Source: Tubulanus polymorphus
Taxonomy: Eukaryota > Nemertea > Palaeonemertea > Tubulaniformes > Tubulanidae
Assembly (NCBI RefSeq): GCF_964204645.1
Contig: NW_027437431.1
Location: forward strand, 124,001-188,000
Reading direction: 5' to 3'
Length of the DNA stretch: 64,000 nucleotides
A program made the position numbers and the translations under genes. The notes below the pieces were generated by a model, which did not search any database, had not been told where the DNA came from, and saw nothing but the letters and a program-made list of their open reading frames with translations. Shown here piece after piece: positions 1 through 64,000 of the stretch. Position 1 is the stretch's first letter. Each line of letters starts with the position of its first letter.

Positions 1-893
1 ATCAGACATTTTTGGACAGTGCTTCGGGTGTGAACGGTGTAGGTGCGAGACTAACGTCGAGTGTATTCAGAGCAAAACGGGCGTTATTTCCAACAATGGC
101 GGAAGAACCGGCATTAAAAAGATCAAAGAGAACGGCGGAAACGGGGAGCGAAGAAGGGAACGCCCAACAAATGATGACTCACATGACGGAAAAGCCGTCA
201 CTACACTATAAGAGCGTGTTAATACATAGAGGTTACCTAACGTTTACGAATTGGGATCCGGACCAGGCGTACGGAGCATTCGGAAGAAAAGCGAAGATTT
301 ACTGTTCGGGAATGAGAACGTTTAACTTCGGATTAAAAGAAAGAGAAGGATGGAGAAGATTTCCAGCCAGCATGGATACCATAGGGATGTGGGATCAATT
401 CAAAGTGACTTCGGGTAAAATAACGTTATACCCCATAGCGAGCGAAAGCGCGGTAAGCTCTGATTCGAACGCGTTCCAAGATCCGATAGTATGGTTAAAG
501 ACGGCAGCCGATTGGGACTTGAAAGTGAAAGACTCGGCCGCCAATACTCACCAGGGATCGCCGTACGCCGATATAAATTTATTAACTCAAAAGCAAAGCT
601 ACAGGCAATACGAATTAGGTCGGGGATGCGTTAGCATGGGATTACCCATGTCGACCATAAGAACCGAAATACAAGACACGAGTGACCCGACAGACGTTAC
701 CAGATCGGTGAATATCGGGGATAACTCGGCGTGGTTAGACGGAGCGTACCGCGATCATTGGCAATCAGCCGCGCTCATTATGCAAATGTTAGTGTACAAC
801 GATTCGATACACGCGGATTTAAACACGCCCCATACAGAAATTATCGTTCCAGCGGAAGTGGAGTTTACGATGATTCATAGAAACAGAGTATAA
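1..893 (+). CDS. Parvovirus-like capsid protein VP, copy 1 (5' end cut by window edge)
   Basis: This is the C-terminal part, from about residue 64 of 360, of the same protein described in full at 3217. The missing N-terminus includes the catalytic part of the PLA2 domain. It is absent only because the window begins inside the unit. The internal start for the shorter capsid form is retained at 96. Confidence 0.9.
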   Translation, partial: QTFLDSASGVNGVGARLTSSVFRAKRALFPTMAEEPALKRSKRTAETGSEEGNAQQMMTHMTEKPSLHYKSVLIHRGYLTFTNWDPDQAYGAFGRKAKIYCSGMRTFNFGLKEREGWRRFPASMDTIGMWDQFKVTSGKITLYPIASESAVSSDSNAFQDPIVWLKTAADWDLKVKDSAANTHQGSPYADINLLTQKQSYRQYELGRGCVSMGLPMSTIRTEIQDTSDPTDVTRSVNIGDNSAWLDGAYRDHWQSAALIMQMLVYNDSIHADLNTPHTEIIVPAEVEFTMIHRNRV

Positions 894-894
894 T

Positions 895-1203
895 ATGATA
901 ATAACTTTCCTATTCTTGGCATCCGGTTTCCTACACGAGTACAAGTGGCACGTATATACTAAACGTATCATGAGTAGAACGCAACGATTCATGAAAATAA
1001 GAGACGAAGTGGCGAACGAGTGGGTCATCAAACACGACGTCAACGAAAATCGGGTACTAAGGGAACAACACATTACAGAAGTAGCGAAAAGGATATTCTA
1101 CTACCGGGAAAAACAATGGGAACTAAGTCGAGAAACTGGTCGTTCACAACCGACAATCGAGCAGAAGTCTGCCTCGAAAGTCAAATCGGAACGTCAACAG
1201 TAA
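895..1203 (+). CDS. 102-aa protein with hydrophobic N-terminus, copy 1
   Basis: I do not recognise this family. The ATG lies one base after the VP stop codon, and the last 88 nt overlap the NS1 reading frame. Residues 1-13 are strongly hydrophobic (MIITFLFLASGFL), like a signal peptide or short membrane anchor. The remainder is highly charged, with many Lys, Arg and Glu, and probably helical. Length and sequence are the same in all 15 copies. The position between capsid and replicase genes could suit a small accessory protein, for example one acting at membranes or in egress, but that is inference. It could also be an upstream exon or frame of NS1 if the transcript is spliced or frameshifted, since the two frames overlap. 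Confidence 0.6.
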   Translation: MIITFLFLASGFLHEYKWHVYTKRIMSRTQRFMKIRDEVANEWVIKHDVNENRVLREQHITEVAKRIFYYREKQWELSRETGRSQPTIEQKSASKVKSERQQ

Positions 1204-2519
1204 CCGTACACATAGGTCCGCAAGAAGATCCGGACGGTTACGCGCACGGAGTAATAATAACGTTAGCCAAAGGTACGCAACGACCGTTGAAACAGAGCGA
1301 AAACGCGATTAGACAACTGTTACACTCGCTAGGCATTAGATTAGTTAACGACTACATCAAACCGACGGAAAAATTAGGCGCCTACATTCAATACATGTAC
1401 AAAGAAGCCGACAAAATACCGGAAGAATTACGAGGTCACTTGGAGGTGAAAAACTCGAAAACGAACGACGACTTTTTCGGCCAAAAGATAAACGCGTTAT
1501 ACGCGGAATACCAACAAAGACCGGGACTAGCCGATTGGACGGCGAGAATAGTGAAGGAGTTCGGTTACAACGTACCCGAACTGAAAGTGAAAAGATCGTT
1601 TAAAAATTGGCCGGTAAGGGTAAAAGATATTACGAGAAACGCGGGTGACTTTGCGTTGAAAATGACGGACATAACAGAGCCGAAATTGACGCCGGAAATG
1701 GGAGTAGAAATTATAACGAAATGCCTGGATAACGTTCAATCGGCGATGTGGGATGGTAAACATATAAATAAACGTGACCTGCTGGTAATATTGGTGAACG
1801 CGGCGATCGAGGGAGGTACGAGTAAAATCAGAAACGCGCCTCATATAATATTTTACGGAGATGCCGGGTCTGGTAAATCGATGTTGGCTAAATTATTGTT
1901 CCCGGATTCGATTACGAGCCAAATGCCGACGGATTCGGAAGGCGTAGGAGCGTGCGAGATGGGAGGAGGACAACGTATATTCAAAGTCGACGACGCCAGC
2001 GACGCTTTTTGGCACAACTCGGGGTTGTTGTCGATGATACTCGCGATGTACCAGTCCACCTGGGAGGCAAAAGTACATTCTAGTAAACAAAGTAACCCGC
2101 CGTGTATGACGGTAATTACGACGAATTGTAAGAATCCGTTAGAGAAGTTCGCCTCTACAGTAGCTTTGGAAGCTGTGGAAAGGAGATTCTTGTCGGTGTA
2201 TTTCAAAGGTAAAGCAGATTTGGGAAACGTAGTTTACGACATTACGCCGGGCGTATGCGAAGAAATATTAGAAATAATAGTTAACGAAATTAGACAAGGT
2301 AGATATCTGGACAACCAAGTCCACTTGGACGACTGGGAAACGGATGATGACGTGGTGATACCGTTCGAAAAAGAAAGAAACTTCATCGAAGCGTACCACG
2401 TAGGTCACATGTCGGACGCGATGCATCAGAATATGGAGGAAAGGTTAAAACGTAAACGTAAAGAAGAAGACGATACGAATGAAACTCTTAAGTTCGCTAA
2501 ACGCGGGGAAATCCTGTAG
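1116..2519 (+). CDS. NS1/Rep-like SF3 helicase protein, copy 1
   Basis: This is the replication initiator/helicase of the unit, expected to act in the nucleus on its own origin. Residues 248-255 (GDAGSGKS) are the Walker A loop. Residues 288-293 (IFKVDD) fit Walker B, and TVITTN (332-337) fits the SF3 motif C with its sensor Asn. An Arg pair (RRF) follows about 20 residues later, as expected for the arginine finger region. The N-terminal part should be the nicking domain. It has YAHGVIITL at 42-50, where a canonical HUH pair would be, and YIQYMYK at 90-96 as the candidate catalytic Tyr/Lys helix. The C-terminus is basic (KRKRKEE). At 467 aa it is shorter than typical parvoviral NS1. I chose the ATG at 1116; the frame is open further upstream to 1020, but only from a GTG. 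Confidence 0.9.
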   Translation: MGTKSRNWSFTTDNRAEVCLESQIGTSTVTVHIGPQEDPDGYAHGVIITLAKGTQRPLKQSENAIRQLLHSLGIRLVNDYIKPTEKLGAYIQYMYKEADKIPEELRGHLEVKNSKTNDDFFGQKINALYAEYQQRPGLADWTARIVKEFGYNVPELKVKRSFKNWPVRVKDITRNAGDFALKMTDITEPKLTPEMGVEIITKCLDNVQSAMWDGKHINKRDLLVILVNAAIEGGTSKIRNAPHIIFYGDAGSGKSMLAKLLFPDSITSQMPTDSEGVGACEMGGGQRIFKVDDASDAFWHNSGLLSMILAMYQSTWEAKVHSSKQSNPPCMTVITTNCKNPLEKFASTVALEAVERRFLSVYFKGKADLGNVVYDITPGVCEEILEIIVNEIRQGRYLDNQVHLDDWETDDDVVIPFEKERNFIEAYHVGHMSDAMHQNMEERLKRKRKEEDDTNETLKFAKRGEIL

Positions 2520-2530
2520 TTGGCAATGTA

Positions 2531-2536
2531 AATAAA
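2531..2536 (+). other. Poly(A) signal AATAAA after NS1
   Basis: AATAAA begins 12 nt after the NS1 stop codon. This fits the 3' end of a transcript covering VP, the 102-aa ORF and NS1. It recurs every 3406 bp. Confidence 0.6.
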
Positions 2537-2538
2537 TC

Positions 2539-2547
2539 TATAAATAG
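2539..2547 (+). promoter_or_regulatory. TATA box (TATAAATAG)
   Basis: This near-consensus TATA box lies immediately after the poly(A) signal and about 670 bp before the VP ATG of the next unit. A second TATA-like tract (TTATATATATAATAAGG) lies at 2637-2653. In a head-to-tail array, either could drive the following unit. Confidence 0.45.
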
Positions 2548-2576
2548 AATTCTATAAATTTCTCAATTCGTTACTA

Positions 2577-2608
2577 CCAGTGGACCCGCAGACCCGCGGA
2601 CCCACTGG
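2577..2608. repeat. Hairpin CCAGTGG/CCACTGG enclosing GACCCGC octamers
   Basis: A stem of 7 bp (2577-2583 with 2602-2608) encloses a GC-rich loop made of octamer repeats GACCCGCA, GACCCGCG and a partial GACCC. The octamers are the complement of those at 2665-2690. They look like iterons, the short repeats bound by a Rep protein. Confidence 0.55.
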
Positions 2609-2690
2609 CTGTTCGTTTTTCATGGTCTACCCCCCCTTATATATATAATAAGGAAAGAGAAGGAGGGTCCGCGGGTCCGCGGGTCTGCGG
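2586..2690. repeat. 18-bp perfect inverted repeat of GC-rich octamers
   Basis: Bases 2586-2603 are the exact reverse complement of 2673-2690, separated by 69 bp that include a run of seven C and a TATATATATAA tract. The right arm belongs to a tandem of GGGTCCGC, GGGTCCGC and GGGTCTGC from 2665. This is a candidate Rep-binding and strand-opening site. Confidence 0.65.
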
Positions 2691-2774
2691 TATTCTCTAA
2701 ACCGAGAATCGAAAAGTTAATGAAACTAGGTCGGAAAGATAACAAATTATTATTCAATATATCCTAAAGCTTCT

Positions 2775-2824
2775 ACGAGGTTGGTCACGCGCTCGCTACG
2801 CTCGCCAGCGTGACACAACCTCGT
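2775..2824. repeat. Long hairpin (16 paired bases, one bulge), candidate origin or former genome terminus
   Basis: ACGAGGTTG plus GTCACGC (2775-2790) pairs with GCGTGAC plus CAACCTCGT (2808-2824), with a single bulged A at 2815. The 17-nt loop contains the direct repeat GCTCGC-TAC-GCTCGC. It is the strongest hairpin of the unit and lies 29 bp beyond the point at which the array terminates in its last copy. By analogy with parvoviral terminal palindromes it could be the replication origin, but this is inference. Confidence 0.6.
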
Positions 2825-2876
2825 GGACGCTCCAAAGATAATGAGTATGTGCTTGATAATGAGTGAATTAATTGGG

Positions 2877-2920
2877 AACCCTATAGCGGGTAAAAGGTAA
2901 GAAGTAGAAATTATAGGGTT
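2877..2920. repeat. 9-bp inverted repeat AACCCTATA/TATAGGGTT
   Basis: Arms at 2877-2885 and 2912-2920 are separated by 26 bp of purine-rich sequence. The repeat is present in each complete noncoding copy. Its role is unknown. Confidence 0.4.
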
Positions 2921-3002
2921 AGGGGTTATCATTATACTCGGATGCCCACAGCCCGTGGTGGTCTGTGACAGTGGAGGTTAGTTAAAGTTCGAGGCGTGTG
3001 AC

Positions 3003-3138
3003 TAGTCGGGGGGAATAACATAGGCGGCTACGCCGCGATAGTTAGTCGGCAAGGTCGGCTGCGCCTCCGGCGGTACAGATTACATCTGAGTGTATTAGTC
3101 TACCAACGGAAGCCCAAACCCTAAATAATATTAGTCGG
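3003..3138. repeat. Three TAGTCGG motifs around a GCGGC-TAC-GCCGC hairpin
   Basis: TAGTCGG occurs at 3003, 3043 and 3132. A small hairpin (3024-3028 with 3032-3036) lies between the first two. These are possible binding sites upstream of the VP start. Confidence 0.35.
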
Positions 3139-3216
3139 AAAAATCTGAGTTAGAGGGTCGCAACCGGTTCAAACAATTTAACATCTCATACAGGTGACTC
3201 GTACTTTTAGTATCAA

Positions 3217-4299
3217 ATGCCATCGTTGAAACGGAGGCGAAACGGATTTACATTGCCCGGTTTACCACATTGCGGTCCATTCAACGATATATCCAGTTAC
3301 AAAAGCGAAGGAATAGACGAAGTGTGCCGTATTCACGACAAAGAGTACGGAGAACTGCAAGAGAAATACGGTAAATGGGCTCCGTACTTCCAGTACAATT
3401 CAGCGGATCAGACATTTTTGGACAGTGCTTCGGGTGTGAACGGTGTAGGTGCGAGACTAACGTCGAGTGTATTCAGAGCAAAACGGGCGTTATTTCCAAC
3501 AATGGCGGAAGAACCGGCATTAAAAAGATCAAAGAGAACGGCGGAAACGGGGAGCGAAGAAGGGAACGCCCAACAAATGATGACTCACATGACGGAAAAG
3601 CCGTCACTACACTATAAGAGCGTGTTAATACATAGAGGTTACCTAACGTTTACGAATTGGGATCCGGACCAGGCGTACGGAGCATTCGGAAGAAAAGCGA
3701 AGATTTACTGTTCGGGAATGAGAACGTTTAACTTCGGATTAAAAGAAAGAGAAGGATGGAGAAGATTTCCAGCCAGCATGGATACCATAGGGATGTGGGA
3801 TCAATTCAAAGTGACTTCGGGTAAAATAACGTTATACCCCATAGCGAGCGAAAGCGCGGTAAGCTCTGATTCGAACGCGTTCCAAGATCCGATAGTATGG
3901 TTAAAGACGGCAGCCGATTGGGACTTGAAAGTGAAAGACTCGGCCGCCAATACTCACCAGGGATCGCCGTACGCCGATATAAATTTATTAACTCAAAAGC
4001 AAAGCTACAGGCAATACGAATTAGGTCGGGGATGCGTTAGCATGGGATTACCCATGTCGACCATAAGAACCGAAATACAAGACACGAGTGACCCGACAGA
4101 CGTTACCAGATCGGTGAATATCGGGGATAACTCGGCGTGGTTAGACGGAGCGTACCGCGATCATTGGCAATCAGCCGCGCTCATTATGCAAATGTTAGTG
4201 TACAACGATTCGATACACGCGGATTTAAACACGCCCCATACAGAAATTATCGTTCCAGCGGAAGTGGAGTTTACGATGATTCATAGAAACAGAGTATAA
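3217..4299 (+). CDS. Parvovirus-like capsid protein VP with N-terminal phospholipase A2 domain, copy 2 (first complete)
   Basis: This is the structural protein of the unit. Residues 1-70 match the parvoviral VP1-unique phospholipase A2, which breaches the endosome during entry. They contain a glycine-bearing calcium loop (LPHCGPFND, about 16-24), the catalytic His-Asp pair in RIHDKEY (H40, D41, Y44) and YNSADQTF at 60-67. KRRR at 5-8 and KRSKR at about 103-107 look like nuclear localisation signals. A second ATG at 3502 (residue 96) has an A at -3 and a G at +4, and would give a 265-aa form without PLA2. The first ATG has C at both positions, so leaky scanning could yield both VP1 and VP2 types. 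The remainder should be a jelly-roll capsid domain; I cannot confirm the fold by eye. It is short compared with most parvoviral VPs. Confidence 0.9.
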   Translation: MPSLKRRRNGFTLPGLPHCGPFNDISSYKSEGIDEVCRIHDKEYGELQEKYGKWAPYFQYNSADQTFLDSASGVNGVGARLTSSVFRAKRALFPTMAEEPALKRSKRTAETGSEEGNAQQMMTHMTEKPSLHYKSVLIHRGYLTFTNWDPDQAYGAFGRKAKIYCSGMRTFNFGLKEREGWRRFPASMDTIGMWDQFKVTSGKITLYPIASESAVSSDSNAFQDPIVWLKTAADWDLKVKDSAANTHQGSPYADINLLTQKQSYRQYELGRGCVSMGLPMSTIRTEIQDTSDPTDVTRSVNIGDNSAWLDGAYRDHWQSAALIMQMLVYNDSIHADLNTPHTEIIVPAEVEFTMIHRNRV

Positions 4300-4300
4300 T

Positions 4301-4609
4301 ATGATAATAACTTTCCTATTCTTGGCATCCGGTTTCCTACACGAGTACAAGTGGCACGTATATACTAAACGTATCATGAGTAGAACGCAACGATTCATGA
4401 AAATAAGAGACGAAGTGGCGAACGAGTGGGTCATCAAACACGACGTCAACGAAAATCGGGTACTAAGGGAACAACACATTACAGAAGTAGCGAAAAGGAT
4501 ATTCTACTACCGGGAAAAACAATGGGAACTAAGTCGAGAAACTGGTCGTTCACAACCGACAATCGAGCAGAAGTCTGCCTCGAAAGTCAAATCGGAACGT
4601 CAACAGTAA
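4301..4609 (+). CDS. 102-aa protein, copy 2
   Basis: Identical protein to that at 895; its ATG is one base after the VP stop. Confidence 0.6.
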   Translation: MIITFLFLASGFLHEYKWHVYTKRIMSRTQRFMKIRDEVANEWVIKHDVNENRVLREQHITEVAKRIFYYREKQWELSRETGRSQPTIEQKSASKVKSERQQ

Positions 4610-5925
4610 CCGTACACATAGGTCCGCAAGAAGATCCGGACGGTTACGCGCACGGAGTAATAATAACGTTAGCCAAAGGTACGCAACGACCGTTGAAACA
4701 GAGCGAAAACGCGATTAGACAACTGTTACACTCGCTAGGCATTAGATTAGTTAACGACTACATCAAACCGACGGAAAAATTAGGCGCCTACATTCAATAC
4801 ATGTACAAAGAAGCCGACAAAATACCGGAAGAATTACGAGGTCACTTGGAGGTGAAAAACTCGAAAACGAACGACGACTTTTTCGGCCAAAAGATAAACG
4901 CGTTATACGCGGAATACCAACAAAGACCGGGACTAGCCGATTGGACGGCGAGAATAGTGAAGGAGTTCGGTTACAACGTACCCGAACTGAAAGTGAAAAG
5001 ATCGTTTAAAAATTGGCCGGTAAGGGTAAAAGATATTACGAGAAACGCGGGTGACTTTGCGTTGAAAATGACGGACATAACAGAGCCGAAATTGACGCCG
5101 GAAATGGGAGTAGAAATTATAACGAAATGCCTGGATAACGTTCAATCGGCGATGTGGGATGGTAAACATATAAATAAACGTGACCTGCTGGTAATATTGG
5201 TGAACGCGGCGATCGAGGGAGGTACGAGTAAAATCAGAAACGCGCCTCATATAATATTTTACGGAGATGCCGGGTCTGGTAAATCGATGTTGGCTAAATT
5301 ATTGTTCCCGGATTCGATTACGAGCCAAATGCCGACGGATTCGGAAGGCGTAGGAGCGTGCGAGATGGGAGGAGGACAACGTATATTCAAAGTCGACGAC
5401 GCCAGCGACGCTTTTTGGCACAACTCGGGGTTGTTGTCGATGATACTCGCGATGTACCAGTCCACCTGGGAGGCAAAAGTACATTCTAGTAAACAAAGTA
5501 ACCCGCCGTGTATGACGGTAATTACGACGAATTGTAAGAATCCGTTAGAGAAGTTCGCCTCTACAGTAGCTTTGGAAGCTGTGGAAAGGAGATTCTTGTC
5601 GGTGTATTTCAAAGGTAAAGCAGATTTGGGAAACGTAGTTTACGACATTACGCCGGGCGTATGCGAAGAAATATTAGAAATAATAGTTAACGAAATTAGA
5701 CAAGGTAGATATCTGGACAACCAAGTCCACTTGGACGACTGGGAAACGGATGATGACGTGGTGATACCGTTCGAAAAAGAAAGAAACTTCATCGAAGCGT
5801 ACCACGTAGGTCACATGTCGGACGCGATGCATCAGAATATGGAGGAAAGGTTAAAACGTAAACGTAAAGAAGAAGACGATACGAATGAAACTCTTAAGTT
5901 CGCTAAACGCGGGGAAATCCTGTAG
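4522..5925 (+). CDS. NS1/Rep-like SF3 helicase protein, copy 2
   Basis: Identical protein to that at 1116. First copy for which the upstream VP is complete in the window. Confidence 0.9.
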   Translation: MGTKSRNWSFTTDNRAEVCLESQIGTSTVTVHIGPQEDPDGYAHGVIITLAKGTQRPLKQSENAIRQLLHSLGIRLVNDYIKPTEKLGAYIQYMYKEADKIPEELRGHLEVKNSKTNDDFFGQKINALYAEYQQRPGLADWTARIVKEFGYNVPELKVKRSFKNWPVRVKDITRNAGDFALKMTDITEPKLTPEMGVEIITKCLDNVQSAMWDGKHINKRDLLVILVNAAIEGGTSKIRNAPHIIFYGDAGSGKSMLAKLLFPDSITSQMPTDSEGVGACEMGGGQRIFKVDDASDAFWHNSGLLSMILAMYQSTWEAKVHSSKQSNPPCMTVITTNCKNPLEKFASTVALEAVERRFLSVYFKGKADLGNVVYDITPGVCEEILEIIVNEIRQGRYLDNQVHLDDWETDDDVVIPFEKERNFIEAYHVGHMSDAMHQNMEERLKRKRKEEDDTNETLKFAKRGEIL

Positions 5926-6622
5926 TTGGCAATGTAAATAAATCTATAAATAGAATTCTATAAATTTCTCAATTCGTTACTACCAGTGGACCCGCAGACC
6001 CGCGGACCCACTGGCTGTTCGTTTTTCATGGTCTACCCCCCCTTATATATATAATAAGGAAAGAGAAGGAGGGTCCGCGGGTCCGCGGGTCTGCGGTATT
6101 CTCTAAACCGAGAATCGAAAAGTTAATGAAACTAGGTCGGAAAGATAACAAATTATTATTCAATATATCCTAAAGCTTCTACGAGGTTGGTCACGCGCTC
6201 GCTACGCTCGCCAGCGTGACACAACCTCGTGGACGCTCCAAAGATAATGAGTATGTGCTTGATAATGAGTGAATTAATTGGGAACCCTATAGCGGGTAAA
6301 AGGTAAGAAGTAGAAATTATAGGGTTAGGGGTTATCATTATACTCGGATGCCCACAGCCCGTGGTGGTCTGTGACAGTGGAGGTTAGTTAAAGTTCGAGG
6401 CGTGTGACTAGTCGGGGGGAATAACATAGGCGGCTACGCCGCGATAGTTAGTCGGCAAGGTCGGCTGCGCCTCCGGCGGTACAGATTACATCTGAGTGTA
6501 TTAGTCTACCAACGGAAGCCCAAACCCTAAATAATATTAGTCGGAAAAATCTGAGTTAGAGGGTCGCAACCGGTTCAAACAATTTAACATCTCATACAGG
6601 TGACTCGTACTTTTAGTATCAA
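5926..6622. promoter_or_regulatory. Noncoding control region, copy 2
   Basis: Same content as 2520-3216; the long hairpin lies at 6181-6230. Confidence 0.65.
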
Positions 6623-7705
6623 ATGCCATCGTTGAAACGGAGGCGAAACGGATTTACATTGCCCGGTTTACCACATTGCGGTCCATTCAACGATATATCC
6701 AGTTACAAAAGCGAAGGAATAGACGAAGTGTGCCGTATTCACGACAAAGAGTACGGAGAACTGCAAGAGAAATACGGTAAATGGGCTCCGTACTTCCAGT
6801 ACAATTCAGCGGATCAGACATTTTTGGACAGTGCTTCGGGTGTGAACGGTGTAGGTGCGAGACTAACGTCGAGTGTATTCAGAGCAAAACGGGCGTTATT
6901 TCCAACAATGGCGGAAGAACCGGCATTAAAAAGATCAAAGAGAACGGCGGAAACGGGGAGCGAAGAAGGGAACGCCCAACAAATGATGACTCACATGACG
7001 GAAAAGCCGTCACTACACTATAAGAGCGTGTTAATACATAGAGGTTACCTAACGTTTACGAATTGGGATCCGGACCAGGCGTACGGAGCATTCGGAAGAA
7101 AAGCGAAGATTTACTGTTCGGGAATGAGAACGTTTAACTTCGGATTAAAAGAAAGAGAAGGATGGAGAAGATTTCCAGCCAGCATGGATACCATAGGGAT
7201 GTGGGATCAATTCAAAGTGACTTCGGGTAAAATAACGTTATACCCCATAGCGAGCGAAAGCGCGGTAAGCTCTGATTCGAACGCGTTCCAAGATCCGATA
7301 GTATGGTTAAAGACGGCAGCCGATTGGGACCTGAAAGTGAAAGACTCGGCCGCCAATACTCACCAGGGATCGCCGTACGCCGATATAAATTTATTAACTC
7401 AAAAGCAAAGCTACAGGCAATACGAATTAGGTCGGGGATGCGTTAGCATGGGATTACCCATGTCGACCATAAGAACCGAAATACAAGACACGAGTGACCC
7501 GACAGACGTTACCAGATCGGTGAATATCGGGGATAACTCGGCGTGGTTAGACGGAGCGTACCGCGATCATTGGCAATCAGCCGCGCTCATTATGCAAATG
7601 TTAGTGTACAACGATTCGATACACGCGGATTTAAACACGCCCCATACAGAAATTATCGTTCCAGCGGAAGTGGAGTTTACGATGATTCATAGAAACAGAG
7701 TATAA
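6623..7705 (+). CDS. Capsid protein VP, copy 3
   Basis: Protein identical to the copy at 3217. One silent change is visible: a Leu codon reads CTG instead of TTG at 7331. Confidence 0.9.
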   Translation: MPSLKRRRNGFTLPGLPHCGPFNDISSYKSEGIDEVCRIHDKEYGELQEKYGKWAPYFQYNSADQTFLDSASGVNGVGARLTSSVFRAKRALFPTMAEEPALKRSKRTAETGSEEGNAQQMMTHMTEKPSLHYKSVLIHRGYLTFTNWDPDQAYGAFGRKAKIYCSGMRTFNFGLKEREGWRRFPASMDTIGMWDQFKVTSGKITLYPIASESAVSSDSNAFQDPIVWLKTAADWDLKVKDSAANTHQGSPYADINLLTQKQSYRQYELGRGCVSMGLPMSTIRTEIQDTSDPTDVTRSVNIGDNSAWLDGAYRDHWQSAALIMQMLVYNDSIHADLNTPHTEIIVPAEVEFTMIHRNRV

Positions 7706-7706
7706 T

Positions 7707-8015
7707 ATGATAATAACTTTCCTATTCTTGGCATCCGGTTTCCTACACGAGTACAAGTGGCACGTATATACTAAACGTATCATGAGTAGAACGCAACGAT
7801 TCATGAAAATAAGAGACGAAGTGGCGAACGAGTGGGTCATCAAACACGACGTCAACGAAAATCGGGTACTAAGGGAACAACACATTACAGAAGTAGCGAA
7901 AAGGATATTCTACTACCGGGAAAAACAATGGGAACTAAGTCGAGAAACTGGTCGTTCACAACCGACAATCGAGCAGAAGTCTGCCTCGAAAGTCAAATCG
8001 GAACGTCAACAGTAA
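7707..8015 (+). CDS. 102-aa protein, copy 3
   Basis: Identical to that at 895. Confidence 0.6.
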   Translation: MIITFLFLASGFLHEYKWHVYTKRIMSRTQRFMKIRDEVANEWVIKHDVNENRVLREQHITEVAKRIFYYREKQWELSRETGRSQPTIEQKSASKVKSERQQ

Positions 8016-9331
8016 CCGTACACATAGGTCCGCAAGAAGATCCGGACGGTTACGCGCACGGAGTAATAATAACGTTAGCCAAAGGTACGCAACGACCGTT
8101 GAAACAGAGCGAAAACGCGATTAGACAACTGTTACACTCGCTAGGCATTAGATTAGTTAACGACTACATCAAACCGACGGAAAAATTAGGCGCCTACATT
8201 CAATACATGTACAAAGAAGCCGACAAAATACCGGAAGAATTACGAGGTCACTTGGAGGTGAAAAACTCGAAAACGAACGACGACTTTTTCGGCCAAAAGA
8301 TAAACGCGTTATACGCGGAATACCAACAAAGACCGGGACTAGCCGATTGGACGGCGAGAATAGTGAAGGAGTTCGGTTACAACGTACCCGAACTGAAAGT
8401 GAAAAGATCGTTTAAAAATTGGCCGGTAAGGGTAAAAGATATTACGAGAAACGCGGGTGACTTTGCGTTGAAAATGACGGACATAACAGAGCCGAAATTG
8501 ACGCCGGAAATGGGAGTAGAAATTATAACGAAATGCCTGGATAACGTTCAATCGGCGATGTGGGATGGTAAACATATAAATAAACGTGACCTGCTGGTAA
8601 TATTGGTGAACGCGGCGATCGAGGGAGGTACGAGTAAAATCAGAAACGCGCCTCATATAATATTTTACGGAGATGCCGGGTCTGGTAAATCGATGTTGGC
8701 TAAATTATTGTTCCCGGATTCGATTACGAGCCAAATGCCGACGGATTCGGAAGGCGTAGGAGCGTGCGAGATGGGAGGAGGACAACGTATATTCAAAGTC
8801 GACGACGCCAGCGACGCTTTTTGGCACAACTCGGGGTTGTTGTCGATGATACTCGCGATGTACCAGTCCACCTGGGAGGCAAAAGTACATTCTAGTAAAC
8901 AAAGTAACCCGCCGTGTATGACGGTAATTACGACGAATTGTAAGAATCCGTTAGAGAAGTTCGCCTCTACAGTAGCTTTGGAAGCTGTGGAAAGGAGATT
9001 CTTGTCGGTGTATTTCAAAGGTAAAGCAGATTTGGGAAACGTAGTTTACGACATTACGCCGGGCGTATGCGAAGAAATATTAGAAATAATAGTTAACGAA
9101 ATTAGACAAGGTAGATATCTGGACAACCAAGTCCACTTGGACGACTGGGAAACGGATGATGACGTGGTGATACCGTTCGAAAAAGAAAGAAACTTCATCG
9201 AAGCGTACCACGTAGGTCACATGTCGGACGCGATGCATCAGAATATGGAGGAAAGGTTAAAACGTAAACGTAAAGAAGAAGACGATACGAATGAAACTCT
9301 TAAGTTCGCTAAACGCGGGGAAATCCTGTAG
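7928..9331 (+). CDS. NS1/Rep-like protein, copy 3
   Basis: Identical protein to that at 1116. Confidence 0.9.
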   Translation: MGTKSRNWSFTTDNRAEVCLESQIGTSTVTVHIGPQEDPDGYAHGVIITLAKGTQRPLKQSENAIRQLLHSLGIRLVNDYIKPTEKLGAYIQYMYKEADKIPEELRGHLEVKNSKTNDDFFGQKINALYAEYQQRPGLADWTARIVKEFGYNVPELKVKRSFKNWPVRVKDITRNAGDFALKMTDITEPKLTPEMGVEIITKCLDNVQSAMWDGKHINKRDLLVILVNAAIEGGTSKIRNAPHIIFYGDAGSGKSMLAKLLFPDSITSQMPTDSEGVGACEMGGGQRIFKVDDASDAFWHNSGLLSMILAMYQSTWEAKVHSSKQSNPPCMTVITTNCKNPLEKFASTVALEAVERRFLSVYFKGKADLGNVVYDITPGVCEEILEIIVNEIRQGRYLDNQVHLDDWETDDDVVIPFEKERNFIEAYHVGHMSDAMHQNMEERLKRKRKEEDDTNETLKFAKRGEIL

Positions 9332-10028
9332 TTGGCAATGTAAATAAATCTATAAATAGAATTCTATAAATTTCTCAATTCGTTACTACCAGTGGACCCG
9401 CAGACCCGCGGACCCACTGGCTGTTCGTTTTTCATGGTCTACCCCCCCTTATATATATAATAAGGAAAGAGAAGGAGGGTCCGCGGGTCCGCGGGTCTGC
9501 GGTATTCTCTAAACCGAGAATCGAAAAGTTAATGAAACTAGGTCGGAAAGATAACAAATTATTATTCAATATATCCTAAAGCTTCTACGAGGTTGGTCAC
9601 GCGCTCGCTACGCTCGCCAGCGTGACACAACCTCGTGGACGCTCCAAAGATAATGAGTATGTGCTTGATAATGAGTGAATTAATTGGGAACCCTATAGCG
9701 GGTAAAAGGTAAGAAGTAGAAATTATAGGGTTAGGGGTTATCATTATACTCGGATGCCCACAGCCCGTGGTGGTCTGTGACAGTGGAGGTTAGTTAAAGT
9801 TCGAGGCGTGTGACTAGTCGGGGGGAATAACATAGGCGGCTACGCCGCGATAGTTAGTCGGCAAGGTCGGCTGCGCCTCCGGCGGTACAGATTACATCTG
9901 AGTGTATTAGTCTACCAACGGAAGCCCAAACCCTAAATAATATTAGTCGGAAAAATCTGAGTTAGAGGGTCGCAACCGGTTCAAACAATTTAACATCTCA
10001 TACAGGTGACTCGTACTTTTAGTATCAA
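9332..10028. promoter_or_regulatory. Noncoding control region, copy 3
   Basis: Same content as 2520-3216; long hairpin at 9587-9636. Confidence 0.65.
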
Positions 10029-11111
10029 ATGCCATCGTTGAAACGGAGGCGAAACGGATTTACATTGCCCGGTTTACCACATTGCGGTCCATTCAACGAT
10101 ATATCCAGTTACAAAAGCGAAGGAATAGACGAAGTGTGCCGTATTCACGACAAAGAGTACGGAGAACTGCAAGAGAAATACGGTAAATGGGCTCCGTACT
10201 TCCAGTACAATTCAGCGGATCAGACATTTTTGGACAGTGCTTCGGGTGTGAACGGTGTAGGTGCGAGACTAACGTCGAGTGTATTCAGAGCAAAACGGGC
10301 GTTATTTCCAACAATGGCGGAAGAACCGGCATTAAAAAGATCAAAGAGAACGGCGGAAACGGGGAGCGAAGAAGGGAACGCCCAACAAATGATGACTCAC
10401 ATGACGGAAAAGCCGTCACTACACTATAAGAGCGTGTTAATACATAGAGGTTACCTAACGTTTACGAATTGGGATCCGGACCAGGCGTACGGAGCATTCG
10501 GAAGAAAAGCGAAGATTTACTGTTCGGGAATGAGAACGTTTAACTTCGGATTAAAAGAAAGAGAAGGATGGAGAAGATTTCCAGCCAGCATGGATACCAT
10601 AGGGATGTGGGATCAATTCAAAGTGACTTCGGGTAAAATAACGTTATACCCCATAGCGAGCGAAAGCGCGGTAAGCTCTGATTCGAACGCGTTCCAAGAT
10701 CCGATAGTATGGTTAAAGACGGCAGCCGATTGGGACTTGAAAGTGAAAGACTCGGCCGCCAATACTCACCAGGGATCGCCGTACGCCGATATAAATTTAT
10801 TAACTCAAAAGCAAAGCTACAGGCAATACGAATTAGGTCGGGGATGCGTTAGCATGGGATTACCCATGTCGACCATAAGAACCGAAATACAAGACACGAG
10901 TGACCCGACAGACGTTACCAGATCGGTGAATATCGGGGATAACTCGGCGTGGTTAGACGGAGCGTACCGCGATCATTGGCAATCAGCCGCGCTCATTATG
11001 CAAATGTTAGTGTACAACGATTCGATACACGCGGATTTAAACACGCCCCATACAGAAATTATCGTTCCAGCGGAAGTGGAGTTTACGATGATTCATAGAA
11101 ACAGAGTATAA
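10029..11111 (+). CDS. Capsid protein VP, copy 4
   Basis: Identical protein to that at 3217. Confidence 0.9.
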   Translation: MPSLKRRRNGFTLPGLPHCGPFNDISSYKSEGIDEVCRIHDKEYGELQEKYGKWAPYFQYNSADQTFLDSASGVNGVGARLTSSVFRAKRALFPTMAEEPALKRSKRTAETGSEEGNAQQMMTHMTEKPSLHYKSVLIHRGYLTFTNWDPDQAYGAFGRKAKIYCSGMRTFNFGLKEREGWRRFPASMDTIGMWDQFKVTSGKITLYPIASESAVSSDSNAFQDPIVWLKTAADWDLKVKDSAANTHQGSPYADINLLTQKQSYRQYELGRGCVSMGLPMSTIRTEIQDTSDPTDVTRSVNIGDNSAWLDGAYRDHWQSAALIMQMLVYNDSIHADLNTPHTEIIVPAEVEFTMIHRNRV

Positions 11112-11112
11112 T

Positions 11113-11421
11113 ATGATAATAACTTTCCTATTCTTGGCATCCGGTTTCCTACACGAGTACAAGTGGCACGTATATACTAAACGTATCATGAGTAGAACGC
11201 AACGATTCATGAAAATAAGAGACGAAGTGGCGAACGAGTGGGTCATCAAACACGACGTCAACGAAAATCGGGTACTAAGGGAACAACACATTACAGAAGT
11301 AGCGAAAAGGATATTCTACTACCGGGAAAAACAATGGGAACTAAGTCGAGAAACTGGTCGTTCACAACCGACAATCGAGCAGAAGTCTGCCTCGAAAGTC
11401 AAATCGGAACGTCAACAGTAA
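11113..11421 (+). CDS. 102-aa protein, copy 4
   Basis: Identical to that at 895. Confidence 0.6.
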   Translation: MIITFLFLASGFLHEYKWHVYTKRIMSRTQRFMKIRDEVANEWVIKHDVNENRVLREQHITEVAKRIFYYREKQWELSRETGRSQPTIEQKSASKVKSERQQ

Positions 11422-12737
11422 CCGTACACATAGGTCCGCAAGAAGATCCGGACGGTTACGCGCACGGAGTAATAATAACGTTAGCCAAAGGTACGCAACG
11501 ACCGTTGAAACAGAGCGAAAACGCGATTAGACAACTGTTACACTCGCTAGGCATTAGATTAGTTAACGACTACATCAAACCGACGGAAAAATTAGGCGCC
11601 TACATTCAATACATGTACAAAGAAGCCGACAAAATACCGGAAGAATTACGAGGTCACTTGGAGGTGAAAAACTCGAAAACGAACGACGACTTTTTCGGAC
11701 AAAAGATAAACGCGTTATACGCGGAATACCAACAAAGACCGGGACTAGCCGATTGGACGGCGAGAATAGTGAAGGAGTTCGGTTACAACGTACCCGAACT
11801 GAAAGTGAAAAGATCGTTTAAAAATTGGCCGGTAAGGGTAAAAGATATTACGAGAAACGCGGGTGACTTTGCGTTGAAAATGACGGACATAACAGAGCCG
11901 AAATTGACGCCGGAAATGGGAGTAGAAATTATAACGAAATGCCTGGATAACGTTCAATCGGCGATGTGGGATGGTAAACATATAAATAAACGTGACCTGC
12001 TGGTAATATTGGTGAACGCGGCGATCGAGGGAGGTACGAGTAAAATCAGAAACGCGCCTCATATAATATTTTACGGAGATGCCGGGTCTGGTAAATCGAT
12101 GTTGGCTAAATTATTGTTCCCGGATTCGATTACGAGCCAAATGCCGACGGATTCGGAAGGCGTAGGAGCGTGCGAGATGGGAGGAGGACAACGTATATTC
12201 AAAGTCGACGACGCCAGCGACGCTTTTTGGCACAACTCGGGGTTGTTGTCGATGATACTCGCGATGTACCAGTCCACCTGGGAGGCAAAAGTACATTCTA
12301 GTAAACAAAGTAACCCGCCGTGTATGACGGTAATTACGACGAATTGTAAGAATCCGTTAGAGAAGTTCGCCTCTACAGTAGCTTTGGAAGCTGTGGAAAG
12401 GAGATTCTTGTCGGTGTATTTCAAAGGTAAAGCAGATTTGGGAAACGTAGTTTACGACATTACGCCGGGCGTATGCGAAGAAATATTAGAAATAATAGTT
12501 AACGAAATTAGACAAGGTAGATATCTGGACAACCAAGTCCACTTGGACGACTGGGAAACGGATGATGACGTGGTGATACCGTTCGAAAAAGAAAGAAACT
12601 TCATCGAAGCGTACCACGTAGGTCACATGTCGGACGCGATGCATCAGAATATGGAGGAAAGGTTAAAACGTAAACGTAAAGAAGAAGACGATACGAATGA
12701 AACTCTTAAGTTCGCTAAACGCGGGGAAATCCTGTAG
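11334..12737 (+). CDS. NS1/Rep-like protein, copy 4
   Basis: Protein identical to that at 1116. A silent C-to-A change at 11699 (Gly codon GGC to GGA) marks this copy. Confidence 0.9.
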   Translation: MGTKSRNWSFTTDNRAEVCLESQIGTSTVTVHIGPQEDPDGYAHGVIITLAKGTQRPLKQSENAIRQLLHSLGIRLVNDYIKPTEKLGAYIQYMYKEADKIPEELRGHLEVKNSKTNDDFFGQKINALYAEYQQRPGLADWTARIVKEFGYNVPELKVKRSFKNWPVRVKDITRNAGDFALKMTDITEPKLTPEMGVEIITKCLDNVQSAMWDGKHINKRDLLVILVNAAIEGGTSKIRNAPHIIFYGDAGSGKSMLAKLLFPDSITSQMPTDSEGVGACEMGGGQRIFKVDDASDAFWHNSGLLSMILAMYQSTWEAKVHSSKQSNPPCMTVITTNCKNPLEKFASTVALEAVERRFLSVYFKGKADLGNVVYDITPGVCEEILEIIVNEIRQGRYLDNQVHLDDWETDDDVVIPFEKERNFIEAYHVGHMSDAMHQNMEERLKRKRKEEDDTNETLKFAKRGEIL

Positions 12738-13434
12738 TTGGCAATGTAAATAAATCTATAAATAGAATTCTATAAATTTCTCAATTCGTTACTACCAGTG
12801 GACCCGCAGACCCGCGGACCCACTGGCTGTTCGTTTTTCATGGTCTACCCCCCCTTATATATATAATAAGGAAAGAGAAGGAGGGTCCGCGGGTCCGCGG
12901 GTCTGCGGTATTCTCTAAACCGAGAATCGAAAAGTTAATGAAACTAGGTCGGAAAGATAACAAATTATTATTCAATATATCCTAAAGCTTCTACGAGGTT
13001 GGTCACGCGCTCGCTACGCTCGCCAGCGTGACACAACCTCGTGGACGCTCCAAAGATAATGAGTATGTGCTTGATAATGAGTGAATTAATTGGGAACCCT
13101 ATAGCGGGTAAAAGGTAAGAAGTAGAAATTATAGGGTTAGGGGTTATCATTATACTCGGATGCCCACAGCCCGTGGTGGTCTGTGACAGTGGAGGTTAGT
13201 TAAAGTTCGAGGCGTGTGACTAGTCGGGGGGAATAACATAGGCGGCTACGCCGCGATAGTTAGTCGGCAAGGTCGGCTGCGCCTCCGGCGGTACAGATTA
13301 CATCTGAGTGTATTAGTCTACCAACGGAAGCCCAAACCCTAAATAATATTAGTCGGAAAAATCTGAGTTAGAGGGTCGCAACCGGTTCAAACAATTTAAC
13401 ATCTCATACAGGTGACTCGTACTTTTAGTATCAA
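12738..13434. promoter_or_regulatory. Noncoding control region, copy 4
   Basis: Same content as 2520-3216; long hairpin at 12993-13042. Confidence 0.65.
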
Positions 13435-14517
13435 ATGCCATCGTTGAAACGGAGGCGAAACGGATTTACATTGCCCGGTTTACCACATTGCGGTCCATTC
13501 AACGATATATCCAGTTACAAAAGCGAAGGAATAGACGAAGTGTGCCGTATTCACGACAAAGAGTACGGAGAACTGCAAGAGAAATACGGTAAATGGGCTC
13601 CGTACTTCCAGTACAATTCAGCGGATCAGACATTTTTGGACAGTGCTTCGGGTGTGAACGGTGTAGGTGCGAGACTAACGTCGAGTGTATTCAGAGCAAA
13701 ACGGGCGTTATTTCCAACAATGGCGGAAGAACCGGCATTAAAAAGATCAAAGAGAACGGCGGAAACGGGGAGCGAAGAAGGGAACGCCCAACAAATGATG
13801 ACTCACATGACGGAAAAGCCGTCACTACACTATAAGAGCGTGTTAATACATAGAGGTTACCTAACGTTTACGAATTGGGATCCGGACCAGGCGTACGGAG
13901 CATTCGGAAGAAAAGCGAAGATTTACTGTTCGGGAATGAGAACGTTTAACTTCGGATTAAAAGAAAGAGAAGGATGGAGAAGATTTCCAGCCAGCATGGA
14001 TACCATAGGGATGTGGGATCAATTCAAAGTGACTTCGGGTAAAATAACGTTATACCCCATAGCGAGCGAAAGCGCGGTAAGCTCTGATTCGAACGCGTTC
14101 CAAGATCCGATAGTATGGTTAAAGACGGCAGCCGATTGGGACTTGAAAGTGAAAGACTCGGCCGCCAATACTCACCAGGGATCGCCGTACGCCGATATAA
14201 ATTTATTAACTCAAAAGCAAAGCTACAGGCAATACGAATTAGGTCGGGGATGCGTTAGCATGGGATTACCCATGTCGACCATAAGAACCGAAATACAAGA
14301 CACGAGTGACCCGACAGACGTTACCAGATCGGTGAATATCGGGGATAACTCGGCGTGGTTAGACGGAGCGTACCGCGATCATTGGCAATCAGCCGCGCTC
14401 ATTATGCAAATGTTAGTGTACAACGATTCGATACACGCGGATTTAAACACGCCCCATACAGAAATTATCGTTCCAGCGGAAGTGGAGTTTACGATGATTC
14501 ATAGAAACAGAGTATAA
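13435..14517 (+). CDS. Capsid protein VP, copy 5
   Basis: Identical protein to that at 3217. Confidence 0.9.
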   Translation: MPSLKRRRNGFTLPGLPHCGPFNDISSYKSEGIDEVCRIHDKEYGELQEKYGKWAPYFQYNSADQTFLDSASGVNGVGARLTSSVFRAKRALFPTMAEEPALKRSKRTAETGSEEGNAQQMMTHMTEKPSLHYKSVLIHRGYLTFTNWDPDQAYGAFGRKAKIYCSGMRTFNFGLKEREGWRRFPASMDTIGMWDQFKVTSGKITLYPIASESAVSSDSNAFQDPIVWLKTAADWDLKVKDSAANTHQGSPYADINLLTQKQSYRQYELGRGCVSMGLPMSTIRTEIQDTSDPTDVTRSVNIGDNSAWLDGAYRDHWQSAALIMQMLVYNDSIHADLNTPHTEIIVPAEVEFTMIHRNRV

Positions 14518-14518
14518 T

Positions 14519-14827
14519 ATGATAATAACTTTCCTATTCTTGGCATCCGGTTTCCTACACGAGTACAAGTGGCACGTATATACTAAACGTATCATGAGTA
14601 GAACGCAACGATTCATGAAAATAAGAGACGAAGTGGCGAACGAGTGGGTCATCAAACACGACGTCAACGAAAATCGGGTACTAAGGGAACAACACATTAC
14701 AGAAGTAGCGAAAAGGATATTCTACTACCGGGAAAAACAATGGGAACTAAGTCGAGAAACTGGTCGTTCACAACCGACAATCGAGCAGAAGTCTGCCTCG
14801 AAAGTCAAATCGGAACGTCAACAGTAA
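14519..14827 (+). CDS. 102-aa protein, copy 5
   Basis: Identical to that at 895. Confidence 0.6.
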   Translation: MIITFLFLASGFLHEYKWHVYTKRIMSRTQRFMKIRDEVANEWVIKHDVNENRVLREQHITEVAKRIFYYREKQWELSRETGRSQPTIEQKSASKVKSERQQ

Positions 14828-16143
14828 CCGTACACATAGGTCCGCAAGAAGATCCGGACGGTTACGCGCACGGAGTAATAATAACGTTAGCCAAAGGTAC
14901 GCAACGACCGTTGAAACAGAGCGAAAACGCGATTAGACAACTGTTACACTCGCTAGGCATTAGATTAGTTAACGACTACATCAAACCGACGGAAAAATTA
15001 GGCGCCTACATTCAATACATGTACAAAGAAGCCGACAAAATACCGGAAGAATTACGAGGTCACTTGGAGGTGAAAAACTCGAAAACGAACGACGACTTTT
15101 TCGGCCAAAAGATAAACGCGTTATACGCGGAATACCAACAAAGACCGGGACTAGCCGATTGGACGGCGAGAATAGTGAAGGAGTTCGGTTACAACGTACC
15201 CGAACTGAAAGTGAAAAGATCGTTTAAAAATTGGCCGGTAAGGGTAAAAGATATTACGAGAAACGCGGGTGACTTTGCGTTGAAAATGACGGACATAACA
15301 GAGCCGAAATTGACGCCGGAAATGGGAGTAGAAATTATAACGAAATGCCTGGATAACGTTCAATCGGCGATGTGGGATGGTAAACATATAAATAAACGTG
15401 ACCTGCTGGTAATATTGGTGAACGCGGCGATCGAGGGAGGTACGAGTAAAATCAGAAACGCGCCTCATATAATATTTTACGGAGATGCCGGGTCTGGTAA
15501 ATCGATGTTGGCTAAATTATTGTTCCCGGATTCGATTACGAGCCAAATGCCGACGGATTCGGAAGGCGTAGGAGCGTGCGAGATGGGAGGAGGACAACGT
15601 ATATTCAAAGTCGACGACGCCAGCGACGCTTTTTGGCACAACTCGGGGTTGTTGTCGATGATACTCGCGATGTACCAGTCCACCTGGGAGGCAAAAGTAC
15701 ATTCTAGTAAACAAAGTAACCCGCCGTGTATGACGGTAATTACGACGAATTGTAAGAATCCGTTAGAGAAGTTCGCCTCTACAGTAGCTTTGGAAGCTGT
15801 GGAAAGGAGATTCTTGTCGGTGTATTTCAAAGGTAAAGCAGATTTGGGAAACGTAGTTTACGACATTACGCCGGGCGTATGCGAAGAAATATTAGAAATA
15901 ATAGTTAACGAAATTAGACAAGGTAGATATCTGGACAACCAAGTCCACTTGGACGACTGGGAAACGGATGATGACGTGGTGATACCGTTCGAAAAAGAAA
16001 GAAACTTCATCGAAGCGTACCACGTAGGTCACATGTCGGACGCGATGCATCAGAATATGGAGGAAAGGTTAAAACGTAAACGTAAAGAAGAAGACGATAC
16101 GAATGAAACTCTTAAGTTCGCTAAACGCGGGGAAATCCTGTAG
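14740..16143 (+). CDS. NS1/Rep-like protein, copy 5
   Basis: Identical protein to that at 1116. Confidence 0.9.
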   Translation: MGTKSRNWSFTTDNRAEVCLESQIGTSTVTVHIGPQEDPDGYAHGVIITLAKGTQRPLKQSENAIRQLLHSLGIRLVNDYIKPTEKLGAYIQYMYKEADKIPEELRGHLEVKNSKTNDDFFGQKINALYAEYQQRPGLADWTARIVKEFGYNVPELKVKRSFKNWPVRVKDITRNAGDFALKMTDITEPKLTPEMGVEIITKCLDNVQSAMWDGKHINKRDLLVILVNAAIEGGTSKIRNAPHIIFYGDAGSGKSMLAKLLFPDSITSQMPTDSEGVGACEMGGGQRIFKVDDASDAFWHNSGLLSMILAMYQSTWEAKVHSSKQSNPPCMTVITTNCKNPLEKFASTVALEAVERRFLSVYFKGKADLGNVVYDITPGVCEEILEIIVNEIRQGRYLDNQVHLDDWETDDDVVIPFEKERNFIEAYHVGHMSDAMHQNMEERLKRKRKEEDDTNETLKFAKRGEIL

Positions 16144-16840
16144 TTGGCAATGTAAATAAATCTATAAATAGAATTCTATAAATTTCTCAATTCGTTACTA
16201 CCAGTGGACCCGCAGACCCGCGGACCCACTGGCTGTTCGTTTTTCATGGTCTACCCCCCCTTATATATATAATAAGGAAAGAGAAGGAGGGTCCGCGGGT
16301 CCGCGGGTCTGCGGTATTCTCTAAACCGAGAATCGAAAAGTTAATGAAACTAGGTCGGAAAGATAACAAATTATTATTCAATATATCCTAAAGCTTCTAC
16401 GAGGTTGGTCACGCGCTCGCTACGCTCGCCAGCGTGACACAACCTCGTGGACGCTCCAAAGATAATGAGTATGTGCTTGATAATGAGTGAATTAATTGGG
16501 AACCCTATAGCGGGTAAAAGGTAAGAAGTAGAAATTATAGGGTTAGGGGTTATCATTATACTCGGATGCCCACAGCCCGTGGTGGTCTGTGACAGTGGAG
16601 GTTAGTTAAAGTTCGAGGCGTGTGACTAGTCGGGGGGAATAACATAGGCGGCTACGCCGCGATAGTTAGTCGGCAAGGTCGGCTGCGCCTCCGGCGGTAC
16701 AGATTACATCTGAGTGTATTAGTCTACCAACGGAAGCCCAAACCCTAAATAATATTAGTCGGAAAAATCTGAGTTAGAGGGTCGCAACCGGTTCAAACAA
16801 TTTAACATCTCATACAGGTGACTCGTACTTTTAGTATCAA
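16144..16840. promoter_or_regulatory. Noncoding control region, copy 5
   Basis: Same content as 2520-3216; long hairpin at 16399-16448. Confidence 0.65.
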
Positions 16841-17923
16841 ATGCCATCGTTGAAACGGAGGCGAAACGGATTTACATTGCCCGGTTTACCACATTGCGGT
16901 CCATTCAACGATATATCCAGTTACAAAAGCGAAGGAATAGACGAAGTGTGCCGTATTCACGACAAAGAGTACGGAGAACTGCAAGAGAAATACGGTAAAT
17001 GGGCTCCGTACTTCCAGTACAATTCAGCGGATCAGACATTTTTGGACAGTGCTTCGGGTGTGAACGGTGTAGGTGCGAGACTAACGTCGAGTGTATTCAG
17101 AGCAAAACGGGCGTTATTTCCAACAATGGCGGAAGAACCGGCATTAAAAAGATCAAAGAGAACGGCGGAAACGGGGAGCGAAGAAGGGAACGCCCAACAA
17201 ATGATGACTCACATGACGGAAAAGCCGTCACTACACTATAAGAGCGTGTTAATACATAGAGGTTACCTAACGTTTACGAATTGGGATCCGGACCAGGCGT
17301 ACGGAGCATTCGGAAGAAAAGCGAAGATTTACTGTTCGGGAATGAGAACGTTTAACTTCGGATTAAAAGAAAGAGAAGGATGGAGAAGATTTCCAGCCAG
17401 CATGGATACCATAGGGATGTGGGATCAATTCAAAGTGACTTCGGGTAAAATAACGTTATACCCCATAGCGAGCGAAAGCGCGGTAAGCTCTGATTCGAAC
17501 GCGTTCCAAGATCCGATAGTATGGTTAAAGACGGCAGCCGATTGGGACTTGAAAGTGAAAGACTCGGCCGCCAATACTCACCAGGGATCGCCGTACGCCG
17601 ATATAAATTTATTAACTCAAAAGCAAAGCTACAGGCAATACGAATTAGGTCGGGGATGCGTTAGCATGGGATTACCCATGTCGACCATAAGAACCGAAAT
17701 ACAAGACACGAGTGACCCGACAGACGTTACCAGATCGGTGAATATCGGGGATAACTCGGCGTGGTTAGACGGAGCGTACCGCGATCATTGGCAATCAGCC
17801 GCGCTCATTATGCAAATGTTAGTGTACAACGATTCGATACACGCGGATTTAAACACGCCCCATACAGAAATTATCGTTCCAGCGGAAGTGGAGTTTACGA
17901 TGATTCATAGAAACAGAGTATAA
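16841..17923 (+). CDS. Capsid protein VP, copy 6
   Basis: Identical protein to that at 3217. Confidence 0.9.
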   Translation: MPSLKRRRNGFTLPGLPHCGPFNDISSYKSEGIDEVCRIHDKEYGELQEKYGKWAPYFQYNSADQTFLDSASGVNGVGARLTSSVFRAKRALFPTMAEEPALKRSKRTAETGSEEGNAQQMMTHMTEKPSLHYKSVLIHRGYLTFTNWDPDQAYGAFGRKAKIYCSGMRTFNFGLKEREGWRRFPASMDTIGMWDQFKVTSGKITLYPIASESAVSSDSNAFQDPIVWLKTAADWDLKVKDSAANTHQGSPYADINLLTQKQSYRQYELGRGCVSMGLPMSTIRTEIQDTSDPTDVTRSVNIGDNSAWLDGAYRDHWQSAALIMQMLVYNDSIHADLNTPHTEIIVPAEVEFTMIHRNRV

Positions 17924-17924
17924 T

Positions 17925-18233
17925 ATGATAATAACTTTCCTATTCTTGGCATCCGGTTTCCTACACGAGTACAAGTGGCACGTATATACTAAACGTATCA
18001 TGAGTAGAACGCAACGATTCATGAAAATAAGAGACGAAGTGGCGAACGAGTGGGTCATCAAACACGACGTCAACGAAAATCGGGTACTAAGGGAACAACA
18101 CATTACAGAAGTAGCGAAAAGGATATTCTACTACCGGGAAAAACAATGGGAACTAAGTCGAGAAACTGGTCGTTCACAACCGACAATCGAGCAGAAGTCT
18201 GCCTCGAAAGTCAAATCGGAACGTCAACAGTAA
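17925..18233 (+). CDS. 102-aa protein, copy 6
   Basis: Identical to that at 895. Confidence 0.6.
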   Translation: MIITFLFLASGFLHEYKWHVYTKRIMSRTQRFMKIRDEVANEWVIKHDVNENRVLREQHITEVAKRIFYYREKQWELSRETGRSQPTIEQKSASKVKSERQQ

Positions 18234-19549
18234 CCGTACACATAGGTCCGCAAGAAGATCCGGACGGTTACGCGCACGGAGTAATAATAACGTTAGCCAA
18301 AGGTACGCAACGACCGTTGAAACAGAGCGAAAACGCGATTAGACAACTGTTACACTCGCTAGGCATTAGATTAGTTAACGACTACATCAAACCGACGGAA
18401 AAATTAGGCGCCTACATTCAATACATGTACAAAGAAGCCGACAAAATACCGGAAGAATTACGAGGTCACTTGGAGGTGAAAAACTCGAAAACGAACGACG
18501 ACTTTTTCGGCCAAAAGATAAACGCGTTATACGCGGAATACCAACAAAGACCGGGACTAGCCGATTGGACGGCGAGAATAGTGAAGGAGTTCGGTTACAA
18601 CGTACCCGAACTGAAAGTGAAAAGATCGTTTAAAAATTGGCCGGTAAGGGTAAAAGATATTACGAGAAACGCGGGTGACTTTGCGTTGAAAATGACGGAC
18701 ATAACAGAGCCGAAATTGACGCCGGAAATGGGAGTAGAAATTATAACGAAATGCCTGGATAACGTTCAATCGGCGATGTGGGATGGTAAACATATAAATA
18801 AACGTGACCTGCTGGTAATATTGGTGAACGCGGCGATCGAGGGAGGTACGAGTAAAATCAGAAACGCGCCTCATATAATATTTTACGGAGATGCCGGGTC
18901 TGGTAAATCGATGTTGGCTAAATTATTGTTCCCGGATTCGATTACGAGCCAAATGCCGACGGATTCGGAAGGCGTAGGAGCGTGCGAGATGGGAGGAGGA
19001 CAACGTATATTCAAAGTCGACGACGCCAGCGACGCTTTTTGGCACAACTCGGGGTTGTTGTCGATGATACTCGCGATGTACCAGTCCACCTGGGAGGCAA
19101 AAGTACATTCTAGTAAACAAAGTAACCCGCCGTGTATGACGGTAATTACGACGAATTGTAAGAATCCGTTAGAGAAGTTCGCCTCTACAGTAGCTTTGGA
19201 AGCTGTGGAAAGGAGATTCTTGTCGGTGTATTTCAAAGGTAAAGCAGATTTGGGAAACGTAGTTTACGACATTACGCCGGGCGTATGCGAAGAAATATTA
19301 GAAATAATAGTTAACGAAATTAGACAAGGTAGATATCTGGACAACCAAGTCCACTTGGACGACTGGGAAACGGATGATGACGTGGTGATACCGTTCGAAA
19401 AAGAAAGAAACTTCATCGAAGCGTACCACGTAGGTCACATGTCGGACGCGATGCATCAGAATATGGAGGAAAGGTTAAAACGTAAACGTAAAGAAGAAGA
19501 CGATACGAATGAAACTCTTAAGTTCGCTAAACGCGGGGAAATCCTGTAG
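18146..19549 (+). CDS. NS1/Rep-like protein, copy 6
   Basis: Identical protein to that at 1116. Confidence 0.9.
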   Translation: MGTKSRNWSFTTDNRAEVCLESQIGTSTVTVHIGPQEDPDGYAHGVIITLAKGTQRPLKQSENAIRQLLHSLGIRLVNDYIKPTEKLGAYIQYMYKEADKIPEELRGHLEVKNSKTNDDFFGQKINALYAEYQQRPGLADWTARIVKEFGYNVPELKVKRSFKNWPVRVKDITRNAGDFALKMTDITEPKLTPEMGVEIITKCLDNVQSAMWDGKHINKRDLLVILVNAAIEGGTSKIRNAPHIIFYGDAGSGKSMLAKLLFPDSITSQMPTDSEGVGACEMGGGQRIFKVDDASDAFWHNSGLLSMILAMYQSTWEAKVHSSKQSNPPCMTVITTNCKNPLEKFASTVALEAVERRFLSVYFKGKADLGNVVYDITPGVCEEILEIIVNEIRQGRYLDNQVHLDDWETDDDVVIPFEKERNFIEAYHVGHMSDAMHQNMEERLKRKRKEEDDTNETLKFAKRGEIL

Positions 19550-20246
19550 TTGGCAATGTAAATAAATCTATAAATAGAATTCTATAAATTTCTCAATTCG
19601 TTACTACCAGTGGACCCGCAGACCCGCGGACCCACTGGCTGTTCGTTTTTCATGGTCTACCCCCCCTTATATATATAATAAGGAAAGAGAAGGAGGGTCC
19701 GCGGGTCCGCGGGTCTGCGGTATTCTCTAAACCGAGAATCGAAAAGTTAATGAAACTAGGTCGGAAAGATAACAAATTATTATTCAATATATCCTAAAGC
19801 TTCTACGAGGTTGGTCACGCGCTCGCTACGCTCGCCAGCGTGACACAACCTCGTGGACGCTCCAAAGATAATGAGTATGTGCTTGATAATGAGTGAATTA
19901 ATTGGGAACCCTATAGCGGGTAAAAGGTAAGAAGTAGAAATTATAGGGTTAGGGGTTATCATTATACTCGGATGCCCACAGCCCGTGGTGGTCTGTGACA
20001 GTGGAGGTTAGTTAAAGTTCGAGGCGTGTGACTAGTCGGGGGGAATAACATAGGCGGCTACGCCGCGATAGTTAGTCGGCAAGGTCGGCTGCGCCTCCGG
20101 CGGTACAGATTACATCTGAGTGTATTAGTCTACCAACGGAAGCCCAAACCCTAAATAATATTAGTCGGAAAAATCTGAGTTAGAGGGTCGCAACCGGTTC
20201 AAACAATTTAACATCTCATACAGGTGACTCGTACTTTTAGTATCAA
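19550..20246. promoter_or_regulatory. Noncoding control region, copy 6
   Basis: Same content as 2520-3216; long hairpin at 19805-19854. Confidence 0.65.
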
Positions 20247-21329
20247 ATGCCATCGTTGAAACGGAGGCGAAACGGATTTACATTGCCCGGTTTACCACAT
20301 TGCGGTCCATTCAACGATATATCCAGTTACAAAAGCGAAGGAATAGACGAAGTGTGCCGTATTCACGACAAAGAGTACGGAGAACTGCAAGAGAAATACG
20401 GTAAATGGGCTCCGTACTTCCAGTACAATTCAGCGGATCAGACATTTTTGGACAGTGCTTCGGGTGTGAACGGTGTAGGTGCGAGACTAACGTCGAGTGT
20501 ATTCAGAGCAAAACGGGCGTTATTTCCAACAATGGCGGAAGAACCGGCATTAAAAAGATCAAAGAGAACGGCGGAAACGGGGAGCGAAGAAGGGAACGCC
20601 CAACAAATGATGACTCACATGACGGAAAAGCCGTCACTACACTATAAGAGCGTGTTAATACATAGAGGTTACCTAACGTTTACGAATTGGGATCCGGACC
20701 AGGCGTACGGAGCATTCGGAAGAAAAGCGAAGATTTACTGTTCGGGAATGAGAACGTTTAACTTCGGATTAAAAGAAAGAGAAGGATGGAGAAGATTTCC
20801 AGCCAGCATGGATACCATAGGGATGTGGGATCAATTCAAAGTGACTTCGGGTAAAATAACGTTATACCCCATAGCGAGCGAAAGCGCGGTAAGCTCTGAT
20901 TCGAACGCGTTCCAAGATCCGATAGTATGGTTAAAGACGGCAGCCGATTGGGACTTGAAAGTGAAAGACTCGGCCGCCAATACTCACCAGGGATCGCCGT
21001 ACGCCGATATAAATTTATTAACTCAAAAGCAAAGCTACAGGCAATACGAATTAGGTCGGGGATGCGTTAGCATGGGATTACCCATGTCGACCATAAGAAC
21101 CGAAATACAAGACACGAGTGACCCGACAGACGTTACCAGATCGGTGAATATCGGGGATAACTCGGCGTGGTTAGACGGAGCGTACCGCGATCATTGGCAA
21201 TCAGCCGCGCTCATTATGCAAATGTTAGTGTACAACGATTCGATACACGCGGATTTAAACACGCCCCATACAGAAATTATCGTTCCAGCGGAAGTGGAGT
21301 TTACGATGATTCATAGAAACAGAGTATAA
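20247..21329 (+). CDS. Capsid protein VP, copy 7
   Basis: Identical protein to that at 3217. Confidence 0.9.
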   Translation: MPSLKRRRNGFTLPGLPHCGPFNDISSYKSEGIDEVCRIHDKEYGELQEKYGKWAPYFQYNSADQTFLDSASGVNGVGARLTSSVFRAKRALFPTMAEEPALKRSKRTAETGSEEGNAQQMMTHMTEKPSLHYKSVLIHRGYLTFTNWDPDQAYGAFGRKAKIYCSGMRTFNFGLKEREGWRRFPASMDTIGMWDQFKVTSGKITLYPIASESAVSSDSNAFQDPIVWLKTAADWDLKVKDSAANTHQGSPYADINLLTQKQSYRQYELGRGCVSMGLPMSTIRTEIQDTSDPTDVTRSVNIGDNSAWLDGAYRDHWQSAALIMQMLVYNDSIHADLNTPHTEIIVPAEVEFTMIHRNRV

Positions 21330-21330
21330 T

Positions 21331-21639
21331 ATGATAATAACTTTCCTATTCTTGGCATCCGGTTTCCTACACGAGTACAAGTGGCACGTATATACTAAAC
21401 GTATCATGAGTAGAACGCAACGATTCATGAAAATAAGAGACGAAGTGGCGAACGAGTGGGTCATCAAACACGACGTCAACGAAAATCGGGTACTAAGGGA
21501 ACAACACATTACAGAAGTAGCGAAAAGGATATTCTACTACCGGGAAAAACAATGGGAACTAAGTCGAGAAACTGGTCGTTCACAACCGACAATCGAGCAG
21601 AAGTCTGCCTCGAAAGTCAAATCGGAACGTCAACAGTAA
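21331..21639 (+). CDS. 102-aa protein, copy 7
   Basis: Identical to that at 895. Confidence 0.6.
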   Translation: MIITFLFLASGFLHEYKWHVYTKRIMSRTQRFMKIRDEVANEWVIKHDVNENRVLREQHITEVAKRIFYYREKQWELSRETGRSQPTIEQKSASKVKSERQQ

Positions 21640-22955
21640 CCGTACACATAGGTCCGCAAGAAGATCCGGACGGTTACGCGCACGGAGTAATAATAACGTT
21701 AGCCAAAGGTACGCAACGACCGTTGAAACAGAGCGAAAACGCGATTAGACAACTGTTACACTCGCTAGGCATTAGATTAGTTAACGACTACATCAAACCG
21801 ACGGAAAAATTAGGCGCCTACATTCAATACATGTACAAAGAAGCCGACAAAATACCGGAAGAATTACGAGGTCACTTGGAGGTGAAAAACTCGAAAACGA
21901 ACGACGACTTTTTCGGCCAAAAGATAAACGCGTTATACGCGGAATACCAACAAAGACCGGGACTAGCCGATTGGACGGCGAGAATAGTGAAGGAGTTCGG
22001 TTACAACGTACCCGAACTGAAAGTGAAAAGATCGTTTAAAAATTGGCCGGTAAGGGTAAAAGATATTACGAGAAACGCGGGTGACTTTGCGTTGAAAATG
22101 ACGGACATAACAGAGCCGAAATTGACGCCGGAAATGGGAGTAGAAATTATAACGAAATGCCTGGATAACGTTCAATCGGCGATGTGGGATGGTAAACATA
22201 TAAATAAACGTGACCTGCTGGTAATATTGGTGAACGCGGCGATCGAGGGAGGTACGAGTAAAATCAGAAACGCGCCTCATATAATATTTTACGGAGATGC
22301 CGGGTCTGGTAAATCGATGTTGGCTAAATTATTGTTCCCGGATTCGATTACGAGCCAAATGCCGACGGATTCGGAAGGCGTAGGAGCGTGCGAGATGGGA
22401 GGAGGACAACGTATATTCAAAGTCGACGACGCCAGCGACGCTTTTTGGCACAACTCGGGGTTGTTGTCGATGATACTCGCGATGTACCAGTCCACCTGGG
22501 AGGCAAAAGTACATTCTAGTAAACAAAGTAACCCGCCGTGTATGACGGTAATTACGACGAATTGTAAGAATCCGTTAGAGAAGTTCGCCTCTACAGTAGC
22601 TTTGGAAGCTGTGGAAAGGAGATTCTTGTCGGTGTATTTCAAAGGTAAAGCAGATTTGGGAAACGTAGTTTACGACATTACGCCGGGCGTATGCGAAGAA
22701 ATATTAGAAATAATAGTTAACGAAATTAGACAAGGTAGATATCTGGACAACCAAGTCCACTTGGACGACTGGGAAACGGATGATGACGTGGTGATACCGT
22801 TCGAAAAAGAAAGAAACTTCATCGAAGCGTACCACGTAGGTCACATGTCGGACGCGATGCATCAGAATATGGAGGAAAGGTTAAAACGTAAACGTAAAGA
22901 AGAAGACGATACGAATGAAACTCTTAAGTTCGCTAAACGCGGGGAAATCCTGTAG
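21552..22955 (+). CDS. NS1/Rep-like protein, copy 7
   Basis: Identical protein to that at 1116. Confidence 0.9.
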   Translation: MGTKSRNWSFTTDNRAEVCLESQIGTSTVTVHIGPQEDPDGYAHGVIITLAKGTQRPLKQSENAIRQLLHSLGIRLVNDYIKPTEKLGAYIQYMYKEADKIPEELRGHLEVKNSKTNDDFFGQKINALYAEYQQRPGLADWTARIVKEFGYNVPELKVKRSFKNWPVRVKDITRNAGDFALKMTDITEPKLTPEMGVEIITKCLDNVQSAMWDGKHINKRDLLVILVNAAIEGGTSKIRNAPHIIFYGDAGSGKSMLAKLLFPDSITSQMPTDSEGVGACEMGGGQRIFKVDDASDAFWHNSGLLSMILAMYQSTWEAKVHSSKQSNPPCMTVITTNCKNPLEKFASTVALEAVERRFLSVYFKGKADLGNVVYDITPGVCEEILEIIVNEIRQGRYLDNQVHLDDWETDDDVVIPFEKERNFIEAYHVGHMSDAMHQNMEERLKRKRKEEDDTNETLKFAKRGEIL

Positions 22956-23652
22956 TTGGCAATGTAAATAAATCTATAAATAGAATTCTATAAATTTCTC
23001 AATTCGTTACTACCAGTGGACCCGCAGACCCGCGGACCCACTGGCTGTTCGTTTTTCATGGTCTACCCCCCCTTATATATATAATAAGGAAAGAGAAGGA
23101 GGGTCCGCGGGTCCGCGGGTCTGCGGTATTCTCTAAACCGAGAATCGAAAAGTTAATGAAACTAGGTCGGAAAGATAACAAATTATTATTCAATATATCC
23201 TAAAGCTTCTACGAGGTTGGTCACGCGCTCGCTACGCTCGCCAGCGTGACACAACCTCGTGGACGCTCCAAAGATAATGAGTATGTGCTTGATAATGAGT
23301 GAATTAATTGGGAACCCTATAGCGGGTAAAAGGTAAGAAGTAGAAATTATAGGGTTAGGGGTTATCATTATACTCGGATGCCCACAGCCCGTGGTGGTCT
23401 GTGACAGTGGAGGTTAGTTAAAGTTCGAGGCGTGTGACTAGTCGGGGGGAATAACATAGGCGGCTACGCCGCGATAGTTAGTCGGCAAGGTCGGCTGCGC
23501 CTCCGGCGGTACAGATTACATCTGAGTGTATTAGTCTACCAACGGAAGCCCAAACCCTAAATAATATTAGTCGGAAAAATCTGAGTTAGAGGGTCGCAAC
23601 CGGTTCAAACAATTTAACATCTCATACAGGTGACTCGTACTTTTAGTATCAA
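22956..23652. promoter_or_regulatory. Noncoding control region, copy 7
   Basis: Same content as 2520-3216; long hairpin at 23211-23260. Confidence 0.65.
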
Positions 23653-24735
23653 ATGCCATCGTTGAAACGGAGGCGAAACGGATTTACATTGCCCGGTTTA
23701 CCACATTGCGGTCCATTCAACGATATATCCAGTTACAAAAGCGAAGGAATAGACGAAGTGTGCCGTATTCACGACAAAGAGTACGGAGAACTGCAAGAGA
23801 AATACGGTAAATGGGCTCCGTACTTCCAGTACAATTCAGCGGATCAGACATTTTTGGACAGTGCTTCGGGTGTGAACGGTGTAGGTGCGAGACTAACGTC
23901 GAGTGTATTCAGAGCAAAACGGGCGTTATTTCCAACAATGGCGGAAGAACCGGCATTAAAAAGATCAAAGAGAACGGCGGAAACGGGGAGCGAAGAAGGG
24001 AACGCCCAACAAATGATGACTCACATGACGGAAAAGCCGTCACTACACTATAAGAGCGTGTTAATACATAGAGGTTACCTAACGTTTACGAATTGGGATC
24101 CGGACCAGGCGTACGGAGCATTCGGAAGAAAAGCGAAGATTTACTGTTCGGGAATGAGAACGTTTAACTTCGGATTAAAAGAAAGAGAAGGATGGAGAAG
24201 ATTTCCAGCCAGCATGGATACCATAGGGATGTGGGATCAATTCAAAGTGACTTCGGGTAAAATAACGTTATACCCCATAGCGAGCGAAAGCGCGGTAAGC
24301 TCTGATTCGAACGCGTTCCAAGATCCGATAGTATGGTTAAAGACGGCAGCCGATTGGGACTTGAAAGTGAAAGACTCGGCCGCCAATACTCACCAGGGAT
24401 CGCCGTACGCCGATATAAATTTATTAACTCAAAAGCAAAGCTACAGGCAATACGAATTAGGTCGGGGATGCGTTAGCATGGGATTACCCATGTCGACCAT
24501 AAGAACCGAAATACAAGACACGAGTGACCCGACAGACGTTACCAGATCGGTGAATATCGGGGATAACTCGGCGTGGTTAGACGGAGCGTACCGCGATCAT
24601 TGGCAATCAGCCGCGCTCATTATGCAAATGTTAGTGTACAACGATTCGATACACGCGGATTTAAACACGCCCCATACAGAAATTATCGTTCCAGCGGAAG
24701 TGGAGTTTACGATGATTCATAGAAACAGAGTATAA
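23653..24735 (+). CDS. Capsid protein VP, copy 8
   Basis: Identical protein to that at 3217. Confidence 0.9.
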   Translation: MPSLKRRRNGFTLPGLPHCGPFNDISSYKSEGIDEVCRIHDKEYGELQEKYGKWAPYFQYNSADQTFLDSASGVNGVGARLTSSVFRAKRALFPTMAEEPALKRSKRTAETGSEEGNAQQMMTHMTEKPSLHYKSVLIHRGYLTFTNWDPDQAYGAFGRKAKIYCSGMRTFNFGLKEREGWRRFPASMDTIGMWDQFKVTSGKITLYPIASESAVSSDSNAFQDPIVWLKTAADWDLKVKDSAANTHQGSPYADINLLTQKQSYRQYELGRGCVSMGLPMSTIRTEIQDTSDPTDVTRSVNIGDNSAWLDGAYRDHWQSAALIMQMLVYNDSIHADLNTPHTEIIVPAEVEFTMIHRNRV

Positions 24736-24736
24736 T

Positions 24737-25045
24737 ATGATAATAACTTTCCTATTCTTGGCATCCGGTTTCCTACACGAGTACAAGTGGCACGTATATA
24801 CTAAACGTATCATGAGTAGAACGCAACGATTCATGAAAATAAGAGACGAAGTGGCGAACGAGTGGGTCATCAAACACGACGTCAACGAAAATCGGGTACT
24901 AAGGGAACAACACATTACAGAAGTAGCGAAAAGGATATTCTACTACCGGGAAAAACAATGGGAACTAAGTCGAGAAACTGGTCGTTCACAACCGACAATC
25001 GAGCAGAAGTCTGCCTCGAAAGTCAAATCGGAACGTCAACAGTAA
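24737..25045 (+). CDS. 102-aa protein, copy 8
   Basis: Identical to that at 895. Confidence 0.6.
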   Translation: MIITFLFLASGFLHEYKWHVYTKRIMSRTQRFMKIRDEVANEWVIKHDVNENRVLREQHITEVAKRIFYYREKQWELSRETGRSQPTIEQKSASKVKSERQQ

Positions 25046-26361
25046 CCGTACACATAGGTCCGCAAGAAGATCCGGACGGTTACGCGCACGGAGTAATAAT
25101 AACGTTAGCCAAAGGTACGCAACGACCGTTGAAACAGAGCGAAAACGCGATTAGACAACTGTTACACTCGCTAGGCATTAGATTAGTTAACGACTACATC
25201 AAACCGACGGAAAAATTAGGCGCCTACATTCAATACATGTACAAAGAAGCCGACAAAATACCGGAAGAATTACGAGGTCACTTGGAGGTGAAAAACTCGA
25301 AAACGAACGACGACTTTTTCGGCCAAAAGATAAACGCGTTATACGCGGAATACCAACAAAGACCGGGACTAGCCGATTGGACGGCGAGAATAGTGAAGGA
25401 GTTCGGTTACAACGTACCCGAACTGAAAGTGAAAAGATCGTTTAAAAATTGGCCGGTAAGGGTAAAAGATATTACGAGAAACGCGGGTGACTTTGCGTTG
25501 AAAATGACGGACATAACAGAGCCGAAATTGACGCCGGAAATGGGAGTAGAAATTATAACGAAATGCCTGGATAACGTTCAATCGGCGATGTGGGATGGTA
25601 AACATATAAATAAACGTGACCTGCTGGTAATATTGGTGAACGCGGCGATCGAGGGAGGTACGAGTAAAATCAGAAACGCGCCTCATATAATATTTTACGG
25701 AGATGCCGGGTCTGGTAAATCGATGTTGGCTAAATTATTGTTCCCGGATTCGATTACGAGCCAAATGCCGACGGATTCGGAAGGCGTAGGAGCGTGCGAG
25801 ATGGGAGGAGGACAACGTATATTCAAAGTCGACGACGCCAGCGACGCTTTTTGGCACAACTCGGGGTTGTTGTCGATGATACTCGCGATGTACCAGTCCA
25901 CCTGGGAGGCAAAAGTACATTCTAGTAAACAAAGTAACCCGCCGTGTATGACGGTAATTACGACGAATTGTAAGAATCCGTTAGAGAAGTTCGCCTCTAC
26001 AGTAGCTTTGGAAGCTGTGGAAAGGAGATTCTTGTCGGTGTATTTCAAAGGTAAAGCAGATTTGGGAAACGTAGTTTACGACATTACGCCGGGCGTATGC
26101 GAAGAAATATTAGAAATAATAGTTAACGAAATTAGACAAGGTAGATATCTGGACAACCAAGTCCACTTGGACGACTGGGAAACGGATGATGACGTGGTGA
26201 TACCGTTCGAAAAAGAAAGAAACTTCATCGAAGCGTACCACGTAGGTCACATGTCGGACGCGATGCATCAGAATATGGAGGAAAGGTTAAAACGTAAACG
26301 TAAAGAAGAAGACGATACGAATGAAACTCTTAAGTTCGCTAAACGCGGGGAAATCCTGTAG
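24958..26361 (+). CDS. NS1/Rep-like protein, copy 8
   Basis: Identical protein to that at 1116. Confidence 0.9.
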   Translation: MGTKSRNWSFTTDNRAEVCLESQIGTSTVTVHIGPQEDPDGYAHGVIITLAKGTQRPLKQSENAIRQLLHSLGIRLVNDYIKPTEKLGAYIQYMYKEADKIPEELRGHLEVKNSKTNDDFFGQKINALYAEYQQRPGLADWTARIVKEFGYNVPELKVKRSFKNWPVRVKDITRNAGDFALKMTDITEPKLTPEMGVEIITKCLDNVQSAMWDGKHINKRDLLVILVNAAIEGGTSKIRNAPHIIFYGDAGSGKSMLAKLLFPDSITSQMPTDSEGVGACEMGGGQRIFKVDDASDAFWHNSGLLSMILAMYQSTWEAKVHSSKQSNPPCMTVITTNCKNPLEKFASTVALEAVERRFLSVYFKGKADLGNVVYDITPGVCEEILEIIVNEIRQGRYLDNQVHLDDWETDDDVVIPFEKERNFIEAYHVGHMSDAMHQNMEERLKRKRKEEDDTNETLKFAKRGEIL

Positions 26362-27058
26362 TTGGCAATGTAAATAAATCTATAAATAGAATTCTATAAA
26401 TTTCTCAATTCGTTACTACCAGTGGACCCGCAGACCCGCGGACCCACTGGCTGTTCGTTTTTCATGGTCTACCCCCCCTTATATATATAATAAGGAAAGA
26501 GAAGGAGGGTCCGCGGGTCCGCGGGTCTGCGGTATTCTCTAAACCGAGAATCGAAAAGTTAATGAAACTAGGTCGGAAAGATAACAAATTATTATTCAAT
26601 ATATCCTAAAGCTTCTACGAGGTTGGTCACGCGCTCGCTACGCTCGCCAGCGTGACACAACCTCGTGGACGCTCCAAAGATAATGAGTATGTGCTTGATA
26701 ATGAGTGAATTAATTGGGAACCCTATAGCGGGTAAAAGGTAAGAAGTAGAAATTATAGGGTTAGGGGTTATCATTATACTCGGATGCCCACAGCCCGTGG
26801 TGGTCTGTGACAGTGGAGGTTAGTTAAAGTTCGAGGCGTGTGACTAGTCGGGGGGAATAACATAGGCGGCTACGCCGCGATAGTTAGTCGGCAAGGTCGG
26901 CTGCGCCTCCGGCGGTACAGATTACATCTGAGTGTATTAGTCTACCAACGGAAGCCCAAACCCTAAATAATATTAGTCGGAAAAATCTGAGTTAGAGGGT
27001 CGCAACCGGTTCAAACAATTTAACATCTCATACAGGTGACTCGTACTTTTAGTATCAA
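26362..27058. promoter_or_regulatory. Noncoding control region, copy 8
   Basis: Same content as 2520-3216; long hairpin at 26617-26666. Confidence 0.65.
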
Positions 27059-28141
27059 ATGCCATCGTTGACACGGAGGCGAAACGGATTTACATTGCCC
27101 GGTTTACCACATTGCGGTCCATTCAACGATATATCCAGTTACAAAAGCGAAGGAATAGACGAAGTGTGCCGTATTCACGACAAAGAGTACGGAGAACTGC
27201 AAGAGAAATACGGTAAATGGGCTCCGTACTTCCAGTACAATTCAGCGGATCAGACATTTTTGGACAGTGCTTCGGGTGTGAACGGTGTAGGTGCGAGACT
27301 AACGTCGAGTGTATTCAGAGCAAAACGGGCGTTATTTCCAACAATGGCGGAAGAACCGGCATTAAAAAGATCAAAGAGAACGGCGGAAACGGGGAGCGAA
27401 GAAGGGAACGCCCAACAAATGATGACTCACATGACGGAAAAGCCGTCACTACACTATAAGAGCGTGTTAATACATAGAGGTTACCTAACGTTTACGAATT
27501 GGGATCCGGACCAGGCGTACGGAGCATTCGGAAGAAAAGCGAAGATTTACTGTTCGGGAATGAGAACGTTTAACTTCGGATTAAAAGAAAGAGAAGGATG
27601 GAGAAGATTTCCAGCCAGCATGGATACCATAGGGATGTGGGATCAATTCAAAGTGACTTCGGGTAAAATAACGTTATACCCCATAGCGAGCGAAAGCGCG
27701 GTAAGCTCTGATTCGAACGCGTTCCAAGATCCGATAGTATGGTTAAAGACGGCAGCCGATTGGGACTTGAAAGTGAAAGACTCGGCCGCCAATACTCACC
27801 AGGGATCGCCGTACGCCGATATAAATTTATTAACTCAAAAGCAAAGCTACAGGCAATACGAATTAGGTCGGGGATGCGTTAGCATGGGATTACCCATGTC
27901 GACCATAAGAACCGAAATACAAGACACGAGTGACCCGACAGACGTTACCAGATCGGTGAATATCGGGGATAACTCGGCGTGGTTAGACGGAGCGTACCGC
28001 GATCATTGGCAATCAGCCGCGCTCATTATGCAAATGTTAGTGTACAACGATTCGATACACGCGGATTTAAACACGCCCCATACAGAAATTATCGTTCCAG
28101 CGGAAGTGGAGTTTACGATGATTCATAGAAACAGAGTATAA
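27059..28141 (+). CDS. Capsid protein VP, copy 9 (K5T variant)
   Basis: As at 3217, except that 27072 is C instead of A, changing Lys5 to Thr. This removes one basic residue of the N-terminal KRRR cluster. The same variant is in the next copy. Confidence 0.9.
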   Translation: MPSLTRRRNGFTLPGLPHCGPFNDISSYKSEGIDEVCRIHDKEYGELQEKYGKWAPYFQYNSADQTFLDSASGVNGVGARLTSSVFRAKRALFPTMAEEPALKRSKRTAETGSEEGNAQQMMTHMTEKPSLHYKSVLIHRGYLTFTNWDPDQAYGAFGRKAKIYCSGMRTFNFGLKEREGWRRFPASMDTIGMWDQFKVTSGKITLYPIASESAVSSDSNAFQDPIVWLKTAADWDLKVKDSAANTHQGSPYADINLLTQKQSYRQYELGRGCVSMGLPMSTIRTEIQDTSDPTDVTRSVNIGDNSAWLDGAYRDHWQSAALIMQMLVYNDSIHADLNTPHTEIIVPAEVEFTMIHRNRV

Positions 28142-28142
28142 T

Positions 28143-28451
28143 ATGATAATAACTTTCCTATTCTTGGCATCCGGTTTCCTACACGAGTACAAGTGGCACG
28201 TATATACTAAACGTATCATGAGTAGAACGCAACGATTCATGAAAATAAGAGACGAAGTGGCGAACGAGTGGGTCATCAAACACGACGTCAACGAAAATCG
28301 GGTACTAAGGGAACAACACATTACAGAAGTAGCGAAAAGGATATTCTACTACCGGGAAAAACAATGGGAACTAAGTCGAGAAACTGGTCGTTCACAACCG
28401 ACAATCGAGCAGAAGTCTGCCTCGAAAGTCAAATCGGAACGTCAACAGTAA
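28143..28451 (+). CDS. 102-aa protein, copy 9
   Basis: Identical to that at 895. Confidence 0.6.
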   Translation: MIITFLFLASGFLHEYKWHVYTKRIMSRTQRFMKIRDEVANEWVIKHDVNENRVLREQHITEVAKRIFYYREKQWELSRETGRSQPTIEQKSASKVKSERQQ

Positions 28452-29767
28452 CCGTACACATAGGTCCGCAAGAAGATCCGGACGGTTACGCGCACGGAGT
28501 AATAATAACGTTAGCCAAAGGTACGCAACGACCGTTGAAACAGAGCGAAAACGCGATTAGACAACTGTTACACTCGCTAGGCATTAGATTAGTTAACGAC
28601 TACATCAAACCGACGGAAAAATTAGGCGCCTACATTCAATACATGTACAAAGAAGCCGACAAAATACCGGAAGAATTACGAGGTCACTTGGAGGTGAAAA
28701 ACTCGAAAACGAACGACGACTTTTTCGGCCAAAAGATAAACGCGTTATACGCGGAATACCAACAAAGACCGGGACTAGCCGATTGGACGGCGAGAATAGT
28801 GAAGGAGTTCGGTTACAACGTACCCGAACTGAAAGTGAAAAGATCGTTTAAAAATTGGCCGGTAAGGGTAAAAGATATTACGAGAAACGCGGGTGACTTT
28901 GCGTTGAAAATGACGGACATAACAGAGCCGAAATTGACGCCGGAAATGGGAGTAGAAATTATAACGAAATGCCTGGATAACGTTCAATCGGCGATGTGGG
29001 ATGGTAAACATATAAATAAACGTGACCTGCTGGTAATATTGGTGAACGCGGCGATCGAGGGAGGTACGAGTAAAATCAGAAACGCGCCTCATATAATATT
29101 TTACGGAGATGCCGGGTCTGGTAAATCGATGTTGGCTAAATTATTGTTCCCGGATTCGATTACGAGCCAAATGCCGACGGATTCGGAAGGCGTAGGAGCG
29201 TGCGAGATGGGAGGAGGACAACGTATATTCAAAGTCGACGACGCCAGCGACGCTTTTTGGCACAACTCGGGGTTGTTGTCGATGATACTCGCGATGTACC
29301 AGTCCACCTGGGAGGCAAAAGTACATTCTAGTAAACAAAGTAACCCGCCGTGTATGACGGTAATTACGACGAATTGTAAGAATCCGTTAGAGAAGTTCGC
29401 CTCTACAGTAGCTTTGGAAGCTGTGGAAAGGAGATTCTTGTCGGTGTATTTCAAAGGTAAAGCAGATTTGGGAAACGTAGTTTACGACATTACGCCGGGC
29501 GTATGCGAAGAAATATTAGAAATAATAGTTAACGAAATTAGACAAGGTAGATATCTGGACAACCAAGTCCACTTGGACGACTGGGAAACGGATGATGACG
29601 TGGTGATACCGTTCGAAAAAGAAAGAAACTTCATCGAAGCGTACCACGTAGGTCACATGTCGGACGCGATGCATCAGAATATGGAGGAAAGGTTAAAACG
29701 TAAACGTAAAGAAGAAGACGATACGAATGAAACTCTTAAGTTCGCTAAACGCGGGGAAATCCTGTAG
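28364..29767 (+). CDS. NS1/Rep-like protein, copy 9
   Basis: Identical protein to that at 1116. Confidence 0.9.
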   Translation: MGTKSRNWSFTTDNRAEVCLESQIGTSTVTVHIGPQEDPDGYAHGVIITLAKGTQRPLKQSENAIRQLLHSLGIRLVNDYIKPTEKLGAYIQYMYKEADKIPEELRGHLEVKNSKTNDDFFGQKINALYAEYQQRPGLADWTARIVKEFGYNVPELKVKRSFKNWPVRVKDITRNAGDFALKMTDITEPKLTPEMGVEIITKCLDNVQSAMWDGKHINKRDLLVILVNAAIEGGTSKIRNAPHIIFYGDAGSGKSMLAKLLFPDSITSQMPTDSEGVGACEMGGGQRIFKVDDASDAFWHNSGLLSMILAMYQSTWEAKVHSSKQSNPPCMTVITTNCKNPLEKFASTVALEAVERRFLSVYFKGKADLGNVVYDITPGVCEEILEIIVNEIRQGRYLDNQVHLDDWETDDDVVIPFEKERNFIEAYHVGHMSDAMHQNMEERLKRKRKEEDDTNETLKFAKRGEIL

Positions 29768-30464
29768 TTGGCAATGTAAATAAATCTATAAATAGAATTC
29801 TATAAATTTCTCAATTCGTTACTACCAGTGGACCCGCAGACCCGCGGACCCACTGGCTGTTCGTTTTTCATGGTCTACCCCCCCTTATATATATAATAAG
29901 GAAAGAGAAGGAGGGTCCGCGGGTCCGCGGGTCTGCGGTATTCTCTAAACCGAGAATCGAAAAGTTAATGAAACTAGGTCGGAAAGATAACAAATTATTA
30001 TTCAATATATCCTAAAGCTTCTACGAGGTTGGTCACGCGCTCGCTACGCTCGCCAGCGTGACACAACCTCGTGGACGCTCCAAAGATAATGAGTATGTGC
30101 TTGATAATGAGTGAATTAATTGGGAACCCTATAGCGGGTAAAAGGTAAGAAGTAGAAATTATAGGGTTAGGGGTTATCATTATACTCGGATGCCCACAGC
30201 CCGTGGTGGTCTGTGACAGTGGAGGTTAGTTAAAGTTCGAGGCGTGTGACTAGTCGGGGGGAATAACATAGGCGGCTACGCCGCGATAGTTAGTCGGCAA
30301 GGTCGGCTGCGCCTCCGGCGGTACAGATTACATCTGAGTGTATTAGTCTACCAACGGAAGCCCAAACCCTAAATAATATTAGTCGGAAAAATCTGAGTTA
30401 GAGGGTCGCAACCGGTTCAAACAATTTAACATCTCATACAGGTGACTCGTACTTTTAGTATCAA
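29768..30464. promoter_or_regulatory. Noncoding control region, copy 9
   Basis: Same content as 2520-3216; long hairpin at 30023-30072. Confidence 0.65.
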
Positions 30465-31547
30465 ATGCCATCGTTGACACGGAGGCGAAACGGATTTACA
30501 TTGCCCGGTTTACCACATTGCGGTCCATTCAACGATATATCCAGTTACAAAAGCGAAGGAATAGACGAAGTGTGCCGTATTCACGACAAAGAGTACGGAG
30601 AACTGCAAGAGAAATACGGTAAATGGGCTCCGTACTTCCAGTACAATTCAGCGGATCAGACATTTTTGGACAGTGCTTCGGGTGTGAACGGTGTAGGTGC
30701 GAGACTAACGTCGAGTGTATTCAGAGCAAAACGGGCGTTATTTCCAACAATGGCGGAAGAACCGGCATTAAAAAGATCAAAGAGAACGGCGGAAACGGGG
30801 AGCGAAGAAGGGAACGCCCAACAAATGATGACTCACATGACGGAAAAGCCGTCACTACACTATAAGAGCGTGTTAATACATAGAGGTTACCTAACGTTTA
30901 CGAATTGGGATCCGGACCAGGCGTACGGAGCATTCGGAAGAAAAGCGAAGATTTACTGTTCGGGAATGAGAACGTTTAACTTCGGATTAAAAGAAAGAGA
31001 AGGATGGAGAAGATTTCCAGCCAGCATGGATACCATAGGGATGTGGGATCAATTCAAAGTGACTTCGGGTAAAATAACGTTATACCCCATAGCGAGCGAA
31101 AGCGCGGTAAGCTCTGATTCGAACGCGTTCCAAGATCCGATAGTATGGTTAAAGACGGCAGCCGATTGGGACTTGAAAGTGAAAGACTCGGCCGCCAATA
31201 CTCACCAGGGATCGCCGTACGCCGATATAAATTTATTAACTCAAAAGCAAAGCTACAGGCAATACGAATTAGGTCGGGGATGCGTTAGCATGGGATTACC
31301 CATGTCGACCATAAGAACCGAAATACAAGACACGAGTGACCCGACAGACGTTACCAGATCGGTGAATATCGGGGATAACTCGGCGTGGTTAGACGGAGCG
31401 TACCGCGATCATTGGCAATCAGCCGCGCTCATTATGCAAATGTTAGTGTACAACGATTCGATACACGCGGATTTAAACACGCCCCATACAGAAATTATCG
31501 TTCCAGCGGAAGTGGAGTTTACGATGATTCATAGAAACAGAGTATAA
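30465..31547 (+). CDS. Capsid protein VP, copy 10 (K5T variant)
   Basis: Carries the same Lys5-to-Thr change (30478) as its left neighbour and is otherwise identical to the copy at 3217. The shared change points to duplication of this unit within the array. Confidence 0.9.
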   Translation: MPSLTRRRNGFTLPGLPHCGPFNDISSYKSEGIDEVCRIHDKEYGELQEKYGKWAPYFQYNSADQTFLDSASGVNGVGARLTSSVFRAKRALFPTMAEEPALKRSKRTAETGSEEGNAQQMMTHMTEKPSLHYKSVLIHRGYLTFTNWDPDQAYGAFGRKAKIYCSGMRTFNFGLKEREGWRRFPASMDTIGMWDQFKVTSGKITLYPIASESAVSSDSNAFQDPIVWLKTAADWDLKVKDSAANTHQGSPYADINLLTQKQSYRQYELGRGCVSMGLPMSTIRTEIQDTSDPTDVTRSVNIGDNSAWLDGAYRDHWQSAALIMQMLVYNDSIHADLNTPHTEIIVPAEVEFTMIHRNRV

Positions 31548-31548
31548 T

Positions 31549-31857
31549 ATGATAATAACTTTCCTATTCTTGGCATCCGGTTTCCTACACGAGTACAAGT
31601 GGCACGTATATACTAAACGTATCATGAGTAGAACGCAACGATTCATGAAAATAAGAGACGAAGTGGCGAACGAGTGGGTCATCAAACACGACGTCAACGA
31701 AAATCGGGTACTAAGGGAACAACACATTACAGAAGTAGCGAAAAGGATATTCTACTACCGGGAAAAACAATGGGAACTAAGTCGAGAAACTGGTCGTTCA
31801 CAACCGACAATCGAGCAGAAGTCTGCCTCGAAAGTCAAATCGGAACGTCAACAGTAA
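31549..31857 (+). CDS. 102-aa protein, copy 10
   Basis: Identical to that at 895. Confidence 0.6.
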   Translation: MIITFLFLASGFLHEYKWHVYTKRIMSRTQRFMKIRDEVANEWVIKHDVNENRVLREQHITEVAKRIFYYREKQWELSRETGRSQPTIEQKSASKVKSERQQ

Positions 31858-33173
31858 CCGTACACATAGGTCCGCAAGAAGATCCGGACGGTTACGCGCA
31901 CGGAGTAATAATAACGTTAGCCAAAGGTACGCAACGACCGTTGAAACAGAGCGAAAACGCGATTAGACAACTGTTACACTCGCTAGGCATTAGATTAGTT
32001 AACGACTACATCAAACCGACGGAAAAATTAGGCGCCTACATTCAATACATGTACAAAGAAGCCGACAAAATACCGGAAGAATTACGAGGTCACTTGGAGG
32101 TGAAAAACTCGAAAACGAACGACGACTTTTTCGGCCAAAAGATAAACGCGTTATACGCGGAATACCAACAAAGACCGGGACTAGCCGATTGGACGGCGAG
32201 AATAGTGAAGGAGTTCGGTTACAACGTACCCGAACTGAAAGTGAAAAGATCGTTTAAAAATTGGCCGGTAAGGGTAAAAGATATTACGAGAAACGCGGGT
32301 GACTTTGCGTTGAAAATGACGGACATAACAGAGCCGAAATTGACGCCGGAAATGGGAGTAGAAATTATAACGAAATGCCTGGATAACGTTCAATCGGCGA
32401 TGTGGGATGGTAAACATATAAATAAACGTGACCTGCTGGTAATATTGGTGAACGCGGCGATCGAGGGAGGTACGAGTAAAATCAGAAACGCGCCTCATAT
32501 AATATTTTACGGAGATGCCGGGTCTGGTAAATCGATGTTGGCTAAATTATTGTTCCCGGATTCGATTACGAGCCAAATGCCGACGGATTCGGAAGGCGTA
32601 GGAGCGTGCGAGATGGGAGGAGGACAACGTATATTCAAAGTCGACGACGCCAGCGACGCTTTTTGGCACAACTCGGGGTTGTTGTCGATGATACTCGCGA
32701 TGTACCAGTCCACCTGGGAGGCAAAAGTACATTCTAGTAAACAAAGTAACCCGCCGTGTATGACGGTAATTACGACGAATTGTAAGAATCCGTTAGAGAA
32801 GTTCGCCTCTACAGTAGCTTTGGAAGCTGTGGAAAGGAGATTCTTGTCGGTGTATTTCAAAGGTAAAGCAGATTTGGGAAACGTAGTTTACGACATTACG
32901 CCGGGCGTATGCGAAGAAATATTAGAAATAATAGTTAACGAAATTAGACAAGGTAGATATCTGGACAACCAAGTCCACTTGGACGACTGGGAAACGGATG
33001 ATGACGTGGTGATACCGTTCGAAAAAGAAAGAAACTTCATCGAAGCGTACCACGTAGGTCACATGTCGGACGCGATGCATCAGAATATGGAGGAAAGGTT
33101 AAAACGTAAACGTAAAGAAGAAGACGATACGAATGAAACTCTTAAGTTCGCTAAACGCGGGGAAATCCTGTAG
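31770..33173 (+). CDS. NS1/Rep-like protein, copy 10
   Basis: Identical protein to that at 1116. Confidence 0.9.
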   Translation: MGTKSRNWSFTTDNRAEVCLESQIGTSTVTVHIGPQEDPDGYAHGVIITLAKGTQRPLKQSENAIRQLLHSLGIRLVNDYIKPTEKLGAYIQYMYKEADKIPEELRGHLEVKNSKTNDDFFGQKINALYAEYQQRPGLADWTARIVKEFGYNVPELKVKRSFKNWPVRVKDITRNAGDFALKMTDITEPKLTPEMGVEIITKCLDNVQSAMWDGKHINKRDLLVILVNAAIEGGTSKIRNAPHIIFYGDAGSGKSMLAKLLFPDSITSQMPTDSEGVGACEMGGGQRIFKVDDASDAFWHNSGLLSMILAMYQSTWEAKVHSSKQSNPPCMTVITTNCKNPLEKFASTVALEAVERRFLSVYFKGKADLGNVVYDITPGVCEEILEIIVNEIRQGRYLDNQVHLDDWETDDDVVIPFEKERNFIEAYHVGHMSDAMHQNMEERLKRKRKEEDDTNETLKFAKRGEIL

Positions 33174-33870
33174 TTGGCAATGTAAATAAATCTATAAATA
33201 GAATTCTATAAATTTCTCAATTCGTTACTACCAGTGGACCCGCAGACCCGCGGACCCACTGGCTGTTCGTTTTTCATGGTCTACCCCCCCTTATATATAT
33301 AATAAGGAAAGAGAAGGAGGGTCCGCGGGTCCGCGGGTCTGCGGTATTCTCTAAACCGAGAATCGAAAAGTTAATGAAACTAGGTCGGAAAGATAACAAA
33401 TTATTATTCAATATATCCTAAAGCTTCTACGAGGTTGGTCACGCGCTCGCTACGCTCGCCAGCGTGACACAACCTCGTGGACGCTCCAAAGATAATGAGT
33501 ATGTGCTTGATAATGAGTGAATTAATTGGGAACCCTATAGCGGGTAAAAGGTAAGAAGTAGAAATTATAGGGTTAGGGGTTATCATTATACTCGGATGCC
33601 CACAGCCCGTGGTGGTCTGTGACAGTGGAGGTTAGTTAAAGTTCGAGGCGTGTGACTAGTCGGGGGGAATAACATAGGCGGCTACGCCGCGATAGTTAGT
33701 CGGCAAGGTCGGCTGCGCCTCCGGCGGTACAGATTACATCTGAGTGTATTAGTCTACCAACGGAAGCCCAAACCCTAAATAATATTAGTCGGAAAAATCT
33801 GAGTTAGAGGGTCGCAACCGGTTCAAACAATTTAACATCTCATACAGGTGACTCGTACTTTTAGTATCAA
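33174..33870. promoter_or_regulatory. Noncoding control region, copy 10
   Basis: Same content as 2520-3216; long hairpin at 33429-33478. Confidence 0.65.
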
Positions 33871-34953
33871 ATGCCATCGTTGAAACGGAGGCGAAACGGA
33901 TTTACATTGCCCGGTTTACCACATTGCGGTCCATTCAACGATATATCCAGTTACAAAAGCGAAGGAATAGACGAAGTGTGCCGTATTCACGACAAAGAGT
34001 ACGGAGAACTGCAAGAGAAATACGGTAAATGGGCTCCGTACTTCCAGTACAATTCAGCGGATCAGACATTTTTGGACAGTGCTTCGGGTGTGAACGGTGT
34101 AGGTGCGAGACTAACGTCGAGTGTATTCAGAGCAAAACGGGCGTTATTTCCAACAATGGCGGAAGAACCGGCATTAAAAAGATCAAAGAGAACGGCGGAA
34201 ACGGGGAGCGAAGAAGGGAACGCCCAACAAATGATGACTCACATGACGGAAAAGCCGTCAATACACTATAAGAGCGTGTTAATACATAGAGGTTACCTAA
34301 CGTTTACGAATTGGGATCCGGACCAGGCGTACGGAGCATTCGGAAGAAAAGCGAAGATTTACTGTTCGGGAATGAGAACGTTTAACTTCGGATTAAAAGA
34401 AAGAGAAGGATGGAGAAGATTTCCAGCCAGCATGGATACCATAGGGATGTGGGATCAATTCAAAGTGACTTCGGGTAAAATAACGTTATACCCCATAGCG
34501 AGCGAAAGCGCGGTAAGCTCTGATTCGAACGCGTTCCAAGATCCGATAGTATGGTTAAAGACGGCAGCCGATTGGGACTTGAAAGTGAAAGACTCGGCCG
34601 CCAATACTCACCAGGGATCGCCGTACGCCGATATAAATTTATTAACTCAAAAGCAAAGCTACAGGCAATACGAATTAGGTCGGGGATGCGTTAGCATGGG
34701 ATTACCCATGTCGACCATAAGAACCGAAATACAAGACACGAGTGACCCGACAGACGTTACCAGATCGGTGAATATCGGGGATAACTCGGCGTGGTTAGAC
34801 GGAGCGTACCGCGATCATTGGCAATCAGCCGCGCTCATTATGCAAATGTTAGTGTACAACGATTCGATACACGCGGATTTAAACACGCCCCATACAGAAA
34901 TTATCGTTCCAGCGGAAGTGGAGTTTACGATGATTCATAGAAACAGAGTATAA
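33871..34953 (+). CDS. Capsid protein VP, copy 11 (Leu-to-Ile variant)
   Basis: As at 3217, except that C-to-A at 34261 changes a Leu to Ile just after the TEKPS stretch. Conservative change. Lys5 is restored. Confidence 0.9.
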   Translation: MPSLKRRRNGFTLPGLPHCGPFNDISSYKSEGIDEVCRIHDKEYGELQEKYGKWAPYFQYNSADQTFLDSASGVNGVGARLTSSVFRAKRALFPTMAEEPALKRSKRTAETGSEEGNAQQMMTHMTEKPSIHYKSVLIHRGYLTFTNWDPDQAYGAFGRKAKIYCSGMRTFNFGLKEREGWRRFPASMDTIGMWDQFKVTSGKITLYPIASESAVSSDSNAFQDPIVWLKTAADWDLKVKDSAANTHQGSPYADINLLTQKQSYRQYELGRGCVSMGLPMSTIRTEIQDTSDPTDVTRSVNIGDNSAWLDGAYRDHWQSAALIMQMLVYNDSIHADLNTPHTEIIVPAEVEFTMIHRNRV

Positions 34954-34954
34954 T

Positions 34955-35263
34955 ATGATAATAACTTTCCTATTCTTGGCATCCGGTTTCCTACACGAGT
35001 ACAAGTGGCACGTATATACTAAACGTATCATGAGTAGAACGCAACGATTCATGAAAATAAGAGACGAAGTGGCGAACGAGTGGGTCATCAAACACGACGT
35101 CAACGAAAATCGGGTACTAAGGGAACAACACATTACAGAAGTAGCGAAAAGGATATTCTACTACCGGGAAAAACAATGGGAACTAAGTCGAGAAACTGGT
35201 CGTTCACAACCGACAATCGAGCAGAAGTCTGCCTCGAAAGTCAAATCGGAACGTCAACAGTAA
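34955..35263 (+). CDS. 102-aa protein, copy 11
   Basis: Identical to that at 895. Confidence 0.6.
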   Translation: MIITFLFLASGFLHEYKWHVYTKRIMSRTQRFMKIRDEVANEWVIKHDVNENRVLREQHITEVAKRIFYYREKQWELSRETGRSQPTIEQKSASKVKSERQQ

Positions 35264-36579
35264 CCGTACACATAGGTCCGCAAGAAGATCCGGACGGTTA
35301 CGCGCACGGAGTAATAATAACGTTAGCCAAAGGTACGCAACGACCGTTGAAACAGAGCGAAAACGCGATTAGACAACTGTTACACTCGCTAGGCATTAGA
35401 TTAGTTAACGACTACATCAAACCGACGGAAAAATTAGGCGCCTACATTCAATACATGTACAAAGAAGCCGACAAAATACCGGAAGAATTACGAGGTCACT
35501 TGGAGGTGAAAAACTCGAAAACGAACGACGACTTTTTCGGCCAAAAGATAAACGCGTTATACGCGGAATACCAACAAAGACCGGGACTAGCCGATTGGAC
35601 GGCGAGAATAGTGAAGGAGTTCGGTTACAACGTACCCGAACTGAAAGTGAAAAGATCGTTTAAAAATTGGCCGGTAAGGGTAAAAGATATTACGAGAAAC
35701 GCGGGTGACTTTGCGTTGAAAATGACGGACATAACAGAGCCGAAATTGACGCCGGAAATGGGAGTAGAAATTATAACGAAATGCCTGGATAACGTTCAAT
35801 CGGCGATGTGGGATGGTAAACATATAAATAAACGTGACCTGCTGGTAATATTGGTGAACGCGGCGATCGAGGGAGGTACGAGTAAAATCAGAAACGCGCC
35901 TCATATAATATTTTACGGAGATGCCGGGTCTGGTAAATCGATGTTGGCTAAATTATTGTTCCCGGATTCGATTACGAGCCAAATGCCGACGGATTCGGAA
36001 GGCGTAGGAGCGTGCGAGATGGGAGGAGGACAACGTATATTCAAAGTCGACGACGCCAGCGACGCTTTTTGGCACAACTCGGGGTTGTTGTCGATGATAC
36101 TCGCGATGTACCAGTCCACCTGGGAGGCAAAAGTACATTCTAGTAAACAAAGTAACCCGCCGTGTATGACGGTAATTACGACGAATTGTAAGAATCCGTT
36201 AGAGAAGTTCGCCTCTACAGTAGCTTTGGAAGCTGTGGAAAGGAGATTCTTGTCGGTGTATTTCAAAGGTAAAGCAGATTTGGGAAACGTAGTTTACGAC
36301 ATTACGCCGGGCGTATGCGAAGAAATATTAGAAATAATAGTTAACGAAATTAGACAAGGTAGATATCTGGACAACCAAGTCCACTTGGACGACTGGGAAA
36401 CGGATGATGACGTGGTGATACCGTTCGAAAAAGAAAGAAACTTCATCGAAGCGTACCACGTAGGTCACATGTCGGACGCGATGCATCAGAATATGGAGGA
36501 AAGGTTAAAACGTAAACGTAAAGAAGAAGACGATACGAATGAAACTCTTAAGTTCGCTAAACGCGGGGAAATCCTGTAG
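35176..36579 (+). CDS. NS1/Rep-like protein, copy 11
   Basis: Identical protein to that at 1116. Confidence 0.9.
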   Translation: MGTKSRNWSFTTDNRAEVCLESQIGTSTVTVHIGPQEDPDGYAHGVIITLAKGTQRPLKQSENAIRQLLHSLGIRLVNDYIKPTEKLGAYIQYMYKEADKIPEELRGHLEVKNSKTNDDFFGQKINALYAEYQQRPGLADWTARIVKEFGYNVPELKVKRSFKNWPVRVKDITRNAGDFALKMTDITEPKLTPEMGVEIITKCLDNVQSAMWDGKHINKRDLLVILVNAAIEGGTSKIRNAPHIIFYGDAGSGKSMLAKLLFPDSITSQMPTDSEGVGACEMGGGQRIFKVDDASDAFWHNSGLLSMILAMYQSTWEAKVHSSKQSNPPCMTVITTNCKNPLEKFASTVALEAVERRFLSVYFKGKADLGNVVYDITPGVCEEILEIIVNEIRQGRYLDNQVHLDDWETDDDVVIPFEKERNFIEAYHVGHMSDAMHQNMEERLKRKRKEEDDTNETLKFAKRGEIL

Positions 36580-37276
36580 TTGGCAATGTAAATAAATCTA
36601 TAAATAGAATTCTATAAATTTCTCAATTCGTTACTACCAGTGGACCCGCAGACCCGCGGACCCACTGGCTGTTCGTTTTTCATGGTCTACCCCCCCTTAT
36701 ATATATAATAAGGAAAGAGAAGGAGGGTCCGCGGGTCCGCGGGTCTGCGGTATTCTCTAAACCGAGAATCGAAAAGTTAATGAAACTAGGTCGGAAAGAT
36801 AACAAATTATTATTCAATATATCCTAAAGCTTCTACGAGGTTGGTCACGCGCTCGCTACGCTCGCCAGCGTGACACAACCTCGTGGACGCTCCAAAGATA
36901 ATGAGTATGTGCTTGATAATGAGTGAATTAATTGGGAACCCTATAGCGGGTAAAAGGTAAGAAGTAGAAATTATAGGGTTAGGGGTTATCATTATACTCG
37001 GATGCCCACAGCCCGTGGTGGTCTGTGACAGTGGAGGTTAGTTAAAGTTCGAGGCGTGTGACTAGTCGGGGGGAATAACATAGGCGGCTACGCCGCGATA
37101 GTTAGTCGGCAAGGTCGGCTGCGCCTCCGGCGGTACAGATTACATCTGAGTGTATTAGTCTACCAACGGAAGCCCAAACCCTAAATAATATTAGTCGGAA
37201 AAATCTGAGTTAGAGGGTCGCAACCGGTTCAAACAATTTAACATCTCATACAGGTGACTCGTACTTTTAGTATCAA
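36580..37276. promoter_or_regulatory. Noncoding control region, copy 11
   Basis: Same content as 2520-3216; long hairpin at 36835-36884. Confidence 0.65.
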
Positions 37277-38359
37277 ATGCCATCGTTGAAACGGAGGCGA
37301 AACGGATTTACATTGCCCGGTTTACCACATTGCGGTCCATTCAACGATATATCCAGTTACAAAAGCGAAGGAATAGACGAAGTGTGCCGTATTCACGACA
37401 AAGAGTACGGAGAACTGCAAGAGAAATACGGTAAATGGGCTCCGTACTTCCAGTACAATTCAGCGGATCAGACATTTTTGGACAGTGCTTCGGGTGTGAA
37501 CGGTGTAGGTGCGAGACTAACGTCGAGTGTATTCAGAGCAAAACGGGCGTTATTTCCAACAATGGCGGAAGAACCGGCATTAAAAAGATCAAAGAGAACG
37601 GCGGAAACGGGGAGCGAAGAAGGGAACGCCCAACAAATGATGACTCACATGACGGAAAAGCCGTCACTACACTATAAGAGCGTGTTAATACATAGAGGTT
37701 ACCTAACGTTTACGAATTGGGATCCGGACCAGGCGTACGGAGCATTCGGAAGAAAAGCGAAGATTTACTGTTCGGGAATGAGAACGTTTAACTTCGGATT
37801 AAAAGAAAGAGAAGGATGGAGAAGATTTCCAGCCAGCATGGATACCATAGGGATGTGGGATCAATTCAAAGTGACTTCGGGTAAAATAACGTTATACCCC
37901 ATAGCGAGCGAAAGCGCGGTAAGCTCTGATTCGAACGCGTTCCAAGATCCGATAGTATGGTTAAAGACGGCAGCCGATTGGGACTTGAAAGTGAAAGACT
38001 CGGCCGCCAATACTCACCAGGGATCGCCGTACGCCGATATAAATTTATTAACTCAAAAGCAAAGCTACAGGCAATACGAATTAGGTCGGGGATGCGTTAG
38101 CATGGGATTACCCATGTCGACCATAAGAACCGAAATACAAGACACGAGTGACCCGACAGACGTTACCAGATCGGTGAATATCGGGGATAACTCGGCGTGG
38201 TTAGACGGAGCGTACCGCGATCATTGGCAATCAGCCGCGCTCATTATGCAAATGTTAGTGTACAACGATTCGATACACGCGGATTTAAACACGCCCCATA
38301 CAGAAATTATCGTTCCAGCGGAAGTGGAGTTTACGATGATTCATAGAAACAGAGTATAA
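37277..38359 (+). CDS. Capsid protein VP, copy 12
   Basis: Identical protein to that at 3217. Confidence 0.9.
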   Translation: MPSLKRRRNGFTLPGLPHCGPFNDISSYKSEGIDEVCRIHDKEYGELQEKYGKWAPYFQYNSADQTFLDSASGVNGVGARLTSSVFRAKRALFPTMAEEPALKRSKRTAETGSEEGNAQQMMTHMTEKPSLHYKSVLIHRGYLTFTNWDPDQAYGAFGRKAKIYCSGMRTFNFGLKEREGWRRFPASMDTIGMWDQFKVTSGKITLYPIASESAVSSDSNAFQDPIVWLKTAADWDLKVKDSAANTHQGSPYADINLLTQKQSYRQYELGRGCVSMGLPMSTIRTEIQDTSDPTDVTRSVNIGDNSAWLDGAYRDHWQSAALIMQMLVYNDSIHADLNTPHTEIIVPAEVEFTMIHRNRV

Positions 38360-38360
38360 T

Positions 38361-38669
38361 ATGATAATAACTTTCCTATTCTTGGCATCCGGTTTCCTAC
38401 ACGAGTACAAGTGGCACGTATATACTAAACGTATCATGAGTAGAACGCAACGATTCATGAAAATAAGAGACGAAGTGGCGAACGAGTGGGTCATCAAACA
38501 CGACGTCAACGAAAATCGGGTACTAAGGGAACAACACATTACAGAAGTAGCGAAAAGGATATTCTACTACCGGGAAAAACAATGGGAACTAAGTCGAGAA
38601 ACTGGTCGTTCACAACCGACAATCGAGCAGAAGTCTGCCTCGAAAGTCAAATCGGAACGTCAACAGTAA
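38361..38669 (+). CDS. 102-aa protein, copy 12
   Basis: Identical to that at 895. Confidence 0.6.
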   Translation: MIITFLFLASGFLHEYKWHVYTKRIMSRTQRFMKIRDEVANEWVIKHDVNENRVLREQHITEVAKRIFYYREKQWELSRETGRSQPTIEQKSASKVKSERQQ

Positions 38670-39985
38670 CCGTACACATAGGTCCGCAAGAAGATCCGGA
38701 CGGTTACGCGCACGGAGTAATAATAACGTTAGCCAAAGGTACGCAACGACCGTTGAAACAGAGCGAAAACGCGATTAGACAACTGTTACACTCGCTAGGC
38801 ATTAGATTAGTTAACGACTACATCAAACCGACGGAAAAATTAGGCGCCTACATTCAATACATGTACAAAGAAGCCGACAAAATACCGGAAGAATTACGAG
38901 GTCACTTGGAGGTGAAAAACTCGAAAACGAACGACGACTTTTTCGGCCAAAAGATAAACGCGTTATACGCGGAATACCAACAAAGACCGGGACTAGCCGA
39001 TTGGACGGCGAGAATAGTGAAGGAGTTCGGTTACAACGTACCCGAACTGAAAGTGAAAAGATCGTTTAAAAATTGGCCGGTAAGGGTAAAAGATATTACG
39101 AGAAACGCGGGTGACTTTGCGTTGAAAATGACGGACATAACAGAGCCGAAATTGACGCCGGAAATGGGAGTAGAAATTATAACGAAATGCCTGGATAACG
39201 TTCAATCGGCGATGTGGGATGGTAAACATATAAATAAACGTGACCTGCTGGTAATATTGGTGAACGCGGCGATCGAGGGAGGTACGAGTAAAATCAGAAA
39301 CGCGCCTCATATAATATTTTACGGAGATGCCGGGTCTGGTAAATCGATGTTGGCTAAATTATTGTTCCCGGATTCGATTACGAGCCAAATGCCGACGGAT
39401 TCGGAAGGCGTAGGAGCGTGCGAGATGGGAGGAGGACAACGTATATTCAAAGTCGACGACGCCAGCGACGCTTTTTGGCACAACTCGGGGTTGTTGTCGA
39501 TGATACTCGCGATGTACCAGTCCACCTGGGAGGCAAAAGTACATTCTAGTAAACAAAGTAACCCGCCGTGTATGACGGTAATTACGACGAATTGTAAGAA
39601 TCCGTTAGAGAAGTTCGCCTCTACAGTAGCTTTGGAAGCTGTGGAAAGGAGATTCTTGTCGGTGTATTTCAAAGGTAAAGCAGATTTGGGAAACGTAGTT
39701 TACGACATTACGCCGGGCGTATGCGAAGAAATATTAGAAATAATAGTTAACGAAATTAGACAAGGTAGATATCTGGACAACCAAGTCCACTTGGACGACT
39801 GGGAAACGGATGATGACGTGGTGATACCGTTCGAAAAAGAAAGAAACTTCATCGAAGCGTACCACGTAGGTCACATGTCGGACGCGATGCATCAGAATAT
39901 GGAGGAAAGGTTAAAACGTAAACGTAAAGAAGAAGACGATACGAATGAAACTCTTAAGTTCGCTAAACGCGGGGAAATCCTGTAG
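38582..39985 (+). CDS. NS1/Rep-like protein, copy 12
   Basis: Identical protein to that at 1116. Confidence 0.9.
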   Translation: MGTKSRNWSFTTDNRAEVCLESQIGTSTVTVHIGPQEDPDGYAHGVIITLAKGTQRPLKQSENAIRQLLHSLGIRLVNDYIKPTEKLGAYIQYMYKEADKIPEELRGHLEVKNSKTNDDFFGQKINALYAEYQQRPGLADWTARIVKEFGYNVPELKVKRSFKNWPVRVKDITRNAGDFALKMTDITEPKLTPEMGVEIITKCLDNVQSAMWDGKHINKRDLLVILVNAAIEGGTSKIRNAPHIIFYGDAGSGKSMLAKLLFPDSITSQMPTDSEGVGACEMGGGQRIFKVDDASDAFWHNSGLLSMILAMYQSTWEAKVHSSKQSNPPCMTVITTNCKNPLEKFASTVALEAVERRFLSVYFKGKADLGNVVYDITPGVCEEILEIIVNEIRQGRYLDNQVHLDDWETDDDVVIPFEKERNFIEAYHVGHMSDAMHQNMEERLKRKRKEEDDTNETLKFAKRGEIL

Positions 39986-40682
39986 TTGGCAATGTAAATA
40001 AATCTATAAATAGAATTCTATAAATTTCTCAATTCGTTACTACCAGTGGACCCGCAGACCCGCGGACCCACTGGCTGTTCGTTTTTCATGGTCTACCCCC
40101 CCTTATATATATAATAAGGAAAGAGAAGGAGGGTCCGCGGGTCCGCGGGTCTGCGGTATTCTCTAAACCGAGAATCGAAAAGTTAATGAAACTAGGTCGG
40201 AAAGATAACAAATTATTATTCAATATATCCTAAAGCTTCTACGAGGTTGGTCACGCGCTCGCTACGCTCGCCAGCGTGACACAACCTCGTGGACGCTCCA
40301 AAGATAATGAGTATGTGCTTGATAATGAGTGAATTAATTGGGAACCCTATAGCGGGTAAAAGGTAAGAAGTAGAAATTATAGGGTTAGGGGTTATCATTA
40401 TACTCGGATGCCCACAGCCCGTGGTGGTCTGTGACAGTGGAGGTTAGTTAAAGTTCGAGGCGTGTGACTAGTCGGGGGGAATAACATAGGCGGCTACGCC
40501 GCGATAGTTAGTCGGCAAGGTCGGCTGCGCCTCCGGCGGTACAGATTACATCTGAGTGTATTAGTCTACCAACGGAAGCCCAAACCCTAAATAATATTAG
40601 TCGGAAAAATCTGAGTTAGAGGGTCGCAACCGGTTCAAACAATTTAACATCTCATACAGGTGACTCGTACTTTTAGTATCAA
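39986..40682. promoter_or_regulatory. Noncoding control region, copy 12
   Basis: Same content as 2520-3216; long hairpin at 40241-40290. Confidence 0.65.
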
Positions 40683-41765
40683 ATGCCATCGTTGAAACGG
40701 AGGCGAAACGGATTTACATTGCCCGGTTTACCACATTGCGGTCCATTCAACGATATATCCAGTTACAAAAGCGAAGGAATAGACGAAGTGTGCCGTATTC
40801 ACGACAAAGAGTACGGAGAACTGCAAGAGAAATACGGTAAATGGGCTCCGTACTTCCAGTACAATTCAGCGGATCAGACATTTTTGGACAGTGCTTCGGG
40901 TGTGAACGGTGTAGGTGCGAGACTAACGTCGAGTGTATTCAGAGCAAAACGGGCGTTATTTCCAACAATGGCGGAAGAACCGGCATTAAAAAGATCAAAG
41001 AGAACGGCGGAAACGGGGAGCGAAGAAGGGAACGCCCAACAAATGATGACTCACATGACGGAAAAGCCGTCACTACACTATAAGAGCGTGTTAATACATA
41101 GAGGTTACCTAACGTTTACGAATTGGGATCCGGACCAGGCGTACGGAGCATTCGGAAGAAAAGCGAAGATTTACTGTTCGGGAATGAGAACGTTTAACTT
41201 CGGATTAAAAGAAAGAGAAGGATGGAGAAGATTTCCAGCCAGCATGGATACCATAGGGATGTGGGATCAATTCAAAGTGACTTCGGGTAAAATAACGTTA
41301 TACCCCATAGCGAGCGAAAGCGCGGTAAGCTCTGATTCGAACGCGTTCCAAGATCCGATAGTATGGTTAAAGACGGCAGCCGATTGGGACTTGAAAGTGA
41401 AAGACTCGGCCGCCAATACTCACCAGGGATCGCCGTACGCCGATATAAATTTATTAACTCAAAAGCAAAGCTACAGGCAATACGAATTAGGTCGGGGATG
41501 CGTTAGCATGGGATTACCCATGTCGACCATAAGAACCGAAATACAAGACACGAGTGACCCGACAGACGTTACCAGATCGGTGAATATCGGGGATAACTCG
41601 GCGTGGTTAGACGGAGCGTACCGCGATCATTGGCAATCAGCCGCGCTCATTATGCAAATGTTAGTCTACAACGATTCGATACACGCGGATTTAAACACGC
41701 CCCATACAGAAATTATCGTTCCAGCGGAAGTGGAGTTTACGATGATTCATAGAAACAGAGTATAA
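40683..41765 (+). CDS. Capsid protein VP, copy 13
   Basis: Protein identical to that at 3217. A silent G-to-C change at 41666 (Val codon) marks this copy. Confidence 0.9.
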   Translation: MPSLKRRRNGFTLPGLPHCGPFNDISSYKSEGIDEVCRIHDKEYGELQEKYGKWAPYFQYNSADQTFLDSASGVNGVGARLTSSVFRAKRALFPTMAEEPALKRSKRTAETGSEEGNAQQMMTHMTEKPSLHYKSVLIHRGYLTFTNWDPDQAYGAFGRKAKIYCSGMRTFNFGLKEREGWRRFPASMDTIGMWDQFKVTSGKITLYPIASESAVSSDSNAFQDPIVWLKTAADWDLKVKDSAANTHQGSPYADINLLTQKQSYRQYELGRGCVSMGLPMSTIRTEIQDTSDPTDVTRSVNIGDNSAWLDGAYRDHWQSAALIMQMLVYNDSIHADLNTPHTEIIVPAEVEFTMIHRNRV

Positions 41766-41766
41766 T

Positions 41767-42075
41767 ATGATAATAACTTTCCTATTCTTGGCATCCGGTT
41801 TCCTACACGAGTACAAGTGGCACGTATATACTAAACGTATCATGAGTAGAACGCAACGATTCATGAAAATAAGAGACGAAGTGGCGAACGAGTGGGTCAT
41901 CAAACACGACGTCAACGAAAATCGGGTACTAAGGGAACAACACATTACAGAAGTAGCGAAAAGGATATTCTACTACCGGGAAAAACAATGGGAACTAAGT
42001 CGAGAAACTGGTCGTTCACAACCGACAATCGAGCAGAAGTCTGCCTCGAAAGTCAAATCGGAACGTCAACAGTAA
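41767..42075 (+). CDS. 102-aa protein, copy 13
   Basis: Identical to that at 895. Confidence 0.6.
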   Translation: MIITFLFLASGFLHEYKWHVYTKRIMSRTQRFMKIRDEVANEWVIKHDVNENRVLREQHITEVAKRIFYYREKQWELSRETGRSQPTIEQKSASKVKSERQQ

Positions 42076-43391
42076 CCGTACACATAGGTCCGCAAGAAGA
42101 TCCGGACGGTTACGCGCACGGAGTAATAATAACGTTAGCCAAAGGTACGCAACGACCGTTGAAACAGAGCGAAAACGCGATTAGACAACTGTTACACTCG
42201 CTAGGCATTAGATTAGTTAACGACTACATCAAACCGACGGAAAAATTAGGCGCCTACATTCAATACATGTACAAAGAAGCCGACAAAATACCGGAAGAAT
42301 TACGAGGTCACTTGGAGGTGAAAAACTCGAAAACGAACGACGACTTTTTCGGCCAAAAGATAAACGCGTTATACGCGGAATACCAACAAAGACCGGGACT
42401 AGCCGATTGGACGGCGAGAATAGTGAAGGAGTTCGGTTACAACGTACCCGAACTGAAAGTGAAAAGATCGTTTAAAAATTGGCCGGTAAGGGTAAAAGAT
42501 ATTACGAGAAACGCGGGTGACTTTGCGTTGAAAATGACGGACATAACAGAGCCGAAATTGACGCCGGAAATGGGAGTAGAAATTATAACGAAATGCCTGG
42601 ATAACGTTCAATCGGCGATGTGGGATGGTAAACATATAAATAAACGTGACCTGCTGGTAATATTGGTGAACGCGGCGATCGAGGGAGGTACGAGTAAAAT
42701 CAGAAACGCGCCTCATATAATATTTTACGGAGATGCCGGGTCTGGTAAATCGATGTTGGCTAAATTATTGTTCCCGGATTCGATTACGAGCCAAATGCCG
42801 ACGGATTCGGAAGGCGTAGGAGCGTGCGAGATGGGAGGAGGACAACGTATATTCAAAGTCGACGACGCCAGCGACGCTTTTTGGCACAACTCGGGGTTGT
42901 TGTCGATGATACTCGCGATGTACCAGTCCACCTGGGAGGCAAAAGTACATTCTAGTAAACAAAGTAACCCGCCGTGTATGACGGTAATTACGACGAATTG
43001 TAAGAATCCGTTAGAGAAGTTCGCCTCTACAGTAGCTTTGGAAGCTGTGGAAAGGAGATTCTTGTCGGTGTATTTCAAAGGTAAAGCAGATTTGGGAAAC
43101 GTAGTTTACGACATTACGCCGGGCGTATGCGAAGAAATATTAGAAATAATAGTTAACGAAATTAGACAAGGTAGATATCTGGACAACCAAGTCCACTTGG
43201 ACGACTGGGAAACGGATGATGACGTGGTGATACCGTTCGAAAAAGAAAGAAACTTCATCGAAGCGTACCACGTAGGTCACATGTCGGACGCGATGCATCA
43301 GAATATGGAGGAAAGGTTAAAACGTAAACGTAAAGAAGAAGACGATACGAATGAAACTCTTAAGTTCGCTAAACGCGGGGAAATCCTGTAG
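41988..43391 (+). CDS. NS1/Rep-like protein, copy 13
   Basis: Identical protein to that at 1116. Confidence 0.9.
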   Translation: MGTKSRNWSFTTDNRAEVCLESQIGTSTVTVHIGPQEDPDGYAHGVIITLAKGTQRPLKQSENAIRQLLHSLGIRLVNDYIKPTEKLGAYIQYMYKEADKIPEELRGHLEVKNSKTNDDFFGQKINALYAEYQQRPGLADWTARIVKEFGYNVPELKVKRSFKNWPVRVKDITRNAGDFALKMTDITEPKLTPEMGVEIITKCLDNVQSAMWDGKHINKRDLLVILVNAAIEGGTSKIRNAPHIIFYGDAGSGKSMLAKLLFPDSITSQMPTDSEGVGACEMGGGQRIFKVDDASDAFWHNSGLLSMILAMYQSTWEAKVHSSKQSNPPCMTVITTNCKNPLEKFASTVALEAVERRFLSVYFKGKADLGNVVYDITPGVCEEILEIIVNEIRQGRYLDNQVHLDDWETDDDVVIPFEKERNFIEAYHVGHMSDAMHQNMEERLKRKRKEEDDTNETLKFAKRGEIL

Positions 43392-44088
43392 TTGGCAATG
43401 TAAATAAATCTATAAATAGAATTCTATAAATTTCTCAATTCGTTACTACCAGTGGACCCGCAGACCCGCGGACCCACTGGCTGTTCGTTTTTCATGGTCT
43501 ACCCCCCCTTATATATATAATAAGGAAAGAGAAGGAGGGTCCGCGGGTCCGCGGGTCTGCGGTATTCTCTAAACCGAGAATCGAAAAGTTAATGAAACTA
43601 GGTCGGAAAGATAACAAATTATTATTCAATATATCCTAAAGCTTCTACGAGGTTGGTCACGCGCTCGCTACGCTCGCCAGCGTGACACAACCTCGTGGAC
43701 GCTCCAAAGATAATGAGTATGTGCTTGATAATGAGTGAATTAATTGGGAACCCTATAGCGGGTAAAAGGTAAGAAGTAGAAATTATAGGGTTAGGGGTTA
43801 TCATTATACTCGGATGCCCACAGCCCGTGGTGGTCTGTGACAGTGGAGGTTAGTTAAAGTTCGAGGCGTGTGACTAGTCGGGGGGAATAACATAGGCGGC
43901 TACGCCGCGATAGTTAGTCGGCAAGGTCGGCTGCGCCTCCGGCGGTACAGATTACATCTGAGTGTATTAGTCTACCAACGGAAGCCCAAACCCTAAATAA
44001 TATTAGTCGGAAAAATCTGAGTTAGAGGGTCGCAACCGGTTCAAACAATTTAACATCTCATACAGGTGACTCGTACTTTTAGTATCAA
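43392..44088. promoter_or_regulatory. Noncoding control region, copy 13
   Basis: Same content as 2520-3216; long hairpin at 43647-43696. Confidence 0.65.
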
Positions 44089-45171
44089 ATGCCATCGTTG
44101 AAACGGAGGCGAAACGGATTTACATTGCCCGGTTTACCACATTGCGGTCCATTCAACGATATATCCAGTTACAAAAGCGAAGGAATAGACGAAGTGTGCC
44201 GTATTCACGACAAAGAGTACGGAGAACTGCAAGAGAAATACGGTAAATGGGCTCCGTACTTCCAGTACAATTCAGCGGATCAGACATTTTTGGACAGTGC
44301 TTCGGGTGTGAACGGTGTAGGTGCGAGACTAACGTCGAGTGTATTCAGAGCAAAACGGGCGTTATTTCCAACAATGGCGGAAGAACCGGCATTAAAAAGA
44401 TCAAAGAGAACGGCGGAAACGGGGAGCGAAGAAGGGAACGCCCAACAAATGATGACTCACATGACGGAAAAGCCGTCACTACACTATAAGAGCGTGTTAA
44501 TACATAGAGGTTACCTAACGTTTACGAATTGGGATCCGGACCAGGCGTACGGAGCATTCGGAAGAAAAGCGAAGATTTACTGTTCGGGAATGAGAACGTT
44601 TAACTTCGGATTAAAAGAAAGAGAAGGATGGAGAAGATTTCCAGCCAGCATGGATACCATAGGGATGTGGGATCAATTCAAAGTGACTTCGGGTAAAATA
44701 ACGTTATACCCCATAGCGAGCGAAAGCGCGGTAAGCTCTGATTCGAACGCGTTCCAAGATCCGATAGTATGGTTAAAGACGGCAGCCGATTGGGACTTGA
44801 AAGTGAAAGACTCGGCCGCCAATACTCACCAGGGATCGCCGTACGCCGATATAAATTTATTAACTCAAAAGCAAAGCTACAGGCAATACGAATTAGGTCG
44901 GGGATGCGTTAGCATGGGATTACCCATGTCGACCATAAGAACCGAAATACAAGACACGAGTGACCCGACAGACGTTACCAGATCGGTGAATATCGGGGAT
45001 AACTCGGCGTGGTTAGACGGAGCGTACCGCGATCATTGGCAATCAGCCGCGCTCATTATGCAAATTTTAGTGTACAACGATTCGATACACGCGGATTTAA
45101 ACACGCCCCATACAGAAATTATCGTTCCAGCGGAAGTGGAGTTTACGATGATTCATAGAAACAGAGTATAA
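44089..45171 (+). CDS. Capsid protein VP, copy 14 (Met-to-Ile variant)
   Basis: As at 3217, except that G-to-T at 45066 changes a Met near the C-terminus (in IMQML) to Ile. Confidence 0.9.
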   Translation: MPSLKRRRNGFTLPGLPHCGPFNDISSYKSEGIDEVCRIHDKEYGELQEKYGKWAPYFQYNSADQTFLDSASGVNGVGARLTSSVFRAKRALFPTMAEEPALKRSKRTAETGSEEGNAQQMMTHMTEKPSLHYKSVLIHRGYLTFTNWDPDQAYGAFGRKAKIYCSGMRTFNFGLKEREGWRRFPASMDTIGMWDQFKVTSGKITLYPIASESAVSSDSNAFQDPIVWLKTAADWDLKVKDSAANTHQGSPYADINLLTQKQSYRQYELGRGCVSMGLPMSTIRTEIQDTSDPTDVTRSVNIGDNSAWLDGAYRDHWQSAALIMQILVYNDSIHADLNTPHTEIIVPAEVEFTMIHRNRV

Positions 45172-45172
45172 T

Positions 45173-45481
45173 ATGATAATAACTTTCCTATTCTTGGCAT
45201 CCGGTTTCCTACACGAGTACAAGTGGCACGTATATACTAAACGTATCATGAGTAGAACGCAACGATTCATGAAAATAAGAGACGAAGTGGCGAACGAGTG
45301 GGTCATCAAACACGACGTCAACGAAAATCGGGTACTAAGGGAACAACACATTACAGAAGTAGCGAAAAGGATATTCTACTACCGGGAAAAACAATGGGAA
45401 CTAAGTCGAGAAACTGGTCGTTCACAACCGACAATCGAGCAGAAGTCTGCCTCGAAAGTCAAATCGGAACGTCAACAGTAA
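45173..45481 (+). CDS. 102-aa protein, copy 14
   Basis: Identical to that at 895. Confidence 0.6.
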   Translation: MIITFLFLASGFLHEYKWHVYTKRIMSRTQRFMKIRDEVANEWVIKHDVNENRVLREQHITEVAKRIFYYREKQWELSRETGRSQPTIEQKSASKVKSERQQ

Positions 45482-46797
45482 CCGTACACATAGGTCCGCA
45501 AGAAGATCCGGACGGTTACGCGCACGGAGTAATAATAACGTTAGCCAAAGGTACGCAACGACCGTTGAAACAGAGCGAAAACGCGATTAGACAACTGTTA
45601 CACTCGCTAGGCATTAGATTAGTTAACGACTACATCAAACCGACGGAAAAATTAGGCGCCTACATTCAATACATGTACAAAGAAGCCGACAAAATACCGG
45701 AAGAATTACGAGGTCACTTGGAGGTGAAAAACTCGAAAACGAACGACGACTTTTTCGGCCAAAAGATAAACGCGTTATACGCGGAATACCAACAAAGACC
45801 GGGACTAGCCGATTGGACGGCGAGAATAGTGAAGGAGTTCGGTTACAACGTACCCGAACTGAAAGTGAAAAGATCGTTTAAAAATTGGCCGGTAAGGGTA
45901 AAAGATATTACGAGAAACGCGGGTGACTTTGCGTTGAAAATGACGGACATAACAGAGCCGAAATTGACGCCGGAAATGGGAGTAGAAATTATAACGAAAT
46001 GCCTGGATAACGTTCAATCGGCGATGTGGGATGGTAAACATATAAATAAACGTGACCTGCTGGTAATATTGGTGAACGCGGCGATCGAGGGAGGTACGAG
46101 TAAAATCAGAAACGCGCCTCATATAATATTTTACGGAGATGCCGGGTCTGGTAAATCGATGTTGGCTAAATTATTGTTCCCGGATTCGATTACGAGCCAA
46201 ATGCCGACGGATTCGGAAGGCGTAGGAGCGTGCGAGATGGGAGGAGGACAACGTATATTCAAAGTCGACGACGCCAGCGACGCTTTTTGGCACAACTCGG
46301 GGTTGTTGTCGATGATACTCGCGATGTACCAGTCCACCTGGGAGGCAAAAGTACATTCTAGTAAACAAAGTAACCCGCCGTGTATGACGGTAATTACGAC
46401 GAATTGTAAGAATCCGTTAGAGAAGTTCGCCTCTACAGTAGCTTTGGAAGCTGTGGAAAGGAGATTCTTGTCGGTGTATTTCAAAGGTAAAGCAGATTTG
46501 GGAAACGTAGTTTACGACATTACGCCGGGCGTATGCGAAGAAATATTAGAAATAATAGTTAACGAAATTAGACAAGGTAGATATCTGGACAACCAAGTCC
46601 ACTTGGACGACTGGGAAACGGATGATGACGTGGTGATACCGTTCGAAAAAGAAAGAAACTTCATCGAAGCGTACCACGTAGGTCACATGTCGGACGCGAT
46701 GCATCAGAATATGGAGGAAAGGTTAAAACGTAAACGTAAAGAAGAAGACGATACGAATGAAACTCTTAAGTTCGCTAAACGCGGGGAAATCCTGTAG
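45394..46797 (+). CDS. NS1/Rep-like protein, copy 14
   Basis: Identical protein to that at 1116. Confidence 0.9.
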   Translation: MGTKSRNWSFTTDNRAEVCLESQIGTSTVTVHIGPQEDPDGYAHGVIITLAKGTQRPLKQSENAIRQLLHSLGIRLVNDYIKPTEKLGAYIQYMYKEADKIPEELRGHLEVKNSKTNDDFFGQKINALYAEYQQRPGLADWTARIVKEFGYNVPELKVKRSFKNWPVRVKDITRNAGDFALKMTDITEPKLTPEMGVEIITKCLDNVQSAMWDGKHINKRDLLVILVNAAIEGGTSKIRNAPHIIFYGDAGSGKSMLAKLLFPDSITSQMPTDSEGVGACEMGGGQRIFKVDDASDAFWHNSGLLSMILAMYQSTWEAKVHSSKQSNPPCMTVITTNCKNPLEKFASTVALEAVERRFLSVYFKGKADLGNVVYDITPGVCEEILEIIVNEIRQGRYLDNQVHLDDWETDDDVVIPFEKERNFIEAYHVGHMSDAMHQNMEERLKRKRKEEDDTNETLKFAKRGEIL

Positions 46798-47494
46798 TTG
46801 GCAATGTAAATAAATCTATAAATAGAATTCTATAAATTTCTCAATTCGTTACTACCAGTGGACCCGCAGACCCGCGGACCCACTGGCTGTTCGTTTTTCA
46901 TGGTCTACCCCCCCTTATATATATAATAAGGAAAGAGAAGGAGGGTCCGCGGGTCCGCGGGTCTGCGGTATTCTCTAAACCGAGAATCGAAAAGTTAATG
47001 AAACTAGGTCGGAAAGATAACAAATTATTATTCAATATATCCTAAAGCTTCTACGAGGTTGGTCACGCGCTCGCTACGCTCGCCAGCGTGACACAACCTC
47101 GTGGACGCTCCAAAGATAATGAGTATGTGCTTGATAATGAGTGAATTAATTGGGAACCCTATAGCGGGTAAAAGGTAAGAAGTAGAAATTATAGGGTTAG
47201 GGGTTATCATTATACTCGGATGCCCACAGCCCGTGGTGGTCTGTGACAGTGGAGGTTAGTTAAAGTTCGAGGCGTGTGACTAGTCGGGGGGAATAACATA
47301 GGCGGCTACGCCGCGATAGTTTGTCGGCAAGGTCGGCTGCGCCTCCGGCGGTACAGATTACATCTGAGTGTATTAGTCTACCAACGGAAGCCCAAACCCT
47401 AAATAATATTAGTCGGAAAAATCTGAGTTAGAGGGTCGCAACCGGTTCAAACAATTTAACATCTCATACAGGTGACTCGTACTTTTAGTATCAA
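46798..47494. promoter_or_regulatory. Noncoding control region, copy 14
   Basis: As 2520-3216, with one change: A-to-T at 47322 destroys the middle TAGTCGG motif (now TTGTCGG). Long hairpin at 47053-47102. Confidence 0.65.
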
Positions 47495-48577
47495 ATGCCA
47501 TCGTTGAAACGGAGGCGAAACGGATTTACATTGCCCGGTTTACCACATTGCGGTCCATTCAACGATATATCCAGTTACAAAAGCGAAGGAATAGACGAAG
47601 TGTGCCGTATTCACGACAAAGAGTACGGAGAACTGCAAGAGAAATACGGTAAATGGGCTCCGTACTTCCAGTACAATTCAGCGGATCAGACATTTTTGGA
47701 CAGTGCTTCGGGTGTGAACGGTGTAGGTGCGAGACTAACGTCGAGTGTATTCAGAGCAAAACGGGCGTTATTTCCAACAATGGCGGAAGAACCGGCATTA
47801 AAAAGATCAAAGAGAACGGCGGAAACGGGGAGCGAAGAAGGGAACGCCCAACAAATGATGACTCACATGACGGAAAAGCCGTCACTACACTATAAGAGCG
47901 TGTTAATACATAGAGGTTACCTAACGTTTACGAATTGGGATCCGGACCAGGCGTACGGAGCATTCGGAAGAAAAGCGAAGATTTACTGTTCGGGAATGAG
48001 AACGTTTAACTTCGGATTAAAAGAAAGAGAAGGATGGAGAAGATTTCCAGCCAGCATGGATACCATAGGGATGTGGGATCAATTCAAAGTGACTTCGGGT
48101 AAAATAACGTTATACCCCATAGCGAGCGAAAGCGCGGTAAGCTCTGATTCGAACGCGTTCCAAGATCCGATAGTATGGTTAAAGACGGCAGCCGATTGGG
48201 ACTTGAAAGTGAAAGACTCGGCCGCCAATACTCACCAGGGATCGCCGTACGCCGATATAAATTTATTAACTCAAAAGCAAAGCTACAGGCAATACGAATT
48301 AGGTCGGGGATGCGTTAGCATGGGATTACCCATGTCGACCATAAGAACCGAAATACAAGACACGAGTGACCCGACAGACGTTACCAGATCGGTGAATATC
48401 GGGGATAACTCGGCGTGGTTAGACGGAGCGTACCGCGATCATTGGCAATCAGCCGCGCTCATTATGCAAATGTTAGTGTACAACGATTCGATACACGCGG
48501 ATTTAAACACGCCCCATACAGAAATTATCGTTCCAGCGGAAGTGGAGTTTACGATGATTCATAGAAACAGAGTATAA
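47495..48577 (+). CDS. Capsid protein VP, copy 15
   Basis: Identical protein to that at 3217; last VP before the array ends. Confidence 0.9.
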   Translation: MPSLKRRRNGFTLPGLPHCGPFNDISSYKSEGIDEVCRIHDKEYGELQEKYGKWAPYFQYNSADQTFLDSASGVNGVGARLTSSVFRAKRALFPTMAEEPALKRSKRTAETGSEEGNAQQMMTHMTEKPSLHYKSVLIHRGYLTFTNWDPDQAYGAFGRKAKIYCSGMRTFNFGLKEREGWRRFPASMDTIGMWDQFKVTSGKITLYPIASESAVSSDSNAFQDPIVWLKTAADWDLKVKDSAANTHQGSPYADINLLTQKQSYRQYELGRGCVSMGLPMSTIRTEIQDTSDPTDVTRSVNIGDNSAWLDGAYRDHWQSAALIMQMLVYNDSIHADLNTPHTEIIVPAEVEFTMIHRNRV

Positions 48578-48578
48578 T

Positions 48579-48887
48579 ATGATAATAACTTTCCTATTCT
48601 TGGCATCCGGTTTCCTACACGAGTACAAGTGGCACGTATATACTAAACGTATCATGAGTAGAACGCAACGATTCATGAAAATAAGAGACGAAGTGGCGAA
48701 CGAGTGGGTCATCAAACACGACGTCAACGAAAATCGGGTACTAAGGGAACAACACATTACAGAAGTAGCGAAAAGGATATTCTACTACCGGGAAAAACAA
48801 TGGGAACTAAGTCGAGAAACTGGTCGTTCACAACCGACAATCGAGCAGAAGTCTGCCTCGAAAGTCAAATCGGAACGTCAACAGTAA
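48579..48887 (+). CDS. 102-aa protein, copy 15
   Basis: Identical to that at 895. Confidence 0.6.
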   Translation: MIITFLFLASGFLHEYKWHVYTKRIMSRTQRFMKIRDEVANEWVIKHDVNENRVLREQHITEVAKRIFYYREKQWELSRETGRSQPTIEQKSASKVKSERQQ

Positions 48888-50203
48888 CCGTACACATAGG
48901 TCCGCAAGAAGATCCGGACGGTTACGCGCACGGAGTAATAATAACGTTAGCCAAAGGTACGCAACGACCGTTGAAACAGAGCGAAAACGCGATTAGACAA
49001 CTGTTACACTCGCTAGGCATTAGATTAGTTAACGACTACATCAAACCGACGGAAAAATTAGGCGCCTACATTCAATACATGTACAAAGAAGCCGACAAAA
49101 TACCGGAAGAATTACGAGGTCACTTGGAGGTGAAAAACTCGAAAACGAACGACGACTTTTTCGGCCAAAAGATAAACGCGTTATACGCGGAATACCAACA
49201 AAGACCGGGACTAGCCGATTGGACGGCGAGAATAGTGAAGGAGTTCGGTTACAACGTACCCGAACTGAAAGTGAAAAGATCGTTTAAAAATTGGCCGGTA
49301 AGGGTAAAAGATATTACGAGAAACGCGGGTGACTTTGCGTTGAAAATGACGGACATAACAGAGCCGAAATTGACGCCGGAAATGGGAGTAGAAATTATAA
49401 CGAAATGCCTGGATAACGTTCAATCGGCGATGTGGGATGGTAAACATATAAATAAACGTGACCTGCTGGTAATATTGGTGAACGCGGCGATCGAGGGAGG
49501 TACGAGTAAAATCAGAAACGCGCCTCATATAATATTTTACGGAGATGCCGGGTCTGGTAAATCGATGTTGGCTAAATTATTGTTCCCGGATTCGATTACG
49601 AGCCAAATGCCGACGGATTCGGAAGGCGTAGGAGCGTGCGAGATGGGAGGAGGACAACGTATATTCAAAGTCGACGACGCCAGCGACGCTTTTTGGCACA
49701 ACTCGGGGTTGTTGTCGATGATACTCGCGATGTACCAGTCCACCTGGGAGGCAAAAGTACATTCTAGTAAACAAAGTAACCCGCCGTGTATGACGGTAAT
49801 TACGACGAATTGTAAGAATCCGTTAGAGAAGTTCGCCTCTACAGTAGCTTTGGAAGCTGTGGAAAGGAGATTCTTGTCGGTGTATTTCAAAGGTAAAGCA
49901 GATTTGGGAAACGTAGTTTACGACATTACGCCGGGCGTATGCGAAGAAATATTAGAAATAATAGTTAACGAAATTAGACAAGGTAGATATCTGGACAACC
50001 AAGTCCACTTGGACGACTGGGAAACGGATGATGACGTGGTGATACCGTTCGAAAAAGAAAGAAACTTCATCGAAGCGTACCACGTAGGTCACATGTCGGA
50101 CGCGATGCATCAGAATATGGAGGAAAGGTTAAAACGTAAACGTAAAGAAGAAGACGATACGAATGAAACTCTTAAGTTCGCTAAACGCGGGGAAATCCTG
50201 TAG
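48800..50203 (+). CDS. NS1/Rep-like protein, copy 15 (last)
   Basis: Identical protein to that at 1116. It is complete, although the array ends 227 bp after its stop codon. Confidence 0.9.
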   Translation: MGTKSRNWSFTTDNRAEVCLESQIGTSTVTVHIGPQEDPDGYAHGVIITLAKGTQRPLKQSENAIRQLLHSLGIRLVNDYIKPTEKLGAYIQYMYKEADKIPEELRGHLEVKNSKTNDDFFGQKINALYAEYQQRPGLADWTARIVKEFGYNVPELKVKRSFKNWPVRVKDITRNAGDFALKMTDITEPKLTPEMGVEIITKCLDNVQSAMWDGKHINKRDLLVILVNAAIEGGTSKIRNAPHIIFYGDAGSGKSMLAKLLFPDSITSQMPTDSEGVGACEMGGGQRIFKVDDASDAFWHNSGLLSMILAMYQSTWEAKVHSSKQSNPPCMTVITTNCKNPLEKFASTVALEAVERRFLSVYFKGKADLGNVVYDITPGVCEEILEIIVNEIRQGRYLDNQVHLDDWETDDDVVIPFEKERNFIEAYHVGHMSDAMHQNMEERLKRKRKEEDDTNETLKFAKRGEIL

Positions 50204-50430
50204 TTGGCAATGTAAATAAATCTATAAATAGAATTCTATAAATTTCTCAATTCGTTACTACCAGTGGACCCGCAGACCCGCGGACCCACTGGCTGTTCGT
50301 TTTTCATGGTCTACCCCCCCTTATATATATAATAAGGAAAGAGAAGGAGGGTCCGCGGGTCCGCGGGTCTGCGGTATTCTCTAAACCGAGAATCGAAAAG
50401 TTAATGAAACTAGGTCGGAAAGATAACAAA
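50204..50430. promoter_or_regulatory. Truncated noncoding region of the last unit and array/flank junction
   Basis: Matches 2520-2746 and then stops matching after AAAGATAACAAA at 50430. The poly(A) signal, TATA boxes and octamer inverted repeat are kept. The long hairpin, which would begin 29 bp further on, is absent. DNA beyond is AT-rich and unrelated to the unit. Confidence 0.85.
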
Positions 50431-50794
50431 GCGTATCTTATTTATAAAAAGGTTTAGATTTTATATTATATCTCTTTTAAAGTTGTGAAACTAATTCCTG
50501 TTTCACGCAATATAAATCTAAATATCAATTTATTTAATACTGTAAACGTTGAATTAAAGGAAGAAATAACAGTTGATCCTTCAGTTTTGATAAATCTTTT
50601 TACTAATTTTATCAATGTTTACAATTAAAATTATTCCCTGTTTATACATCACAATCAATGATATATTTCTGTTTTTCTAAATAATACAAATCACATTCAG
50701 ATAACTTATAATTAATTTGTGTTCAAAATCGTTTAACATTTTTTAATGGCAAAATATTTAATAAACTAGAATTACAAATTGTACTTTACTTGCT
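50431..50794. other. AT-rich flank with no recognised gene
   Basis: No long open frame. A minus-strand stretch of about 40 codons without stop lies at roughly 50480-50605, but I cannot assign it. It may be part of the degraded gene to its right. Confidence 0.4.
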
Positions 50795-51049
50795 TCAAAC
50801 AGGGTCTATTAAATTGCAATAAATATAAAAATGTGTAAAAGGTATTAATTTTGATGTACCTTCTATGTTTCCAGTAACAATATCTGGTTTAATTCCTAAC
50901 AACTTTGCTATTGATTTTCTTACCAAAAATGCTTGTTCATTTTCATCATATACCTTTATTTTGATTTTGTTTGAACTATCACTTTTTATAAATCTAATTA
51001 GTAATTTATCATCACCTCTAATTTTCAACCGTGCTCGTCTATTAATTTC
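50795..51049 (-). pseudogene. Relic of a Polinton/adintovirus-type structural-protein gene, distal fragment
   Basis: A minus-strand open stretch of about 84 codons, with no ATG start and bounded by stops. It starts near HEINRRARLKIRGDDKLLI, and its middle reads NEQAFLVRKSIAKLLGIKPD. A phrase of the form (I/V)xxSIxxLLGF followed by xxECN is what I recall from uncharacterised proteins of Polinton-like elements in invertebrates. Here the matching elements are KSIAKLLGI and HFYIYCNLIDP. The frame stops directly after this. The assignment is from memory of a motif pattern and remains tentative. Confidence 0.35.
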
Positions 51050-51184
51050 GTGAGCTTATGTTTCTAAATAGTATAATCCTGGTTTTAAAAATAAAGTAAA
51101 CCATTTACCTATATTTTAATATGAATTTAAAAAACGTTATCTTCAAGAGTTTTATCCGTTATATTATAAAAAGAATTACATAAA

Positions 51185-51298
51185 CTAATATTTACTAATT
51201 TTAAATGAACATAATTCTCTATCTAATTGTATTTGTAAATTATTAGATTTTTGATTTCTATGTTTTCTAGAATCAACATATATTCTATATTCTTTCAT
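51185..51298 (-). pseudogene. Relic of the same gene, N-terminal fragment (37 codons)
   Basis: A short minus-strand frame from an ATG, MKEYRIYVDSRKHRN, then NNLQIQLDREL, and a stop soon after. The pattern of IYVDS-(K/R)-x-R near the start and a following QLDREL is what I would expect at the N-terminus of the protein whose later part lies at 50795-51049. Order and strand fit one broken gene running leftwards. Confidence 0.35.
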
Positions 51299-51314
51299 TT
51301 ATTTTACATATTTT

Positions 51315-51638
51315 TCATTCAAAATCTATAACATGATGTCCTTTTTCATCTTTATCTTTATAAATTAAATCAAATATTCCTGATTTTAAATCATCAATAT
51401 CTTCAATTGATAATCTATTAAATCTATCTGGTAAATATGTTCTAAATTCATGATTATTTCTTAAATGTGCTACAAATTCATATTCAGTTGATATTATTTC
51501 AATATCTGTTATTAAATATCTTTTATTAAATGTTAATTCAATCAATTTTTTATATCTATAATCTACATTCTTAGCAACTGTTATATCTTTTATTCTTTCA
51601 ATAAAGTTTTTATTGTTTTGTGATTGTTTACGCTCCAT
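51315..51638 (-). CDS. Hypothetical protein, 107 aa
   Basis: Open from an ATG to a stop. It is charged, with no signal peptide or membrane segment and no motif I know. It is rich in Lys, Asp, Ile and Asn, following the AT bias of the region. It lies just upstream, in the same direction, of the broken fragments at 50795-51298, so it may belong to the same former mobile element. Function unknown. Confidence 0.45.
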   Translation of the reverse strand: MERKQSQNNKNFIERIKDITVAKNVDYRYKKLIELTFNKRYLITDIEIISTEYEFVAHLRNNHEFRTYLPDRFNRLSIEDIDDLKSGIFDLIYKDKDEKGHHVIDFE

Positions 51639-51639
51639 T

Positions 51640-52121
51640 CATTATACATATTTCTTATCAAAAATAAAATTATTATATTATTATTTGATATTATTTAATA
51701 TTTTAATAAATTAGGTAATATAGATACATTAATCATTATTGAGAAATATTCACATAATTTTATGATATTGAAATAGTTATGAAATAATAATAATATATAA
51801 ACATTATTTTTATATTTTTAAAACTACTTTTATATTCCTTATCTAATAAAGCGACTGAAATTACTAAGGAGAAATAAAGACACAGGGGTGATATAATAAA
51901 CAAGTGTCATATTTACATTTTATAATTTTTCTAATATTGAAAATGGTACAAACTATAAAATATAAATATAATAAGATATTATTTGTTACATATTGAATGA
52001 TATTTATTAAAAAATTCAAAATAATCATTTTTTATTTTATCAATTTTAGATTTTAATATTTTGATATTTATTTCATTATTTATTTATAATTATGAAAATA
52101 AAACATTTTAATAGATATTAG
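51640..52121. other. Very AT-rich spacer, nothing recognised
   Basis: Mostly A/T with frequent stops in all frames. I see no gene, repeat or RNA. Confidence 0.5.
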
Positions 52122-52265
52122 AGTAAGTGTATAATCATGTTTACATATTGAAGGTTGAAAGGTTGAGTGAATAAAATATAGATAAATTCGAGCCGGCGAG
52201 AATGTTTTTTATTTTTGAGCTCGACCTTTCGACCTTCGATCTGAAAACATAATTATACACTTACT
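52122..52265. mobile_element. 144-bp hairpin element with ends like those of the large inverted-repeat element
   Basis: AGTAAGTGTATAAT at 52122-52135 is the exact reverse complement of 52252-52265, and pairing continues imperfectly inwards through AAGGT(T/C)GAAAGGT(T/C)GAG. The right arm, read on the minus strand, contains CAGATCGAAGGTCGAAAGG and GTCGAGCTC. These are close to the same motifs just inside the ends of the 53582-58213 element. It may be a miniature relative. I find no clear target-site duplication. Confidence 0.5.
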
Positions 52266-52315
52266 GATGTGTAACCAATGCCAACTTAGAGGAAGACCGC
52301 TCTGCGCACAAGCGC

Positions 52316-52425
52316 CAACAATGCCAGTTGTCAATAAGATGGAAACTGGAAATGTGATATTAAATTTGAGCAACAATGCCAGTTGTCAATAAGATGGAAA
52401 ACTGGAAATGTGATATTAAATTTGA
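52316..52425. repeat. Tandem duplication, two copies of 55 bp
   Basis: 52316-52370 and 52371-52425 are nearly identical, starting CAACAATGCCAGTTGTC, with a one-base indel in an A run. Confidence 0.85.
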
Positions 52426-52730
52426 AAAAAAAAACTGATTGGGTTAGGAAGACGTAAATTTTTTTAGAAATGTGAGACTTACTTATTCACCTATATTTCC
52501 TCTTTCAGATGATACCAAAATTGTCGTTGACGATTGAAATGTACCTTTTCCAATATTTTAGTCCTGTCCATGGGTCCCAAAAATTGACTTTTCGCTTGAG
52601 TGGAAATTTCGTGAATTTTTTTTTTTTGAAGGTAGCCCTTGTTCTCTAGTACCAGGATCCAATTATCATTGGTCCAAATTTTGCAGGCGTGACCTTAAAG
52701 ATGTTGCTATAGCAACTACTATTCGTTCAT
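52426..52730. other. Non-coding spacer, nothing recognised
   Basis: Contains a T run at about 52616-52627. No gene, repeat family or RNA recognised. Confidence 0.4.
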
Positions 52731-52842
52731 CTGGACCCAGTTCCACAGTTGTGAGTTAGAGTTAACTCTGAGTTAAAGTTAGTTCATTTTCGATGTTTTA
52801 ACCCAGGGTTAAATCTTAACTCAGAACTGTGGAACTGGACCC
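52731..52842. mobile_element. MITE-like hairpin of about 110 bp
   Basis: CCAGTTCCACAGTT near the left end (52737-52750) is the reverse complement of AACTGTGGAACTGG near the right (52825-52838). The interior is an imperfect palindrome of AGTTAACTC/TTAACTCAG type. The structure is that of a miniature inverted-repeat transposable element. Family not assigned. Confidence 0.5.
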
Positions 52843-53509
52843 TGAATGTCATTTTCACGATTAAAATACTTTTATTTGAGCATAAATACCAAACAGGATG
52901 GTTAAATTCTGGTGTCCGATTTAAACCACTGCTATATCATAATATCATTCCAAAAGTTTCAATAAAATTTCAATTCTGCAACAAAGGAGTTTTAATTTTC
53001 TAAATTGAAATTTTACTGTAAAAACCAGAAATGTGAACAAAATCGTATTAAATTCTAGTCACATATTCTATTTATTCCAAAACAGATTTAGACAGTTGAT
53101 CATTCCATACCTTGTACTTGTTACAAAATACAATATATCGTTATTTGAAGTGAATGAAACTTATAAGTGATGATACATCACAGCAGAGAAAAGCACTAGG
53201 CTAGTGCATAGCCTTAATGATGTTTTTTCTTATGAATAACATGTTCCATTCTTTAAATTGATTAATCTCATTCTTAAAATTATTTAATCGATAACGAATG
53301 CACTGAGTGAGAACCTGAGTGTCAGTGACAGTGGTATATCGCTATCGGACACACGCGAGCAGTATTACGGAGCGCCACGCTCGGGACTGGGTGAATCATT
53401 CAGGTTGCATCTAAAACACTAAAATCAAAATCGGAACGAAAAAACCAAAGGGCGGTTAGAGGTATGTTCTTTAGACAGACCCATAAAAGATATTTATACT
53501 ACACAAAAA
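52843..53509. other. Spacer without a recognised gene
   Basis: Mixed AT-rich DNA up to about 53300, then more GC-rich DNA. I find no open frame of note. The GC-rich part from about 53330 could be the body of a SINE headed by the tRNA-like fragment next to it, which I cannot confirm. Confidence 0.35.
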
Positions 53510-53575
53510 GGTTTCGGCGTGGCCGAACCCGCGACCTTCCGCGTGTGAAGCGGACGTGATAACTGTAACCGGCTG
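53510..53575 (-). pseudogene. tRNA-Val(CAC)-like fragment, 5' end missing
   Basis: On the minus strand there is a perfect anticodon arm, TCCGC-TTCACAC-GCGGA, with anticodon CAC. It is preceded by GTTATCACG as in tRNA-Val and followed by AGGTC and GGGTTCG. It ends in an acceptor-like CCGAAAC and a T5 Pol III terminator. The T arm is two bases short, and no matching 5' acceptor strand exists on either side of the neighbouring insertion. It is therefore a tRNA pseudogene or the head of a tRNA-derived SINE, not a working tRNA. Confidence 0.55.
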
Positions 53576-53581
53576 GTTGTT
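53576..53581. repeat. Target-site duplication GTTGTT, left copy
   Basis: The same six bases abut the other end of the inverted-repeat element at 58214-58219. Six base pairs is the usual duplication length of Polinton/Maverick elements. Confidence 0.65.
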
Positions 53582-53798
53582 AGTAATAGGGGTAATGGGC
53601 TTTCAGATCAAAGGTCGAAGGGTCGAGCTCGTAAAAAATGAAAAACATAAAAATAATATCAATTTCTACTTGAATTACTCGCGAAACTCATAAAAATGAA
53701 AAATAAATTCTCACACGCTCGAATTTATTTTTCATTTTTACTCGCTAGAAAAAAGTGTGAGTGAAATAATTCATAAATCATTGAATATTTATATTTAT

Positions 53799-54458
53799 AT
53801 GCGTTGGATTCATTTTAATAAAAGTTTTGTTATTGAAATGAAGACAGAAGAAGAAGAACCCAACTTTAAAATCGAAATCAATGAAACCAATAAATCATTT
53901 TCACAGTTTTACATTAAAAATTATATTTCAGCAACAAATTTAGTGTCCGCAAGACATTATAAAATCGATAACATAACTATGATTAATCAAATATTATCAA
54001 ATGAAACATATTTACTCACTGAACTAGTAGATACTTTTGATAATGGTGTTAAAAATCCTAAAGTATTCAATACAGTTTTAAATTTTAAAGGAACTTTAGA
54101 TGAAAACATAATTAATATTCTTAAAACTCCTTTCAATGAAAGAAATGATGATATAATACTTTCAAAAGATTACAATGATTTGATTAACTTAAGAATTGAA
54201 AAAAGACAATTATATTATTTCAATTTTGATAATAAACAAATTATCTATAATGAAAATTCATCAAATATTGGCATTCAATGTGAATCAGATAATGAAAAAT
54301 CATTTAAAGATATTGCAGTTTAATGTAATTTAGATGATGAATTTAGAAAATTCAATCCTAATGAAAAAGTGCATTGTTATTGCGGAGGTAAATATTTAAA
54401 ATCACATAAATCAAAGCATTATGAAACAATTAAACATAAAAACTGGCGTAAAGAGTAA
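53799..54458 (+). pseudogene. Left-arm copy of the zinc-finger protein gene, interrupted by a stop
   Basis: Collinear with the intact copy at 57337-57996, but CAA has become TAA at 54321-54323, about 45 codons before the end. This removes the C-terminal CYCGGKY zinc-finger-like segment. The rest of the frame beyond the stop is still open. Another difference is Asn for Asp in the WIHF(N/D)KS segment. Either this arm has decayed, or a shorter product without the zinc finger is made from it. Confidence 0.65.
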
Positions 54459-54511
54459 CAATTCTACATTATAATTATTGAATTGAGTTAAATGATTTAA
54501 ATATCTAATAG

Positions 54512-54830
54512 ACTGTTAAAATGATAAATTGTTTTACAGTTAAAATGATAAATTGTTTGACAGTTAAAATGATGAATTGTTTGACGGTTGAAATGATAAA
54601 TTGTTTGGCAGTTGAAATGATAAATTGTTCGACAGTTGAAATGATAAATTGTTTGACAGTTGAAATGATAAATTGTTAGACAGTTAAAATGATAAATTGT
54701 TTGACTGTTGAAATGATAAATTGTTTGACTGTTGAAATGATAAATTGTTTGACAGTTGAAATGATAAATTGTTTGACTGTTGAAATGTTAAATTGTTAGA
54801 CTGTTGAAATGTTAAATTGTTTGGCTGTAA
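54512..54830. repeat. 24-bp minisatellite, about 13 copies (left arm)
   Basis: A 24-bp unit of the form GACAGTTGAAATGATAAATT-GTTT repeats in tandem with small variations (GACTG, GGCAG, TGTTA). The mirrored copy is at about 56965-57281. Confidence 0.85.
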
Positions 54831-54947
54831 ATTTAATTGTTATTTGATTTAATCATTTAAAGGTTTAATATTTTTAAAATGATTATAAAATATCTAATTA
54901 AAAACTAGCAAATATTTTATAAACTGTTTAATTTTTCTCTTAAATAA

Positions 54948-55166
54948 ATGGATGGTTTCATCCCAACTGGGAAAAGTGATTTGAAACATTATTTAGTTGC
55001 TGGAGGTTTAATATTGGCAGCATTATATTTTTACTATGAGAATATTTCAAAAGATTTGATGAATGAAAATAATAAATTGAGTAAAAAATTAAAGAAGTTA
55101 AATGGAAACAATCACAGAAATAAAAAGAATAAAAATGTTAATTTAGAAAATGATTTAGAGGACTAA
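54948..55166 (+). CDS. 72-aa membrane protein, left-arm copy
   Basis: A short hydrophilic N-terminus is followed by a single membrane segment at about residues 15-31 (LVAGGLILAALYFYY) and a strongly basic, Asn/Lys-rich C-terminal tail with coiled-coil tendency. The protein is identical in both arms. Small single-span proteins are common in virus-like DNA elements, but I do not recognise this family. Confidence 0.55.
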   Translation: MDGFIPTGKSDLKHYLVAGGLILAALYFYYENISKDLMNENNKLSKKLKKLNGNNHRNKKNKNVNLENDLED

Positions 55167-55204
55167 AACAGCATCTTTTAATTTCATATATTTTGACTAT
55201 AAAA

Positions 55205-55507
55205 ATGAGTGAAAATATATTCAACTTATTACATCTAATATATAAAAATCAACAGAATATTAAATCAATTATTATGCTTACAGGTTTATTTTCTTTTTCA
55301 ATTTATAGTATAAAACAGTTGTTAGAATTCTATGATAGCTGTAAAATTAGATATACAGAATTGAAAGATAACATAAATTATATTTCAGATAGATTGAATA
55401 ATATTAAATGCTGTGAAATATGCAATAAAAGATATAAAAATAAAAAGAGTTTAAAAACTCATAAATATATTCATGAATTAGATGATAAACTGTATAATTC
55501 AAATTAA
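55205..55507 (+). CDS. 100-aa protein with membrane segment and C2H2 finger
   Basis: Starts at the ATG at 55205. It has a hydrophobic segment at about 25-40 (IIMLTGLFSFSIYSIK), a helical middle part and a C-terminal C2H2 finger: CEICNKRYKNKKSLKTHKYI, then H. The gene begins in the left arm and finishes in the unique centre. The right arm therefore holds only its first part. Expression of this complete copy would run from the left arm inwards. Confidence 0.55.
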   Translation: MSENIFNLLHLIYKNQQNIKSIIMLTGLFSFSIYSIKQLLEFYDSCKIRYTELKDNINYISDRLNNIKCCEICNKRYKNKKSLKTHKYIHELDDKLYNSN

Positions 55508-55612
55508 GCAATAGACTGTTAAATTGGTTGAACATATAAAAATAGATAATATTATAACTATTTCAATATTTAGATTAATAATTTATATTTATGATTTTTA
55601 TAAAAACTAATC

Positions 55613-55720
55613 TATATATCTATGTACTAGACGTACGAGTAAGAAAGTAAGATTCTTGCCAAGAAAGTAAGAAAGTAAGATTTCTTGGATTCTTACGTAC
55701 GTCTAGTACATAGATATATA
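55613..55720. repeat. 25-bp perfect inverted repeat with 58-bp loop
   Basis: 55613-55637 is the exact reverse complement of 55696-55720. The loop contains AAGAAAGTAAGA repeats. It may form a cruciform, or it may be a tiny hairpin element. Confidence 0.75.
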
Positions 55721-56016
55721 AATAGTTTTATCATATATATTTCTGTTTCAATATTTATTTATCTATCTCACAGATTTATTATAAATATTTGGAAAAGTAT
55801 AAATCATATTAAATTATATATTTACATTTATCATAATTAACAGAGTAATACAATGAACCCGCTAGATTGTTAAACTGTTTAAGTATTGAATTGTGTAGAT
55901 TGTATATTCATAAACTAAATGATAAATCACGAATAAGACTGTTAAATTAGCTGAAAATATAAAATATTGGTATGAAATATTAGTTAATTGAAAAAGGGGG
56001 TTGAGGTATCAATGTA

Positions 56017-56091
56017 TTAAATACGTATTAAATACGTATCAAATACGTATTAATGGTATTAAATACGTATTAATGGTATTAAATACATATT
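56017..56091. repeat. Short tandem repeat of ATTAAATACGTA units
   Basis: About five imperfect repeats of (T)ATTAAATACGTATTAATGG, which also make self-complementary TACGTA sites. Confidence 0.6.
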
Positions 56092-56346
56092 AGGCTTTAT
56101 TTCTGAAAATGAAGTAACAGAAGCAATTTATGTTTTAATTCATTCAAGTATGATATTTTAAATTCTTTACATTTGACTAGGATAATACAAGAGTGATATT
56201 AGTTAGTTGGCTTATTCAATAAGAGAAACAATGAAATAATACTAGAGTGATACTAACAGTTAAAGTTATTGATATTCTTGTTAAATCTATTTGAATTCTA
56301 GTCAATTCTTGTTAACCAATAGCGCGAATAGAAATCAAATAGATTT

Positions 56347-56410
56347 GAATAAAAAAACAATAATTTAAATAAGTTAGTATTAGATAAAGTAACTTATTGT
56401 TTTTTTATTC
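56347..56410. repeat. 17-bp inverted repeat at the edge of the centre
   Basis: GAATAAAAAAACAATAA at 56347-56363 pairs with 56394-56410, with a further short inner stem. It lies 15 bp from the junction with the right arm. Confidence 0.65.
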
Positions 56411-56413
56411 AGA

Positions 56414-56590
56414 TCATATCTTCATATCTTTCAATTCTGTATATCTAATTTTACAGCTATCATAGAATTCTAACAACTGTTTTATACTATAAATTGAAAA
56501 AGAAAATAAACCTGTAAGCATAATAATTGATTTAATATTCTGTTGATTTTTATATATTAGATGTAATAAGTTGAATATATTTTCACTCAT
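56414..56590 (-). pseudogene. Right-arm copy of the C2H2 protein gene, truncated at the arm edge
   Basis: Starts like the gene at 55205 and agrees with it through YTELKD. It leaves the arm at 56425 and stops after three foreign residues. The zinc finger is missing. Confidence 0.7.
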
Positions 56591-56628
56591 TTTTATAGTC
56601 AAAATATATGAAATTAAAAGATGCTGTT

Positions 56629-56847
56629 TTAATCCTCTAAATCATTTTCTAAATTAACATTTTTATTCTTTTTATTTCTGTGATTGTTTCCATTTAACTT
56701 CTTTAATTTTTTACTCAATTTATTATTTTCATTCATCAAATCTTTTGAAATATTCTCATAGTAAAAATATAATGCTGCCAATATTAAACCTCCAGCAACT
56801 AAATAATGTTTCAAATCACTTTTCCCAGTTGGGATGAAACCATCCAT
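56629..56847 (-). CDS. 72-aa membrane protein, right-arm copy
   Basis: Identical protein to that at 54948. Confidence 0.55.
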   Translation of the reverse strand: MDGFIPTGKSDLKHYLVAGGLILAALYFYYENISKDLMNENNKLSKKLKKLNGNNHRNKKNKNVNLENDLED

Positions 56848-56964
56848 TTATTTAAGAGAAAAATTAAACAGTTTATAAAATATTTGCTAGTTTTTAATTA
56901 GATATTTTATAATCATTTTAAAAATATTAAACCTTTAAATGATTAAATCAAATAACAATTAAAT

Positions 56965-57281
56965 TTACAGCCAAACAATTTAACATTTCAACAGTCTAAC
57001 AATTTAACATTTCAACAGTCAAACAATTTATCATTTCAACTGTCAAACAATTTATCATTTCAACAGTCAAACAATTTATCATTTCAACAGTCAAACAATT
57101 TATCATTTTAACTGTCTAACAATTTATCATTTCAACTGTCAAACAATTTATCATTTCAACTGTCGAACAATTTATCATTTCAACTGCCAAACAATTTATC
57201 ATTTCAACCGTCAAACAATTCATCATTTTAACTGTCAAACAATTTATCATTTTAACTGTAAAACAATTTATCATTTTAACA
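56965..57281. repeat. 24-bp minisatellite (right arm)
   Basis: Inverted counterpart of 54512-54830, with the same order of variant units as far as I can follow. Confidence 0.85.
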
Positions 57282-57336
57282 GTCTATTAGATATTTAAAT
57301 CATTTAACTCAATTCAATAATTATAATGTAGAATTG

Positions 57337-57996
57337 TTACTCTTTACGCCAGTTTTTATGTTTAATTGTTTCATAATGCTTTGATTTATGTGATTTTAAA
57401 TATTTACCTCCGCAATAACAATGCACTTTTTCATTAGGATTGAATTTTCTAAATTCATCATCTAAATTACATTGAACTGCAATATCTTTAAATGATTTTT
57501 CATTATCTAATTCACATTGAATGCCAATATTTGATGAATTTTCATTATAGATAATTTGTTTATTATCAAAATTGAAATAATATAATTGTCTTTTTTCAAT
57601 TCTTAAGTTAATCAAATCATTGTAATCTTTTGAAAGTATTATATCATCATTTCTTTCATTGAAAGGAGTTTTAAGAATATTAATTATGTTTTCATCTAAA
57701 GTTCCTTTAAAATTTAAAACTGTATTGAATACTTTAGGATTTTTAACACCATTATCAAAAGTATCTACTAGTTCAGTGAGTAAATATGTTTCATTTGATA
57801 ATATTTGATTAATCATAGTTATGTTATCGATTTTATAATGTCTTGCGGACACTAAATTTGTTGCTGAAATATAATTTTTAATGTAAAACTGTGAAAATGA
57901 TTTATTGGTTTCATTGATTTCGATTTTAAAGTTGGGTTCTTCTTCTTCTGTCTTCATTTCAATAACAAAACTTTTATCAAAATGAATCCAACGCAT
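57337..57996 (-). CDS. 219-aa protein with C-terminal zinc-finger-like motif (intact, right arm)
   Basis: I chose the ATG at 57996. The frame is open upstream from a GTG at 58038, and a second ATG lies at 57957 before KTEEEEP. Most of the protein is unrecognised. The C-terminus has HCYCGGKY followed by SKHYETIKH, a Cys-x-Cys...His...His arrangement. Proteins with a similar CxCGxxY...KxxHxxTxxH tail are common in giant-virus, virophage and Polinton-type genomes, so a virus-like origin is plausible. Its function may be nucleic-acid binding. Unlike the left copy, it has no internal stop. Confidence 0.6.
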   Translation of the reverse strand: MRWIHFDKSFVIEMKTEEEEPNFKIEINETNKSFSQFYIKNYISATNLVSARHYKIDNITMINQILSNETYLLTELVDTFDNGVKNPKVFNTVLNFKGTLDENIINILKTPFNERNDDIILSKDYNDLINLRIEKRQLYYFNFDNKQIIYNENSSNIGIQCELDNEKSFKDIAVQCNLDDEFRKFNPNEKVHCYCGGKYLKSHKSKHYETIKHKNWRKE

Positions 57997-58101
57997 ATAA
58001 ATATAAATATTCAATGATTTATGAATTATTTCACTCACACTTTTTTCTAGCGAGTAAAAATGAAAAATAAATTCGAGCGTGTGAGAATTTATTTTTAATT
58101 T

Positions 58102-59097
58102 TTATGAGTTTCGCGAGTAATTCAAGTAGAAATTGTTATTATTTTTATGTTTTTCATTTTTTACGAGCTCGACCCTTCGACCTTTGATCTGAAAGCCCAT
58201 TACCCCTATTACTGTTGTTGTATCGGCAGGCTGGCTGAAAATGTTTGCACTAGTATTGTCATCTGCGAAATCGAAACAATCATCGTCAGTTACATTGTAT
58301 GCAAATCCAAGCACATAATCTTTTGAAATTTGAATTGGTTCATTAGTAGGATTCACAATAGTAGCGAAAATTTTACCGTCCGTGATTTTGCATAATGTTT
58401 TACCTCCACCTAAACATTTATTCAATAACTTGTGGTTGTATGGTTCAAAAACAACCAATGAACCTTCCGCCAACGTATCGACACTTATTTGAACTATTTG
58501 TTTAGTATTTGGTGAAATAACTATCATGTTAACCGTTTTAGCTTTATTTCTGTACAGCTCTTGTTTATTCCTAAGAATCTTTAATGGAATCGAAACATCT
58601 TTAAATTCAATTGTGCCTGATGCAAAGTCAATGTTTACATTGTTTTCCTTCAAAAAATCCAGTCCTAGAATGACATCTGTATGTAGCCTATCGAATACAT
58701 AAAAATTATGCGTTAATACATGAGATTGAATGCAAATGGGTACATCAATTCTACCAATTACTGAATGTGCTTCCCCACAAACTCCTCTAATAATGTTTAT
58801 ATCCGAATGACTATATATGGGATTTTTGATACACCTTTCGACCGTTGATCTAGCAATACATGAAATTGATGCACCTGTATCGACTAATGCTCGTTGGGAG
58901 TGTTTATTAATATCAACGTTTATAATATTCCGATTCAACCCTGAAACTAAGCTTATATCAATCGCATTGATATCAGGTACCCATAATCGAGATGCTTCTT
59001 TGCGACAAACATCCTTACTACAATCACAGGCACTTGAATATGGGCTTTGATAATGGATGAATATTTGATAATTTACCAGCGATACGTCAATCCTACT
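58102..59097 (-). pseudogene. Retropepsin (aspartic protease) fragment of a Gag-Pol-like frame, interrupted by the inverted-repeat element
   Basis: Open frame without an ATG near its start. ALVDTGASISCI is the catalytic motif of retroviral/retrotransposon proteases, and VILGLDFL, about 70 residues later, is the matching flap-distal motif (ILG). An upstream DCSKDVC segment is Cys-rich but is not a CCHC knuckle. Native sequence ends at the GTTGTT target site. Codons beyond 58213 are contributed by the inverted-repeat arm, giving a chimeric tail. If the element is removed, the frame runs on for 26 codons across the tRNA-like fragment to a stop at 53494. No reverse transcriptase or integrase is seen nearby. 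It is probably a Ty3-type or related retroelement remnant. Confidence 0.7.
58214..58219. repeat. Target-site duplication GTTGTT, right copy
   Basis: Pairs with 53576-53581. Confidence 0.65.
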
Positions 59098-60045
59098 TTA
59101 ATAGATCCGCCATGTTTTAAAATAAATTTACCCATGATGCAACGCGCGCCGGTCGTTTAGCTATACTATACAGAAAGGCTGGAAACGATCCTATCTCCGT
59201 AATGCTTAAATCTACCCGCAGTTATCGGGACAGCCGAACACTGCCGATGATTGCCGAAGTACGTCCTTAGTGTCAATTTTAATCCTGAAATATAGGAGCG
59301 CCCATAATTTCAATTGTAGATGATTTTTTGGAAACATTGACACTGTTTTAGCTCCATTAAAGATTTTAAATGGCAACAAAATTGATTTTTGAAAATTCGC
59401 GATGCCTCTTCGGGATTGCTGTGACGTCATCTGTCCCGATAATCCCGTGAATAAGGAAATATACCTATCAATATATATATACATATATATATCTATTTTC
59501 TTTGCATCATTGATCAATAAGCTATATACCTGTATATTAACTCATTGTTAAATTTGACAAAATAAAAATAAAAAATCAATTCTCAGAAAACGAGCACAAT
59601 TCGACCAGATTCGTGACTTGAATAGATTCATATGAAAGTTTGAAATCTCACTGAATCTCATTGAATGGTGCTAAATCGGAAAACTGGAATCGAATGAAGC
59701 TAAGGGAGCCACCGAAAACCGAACAAAACCAGAATGTCCACACAACTAAAACTAAAAAGTACATTGAACTAGCAACTGATAATATTCTCATTATATATCA
59801 TGGGAGGAAGCTAAGTTATGTAATATCTCGGATGTATGTAATTCGCTTCTGTGGTCAGTGGACAGCAGCTACGAAACATCAGGTATGGTACTAGCTGTCA
59901 AGAACATGGCCATGATCTGTTGTCAACGGCTACAGGAAACGTGCGACTCGATACTGTACACAGTTTGTAGCATGATCTTGCGTAGACTGGCTCAAAATAG
60001 GCCTTTAGGTTGGTTTCCCCTTGGTAAAACTGAGCGAGATTATAT
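59098..60045. other. Spacer without a recognised gene
   Basis: TTATCGGGACAG at about 59222 and its complement CTGTCCCGATAA at about 59435 form an imperfect inverted pair that may mark another small element. A TATATATACATATATATA tract lies at about 59472. No supported coding region. Confidence 0.35.
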
Positions 60046-60415
60046 CAGGCCCGTAACCAGGGAGGGGGGAGGAGGCAGGGCACCTCCACACAAAATCTAG
60101 AAATCCACTATTTTTTGTCAAAGAAAATTTCTCAAGACTTGATTTCACGTCTCTCTTCTCTCGCTTGCCCACATTCATATAACTATGATATGGATATAGC
60201 CCGTTATAAAAAATAGCCAGTCTCCATAAACGAAGGATGAGACTCCAGTATATGTTATTGGAGTAAGACCTACTTAATACAAACTTATTCTGAATATGTT
60301 TCGAGGATCAATTACATTTTTTTCAATGCGCTCGCATTGGCCACGGACGCAATCAAATAAGTTCCACCCTCTTTAAATTTAAACCCACCCAAAAGAGAGG
60401 CTGCGTACGGGCCTG
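60046..60415. mobile_element. 370-bp MITE-like DNA element with CAGGCCCGTA ends
   Basis: CAGGCCCGTA at the left end (60046-60055) is the reverse complement of TACGGGCCTG at 60406-60415. TATAT flanks both ends as a likely 5-bp target duplication. It is followed inside by a G-rich GGGAGGGGGGAGG stretch, typical of a widespread non-autonomous family in invertebrates. Class not assigned. Confidence 0.55.
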
Positions 60416-60768
60416 TATATCTCTTGTTATCTTATTCCATGACAGTGAATGAATGTTTAGACCATCTAATCTTTATAGCGTGTTAAATTTCGATGAAAGT
60501 ATATTATTAATTATGGCTATATTTTGAGAGAAACATACAACAGTATTGAAAAAGTATTCAACCCCAGTGCAATTTCTCAAAATCAAACTTGTTTTCTAGG
60601 ACTTAGATAAACCACTAGTTTTAAATTTTGACCTGAAGGTGAATACATTAGATTTTTTTGTACATTTCAATTCTCCATTAAGTAAACCACCAATCAAGAG
60701 TCAAAATTTGTGTAAATGAGGTTTCATTTTGAGCTCCAGATTGCCGCTCGCCGCTACGCCGCTCGCCG
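60416..60768. other. Spacer without a recognised gene
   Basis: AT-rich DNA, ending at about 60733-60768 with three tandem CGCTCGCCGCTAC-type repeats just beyond the stop of the LINE ORF1 remnant. Confidence 0.4.
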
Positions 60769-61405
60769 CTACCGCGTCCCCATTGATTGAAGAGGTTTGT
60801 CGAGGCTTTCTTGCGGTATACCATCGTTTAGTATATAATTAACTGAGGGCCTAGGACGCCGGCTAGGGATAGGACGCCTACTGCGCCAAGTCAGCTGTAG
60901 TTTCCCATCTATGGCTTCTTGATCAATAACGCGTTCCTCCAGTAATTTGAACAGGGCATTTTCTACATTAGTGTTCGTACCTGATGACTTCAACGACTTA
61001 ACCGATTTTTCGACATCGCTTATCTTTATGGTAAACTCATTTCGTAACTGGCCTACGACAGAATCAATTCTAAAATCGATAGTTTTTTCAATCTCGGATC
61101 TGGAGTGTTGGATCTCCTCTCTCAGTAGGTTGAACTTCCTATCGATTTTCTTTTCGATGGTTTTTTCATCCCCCTGATCTCATATAGCACATCGTTCAAT
61201 GTAAGCGCATCCTCGTCGTCGCTGTAGTCCGATGCTTATTCATTTTCCGAGGAAATTGGTTCATCTGGAGCGTTCTGGACGGTAACGACTTTTTAGCGGG
61301 AGGGGTGTTATTTGCCCCAAATGAGCCACGTTTTGAACTTTTGGTCGACTGAGTTTGCGGAGTATTATGGTTTTTACCTTTGTCCTTTTTCCCGTTTGCA
61401 GGCAT
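60769..61405 (-). pseudogene. LINE-type ORF1 remnant, broken by at least two frameshifts
   Basis: Begins MPANGKKDKGK, a basic Ser/Thr/Pro-rich N-terminus. The frame is then lost near PRKMN. An acidic segment, DDEDALTLNDVLYEIRG, continues in another frame, and a further shift at about 61165 restores a long helical stretch, EKTIEKKIDRKF onwards, with heptad spacing of hydrophobic residues (coiled coil). It ends at 60769. A basic tail plus acidic patch plus coiled coil is the usual make-up of ORF1 proteins of non-LTR retrotransposons. No reverse transcriptase is visible downstream, so the copy is also truncated. Confidence 0.55.
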
Positions 61406-61788
61406 CACGAAATAAACGGTAATACTGCTTGTGAAGAGATTTCTAGTGCATTCACTACTTAGTTTCGAGCGGGTTTATAGCTTCATTCATGCGTGACGGA
61501 ATTTCGCCTATGTCGCGTCTATTGGTAATGATCGGGTCTGCAATGGCGAGAATTACTAAGTCCAATAGCGAATAAAATCACGAAGTTTTCTAATGTATTT
61601 TACAAGTCACCATATTGCGCAAAACTCACAAAATTCATGCATACACATCTCCCGAGATTTACGTACTTTCTCTTGTCCAATCCTTGTGAGTGTCAGATGT
61701 CATATCAAAGGAATTTTGCAAATATTTTCGGACGACATACACACTTTGCGTCTACATACACGCCGCCATTTTGCCCAGGATTTTGCTC
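61406..61788. other. Spacer without a recognised gene
   Basis: Lies between two divergently oriented retroelement remnants and may contain their 5' untranslated regions. No motif identified. Confidence 0.35.
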
Positions 61789-61906
61789 AGGATTGTAGAT
61801 ATAGATATTGTCTACGAGTAGAATCGGTCGACAATTAGGATTGTAGACATAGTCGACGAGTAAAATCGGTCGACAATCAGGATTGTAGACATTGTTGACG
61901 AGTAAA
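61789..61906. repeat. Three tandem copies of a 42-48-bp repeat
   Basis: AGGATTGTAGA starts at 61789, 61837 and 61879. Each copy continues through a GTCTACGAGTA/GTCGACGAGTA segment, and the first two through AATCGGTCGACAAT. Located about 240 bp before the ORF1 start, possibly a LINE 5' UTR repeat promoter. Confidence 0.7.
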
Positions 61907-62059
61907 TGGGGCTAATTCTCCAGCATTACGTCATAATGCTCGGGATTCCATGAGAAGAGATCACTTCCGGAGTCACTGAGGTCCAACTTCCTTGTGGGTG
62001 ACGGACCTATTTTGAGAGTGCTCTCATCAAAATTATTTTGGTTCGTTATCGGTGGTCAT

Positions 62060-62130
62060 CTACTGTTGTAAGGTGAAAAATATTATATATTTATATTTGT
62101 TTACTTTTTCTTTACCTACTGTTGTAAGGT
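62060..62130. repeat. 15-bp direct repeat CTACTGTTGTAAGGT
   Basis: Exact copies at 62060-62074 and 62116-62130, 56 bp apart, just before the ORF1 start codon. Each contains a TAAGGT that resembles a splice donor. Confidence 0.6.
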
Positions 62131-62141
62131 ATGTTTATGCC

Positions 62142-64000
62142 ATGGCGGCTCATAATAAATTAGATTTACTTGACATTGGGTCAGAAATTACGGTCGCCAA
62201 TGAGGACGAGTCAGCTTGTTCTGCTGGTCTTGTGGCTGACGAAATGTCGGTTCAACAGGCTATTGATAAAGGACGGAGTCAGTCTTTTCTCCTTCTGTCT
62301 GACTATTATGGGTCTTCAAATAAGAACACTCAGGCTGTAAGTGTTGATAAAAAAGATAAGGACAAAGCCGCTAAACTGAAAGTTATTCCTAAAATTGCTC
62401 GTCGAGTTGTTAGGTCAAAAAGCTCAGGTTCAGCTCAACCAGAGACTTTATCTGAAAGTCATGTCGATCCTGTTATAACAGAGTTTTTAGAGATGAAAAA
62501 GAGACCTGAGGCTTTAGAGTCTTAATATTTGCAAAATGATTATGATCGGTTACAGGATCATTGTATACGAGTATATCAATATGGCGGCTTAGAGTCAGAC
62601 GCACAAATTTCGTGCTCGTTATATTTTCTCAATAATCGTTGTCCAAGTGATCGTAAGACAATGGATGCTGTGCAAGAATCGTTATTAATAAGAGAGAATT
62701 CTGTTAAATTCAGCCTCAGTCAGTTTGGGAAGCAGAAGTTAGGACATCTGGATGTAGTAAATGCGTTAGCGAAATATAAAATTGACGTGAGTAAAATCCT
62801 GTCGATTCAGTTAACTAACTCTAACTGTATAATCACAGCCACTGACAAGGAAACAAAAAATCGTTTATCAAAGCTCCAACTTGTTATCATGGATCGGCAA
62901 GTTAATTTCACCGATGTGGATGTTAATTACATTAATGTTAAGATAGTTGACGCTCCGATTGAAATGGACGACAAGGTGATCGTTGCGTTTTTATTGAAAT
63001 ACGGAGATTACGTGGACGGATCAATTAAAAGAGGTGTCATAAAAGGAACTCAGATATTTACAGGTACAAGGTATCTCCAGCTTCGTAACCTTGCAAACGT
63101 TATGCCGACATTTACAAAAATTGGAAATTTTCCAGTGAGATTGGATTGCGACTCTATATGTCATCTCTGTCTGAATTGTGATCACAATTCTTCAAATTGC
63201 CCGCGCCGACCGAACAATCGTTTATGTCACAACTGTAAATCGGCAGATCATTTTAAACGCGATTGTCCGTTGTTGAATGACCATGCTAAACAAGAGAGTA
63301 TTGGTCACCCGGTCACTGAAAGAGCTAATCTCCCAGGACCTGAAAGCACGCAAACAAGTGTAGAATCCGATAGAAACCAATCGCCTGATGTTGTCATTAT
63401 TGGAGATTCGAACATGCGAGATCTCCAGTATCCACATAGTAGCAGCGCTGTCATCCACCATTCTGGAGCAGCCGCTGAAAATATTCAGTCGCTTTTAGAA
63501 AAAGCATCATCCCAAATACCGAATCTAGAATCCGTTAAGGAGGTCATCGTTCACATTGGTACCAATGACGTCAATCGCAACAAGTCCGATACCGATGCTA
63601 TCAAAATGAACATTACCTTCGCCATCGCCAAAGTTCAGGAAAACTTTCCTTCCGCAAAAATATCACTTTCAAGTATCTTCCCTAAGAAAGGGAACTCAAA
63701 CGCTGCGAGGGATTTCAATACTGCCGCCTGCGCAGTTAATTCATACATGGGGCGATTCTGCTCCAAACAGAACATCCTATTCATTGATAATGACATCATT
63801 CTGAAACCCCACGGGGCTTTAAGAGATAGGTTTTACAACATTAGTGACAAATCGGGGATTCATTTGAACGAACTCGGGAAATCAACTGTTGCGAAGAACT
63901 TTGAATCGATGATCACTGCGATTACTACTGAAAACCACACTGAAGTTTTCAGTACCCCTGTGAATACAACGAAAAGAAAAGATCGATCTGAATCACAGAC
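62142..64000 (+). pseudogene. LINE ORF1 with two CCHC zinc knuckles and an SGNH hydrolase domain; one in-frame stop; 3' end outside window
   Basis: I chose the ATG at 62142 because of its GCCATGG context. The frame reads through TAA at 62523-62525 and is then open to the window edge. The first part is charged. From about 63159 there are two perfect CX2CX4HX4C knuckles (CHLCLNCDHNSSNC and CHNCKSADHFKRDC), which bind nucleic acid. An SGNH/GDSL hydrolase follows: VIIGDSN (block I, catalytic Ser) at about 63393, VHIGTNDV (block III) at about 63549 and SGIHLNELG (block V, catalytic His) at about 63857. Esterase domains of this kind are known in ORF1 proteins of CR1-type LINEs and some other invertebrate retroelements. 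Apart from the one stop it looks well preserved. Confidence 0.7.

What the first reader, a model, noticed from the sequence alone, without database searches (positions are those of the whole stretch)
1..50430. At least 14.8 near-identical tandem copies of an intact parvovirus-like unit
Endogenous parvovirus copies are usually single, fragmentary and decayed. Here a complete 3406-bp unit with open capsid and helicase genes repeats head to tail over 50 kb with almost no divergence and no indels. It could be a recently integrated rolling-circle concatemer, a domesticated and amplified viral locus, or a circular episome joined to a contig. The window does not reach the left end, so the true copy number is larger or unknown.
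Basis: partly seen in the sequence, partly recalled or inferred. Interest (0 to 1): 0.95.

Follow-up and report, generated by a model that had tools for sequence, protein, structure and literature searches.

The report
Virus-host hybrid repeat in animal genome
An animal genome assembly carries about forty nearly identical head-to-tail copies of a small parvovirus-like element, sealed to both ends of a 45-kb piece of the animal's own chromosome so that virus and host DNA alternate, a pattern described for virus-driven cancers.

Summary
The window is part of a 241,462-bp unplaced contig (C14) of a 267.8-Mb animal assembly. C14 reads: host segment S (38.4 kb, cut by the contig start), 39.94 head-to-tail 3,406-bp units, all of S (45.4 kb), and 6.34 more units up to the contig end; the higher-order period is 181,489 bp. 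S also lies uninterrupted on contig C2 (31.9 Mb), so the array joins the two ends of one chromosomal segment. Both joints are sharp, with about 2 bp of microhomology. Units carry a phospholipase-A2 coat-like gene, a small ORF, a Rep/helicase-like gene and two strong hairpins. 46 of 46 complete Rep-like genes and 45 of 46 complete coat genes are open. Decayed relatives (about 43-66% identity) lie on five contigs, one near-complete with the same gene order. Searches of 5.8 billion proteins and IMG/VR found no relative. It behaves like a parvovirus concatemer but fails Parvoviridae tests: VP precedes NS, HuH reads YAH/FAH, and the unit is only 3.4 kb. Most likely a young virus-host hybrid amplification; chromosomal tandem versus circle is unresolved without reads.

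The parts
1..50430 (+). part of tandem array A1: 14.81 head-to-tail units of 3,406 bp (A1 whole: C14:38390-174430, 39.94 units)
47495..48577 (+). VP-like ORF of the last unit, 360 aa: PLA2-like domain at residues 10-89, then a stretch to residue 360 with no Pfam or PDB match (repeats every 3,406 bp)
   Evidence: ORF; Pfam PF08398; PDB
48579..48887 (+). small ORF (102 aa from its ATG) overlapping the start of the NS1-like ORF in another frame
   Evidence: read one unit earlier, 45173-45481; conserved in the C11 relative, tblastn E=1.4e-26
48704..50203 (+). NS1/Rep-like ORF of the last unit (499 aa from GTG; 467 aa from the ATG at 48800): Walker-type motifs GDAGSGKS, FKVDDAS, VITTN and Rep-like motifs FTTDN, YAHGVI, YMYK (motifs are my own reading)
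46809..46814 (+). AATAAA 12 nt after the NS1-like stop (possible poly-A signal, own reading)
46861..46968 (.). GC-rich inverted repeat I (18-21-nt arms); repeated at 50267-50374 in the last unit
   Evidence: DNA fold z=-5.48, 0 of 200 shuffles as good
47046..47109 (.). hairpin II, candidate replication origin or terminal palindrome; absent from the array's outer edges, which lie on either side of its place
   Evidence: DNA fold z=-5.55, 0 of 200 shuffles as good
50430..50431 (.). array/host joint (C14:174430/174431) with about 2 bp microhomology; C2 runs through this site without virus
50431..64000 (+). first 13.6 kb of host segment S (45,448 bp, C14:174431-219878; C2:17,666,838-17,712,286 minus)

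Best explanation
A small DNA virus-like element (3.4 kb; coat-like gene with PLA2 domain, Rep/helicase-like gene, hairpin origin) was present as head-to-tail multimers, as rolling-circle replication gives. One multimer was joined by end-joining, with breaks near its hairpin, to both ends of a 45.4-kb segment of contig C2, making the repeat S-A-S-A with a period of 181.5 kb. Shown: the units, the joints, the uninterrupted C2 site, the second S and second array, low divergence, open genes, old decayed relatives. Inferred: rolling-circle origin, end-joining next to a Rep-nicked hairpin, and later amplification of single units and of the whole S+A block by unequal exchange. A tandem on one copy of the C2 locus is slightly favoured over a large circle.
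For: Exact period with 7 variable columns in 14.8 units; 39.94 + 6.34 units in the contig. The S ends at the array match C2:17,666,838-17,712,286, 45,449 bp, against 45,448 in C14, whose second copy lacks one base. A 1-kb S probe has full-length matches at C14 (two) and C2 (one) only; the sequence beyond S on C2 has one full-length match. C2 reads on into BEL/Pao-like sequence where C14 turns into virus (naming is mine). The array's right edge lies about 22 bp before, and its left edge about 116 bp after, the place of hairpin II. The three substitutions seen in more than one unit all have neighbouring carriers: units 11+12 (and 36), 13+14, 34+35; chance 3.5e-4, as unequal exchange gives. The C11 relative is one unit bounded by 70-bp direct repeats with no third match in the genome, spacing 3,195, as a 1.02-unit piece of a head-to-tail form would be. 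Between array and C11 genes dN is 0.34-0.52 while dS is 1.9 or saturated: the genes evolved under constraint.
Against: No reads, depth or Hi-C were available, so neither copy number nor chromosomal linkage is proven. C14 contains no sequence from beyond S, which suits a circle as well as a tandem. The variant rate in array and S (order 1e-4) could be partly consensus error. A 70-bp target-site duplication at C11 is not excluded, and the C11 stretches I took for a hairpin and for the repeat fold no better than shuffles (z=-0.93 and 0.46). The HUH-like and SF3-like readings rest on motifs; no profile confirms them. Both single-sequence structure models failed (mean pLDDT 32.8 and 33.7).
Confidence: 0.62

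Rival explanations
1. Extrachromosomal circle: S was excised together with a viral multimer and C14 is one 181.5-kb hybrid circle (or a multimer of it) read 1.33 times round.
For: The first 60 kb of the contig recur as its last 60 kb; no sequence beyond S is joined to it; the contig is small while C2 holds an uninterrupted S.
Against: The two S copies differ at 14 columns, and C2 agrees with copy 1 at 9 and with copy 2 at 5 of them; the first six units of the two arrays differ by two substitutions. One molecule read twice should agree, unless these are consensus errors or the circle is a diverged multimer.
Confidence: 0.3
2. Old, domesticated chromosomal array kept uniform by gene conversion and selected for a host function, for example particle proteins or antiviral small RNA.
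For: All 46 complete NS1-like genes are open; neighbours share variants; older relatives show long contact with this host lineage.
Against: The S copies and the uninterrupted C2 site differ at the same low order (1e-4) as the array units, so the insertion itself looks young; a selected single gene would not explain whole units with hairpins; array variants show no clear constraint (6 of 11 distinct coding changes alter the protein).
Confidence: 0.08
3. Assembly artefact: reads of a free virus were chained and joined by error to a host repeat.
For: The contig ends inside an array; variant-free stretches reach 17.8 kb, near ordinary long-read length, so unit number may be mis-stated.
Against: The S/array joint is identical at both places, the C2 site shows where each side came from, and S is host DNA; all 46 array-type NS1 genes found are on this one contig.
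Confidence: 0.08

Closest known systems
Parvoviridae (Parvovirinae, Densovirinae, Hamaparvovirinae)
   Same: Coat protein starting with a PLA2-like domain related to parvovirus capsid proteins; a Rep/helicase-like protein with a YuxK-type motif; hairpins in the non-coding DNA; small genome.
   Different: VP lies before NS1 on the same strand in both array and C11 copy; (Y/F)AH in place of HuH; unit 3,406 bp (C11 about 3,195) against a stated 3.9-6.3 kb; coat protein only 360 aa; no match to Parvo_NS1 models.
Endogenous parvoviral elements, including the whitefly 33.5-kb array of 29 copies of a 1.1-kb NS1 fragment (PMC12297876, passages read)
   Same: Head-to-tail array of parvovirus-type sequence in an animal genome assembly.
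   Different: There a partial gene about 75% identical to the virus; here complete multi-gene units differing at order 1e-4, inside a hybrid repeat with a 45-kb host segment and with the uninterrupted site preserved.
HPV virus-host concatemers ('heterocateny', looping model; PMC13386876, passages read)
   Same: Viral concatemer and adjacent host segment alternating with recurrent breakpoints; rolling-circle and recombination models; chromosomal or circular forms.
   Different: Papillomavirus in human tumours with many related structures; here a parvovirus-like element in an animal genome assembly and one structure seen.
IHHNV endogenous element of Penaeus monodon (PMC8982415, passages read)
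   Same: Repeated parvoviral sequence in an invertebrate genome with inverted-repeat junctions.
   Different: A 9-kb jumble of repeated and inverted fragments, not intact head-to-tail units.

Membership tests
Parvoviridae | NS gene on the left, VP on the right of the genome (PMC11357303, passage) | tested here: not met
   VP then NS1 on one strand in array and in the C11 copy, whose boundaries lie outside VP-NS1; a circular genome would make left/right undefined
Parvoviridae | NS1 with HuH and YuxK endonuclease motifs (motifs named in PMC12297876) | tested here: not met
   YuxK-like YMYK is present in both copies; the HuH place reads YAH (array) and FAH (C11); no profile match
Parvoviridae | SF3 helicase domain related to parvoviral NS1 | tested here: inconclusive
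   Walker-type motifs read by eye and conserved across relatives; only weak, mixed Pfam hits among 4 members scanned (best AAA_10 E=0.0022; RNA_helicase E=0.043; no Parvo_NS1); HMMER's filters drop most matches above about 0.1
Parvoviridae | VP1 N-terminal PLA2 domain (many but not all members) | tested here: met
   PF08398 E=2.4e-11, matched by 3 of 5 aligned members, best 3e-14; H-D pair and loop residues conserved between array and C11, (their role is recalled)
Parvoviridae | Linear genome of 3.9-6.3 kb with terminal hairpins (range from PMC12297876) | tested here: inconclusive
   Unit is 3,406 bp, below the range; hairpins present, but the free form and its ends are unknown
Parvoviridae | Packaged single-stranded DNA in icosahedral particles | not testable with these tools
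   no particle or read data
Endogenous viral element | Viral sequence joined to host DNA | tested here: met
   both joints present in the contig; uninterrupted site on C2
Endogenous viral element | Fixed or inherited in the germline | not testable with these tools
   one assembly only
Virus-host concatemer (heterocateny) | Viral concatemers alternating with captured host segments at recurrent breakpoints | tested here: met
   S-A-S-A; the S-to-array joint is seen twice and the array-to-S joint once
Virus-host concatemer (heterocateny) | Diverse interrelated structures within one sample | not testable with these tools
   needs reads; one structure in the assembly

The most novel reading that the evidence does not exclude
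A new lineage of parvovirus-like animal viruses with reversed gene order (VP before Rep), a YAH/FAH Rep motif and a circular or head-to-tail replicative form, caught soon after it captured 45 kb of host chromosome and amplified with it as a 181-kb hybrid repeat that is carried, perhaps inherited, by an apparently ordinary animal: heterocateny outside cancer.
Probability: 0.35. Interest if true: 0.9.

Novelty: new variant of a known kind. Interest (0 to 1): 0.76.

Why it matters
Endogenous parvoviruses are mostly reported as decayed fragments (established knowledge; the whitefly and shrimp cases read here fit). Here the uninterrupted site, both joints, forty near-identical open units and older relatives of the same virus lineage sit in one genome, so how a small DNA virus concatemerises, joins host DNA and then evolves in it can be read directly. 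The coat/PLA2 plus divergent Rep combination with reversed gene order would extend what counts as parvovirus-like. If the hybrid repeat is inherited, virus-host co-amplification known from tumours also happens in animal germlines.

Tried and rejected
Homolog searches: NS1-like protein, VP and an NS1 alignment against 5.8 billion proteins gave none at E<=0.01, 0.01 and 0.1; that tool reaches only relatives sharing 5-residue words. IMG/VR gave none, and the phage collection none for VP. Rfam and tRNA scans of window 46700-64000 gave none. PHROGs and NCBIfam gave nothing of use. Structure models of both proteins from single sequences were too poor to use, so no fold search was run.

Host: not identified. 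I considered a ctenophore because C11 is 14.0 Mb while C14 is 241 kb and C15 214 kb, suggesting 12 or 13 chromosomes (C12 and C13 lengths not seen), and Bolinopsis has 13 chromosome-scale scaffolds (PMC10232365 passages). I dropped it because glutamate-receptor exons read NMDA/AMPA-like to my eye. No COX1 match. PF00379 gave 0 matches, but rang in no control either, so it does not exclude an arthropod.

CRESS-type origin: a TAATATTAG in the non-coding part is not seen in the C11 stretches read and was dropped (own reading).

Notebook corrections: entry 3 gives 'dN 0.27-0.37', which are uncorrected proportions; the corrected values are those in this report. It also speaks of 13 big contigs, which was not verified, and gives the C2 end of S one base short (mended).

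Literature: searches (2 of 2 listed; 4 of 4; 9 of 9; 20 of 22; 2 of 2; 10 of 96) showed no complete-unit parvovirus array in titles and abstract starts; 54 (6 of 6) nothing relevant; 53 was for a host guess; 93 (9 of 9) was for heterocateny. These cover open-access PMC only. Papers seen as passages only: PMC11357303, PMC12297876, PMC13386876, PMC8982415, PMC10759679, PMC10232365, PMC6005172.

Full report
What is there. The window is C14:124001-188000 of a 267.8-Mb, 77-contig genome. A 3,406-bp period runs from window base 1 to 50430 with 13 lag mismatches, 7 variable columns and no indel. I fetched all of C14, which is 241,462 bp. It reads S (1-38389, cut by the contig start), array A1 (38390-174430, 39.94 units), S (174431-219878, 45,448 bp), array A2 (219879-241462, 6.34 units, cut by the contig end); the period of the whole is 181,489 bp. 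The two S stretches differ at 14 columns of about 38.4 kb.

Gene content. Each unit has a VP-like ORF (360 aa), an overlapping small ORF (102 aa from its ATG) and an NS1/Rep-like ORF (499 aa from GTG, 467 from the first ATG I take as a likely start) on one strand. VP residues 10-89 match Phospholip_A2_4 (E=2.4e-11), and the N-terminal ~110 residues match PDB capsid chains: best a chain named VP1 (E=1.3e-12; 2.2e-13 with the alignment), also AAV-DJ (E=3.7e-9). The rest of VP matched nothing in Pfam or PDB. The NS1-like protein has Walker-type and Rep-like motifs by my reading, conserved in relatives, but no parvoviral Pfam profile appears at a limit of E=10 and no PDB match of weight (best E=0.018). 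Of 51 NS1 matches in the genome, 46 are array copies, all complete and open. Of 53 VP matches, 47 are array copies: 46 complete, one cut by the contig end, and one of the complete ones has a TGA. These genome counts are lower bounds by the tool's own note.

Non-coding part. About 700 bp hold a GC-rich inverted repeat (z=-5.48) and a hairpin (z=-5.55), each with 0 of 200 shuffles folding as well. The array's right edge stops about 22 bp before the place of the hairpin and its left edge starts about 116 bp after it, so about 200 bp with the hairpin is absent at the edges. The corresponding C11 stretches fold no better than shuffles (z=-0.93 and 0.46), which speaks against a conserved structure there, though that copy is decayed.

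The uninterrupted site. Probes from both ends of S match contig C2 (31.9 Mb) in minus orientation, and S spans C2:17,666,838-17,712,286, 45,449 bp; the second C14 copy lacks one base of this. At the right joint C14 reads virus then S while C2 reads other host DNA then S; at the left joint C14 turns from S into virus while C2 continues into BEL/Pao-like sequence (the element name is mine). About 2 bp are shared at each joint. A 1-kb S probe has full-length matches at three places, C14 twice and C2 once (40 of 300 candidates scored), and the sequence beyond S on C2 has one full-length match (40 of 598 scored). Thus the array joins the outer ends of a segment that is contiguous on C2, which requires a tandem duplication with virus between, or a circle.

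Age and evolution. Over 46 complete units and the part units I count 16 distinct substitutions and one 1-bp insertion in a C run; 15 of the substitutions come, where the tail of the unit with the insertion was out of register, and one from that tail, read in register. The three substitutions present in more than one unit all have neighbouring carriers (chance 3.5e-4), which suggests unequal exchange after the array formed. Of 11 distinct coding changes, 5 are silent, 5 alter a residue and 1 is a stop. At the 14 columns where the S copies differ, C2 agrees with copy 1 at 9 and with copy 2 at 5; five of copy 2's changes cluster within 115 bp inside an inverted-repeat arm and may be one conversion event. 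Columns where both C14 copies agree but C2 differs were looked for only in the C2 pieces fetched. Array and S therefore differ at the same order, 1e-4: all young, or partly consensus error. Variant-free stretches reach 17.8 kb, so the unit number is only as good as the read length.

Relatives in the same genome. C11 holds VP (two open pieces), small ORF and NS1 (broken by one stop and a frame change) in the same order, about 47-60% identical, inside 70-bp direct repeats spaced 3,195 bp with no third match in the genome. I read this as 1.02 units of a head-to-tail form; a 70-bp target duplication is the alternative. Between array and C11 genes dN is 0.34, 0.52 and 0.34 for two VP pieces and one NS1 piece, while dS is 1.9 or saturated; two C8 pieces give dN 0.30 and 0.41 with dS saturated. 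Fragments at about 43-66% identity lie on C8, C2, C5 and C10. So this virus lineage has probably entered the host lineage more than once.

What it is and is not. It works like a parvovirus-type replicon that concatemerises head to tail. It should not be filed in Parvoviridae: gene order and HuH were tested and not met, and the unit is shorter than the stated family range. The closest structural analogue is the virus-host concatemer of HPV tumours (PMC13386876, passages); the closest array is the whitefly array of 29 copies of a 1.1-kb NS1 fragment (PMC12297876, passages). The six searches for parvovirus arrays showed no complete-unit array in what was listed, within open-access PMC only.

Weak points. 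No reads, no Hi-C, host unidentified, structure models failed, and the Rep and helicase reading of the NS1-like protein rests on motifs.

Noticed in passing
window 53582-58213: AT-rich (about 21-27% GC) inverted duplication: 1,789-bp arms 99.7-100% alike around a 1,054-bp centre, each arm with thirteen copies of a 24-bp repeat and a related ORF, the longer one ending in a zinc-finger-like stretch (own reading).
   Followed up: partly
window 50688-51430: Sequence with at least 38 relatives (80-84% identity) on other contigs; 40 of 1,233 candidates were scored: an abundant dispersed repeat.
   Followed up: no
window 62526-64000 on into C14:190973: Non-LTR retrotransposon-like ORFs: zinc-knuckle plus SGNH-esterase-like ORF, then endonuclease/reverse transcriptase-like ORFs (own reading).
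   Followed up: no
window 58102-58938 (minus): Retroviral-type aspartyl protease ORF (PF09668 E=9.7e-14).
   Followed up: no
L016 3657-4019 and L034 853-1122 (C8): Decayed NS1 and VP pieces in the same orientation about 4.3 kb apart: perhaps one old insertion holding parts of two neighbouring units with an insert between.
   Followed up: no
C14:13701-15231 versus C14:195191-196720: 8 of 14 S-copy differences fall in or beside a pair of 585-bp inverted-repeat arms: looks like local conversion.
   Followed up: partly
genome-wide PF10613 search: 77 matches (exon by exon) to the glutamate-receptor ligand-binding family, 74 over the cut-off: many receptor exons for a 268-Mb genome.
   Followed up: partly
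window 47304-47350 and L015 5399-5471: Short GGCTNCGCC-type palindromes recur in the non-coding part of the array unit and of the C11 relative (own reading): candidate Rep-binding repeats, untested.
   Followed up: no
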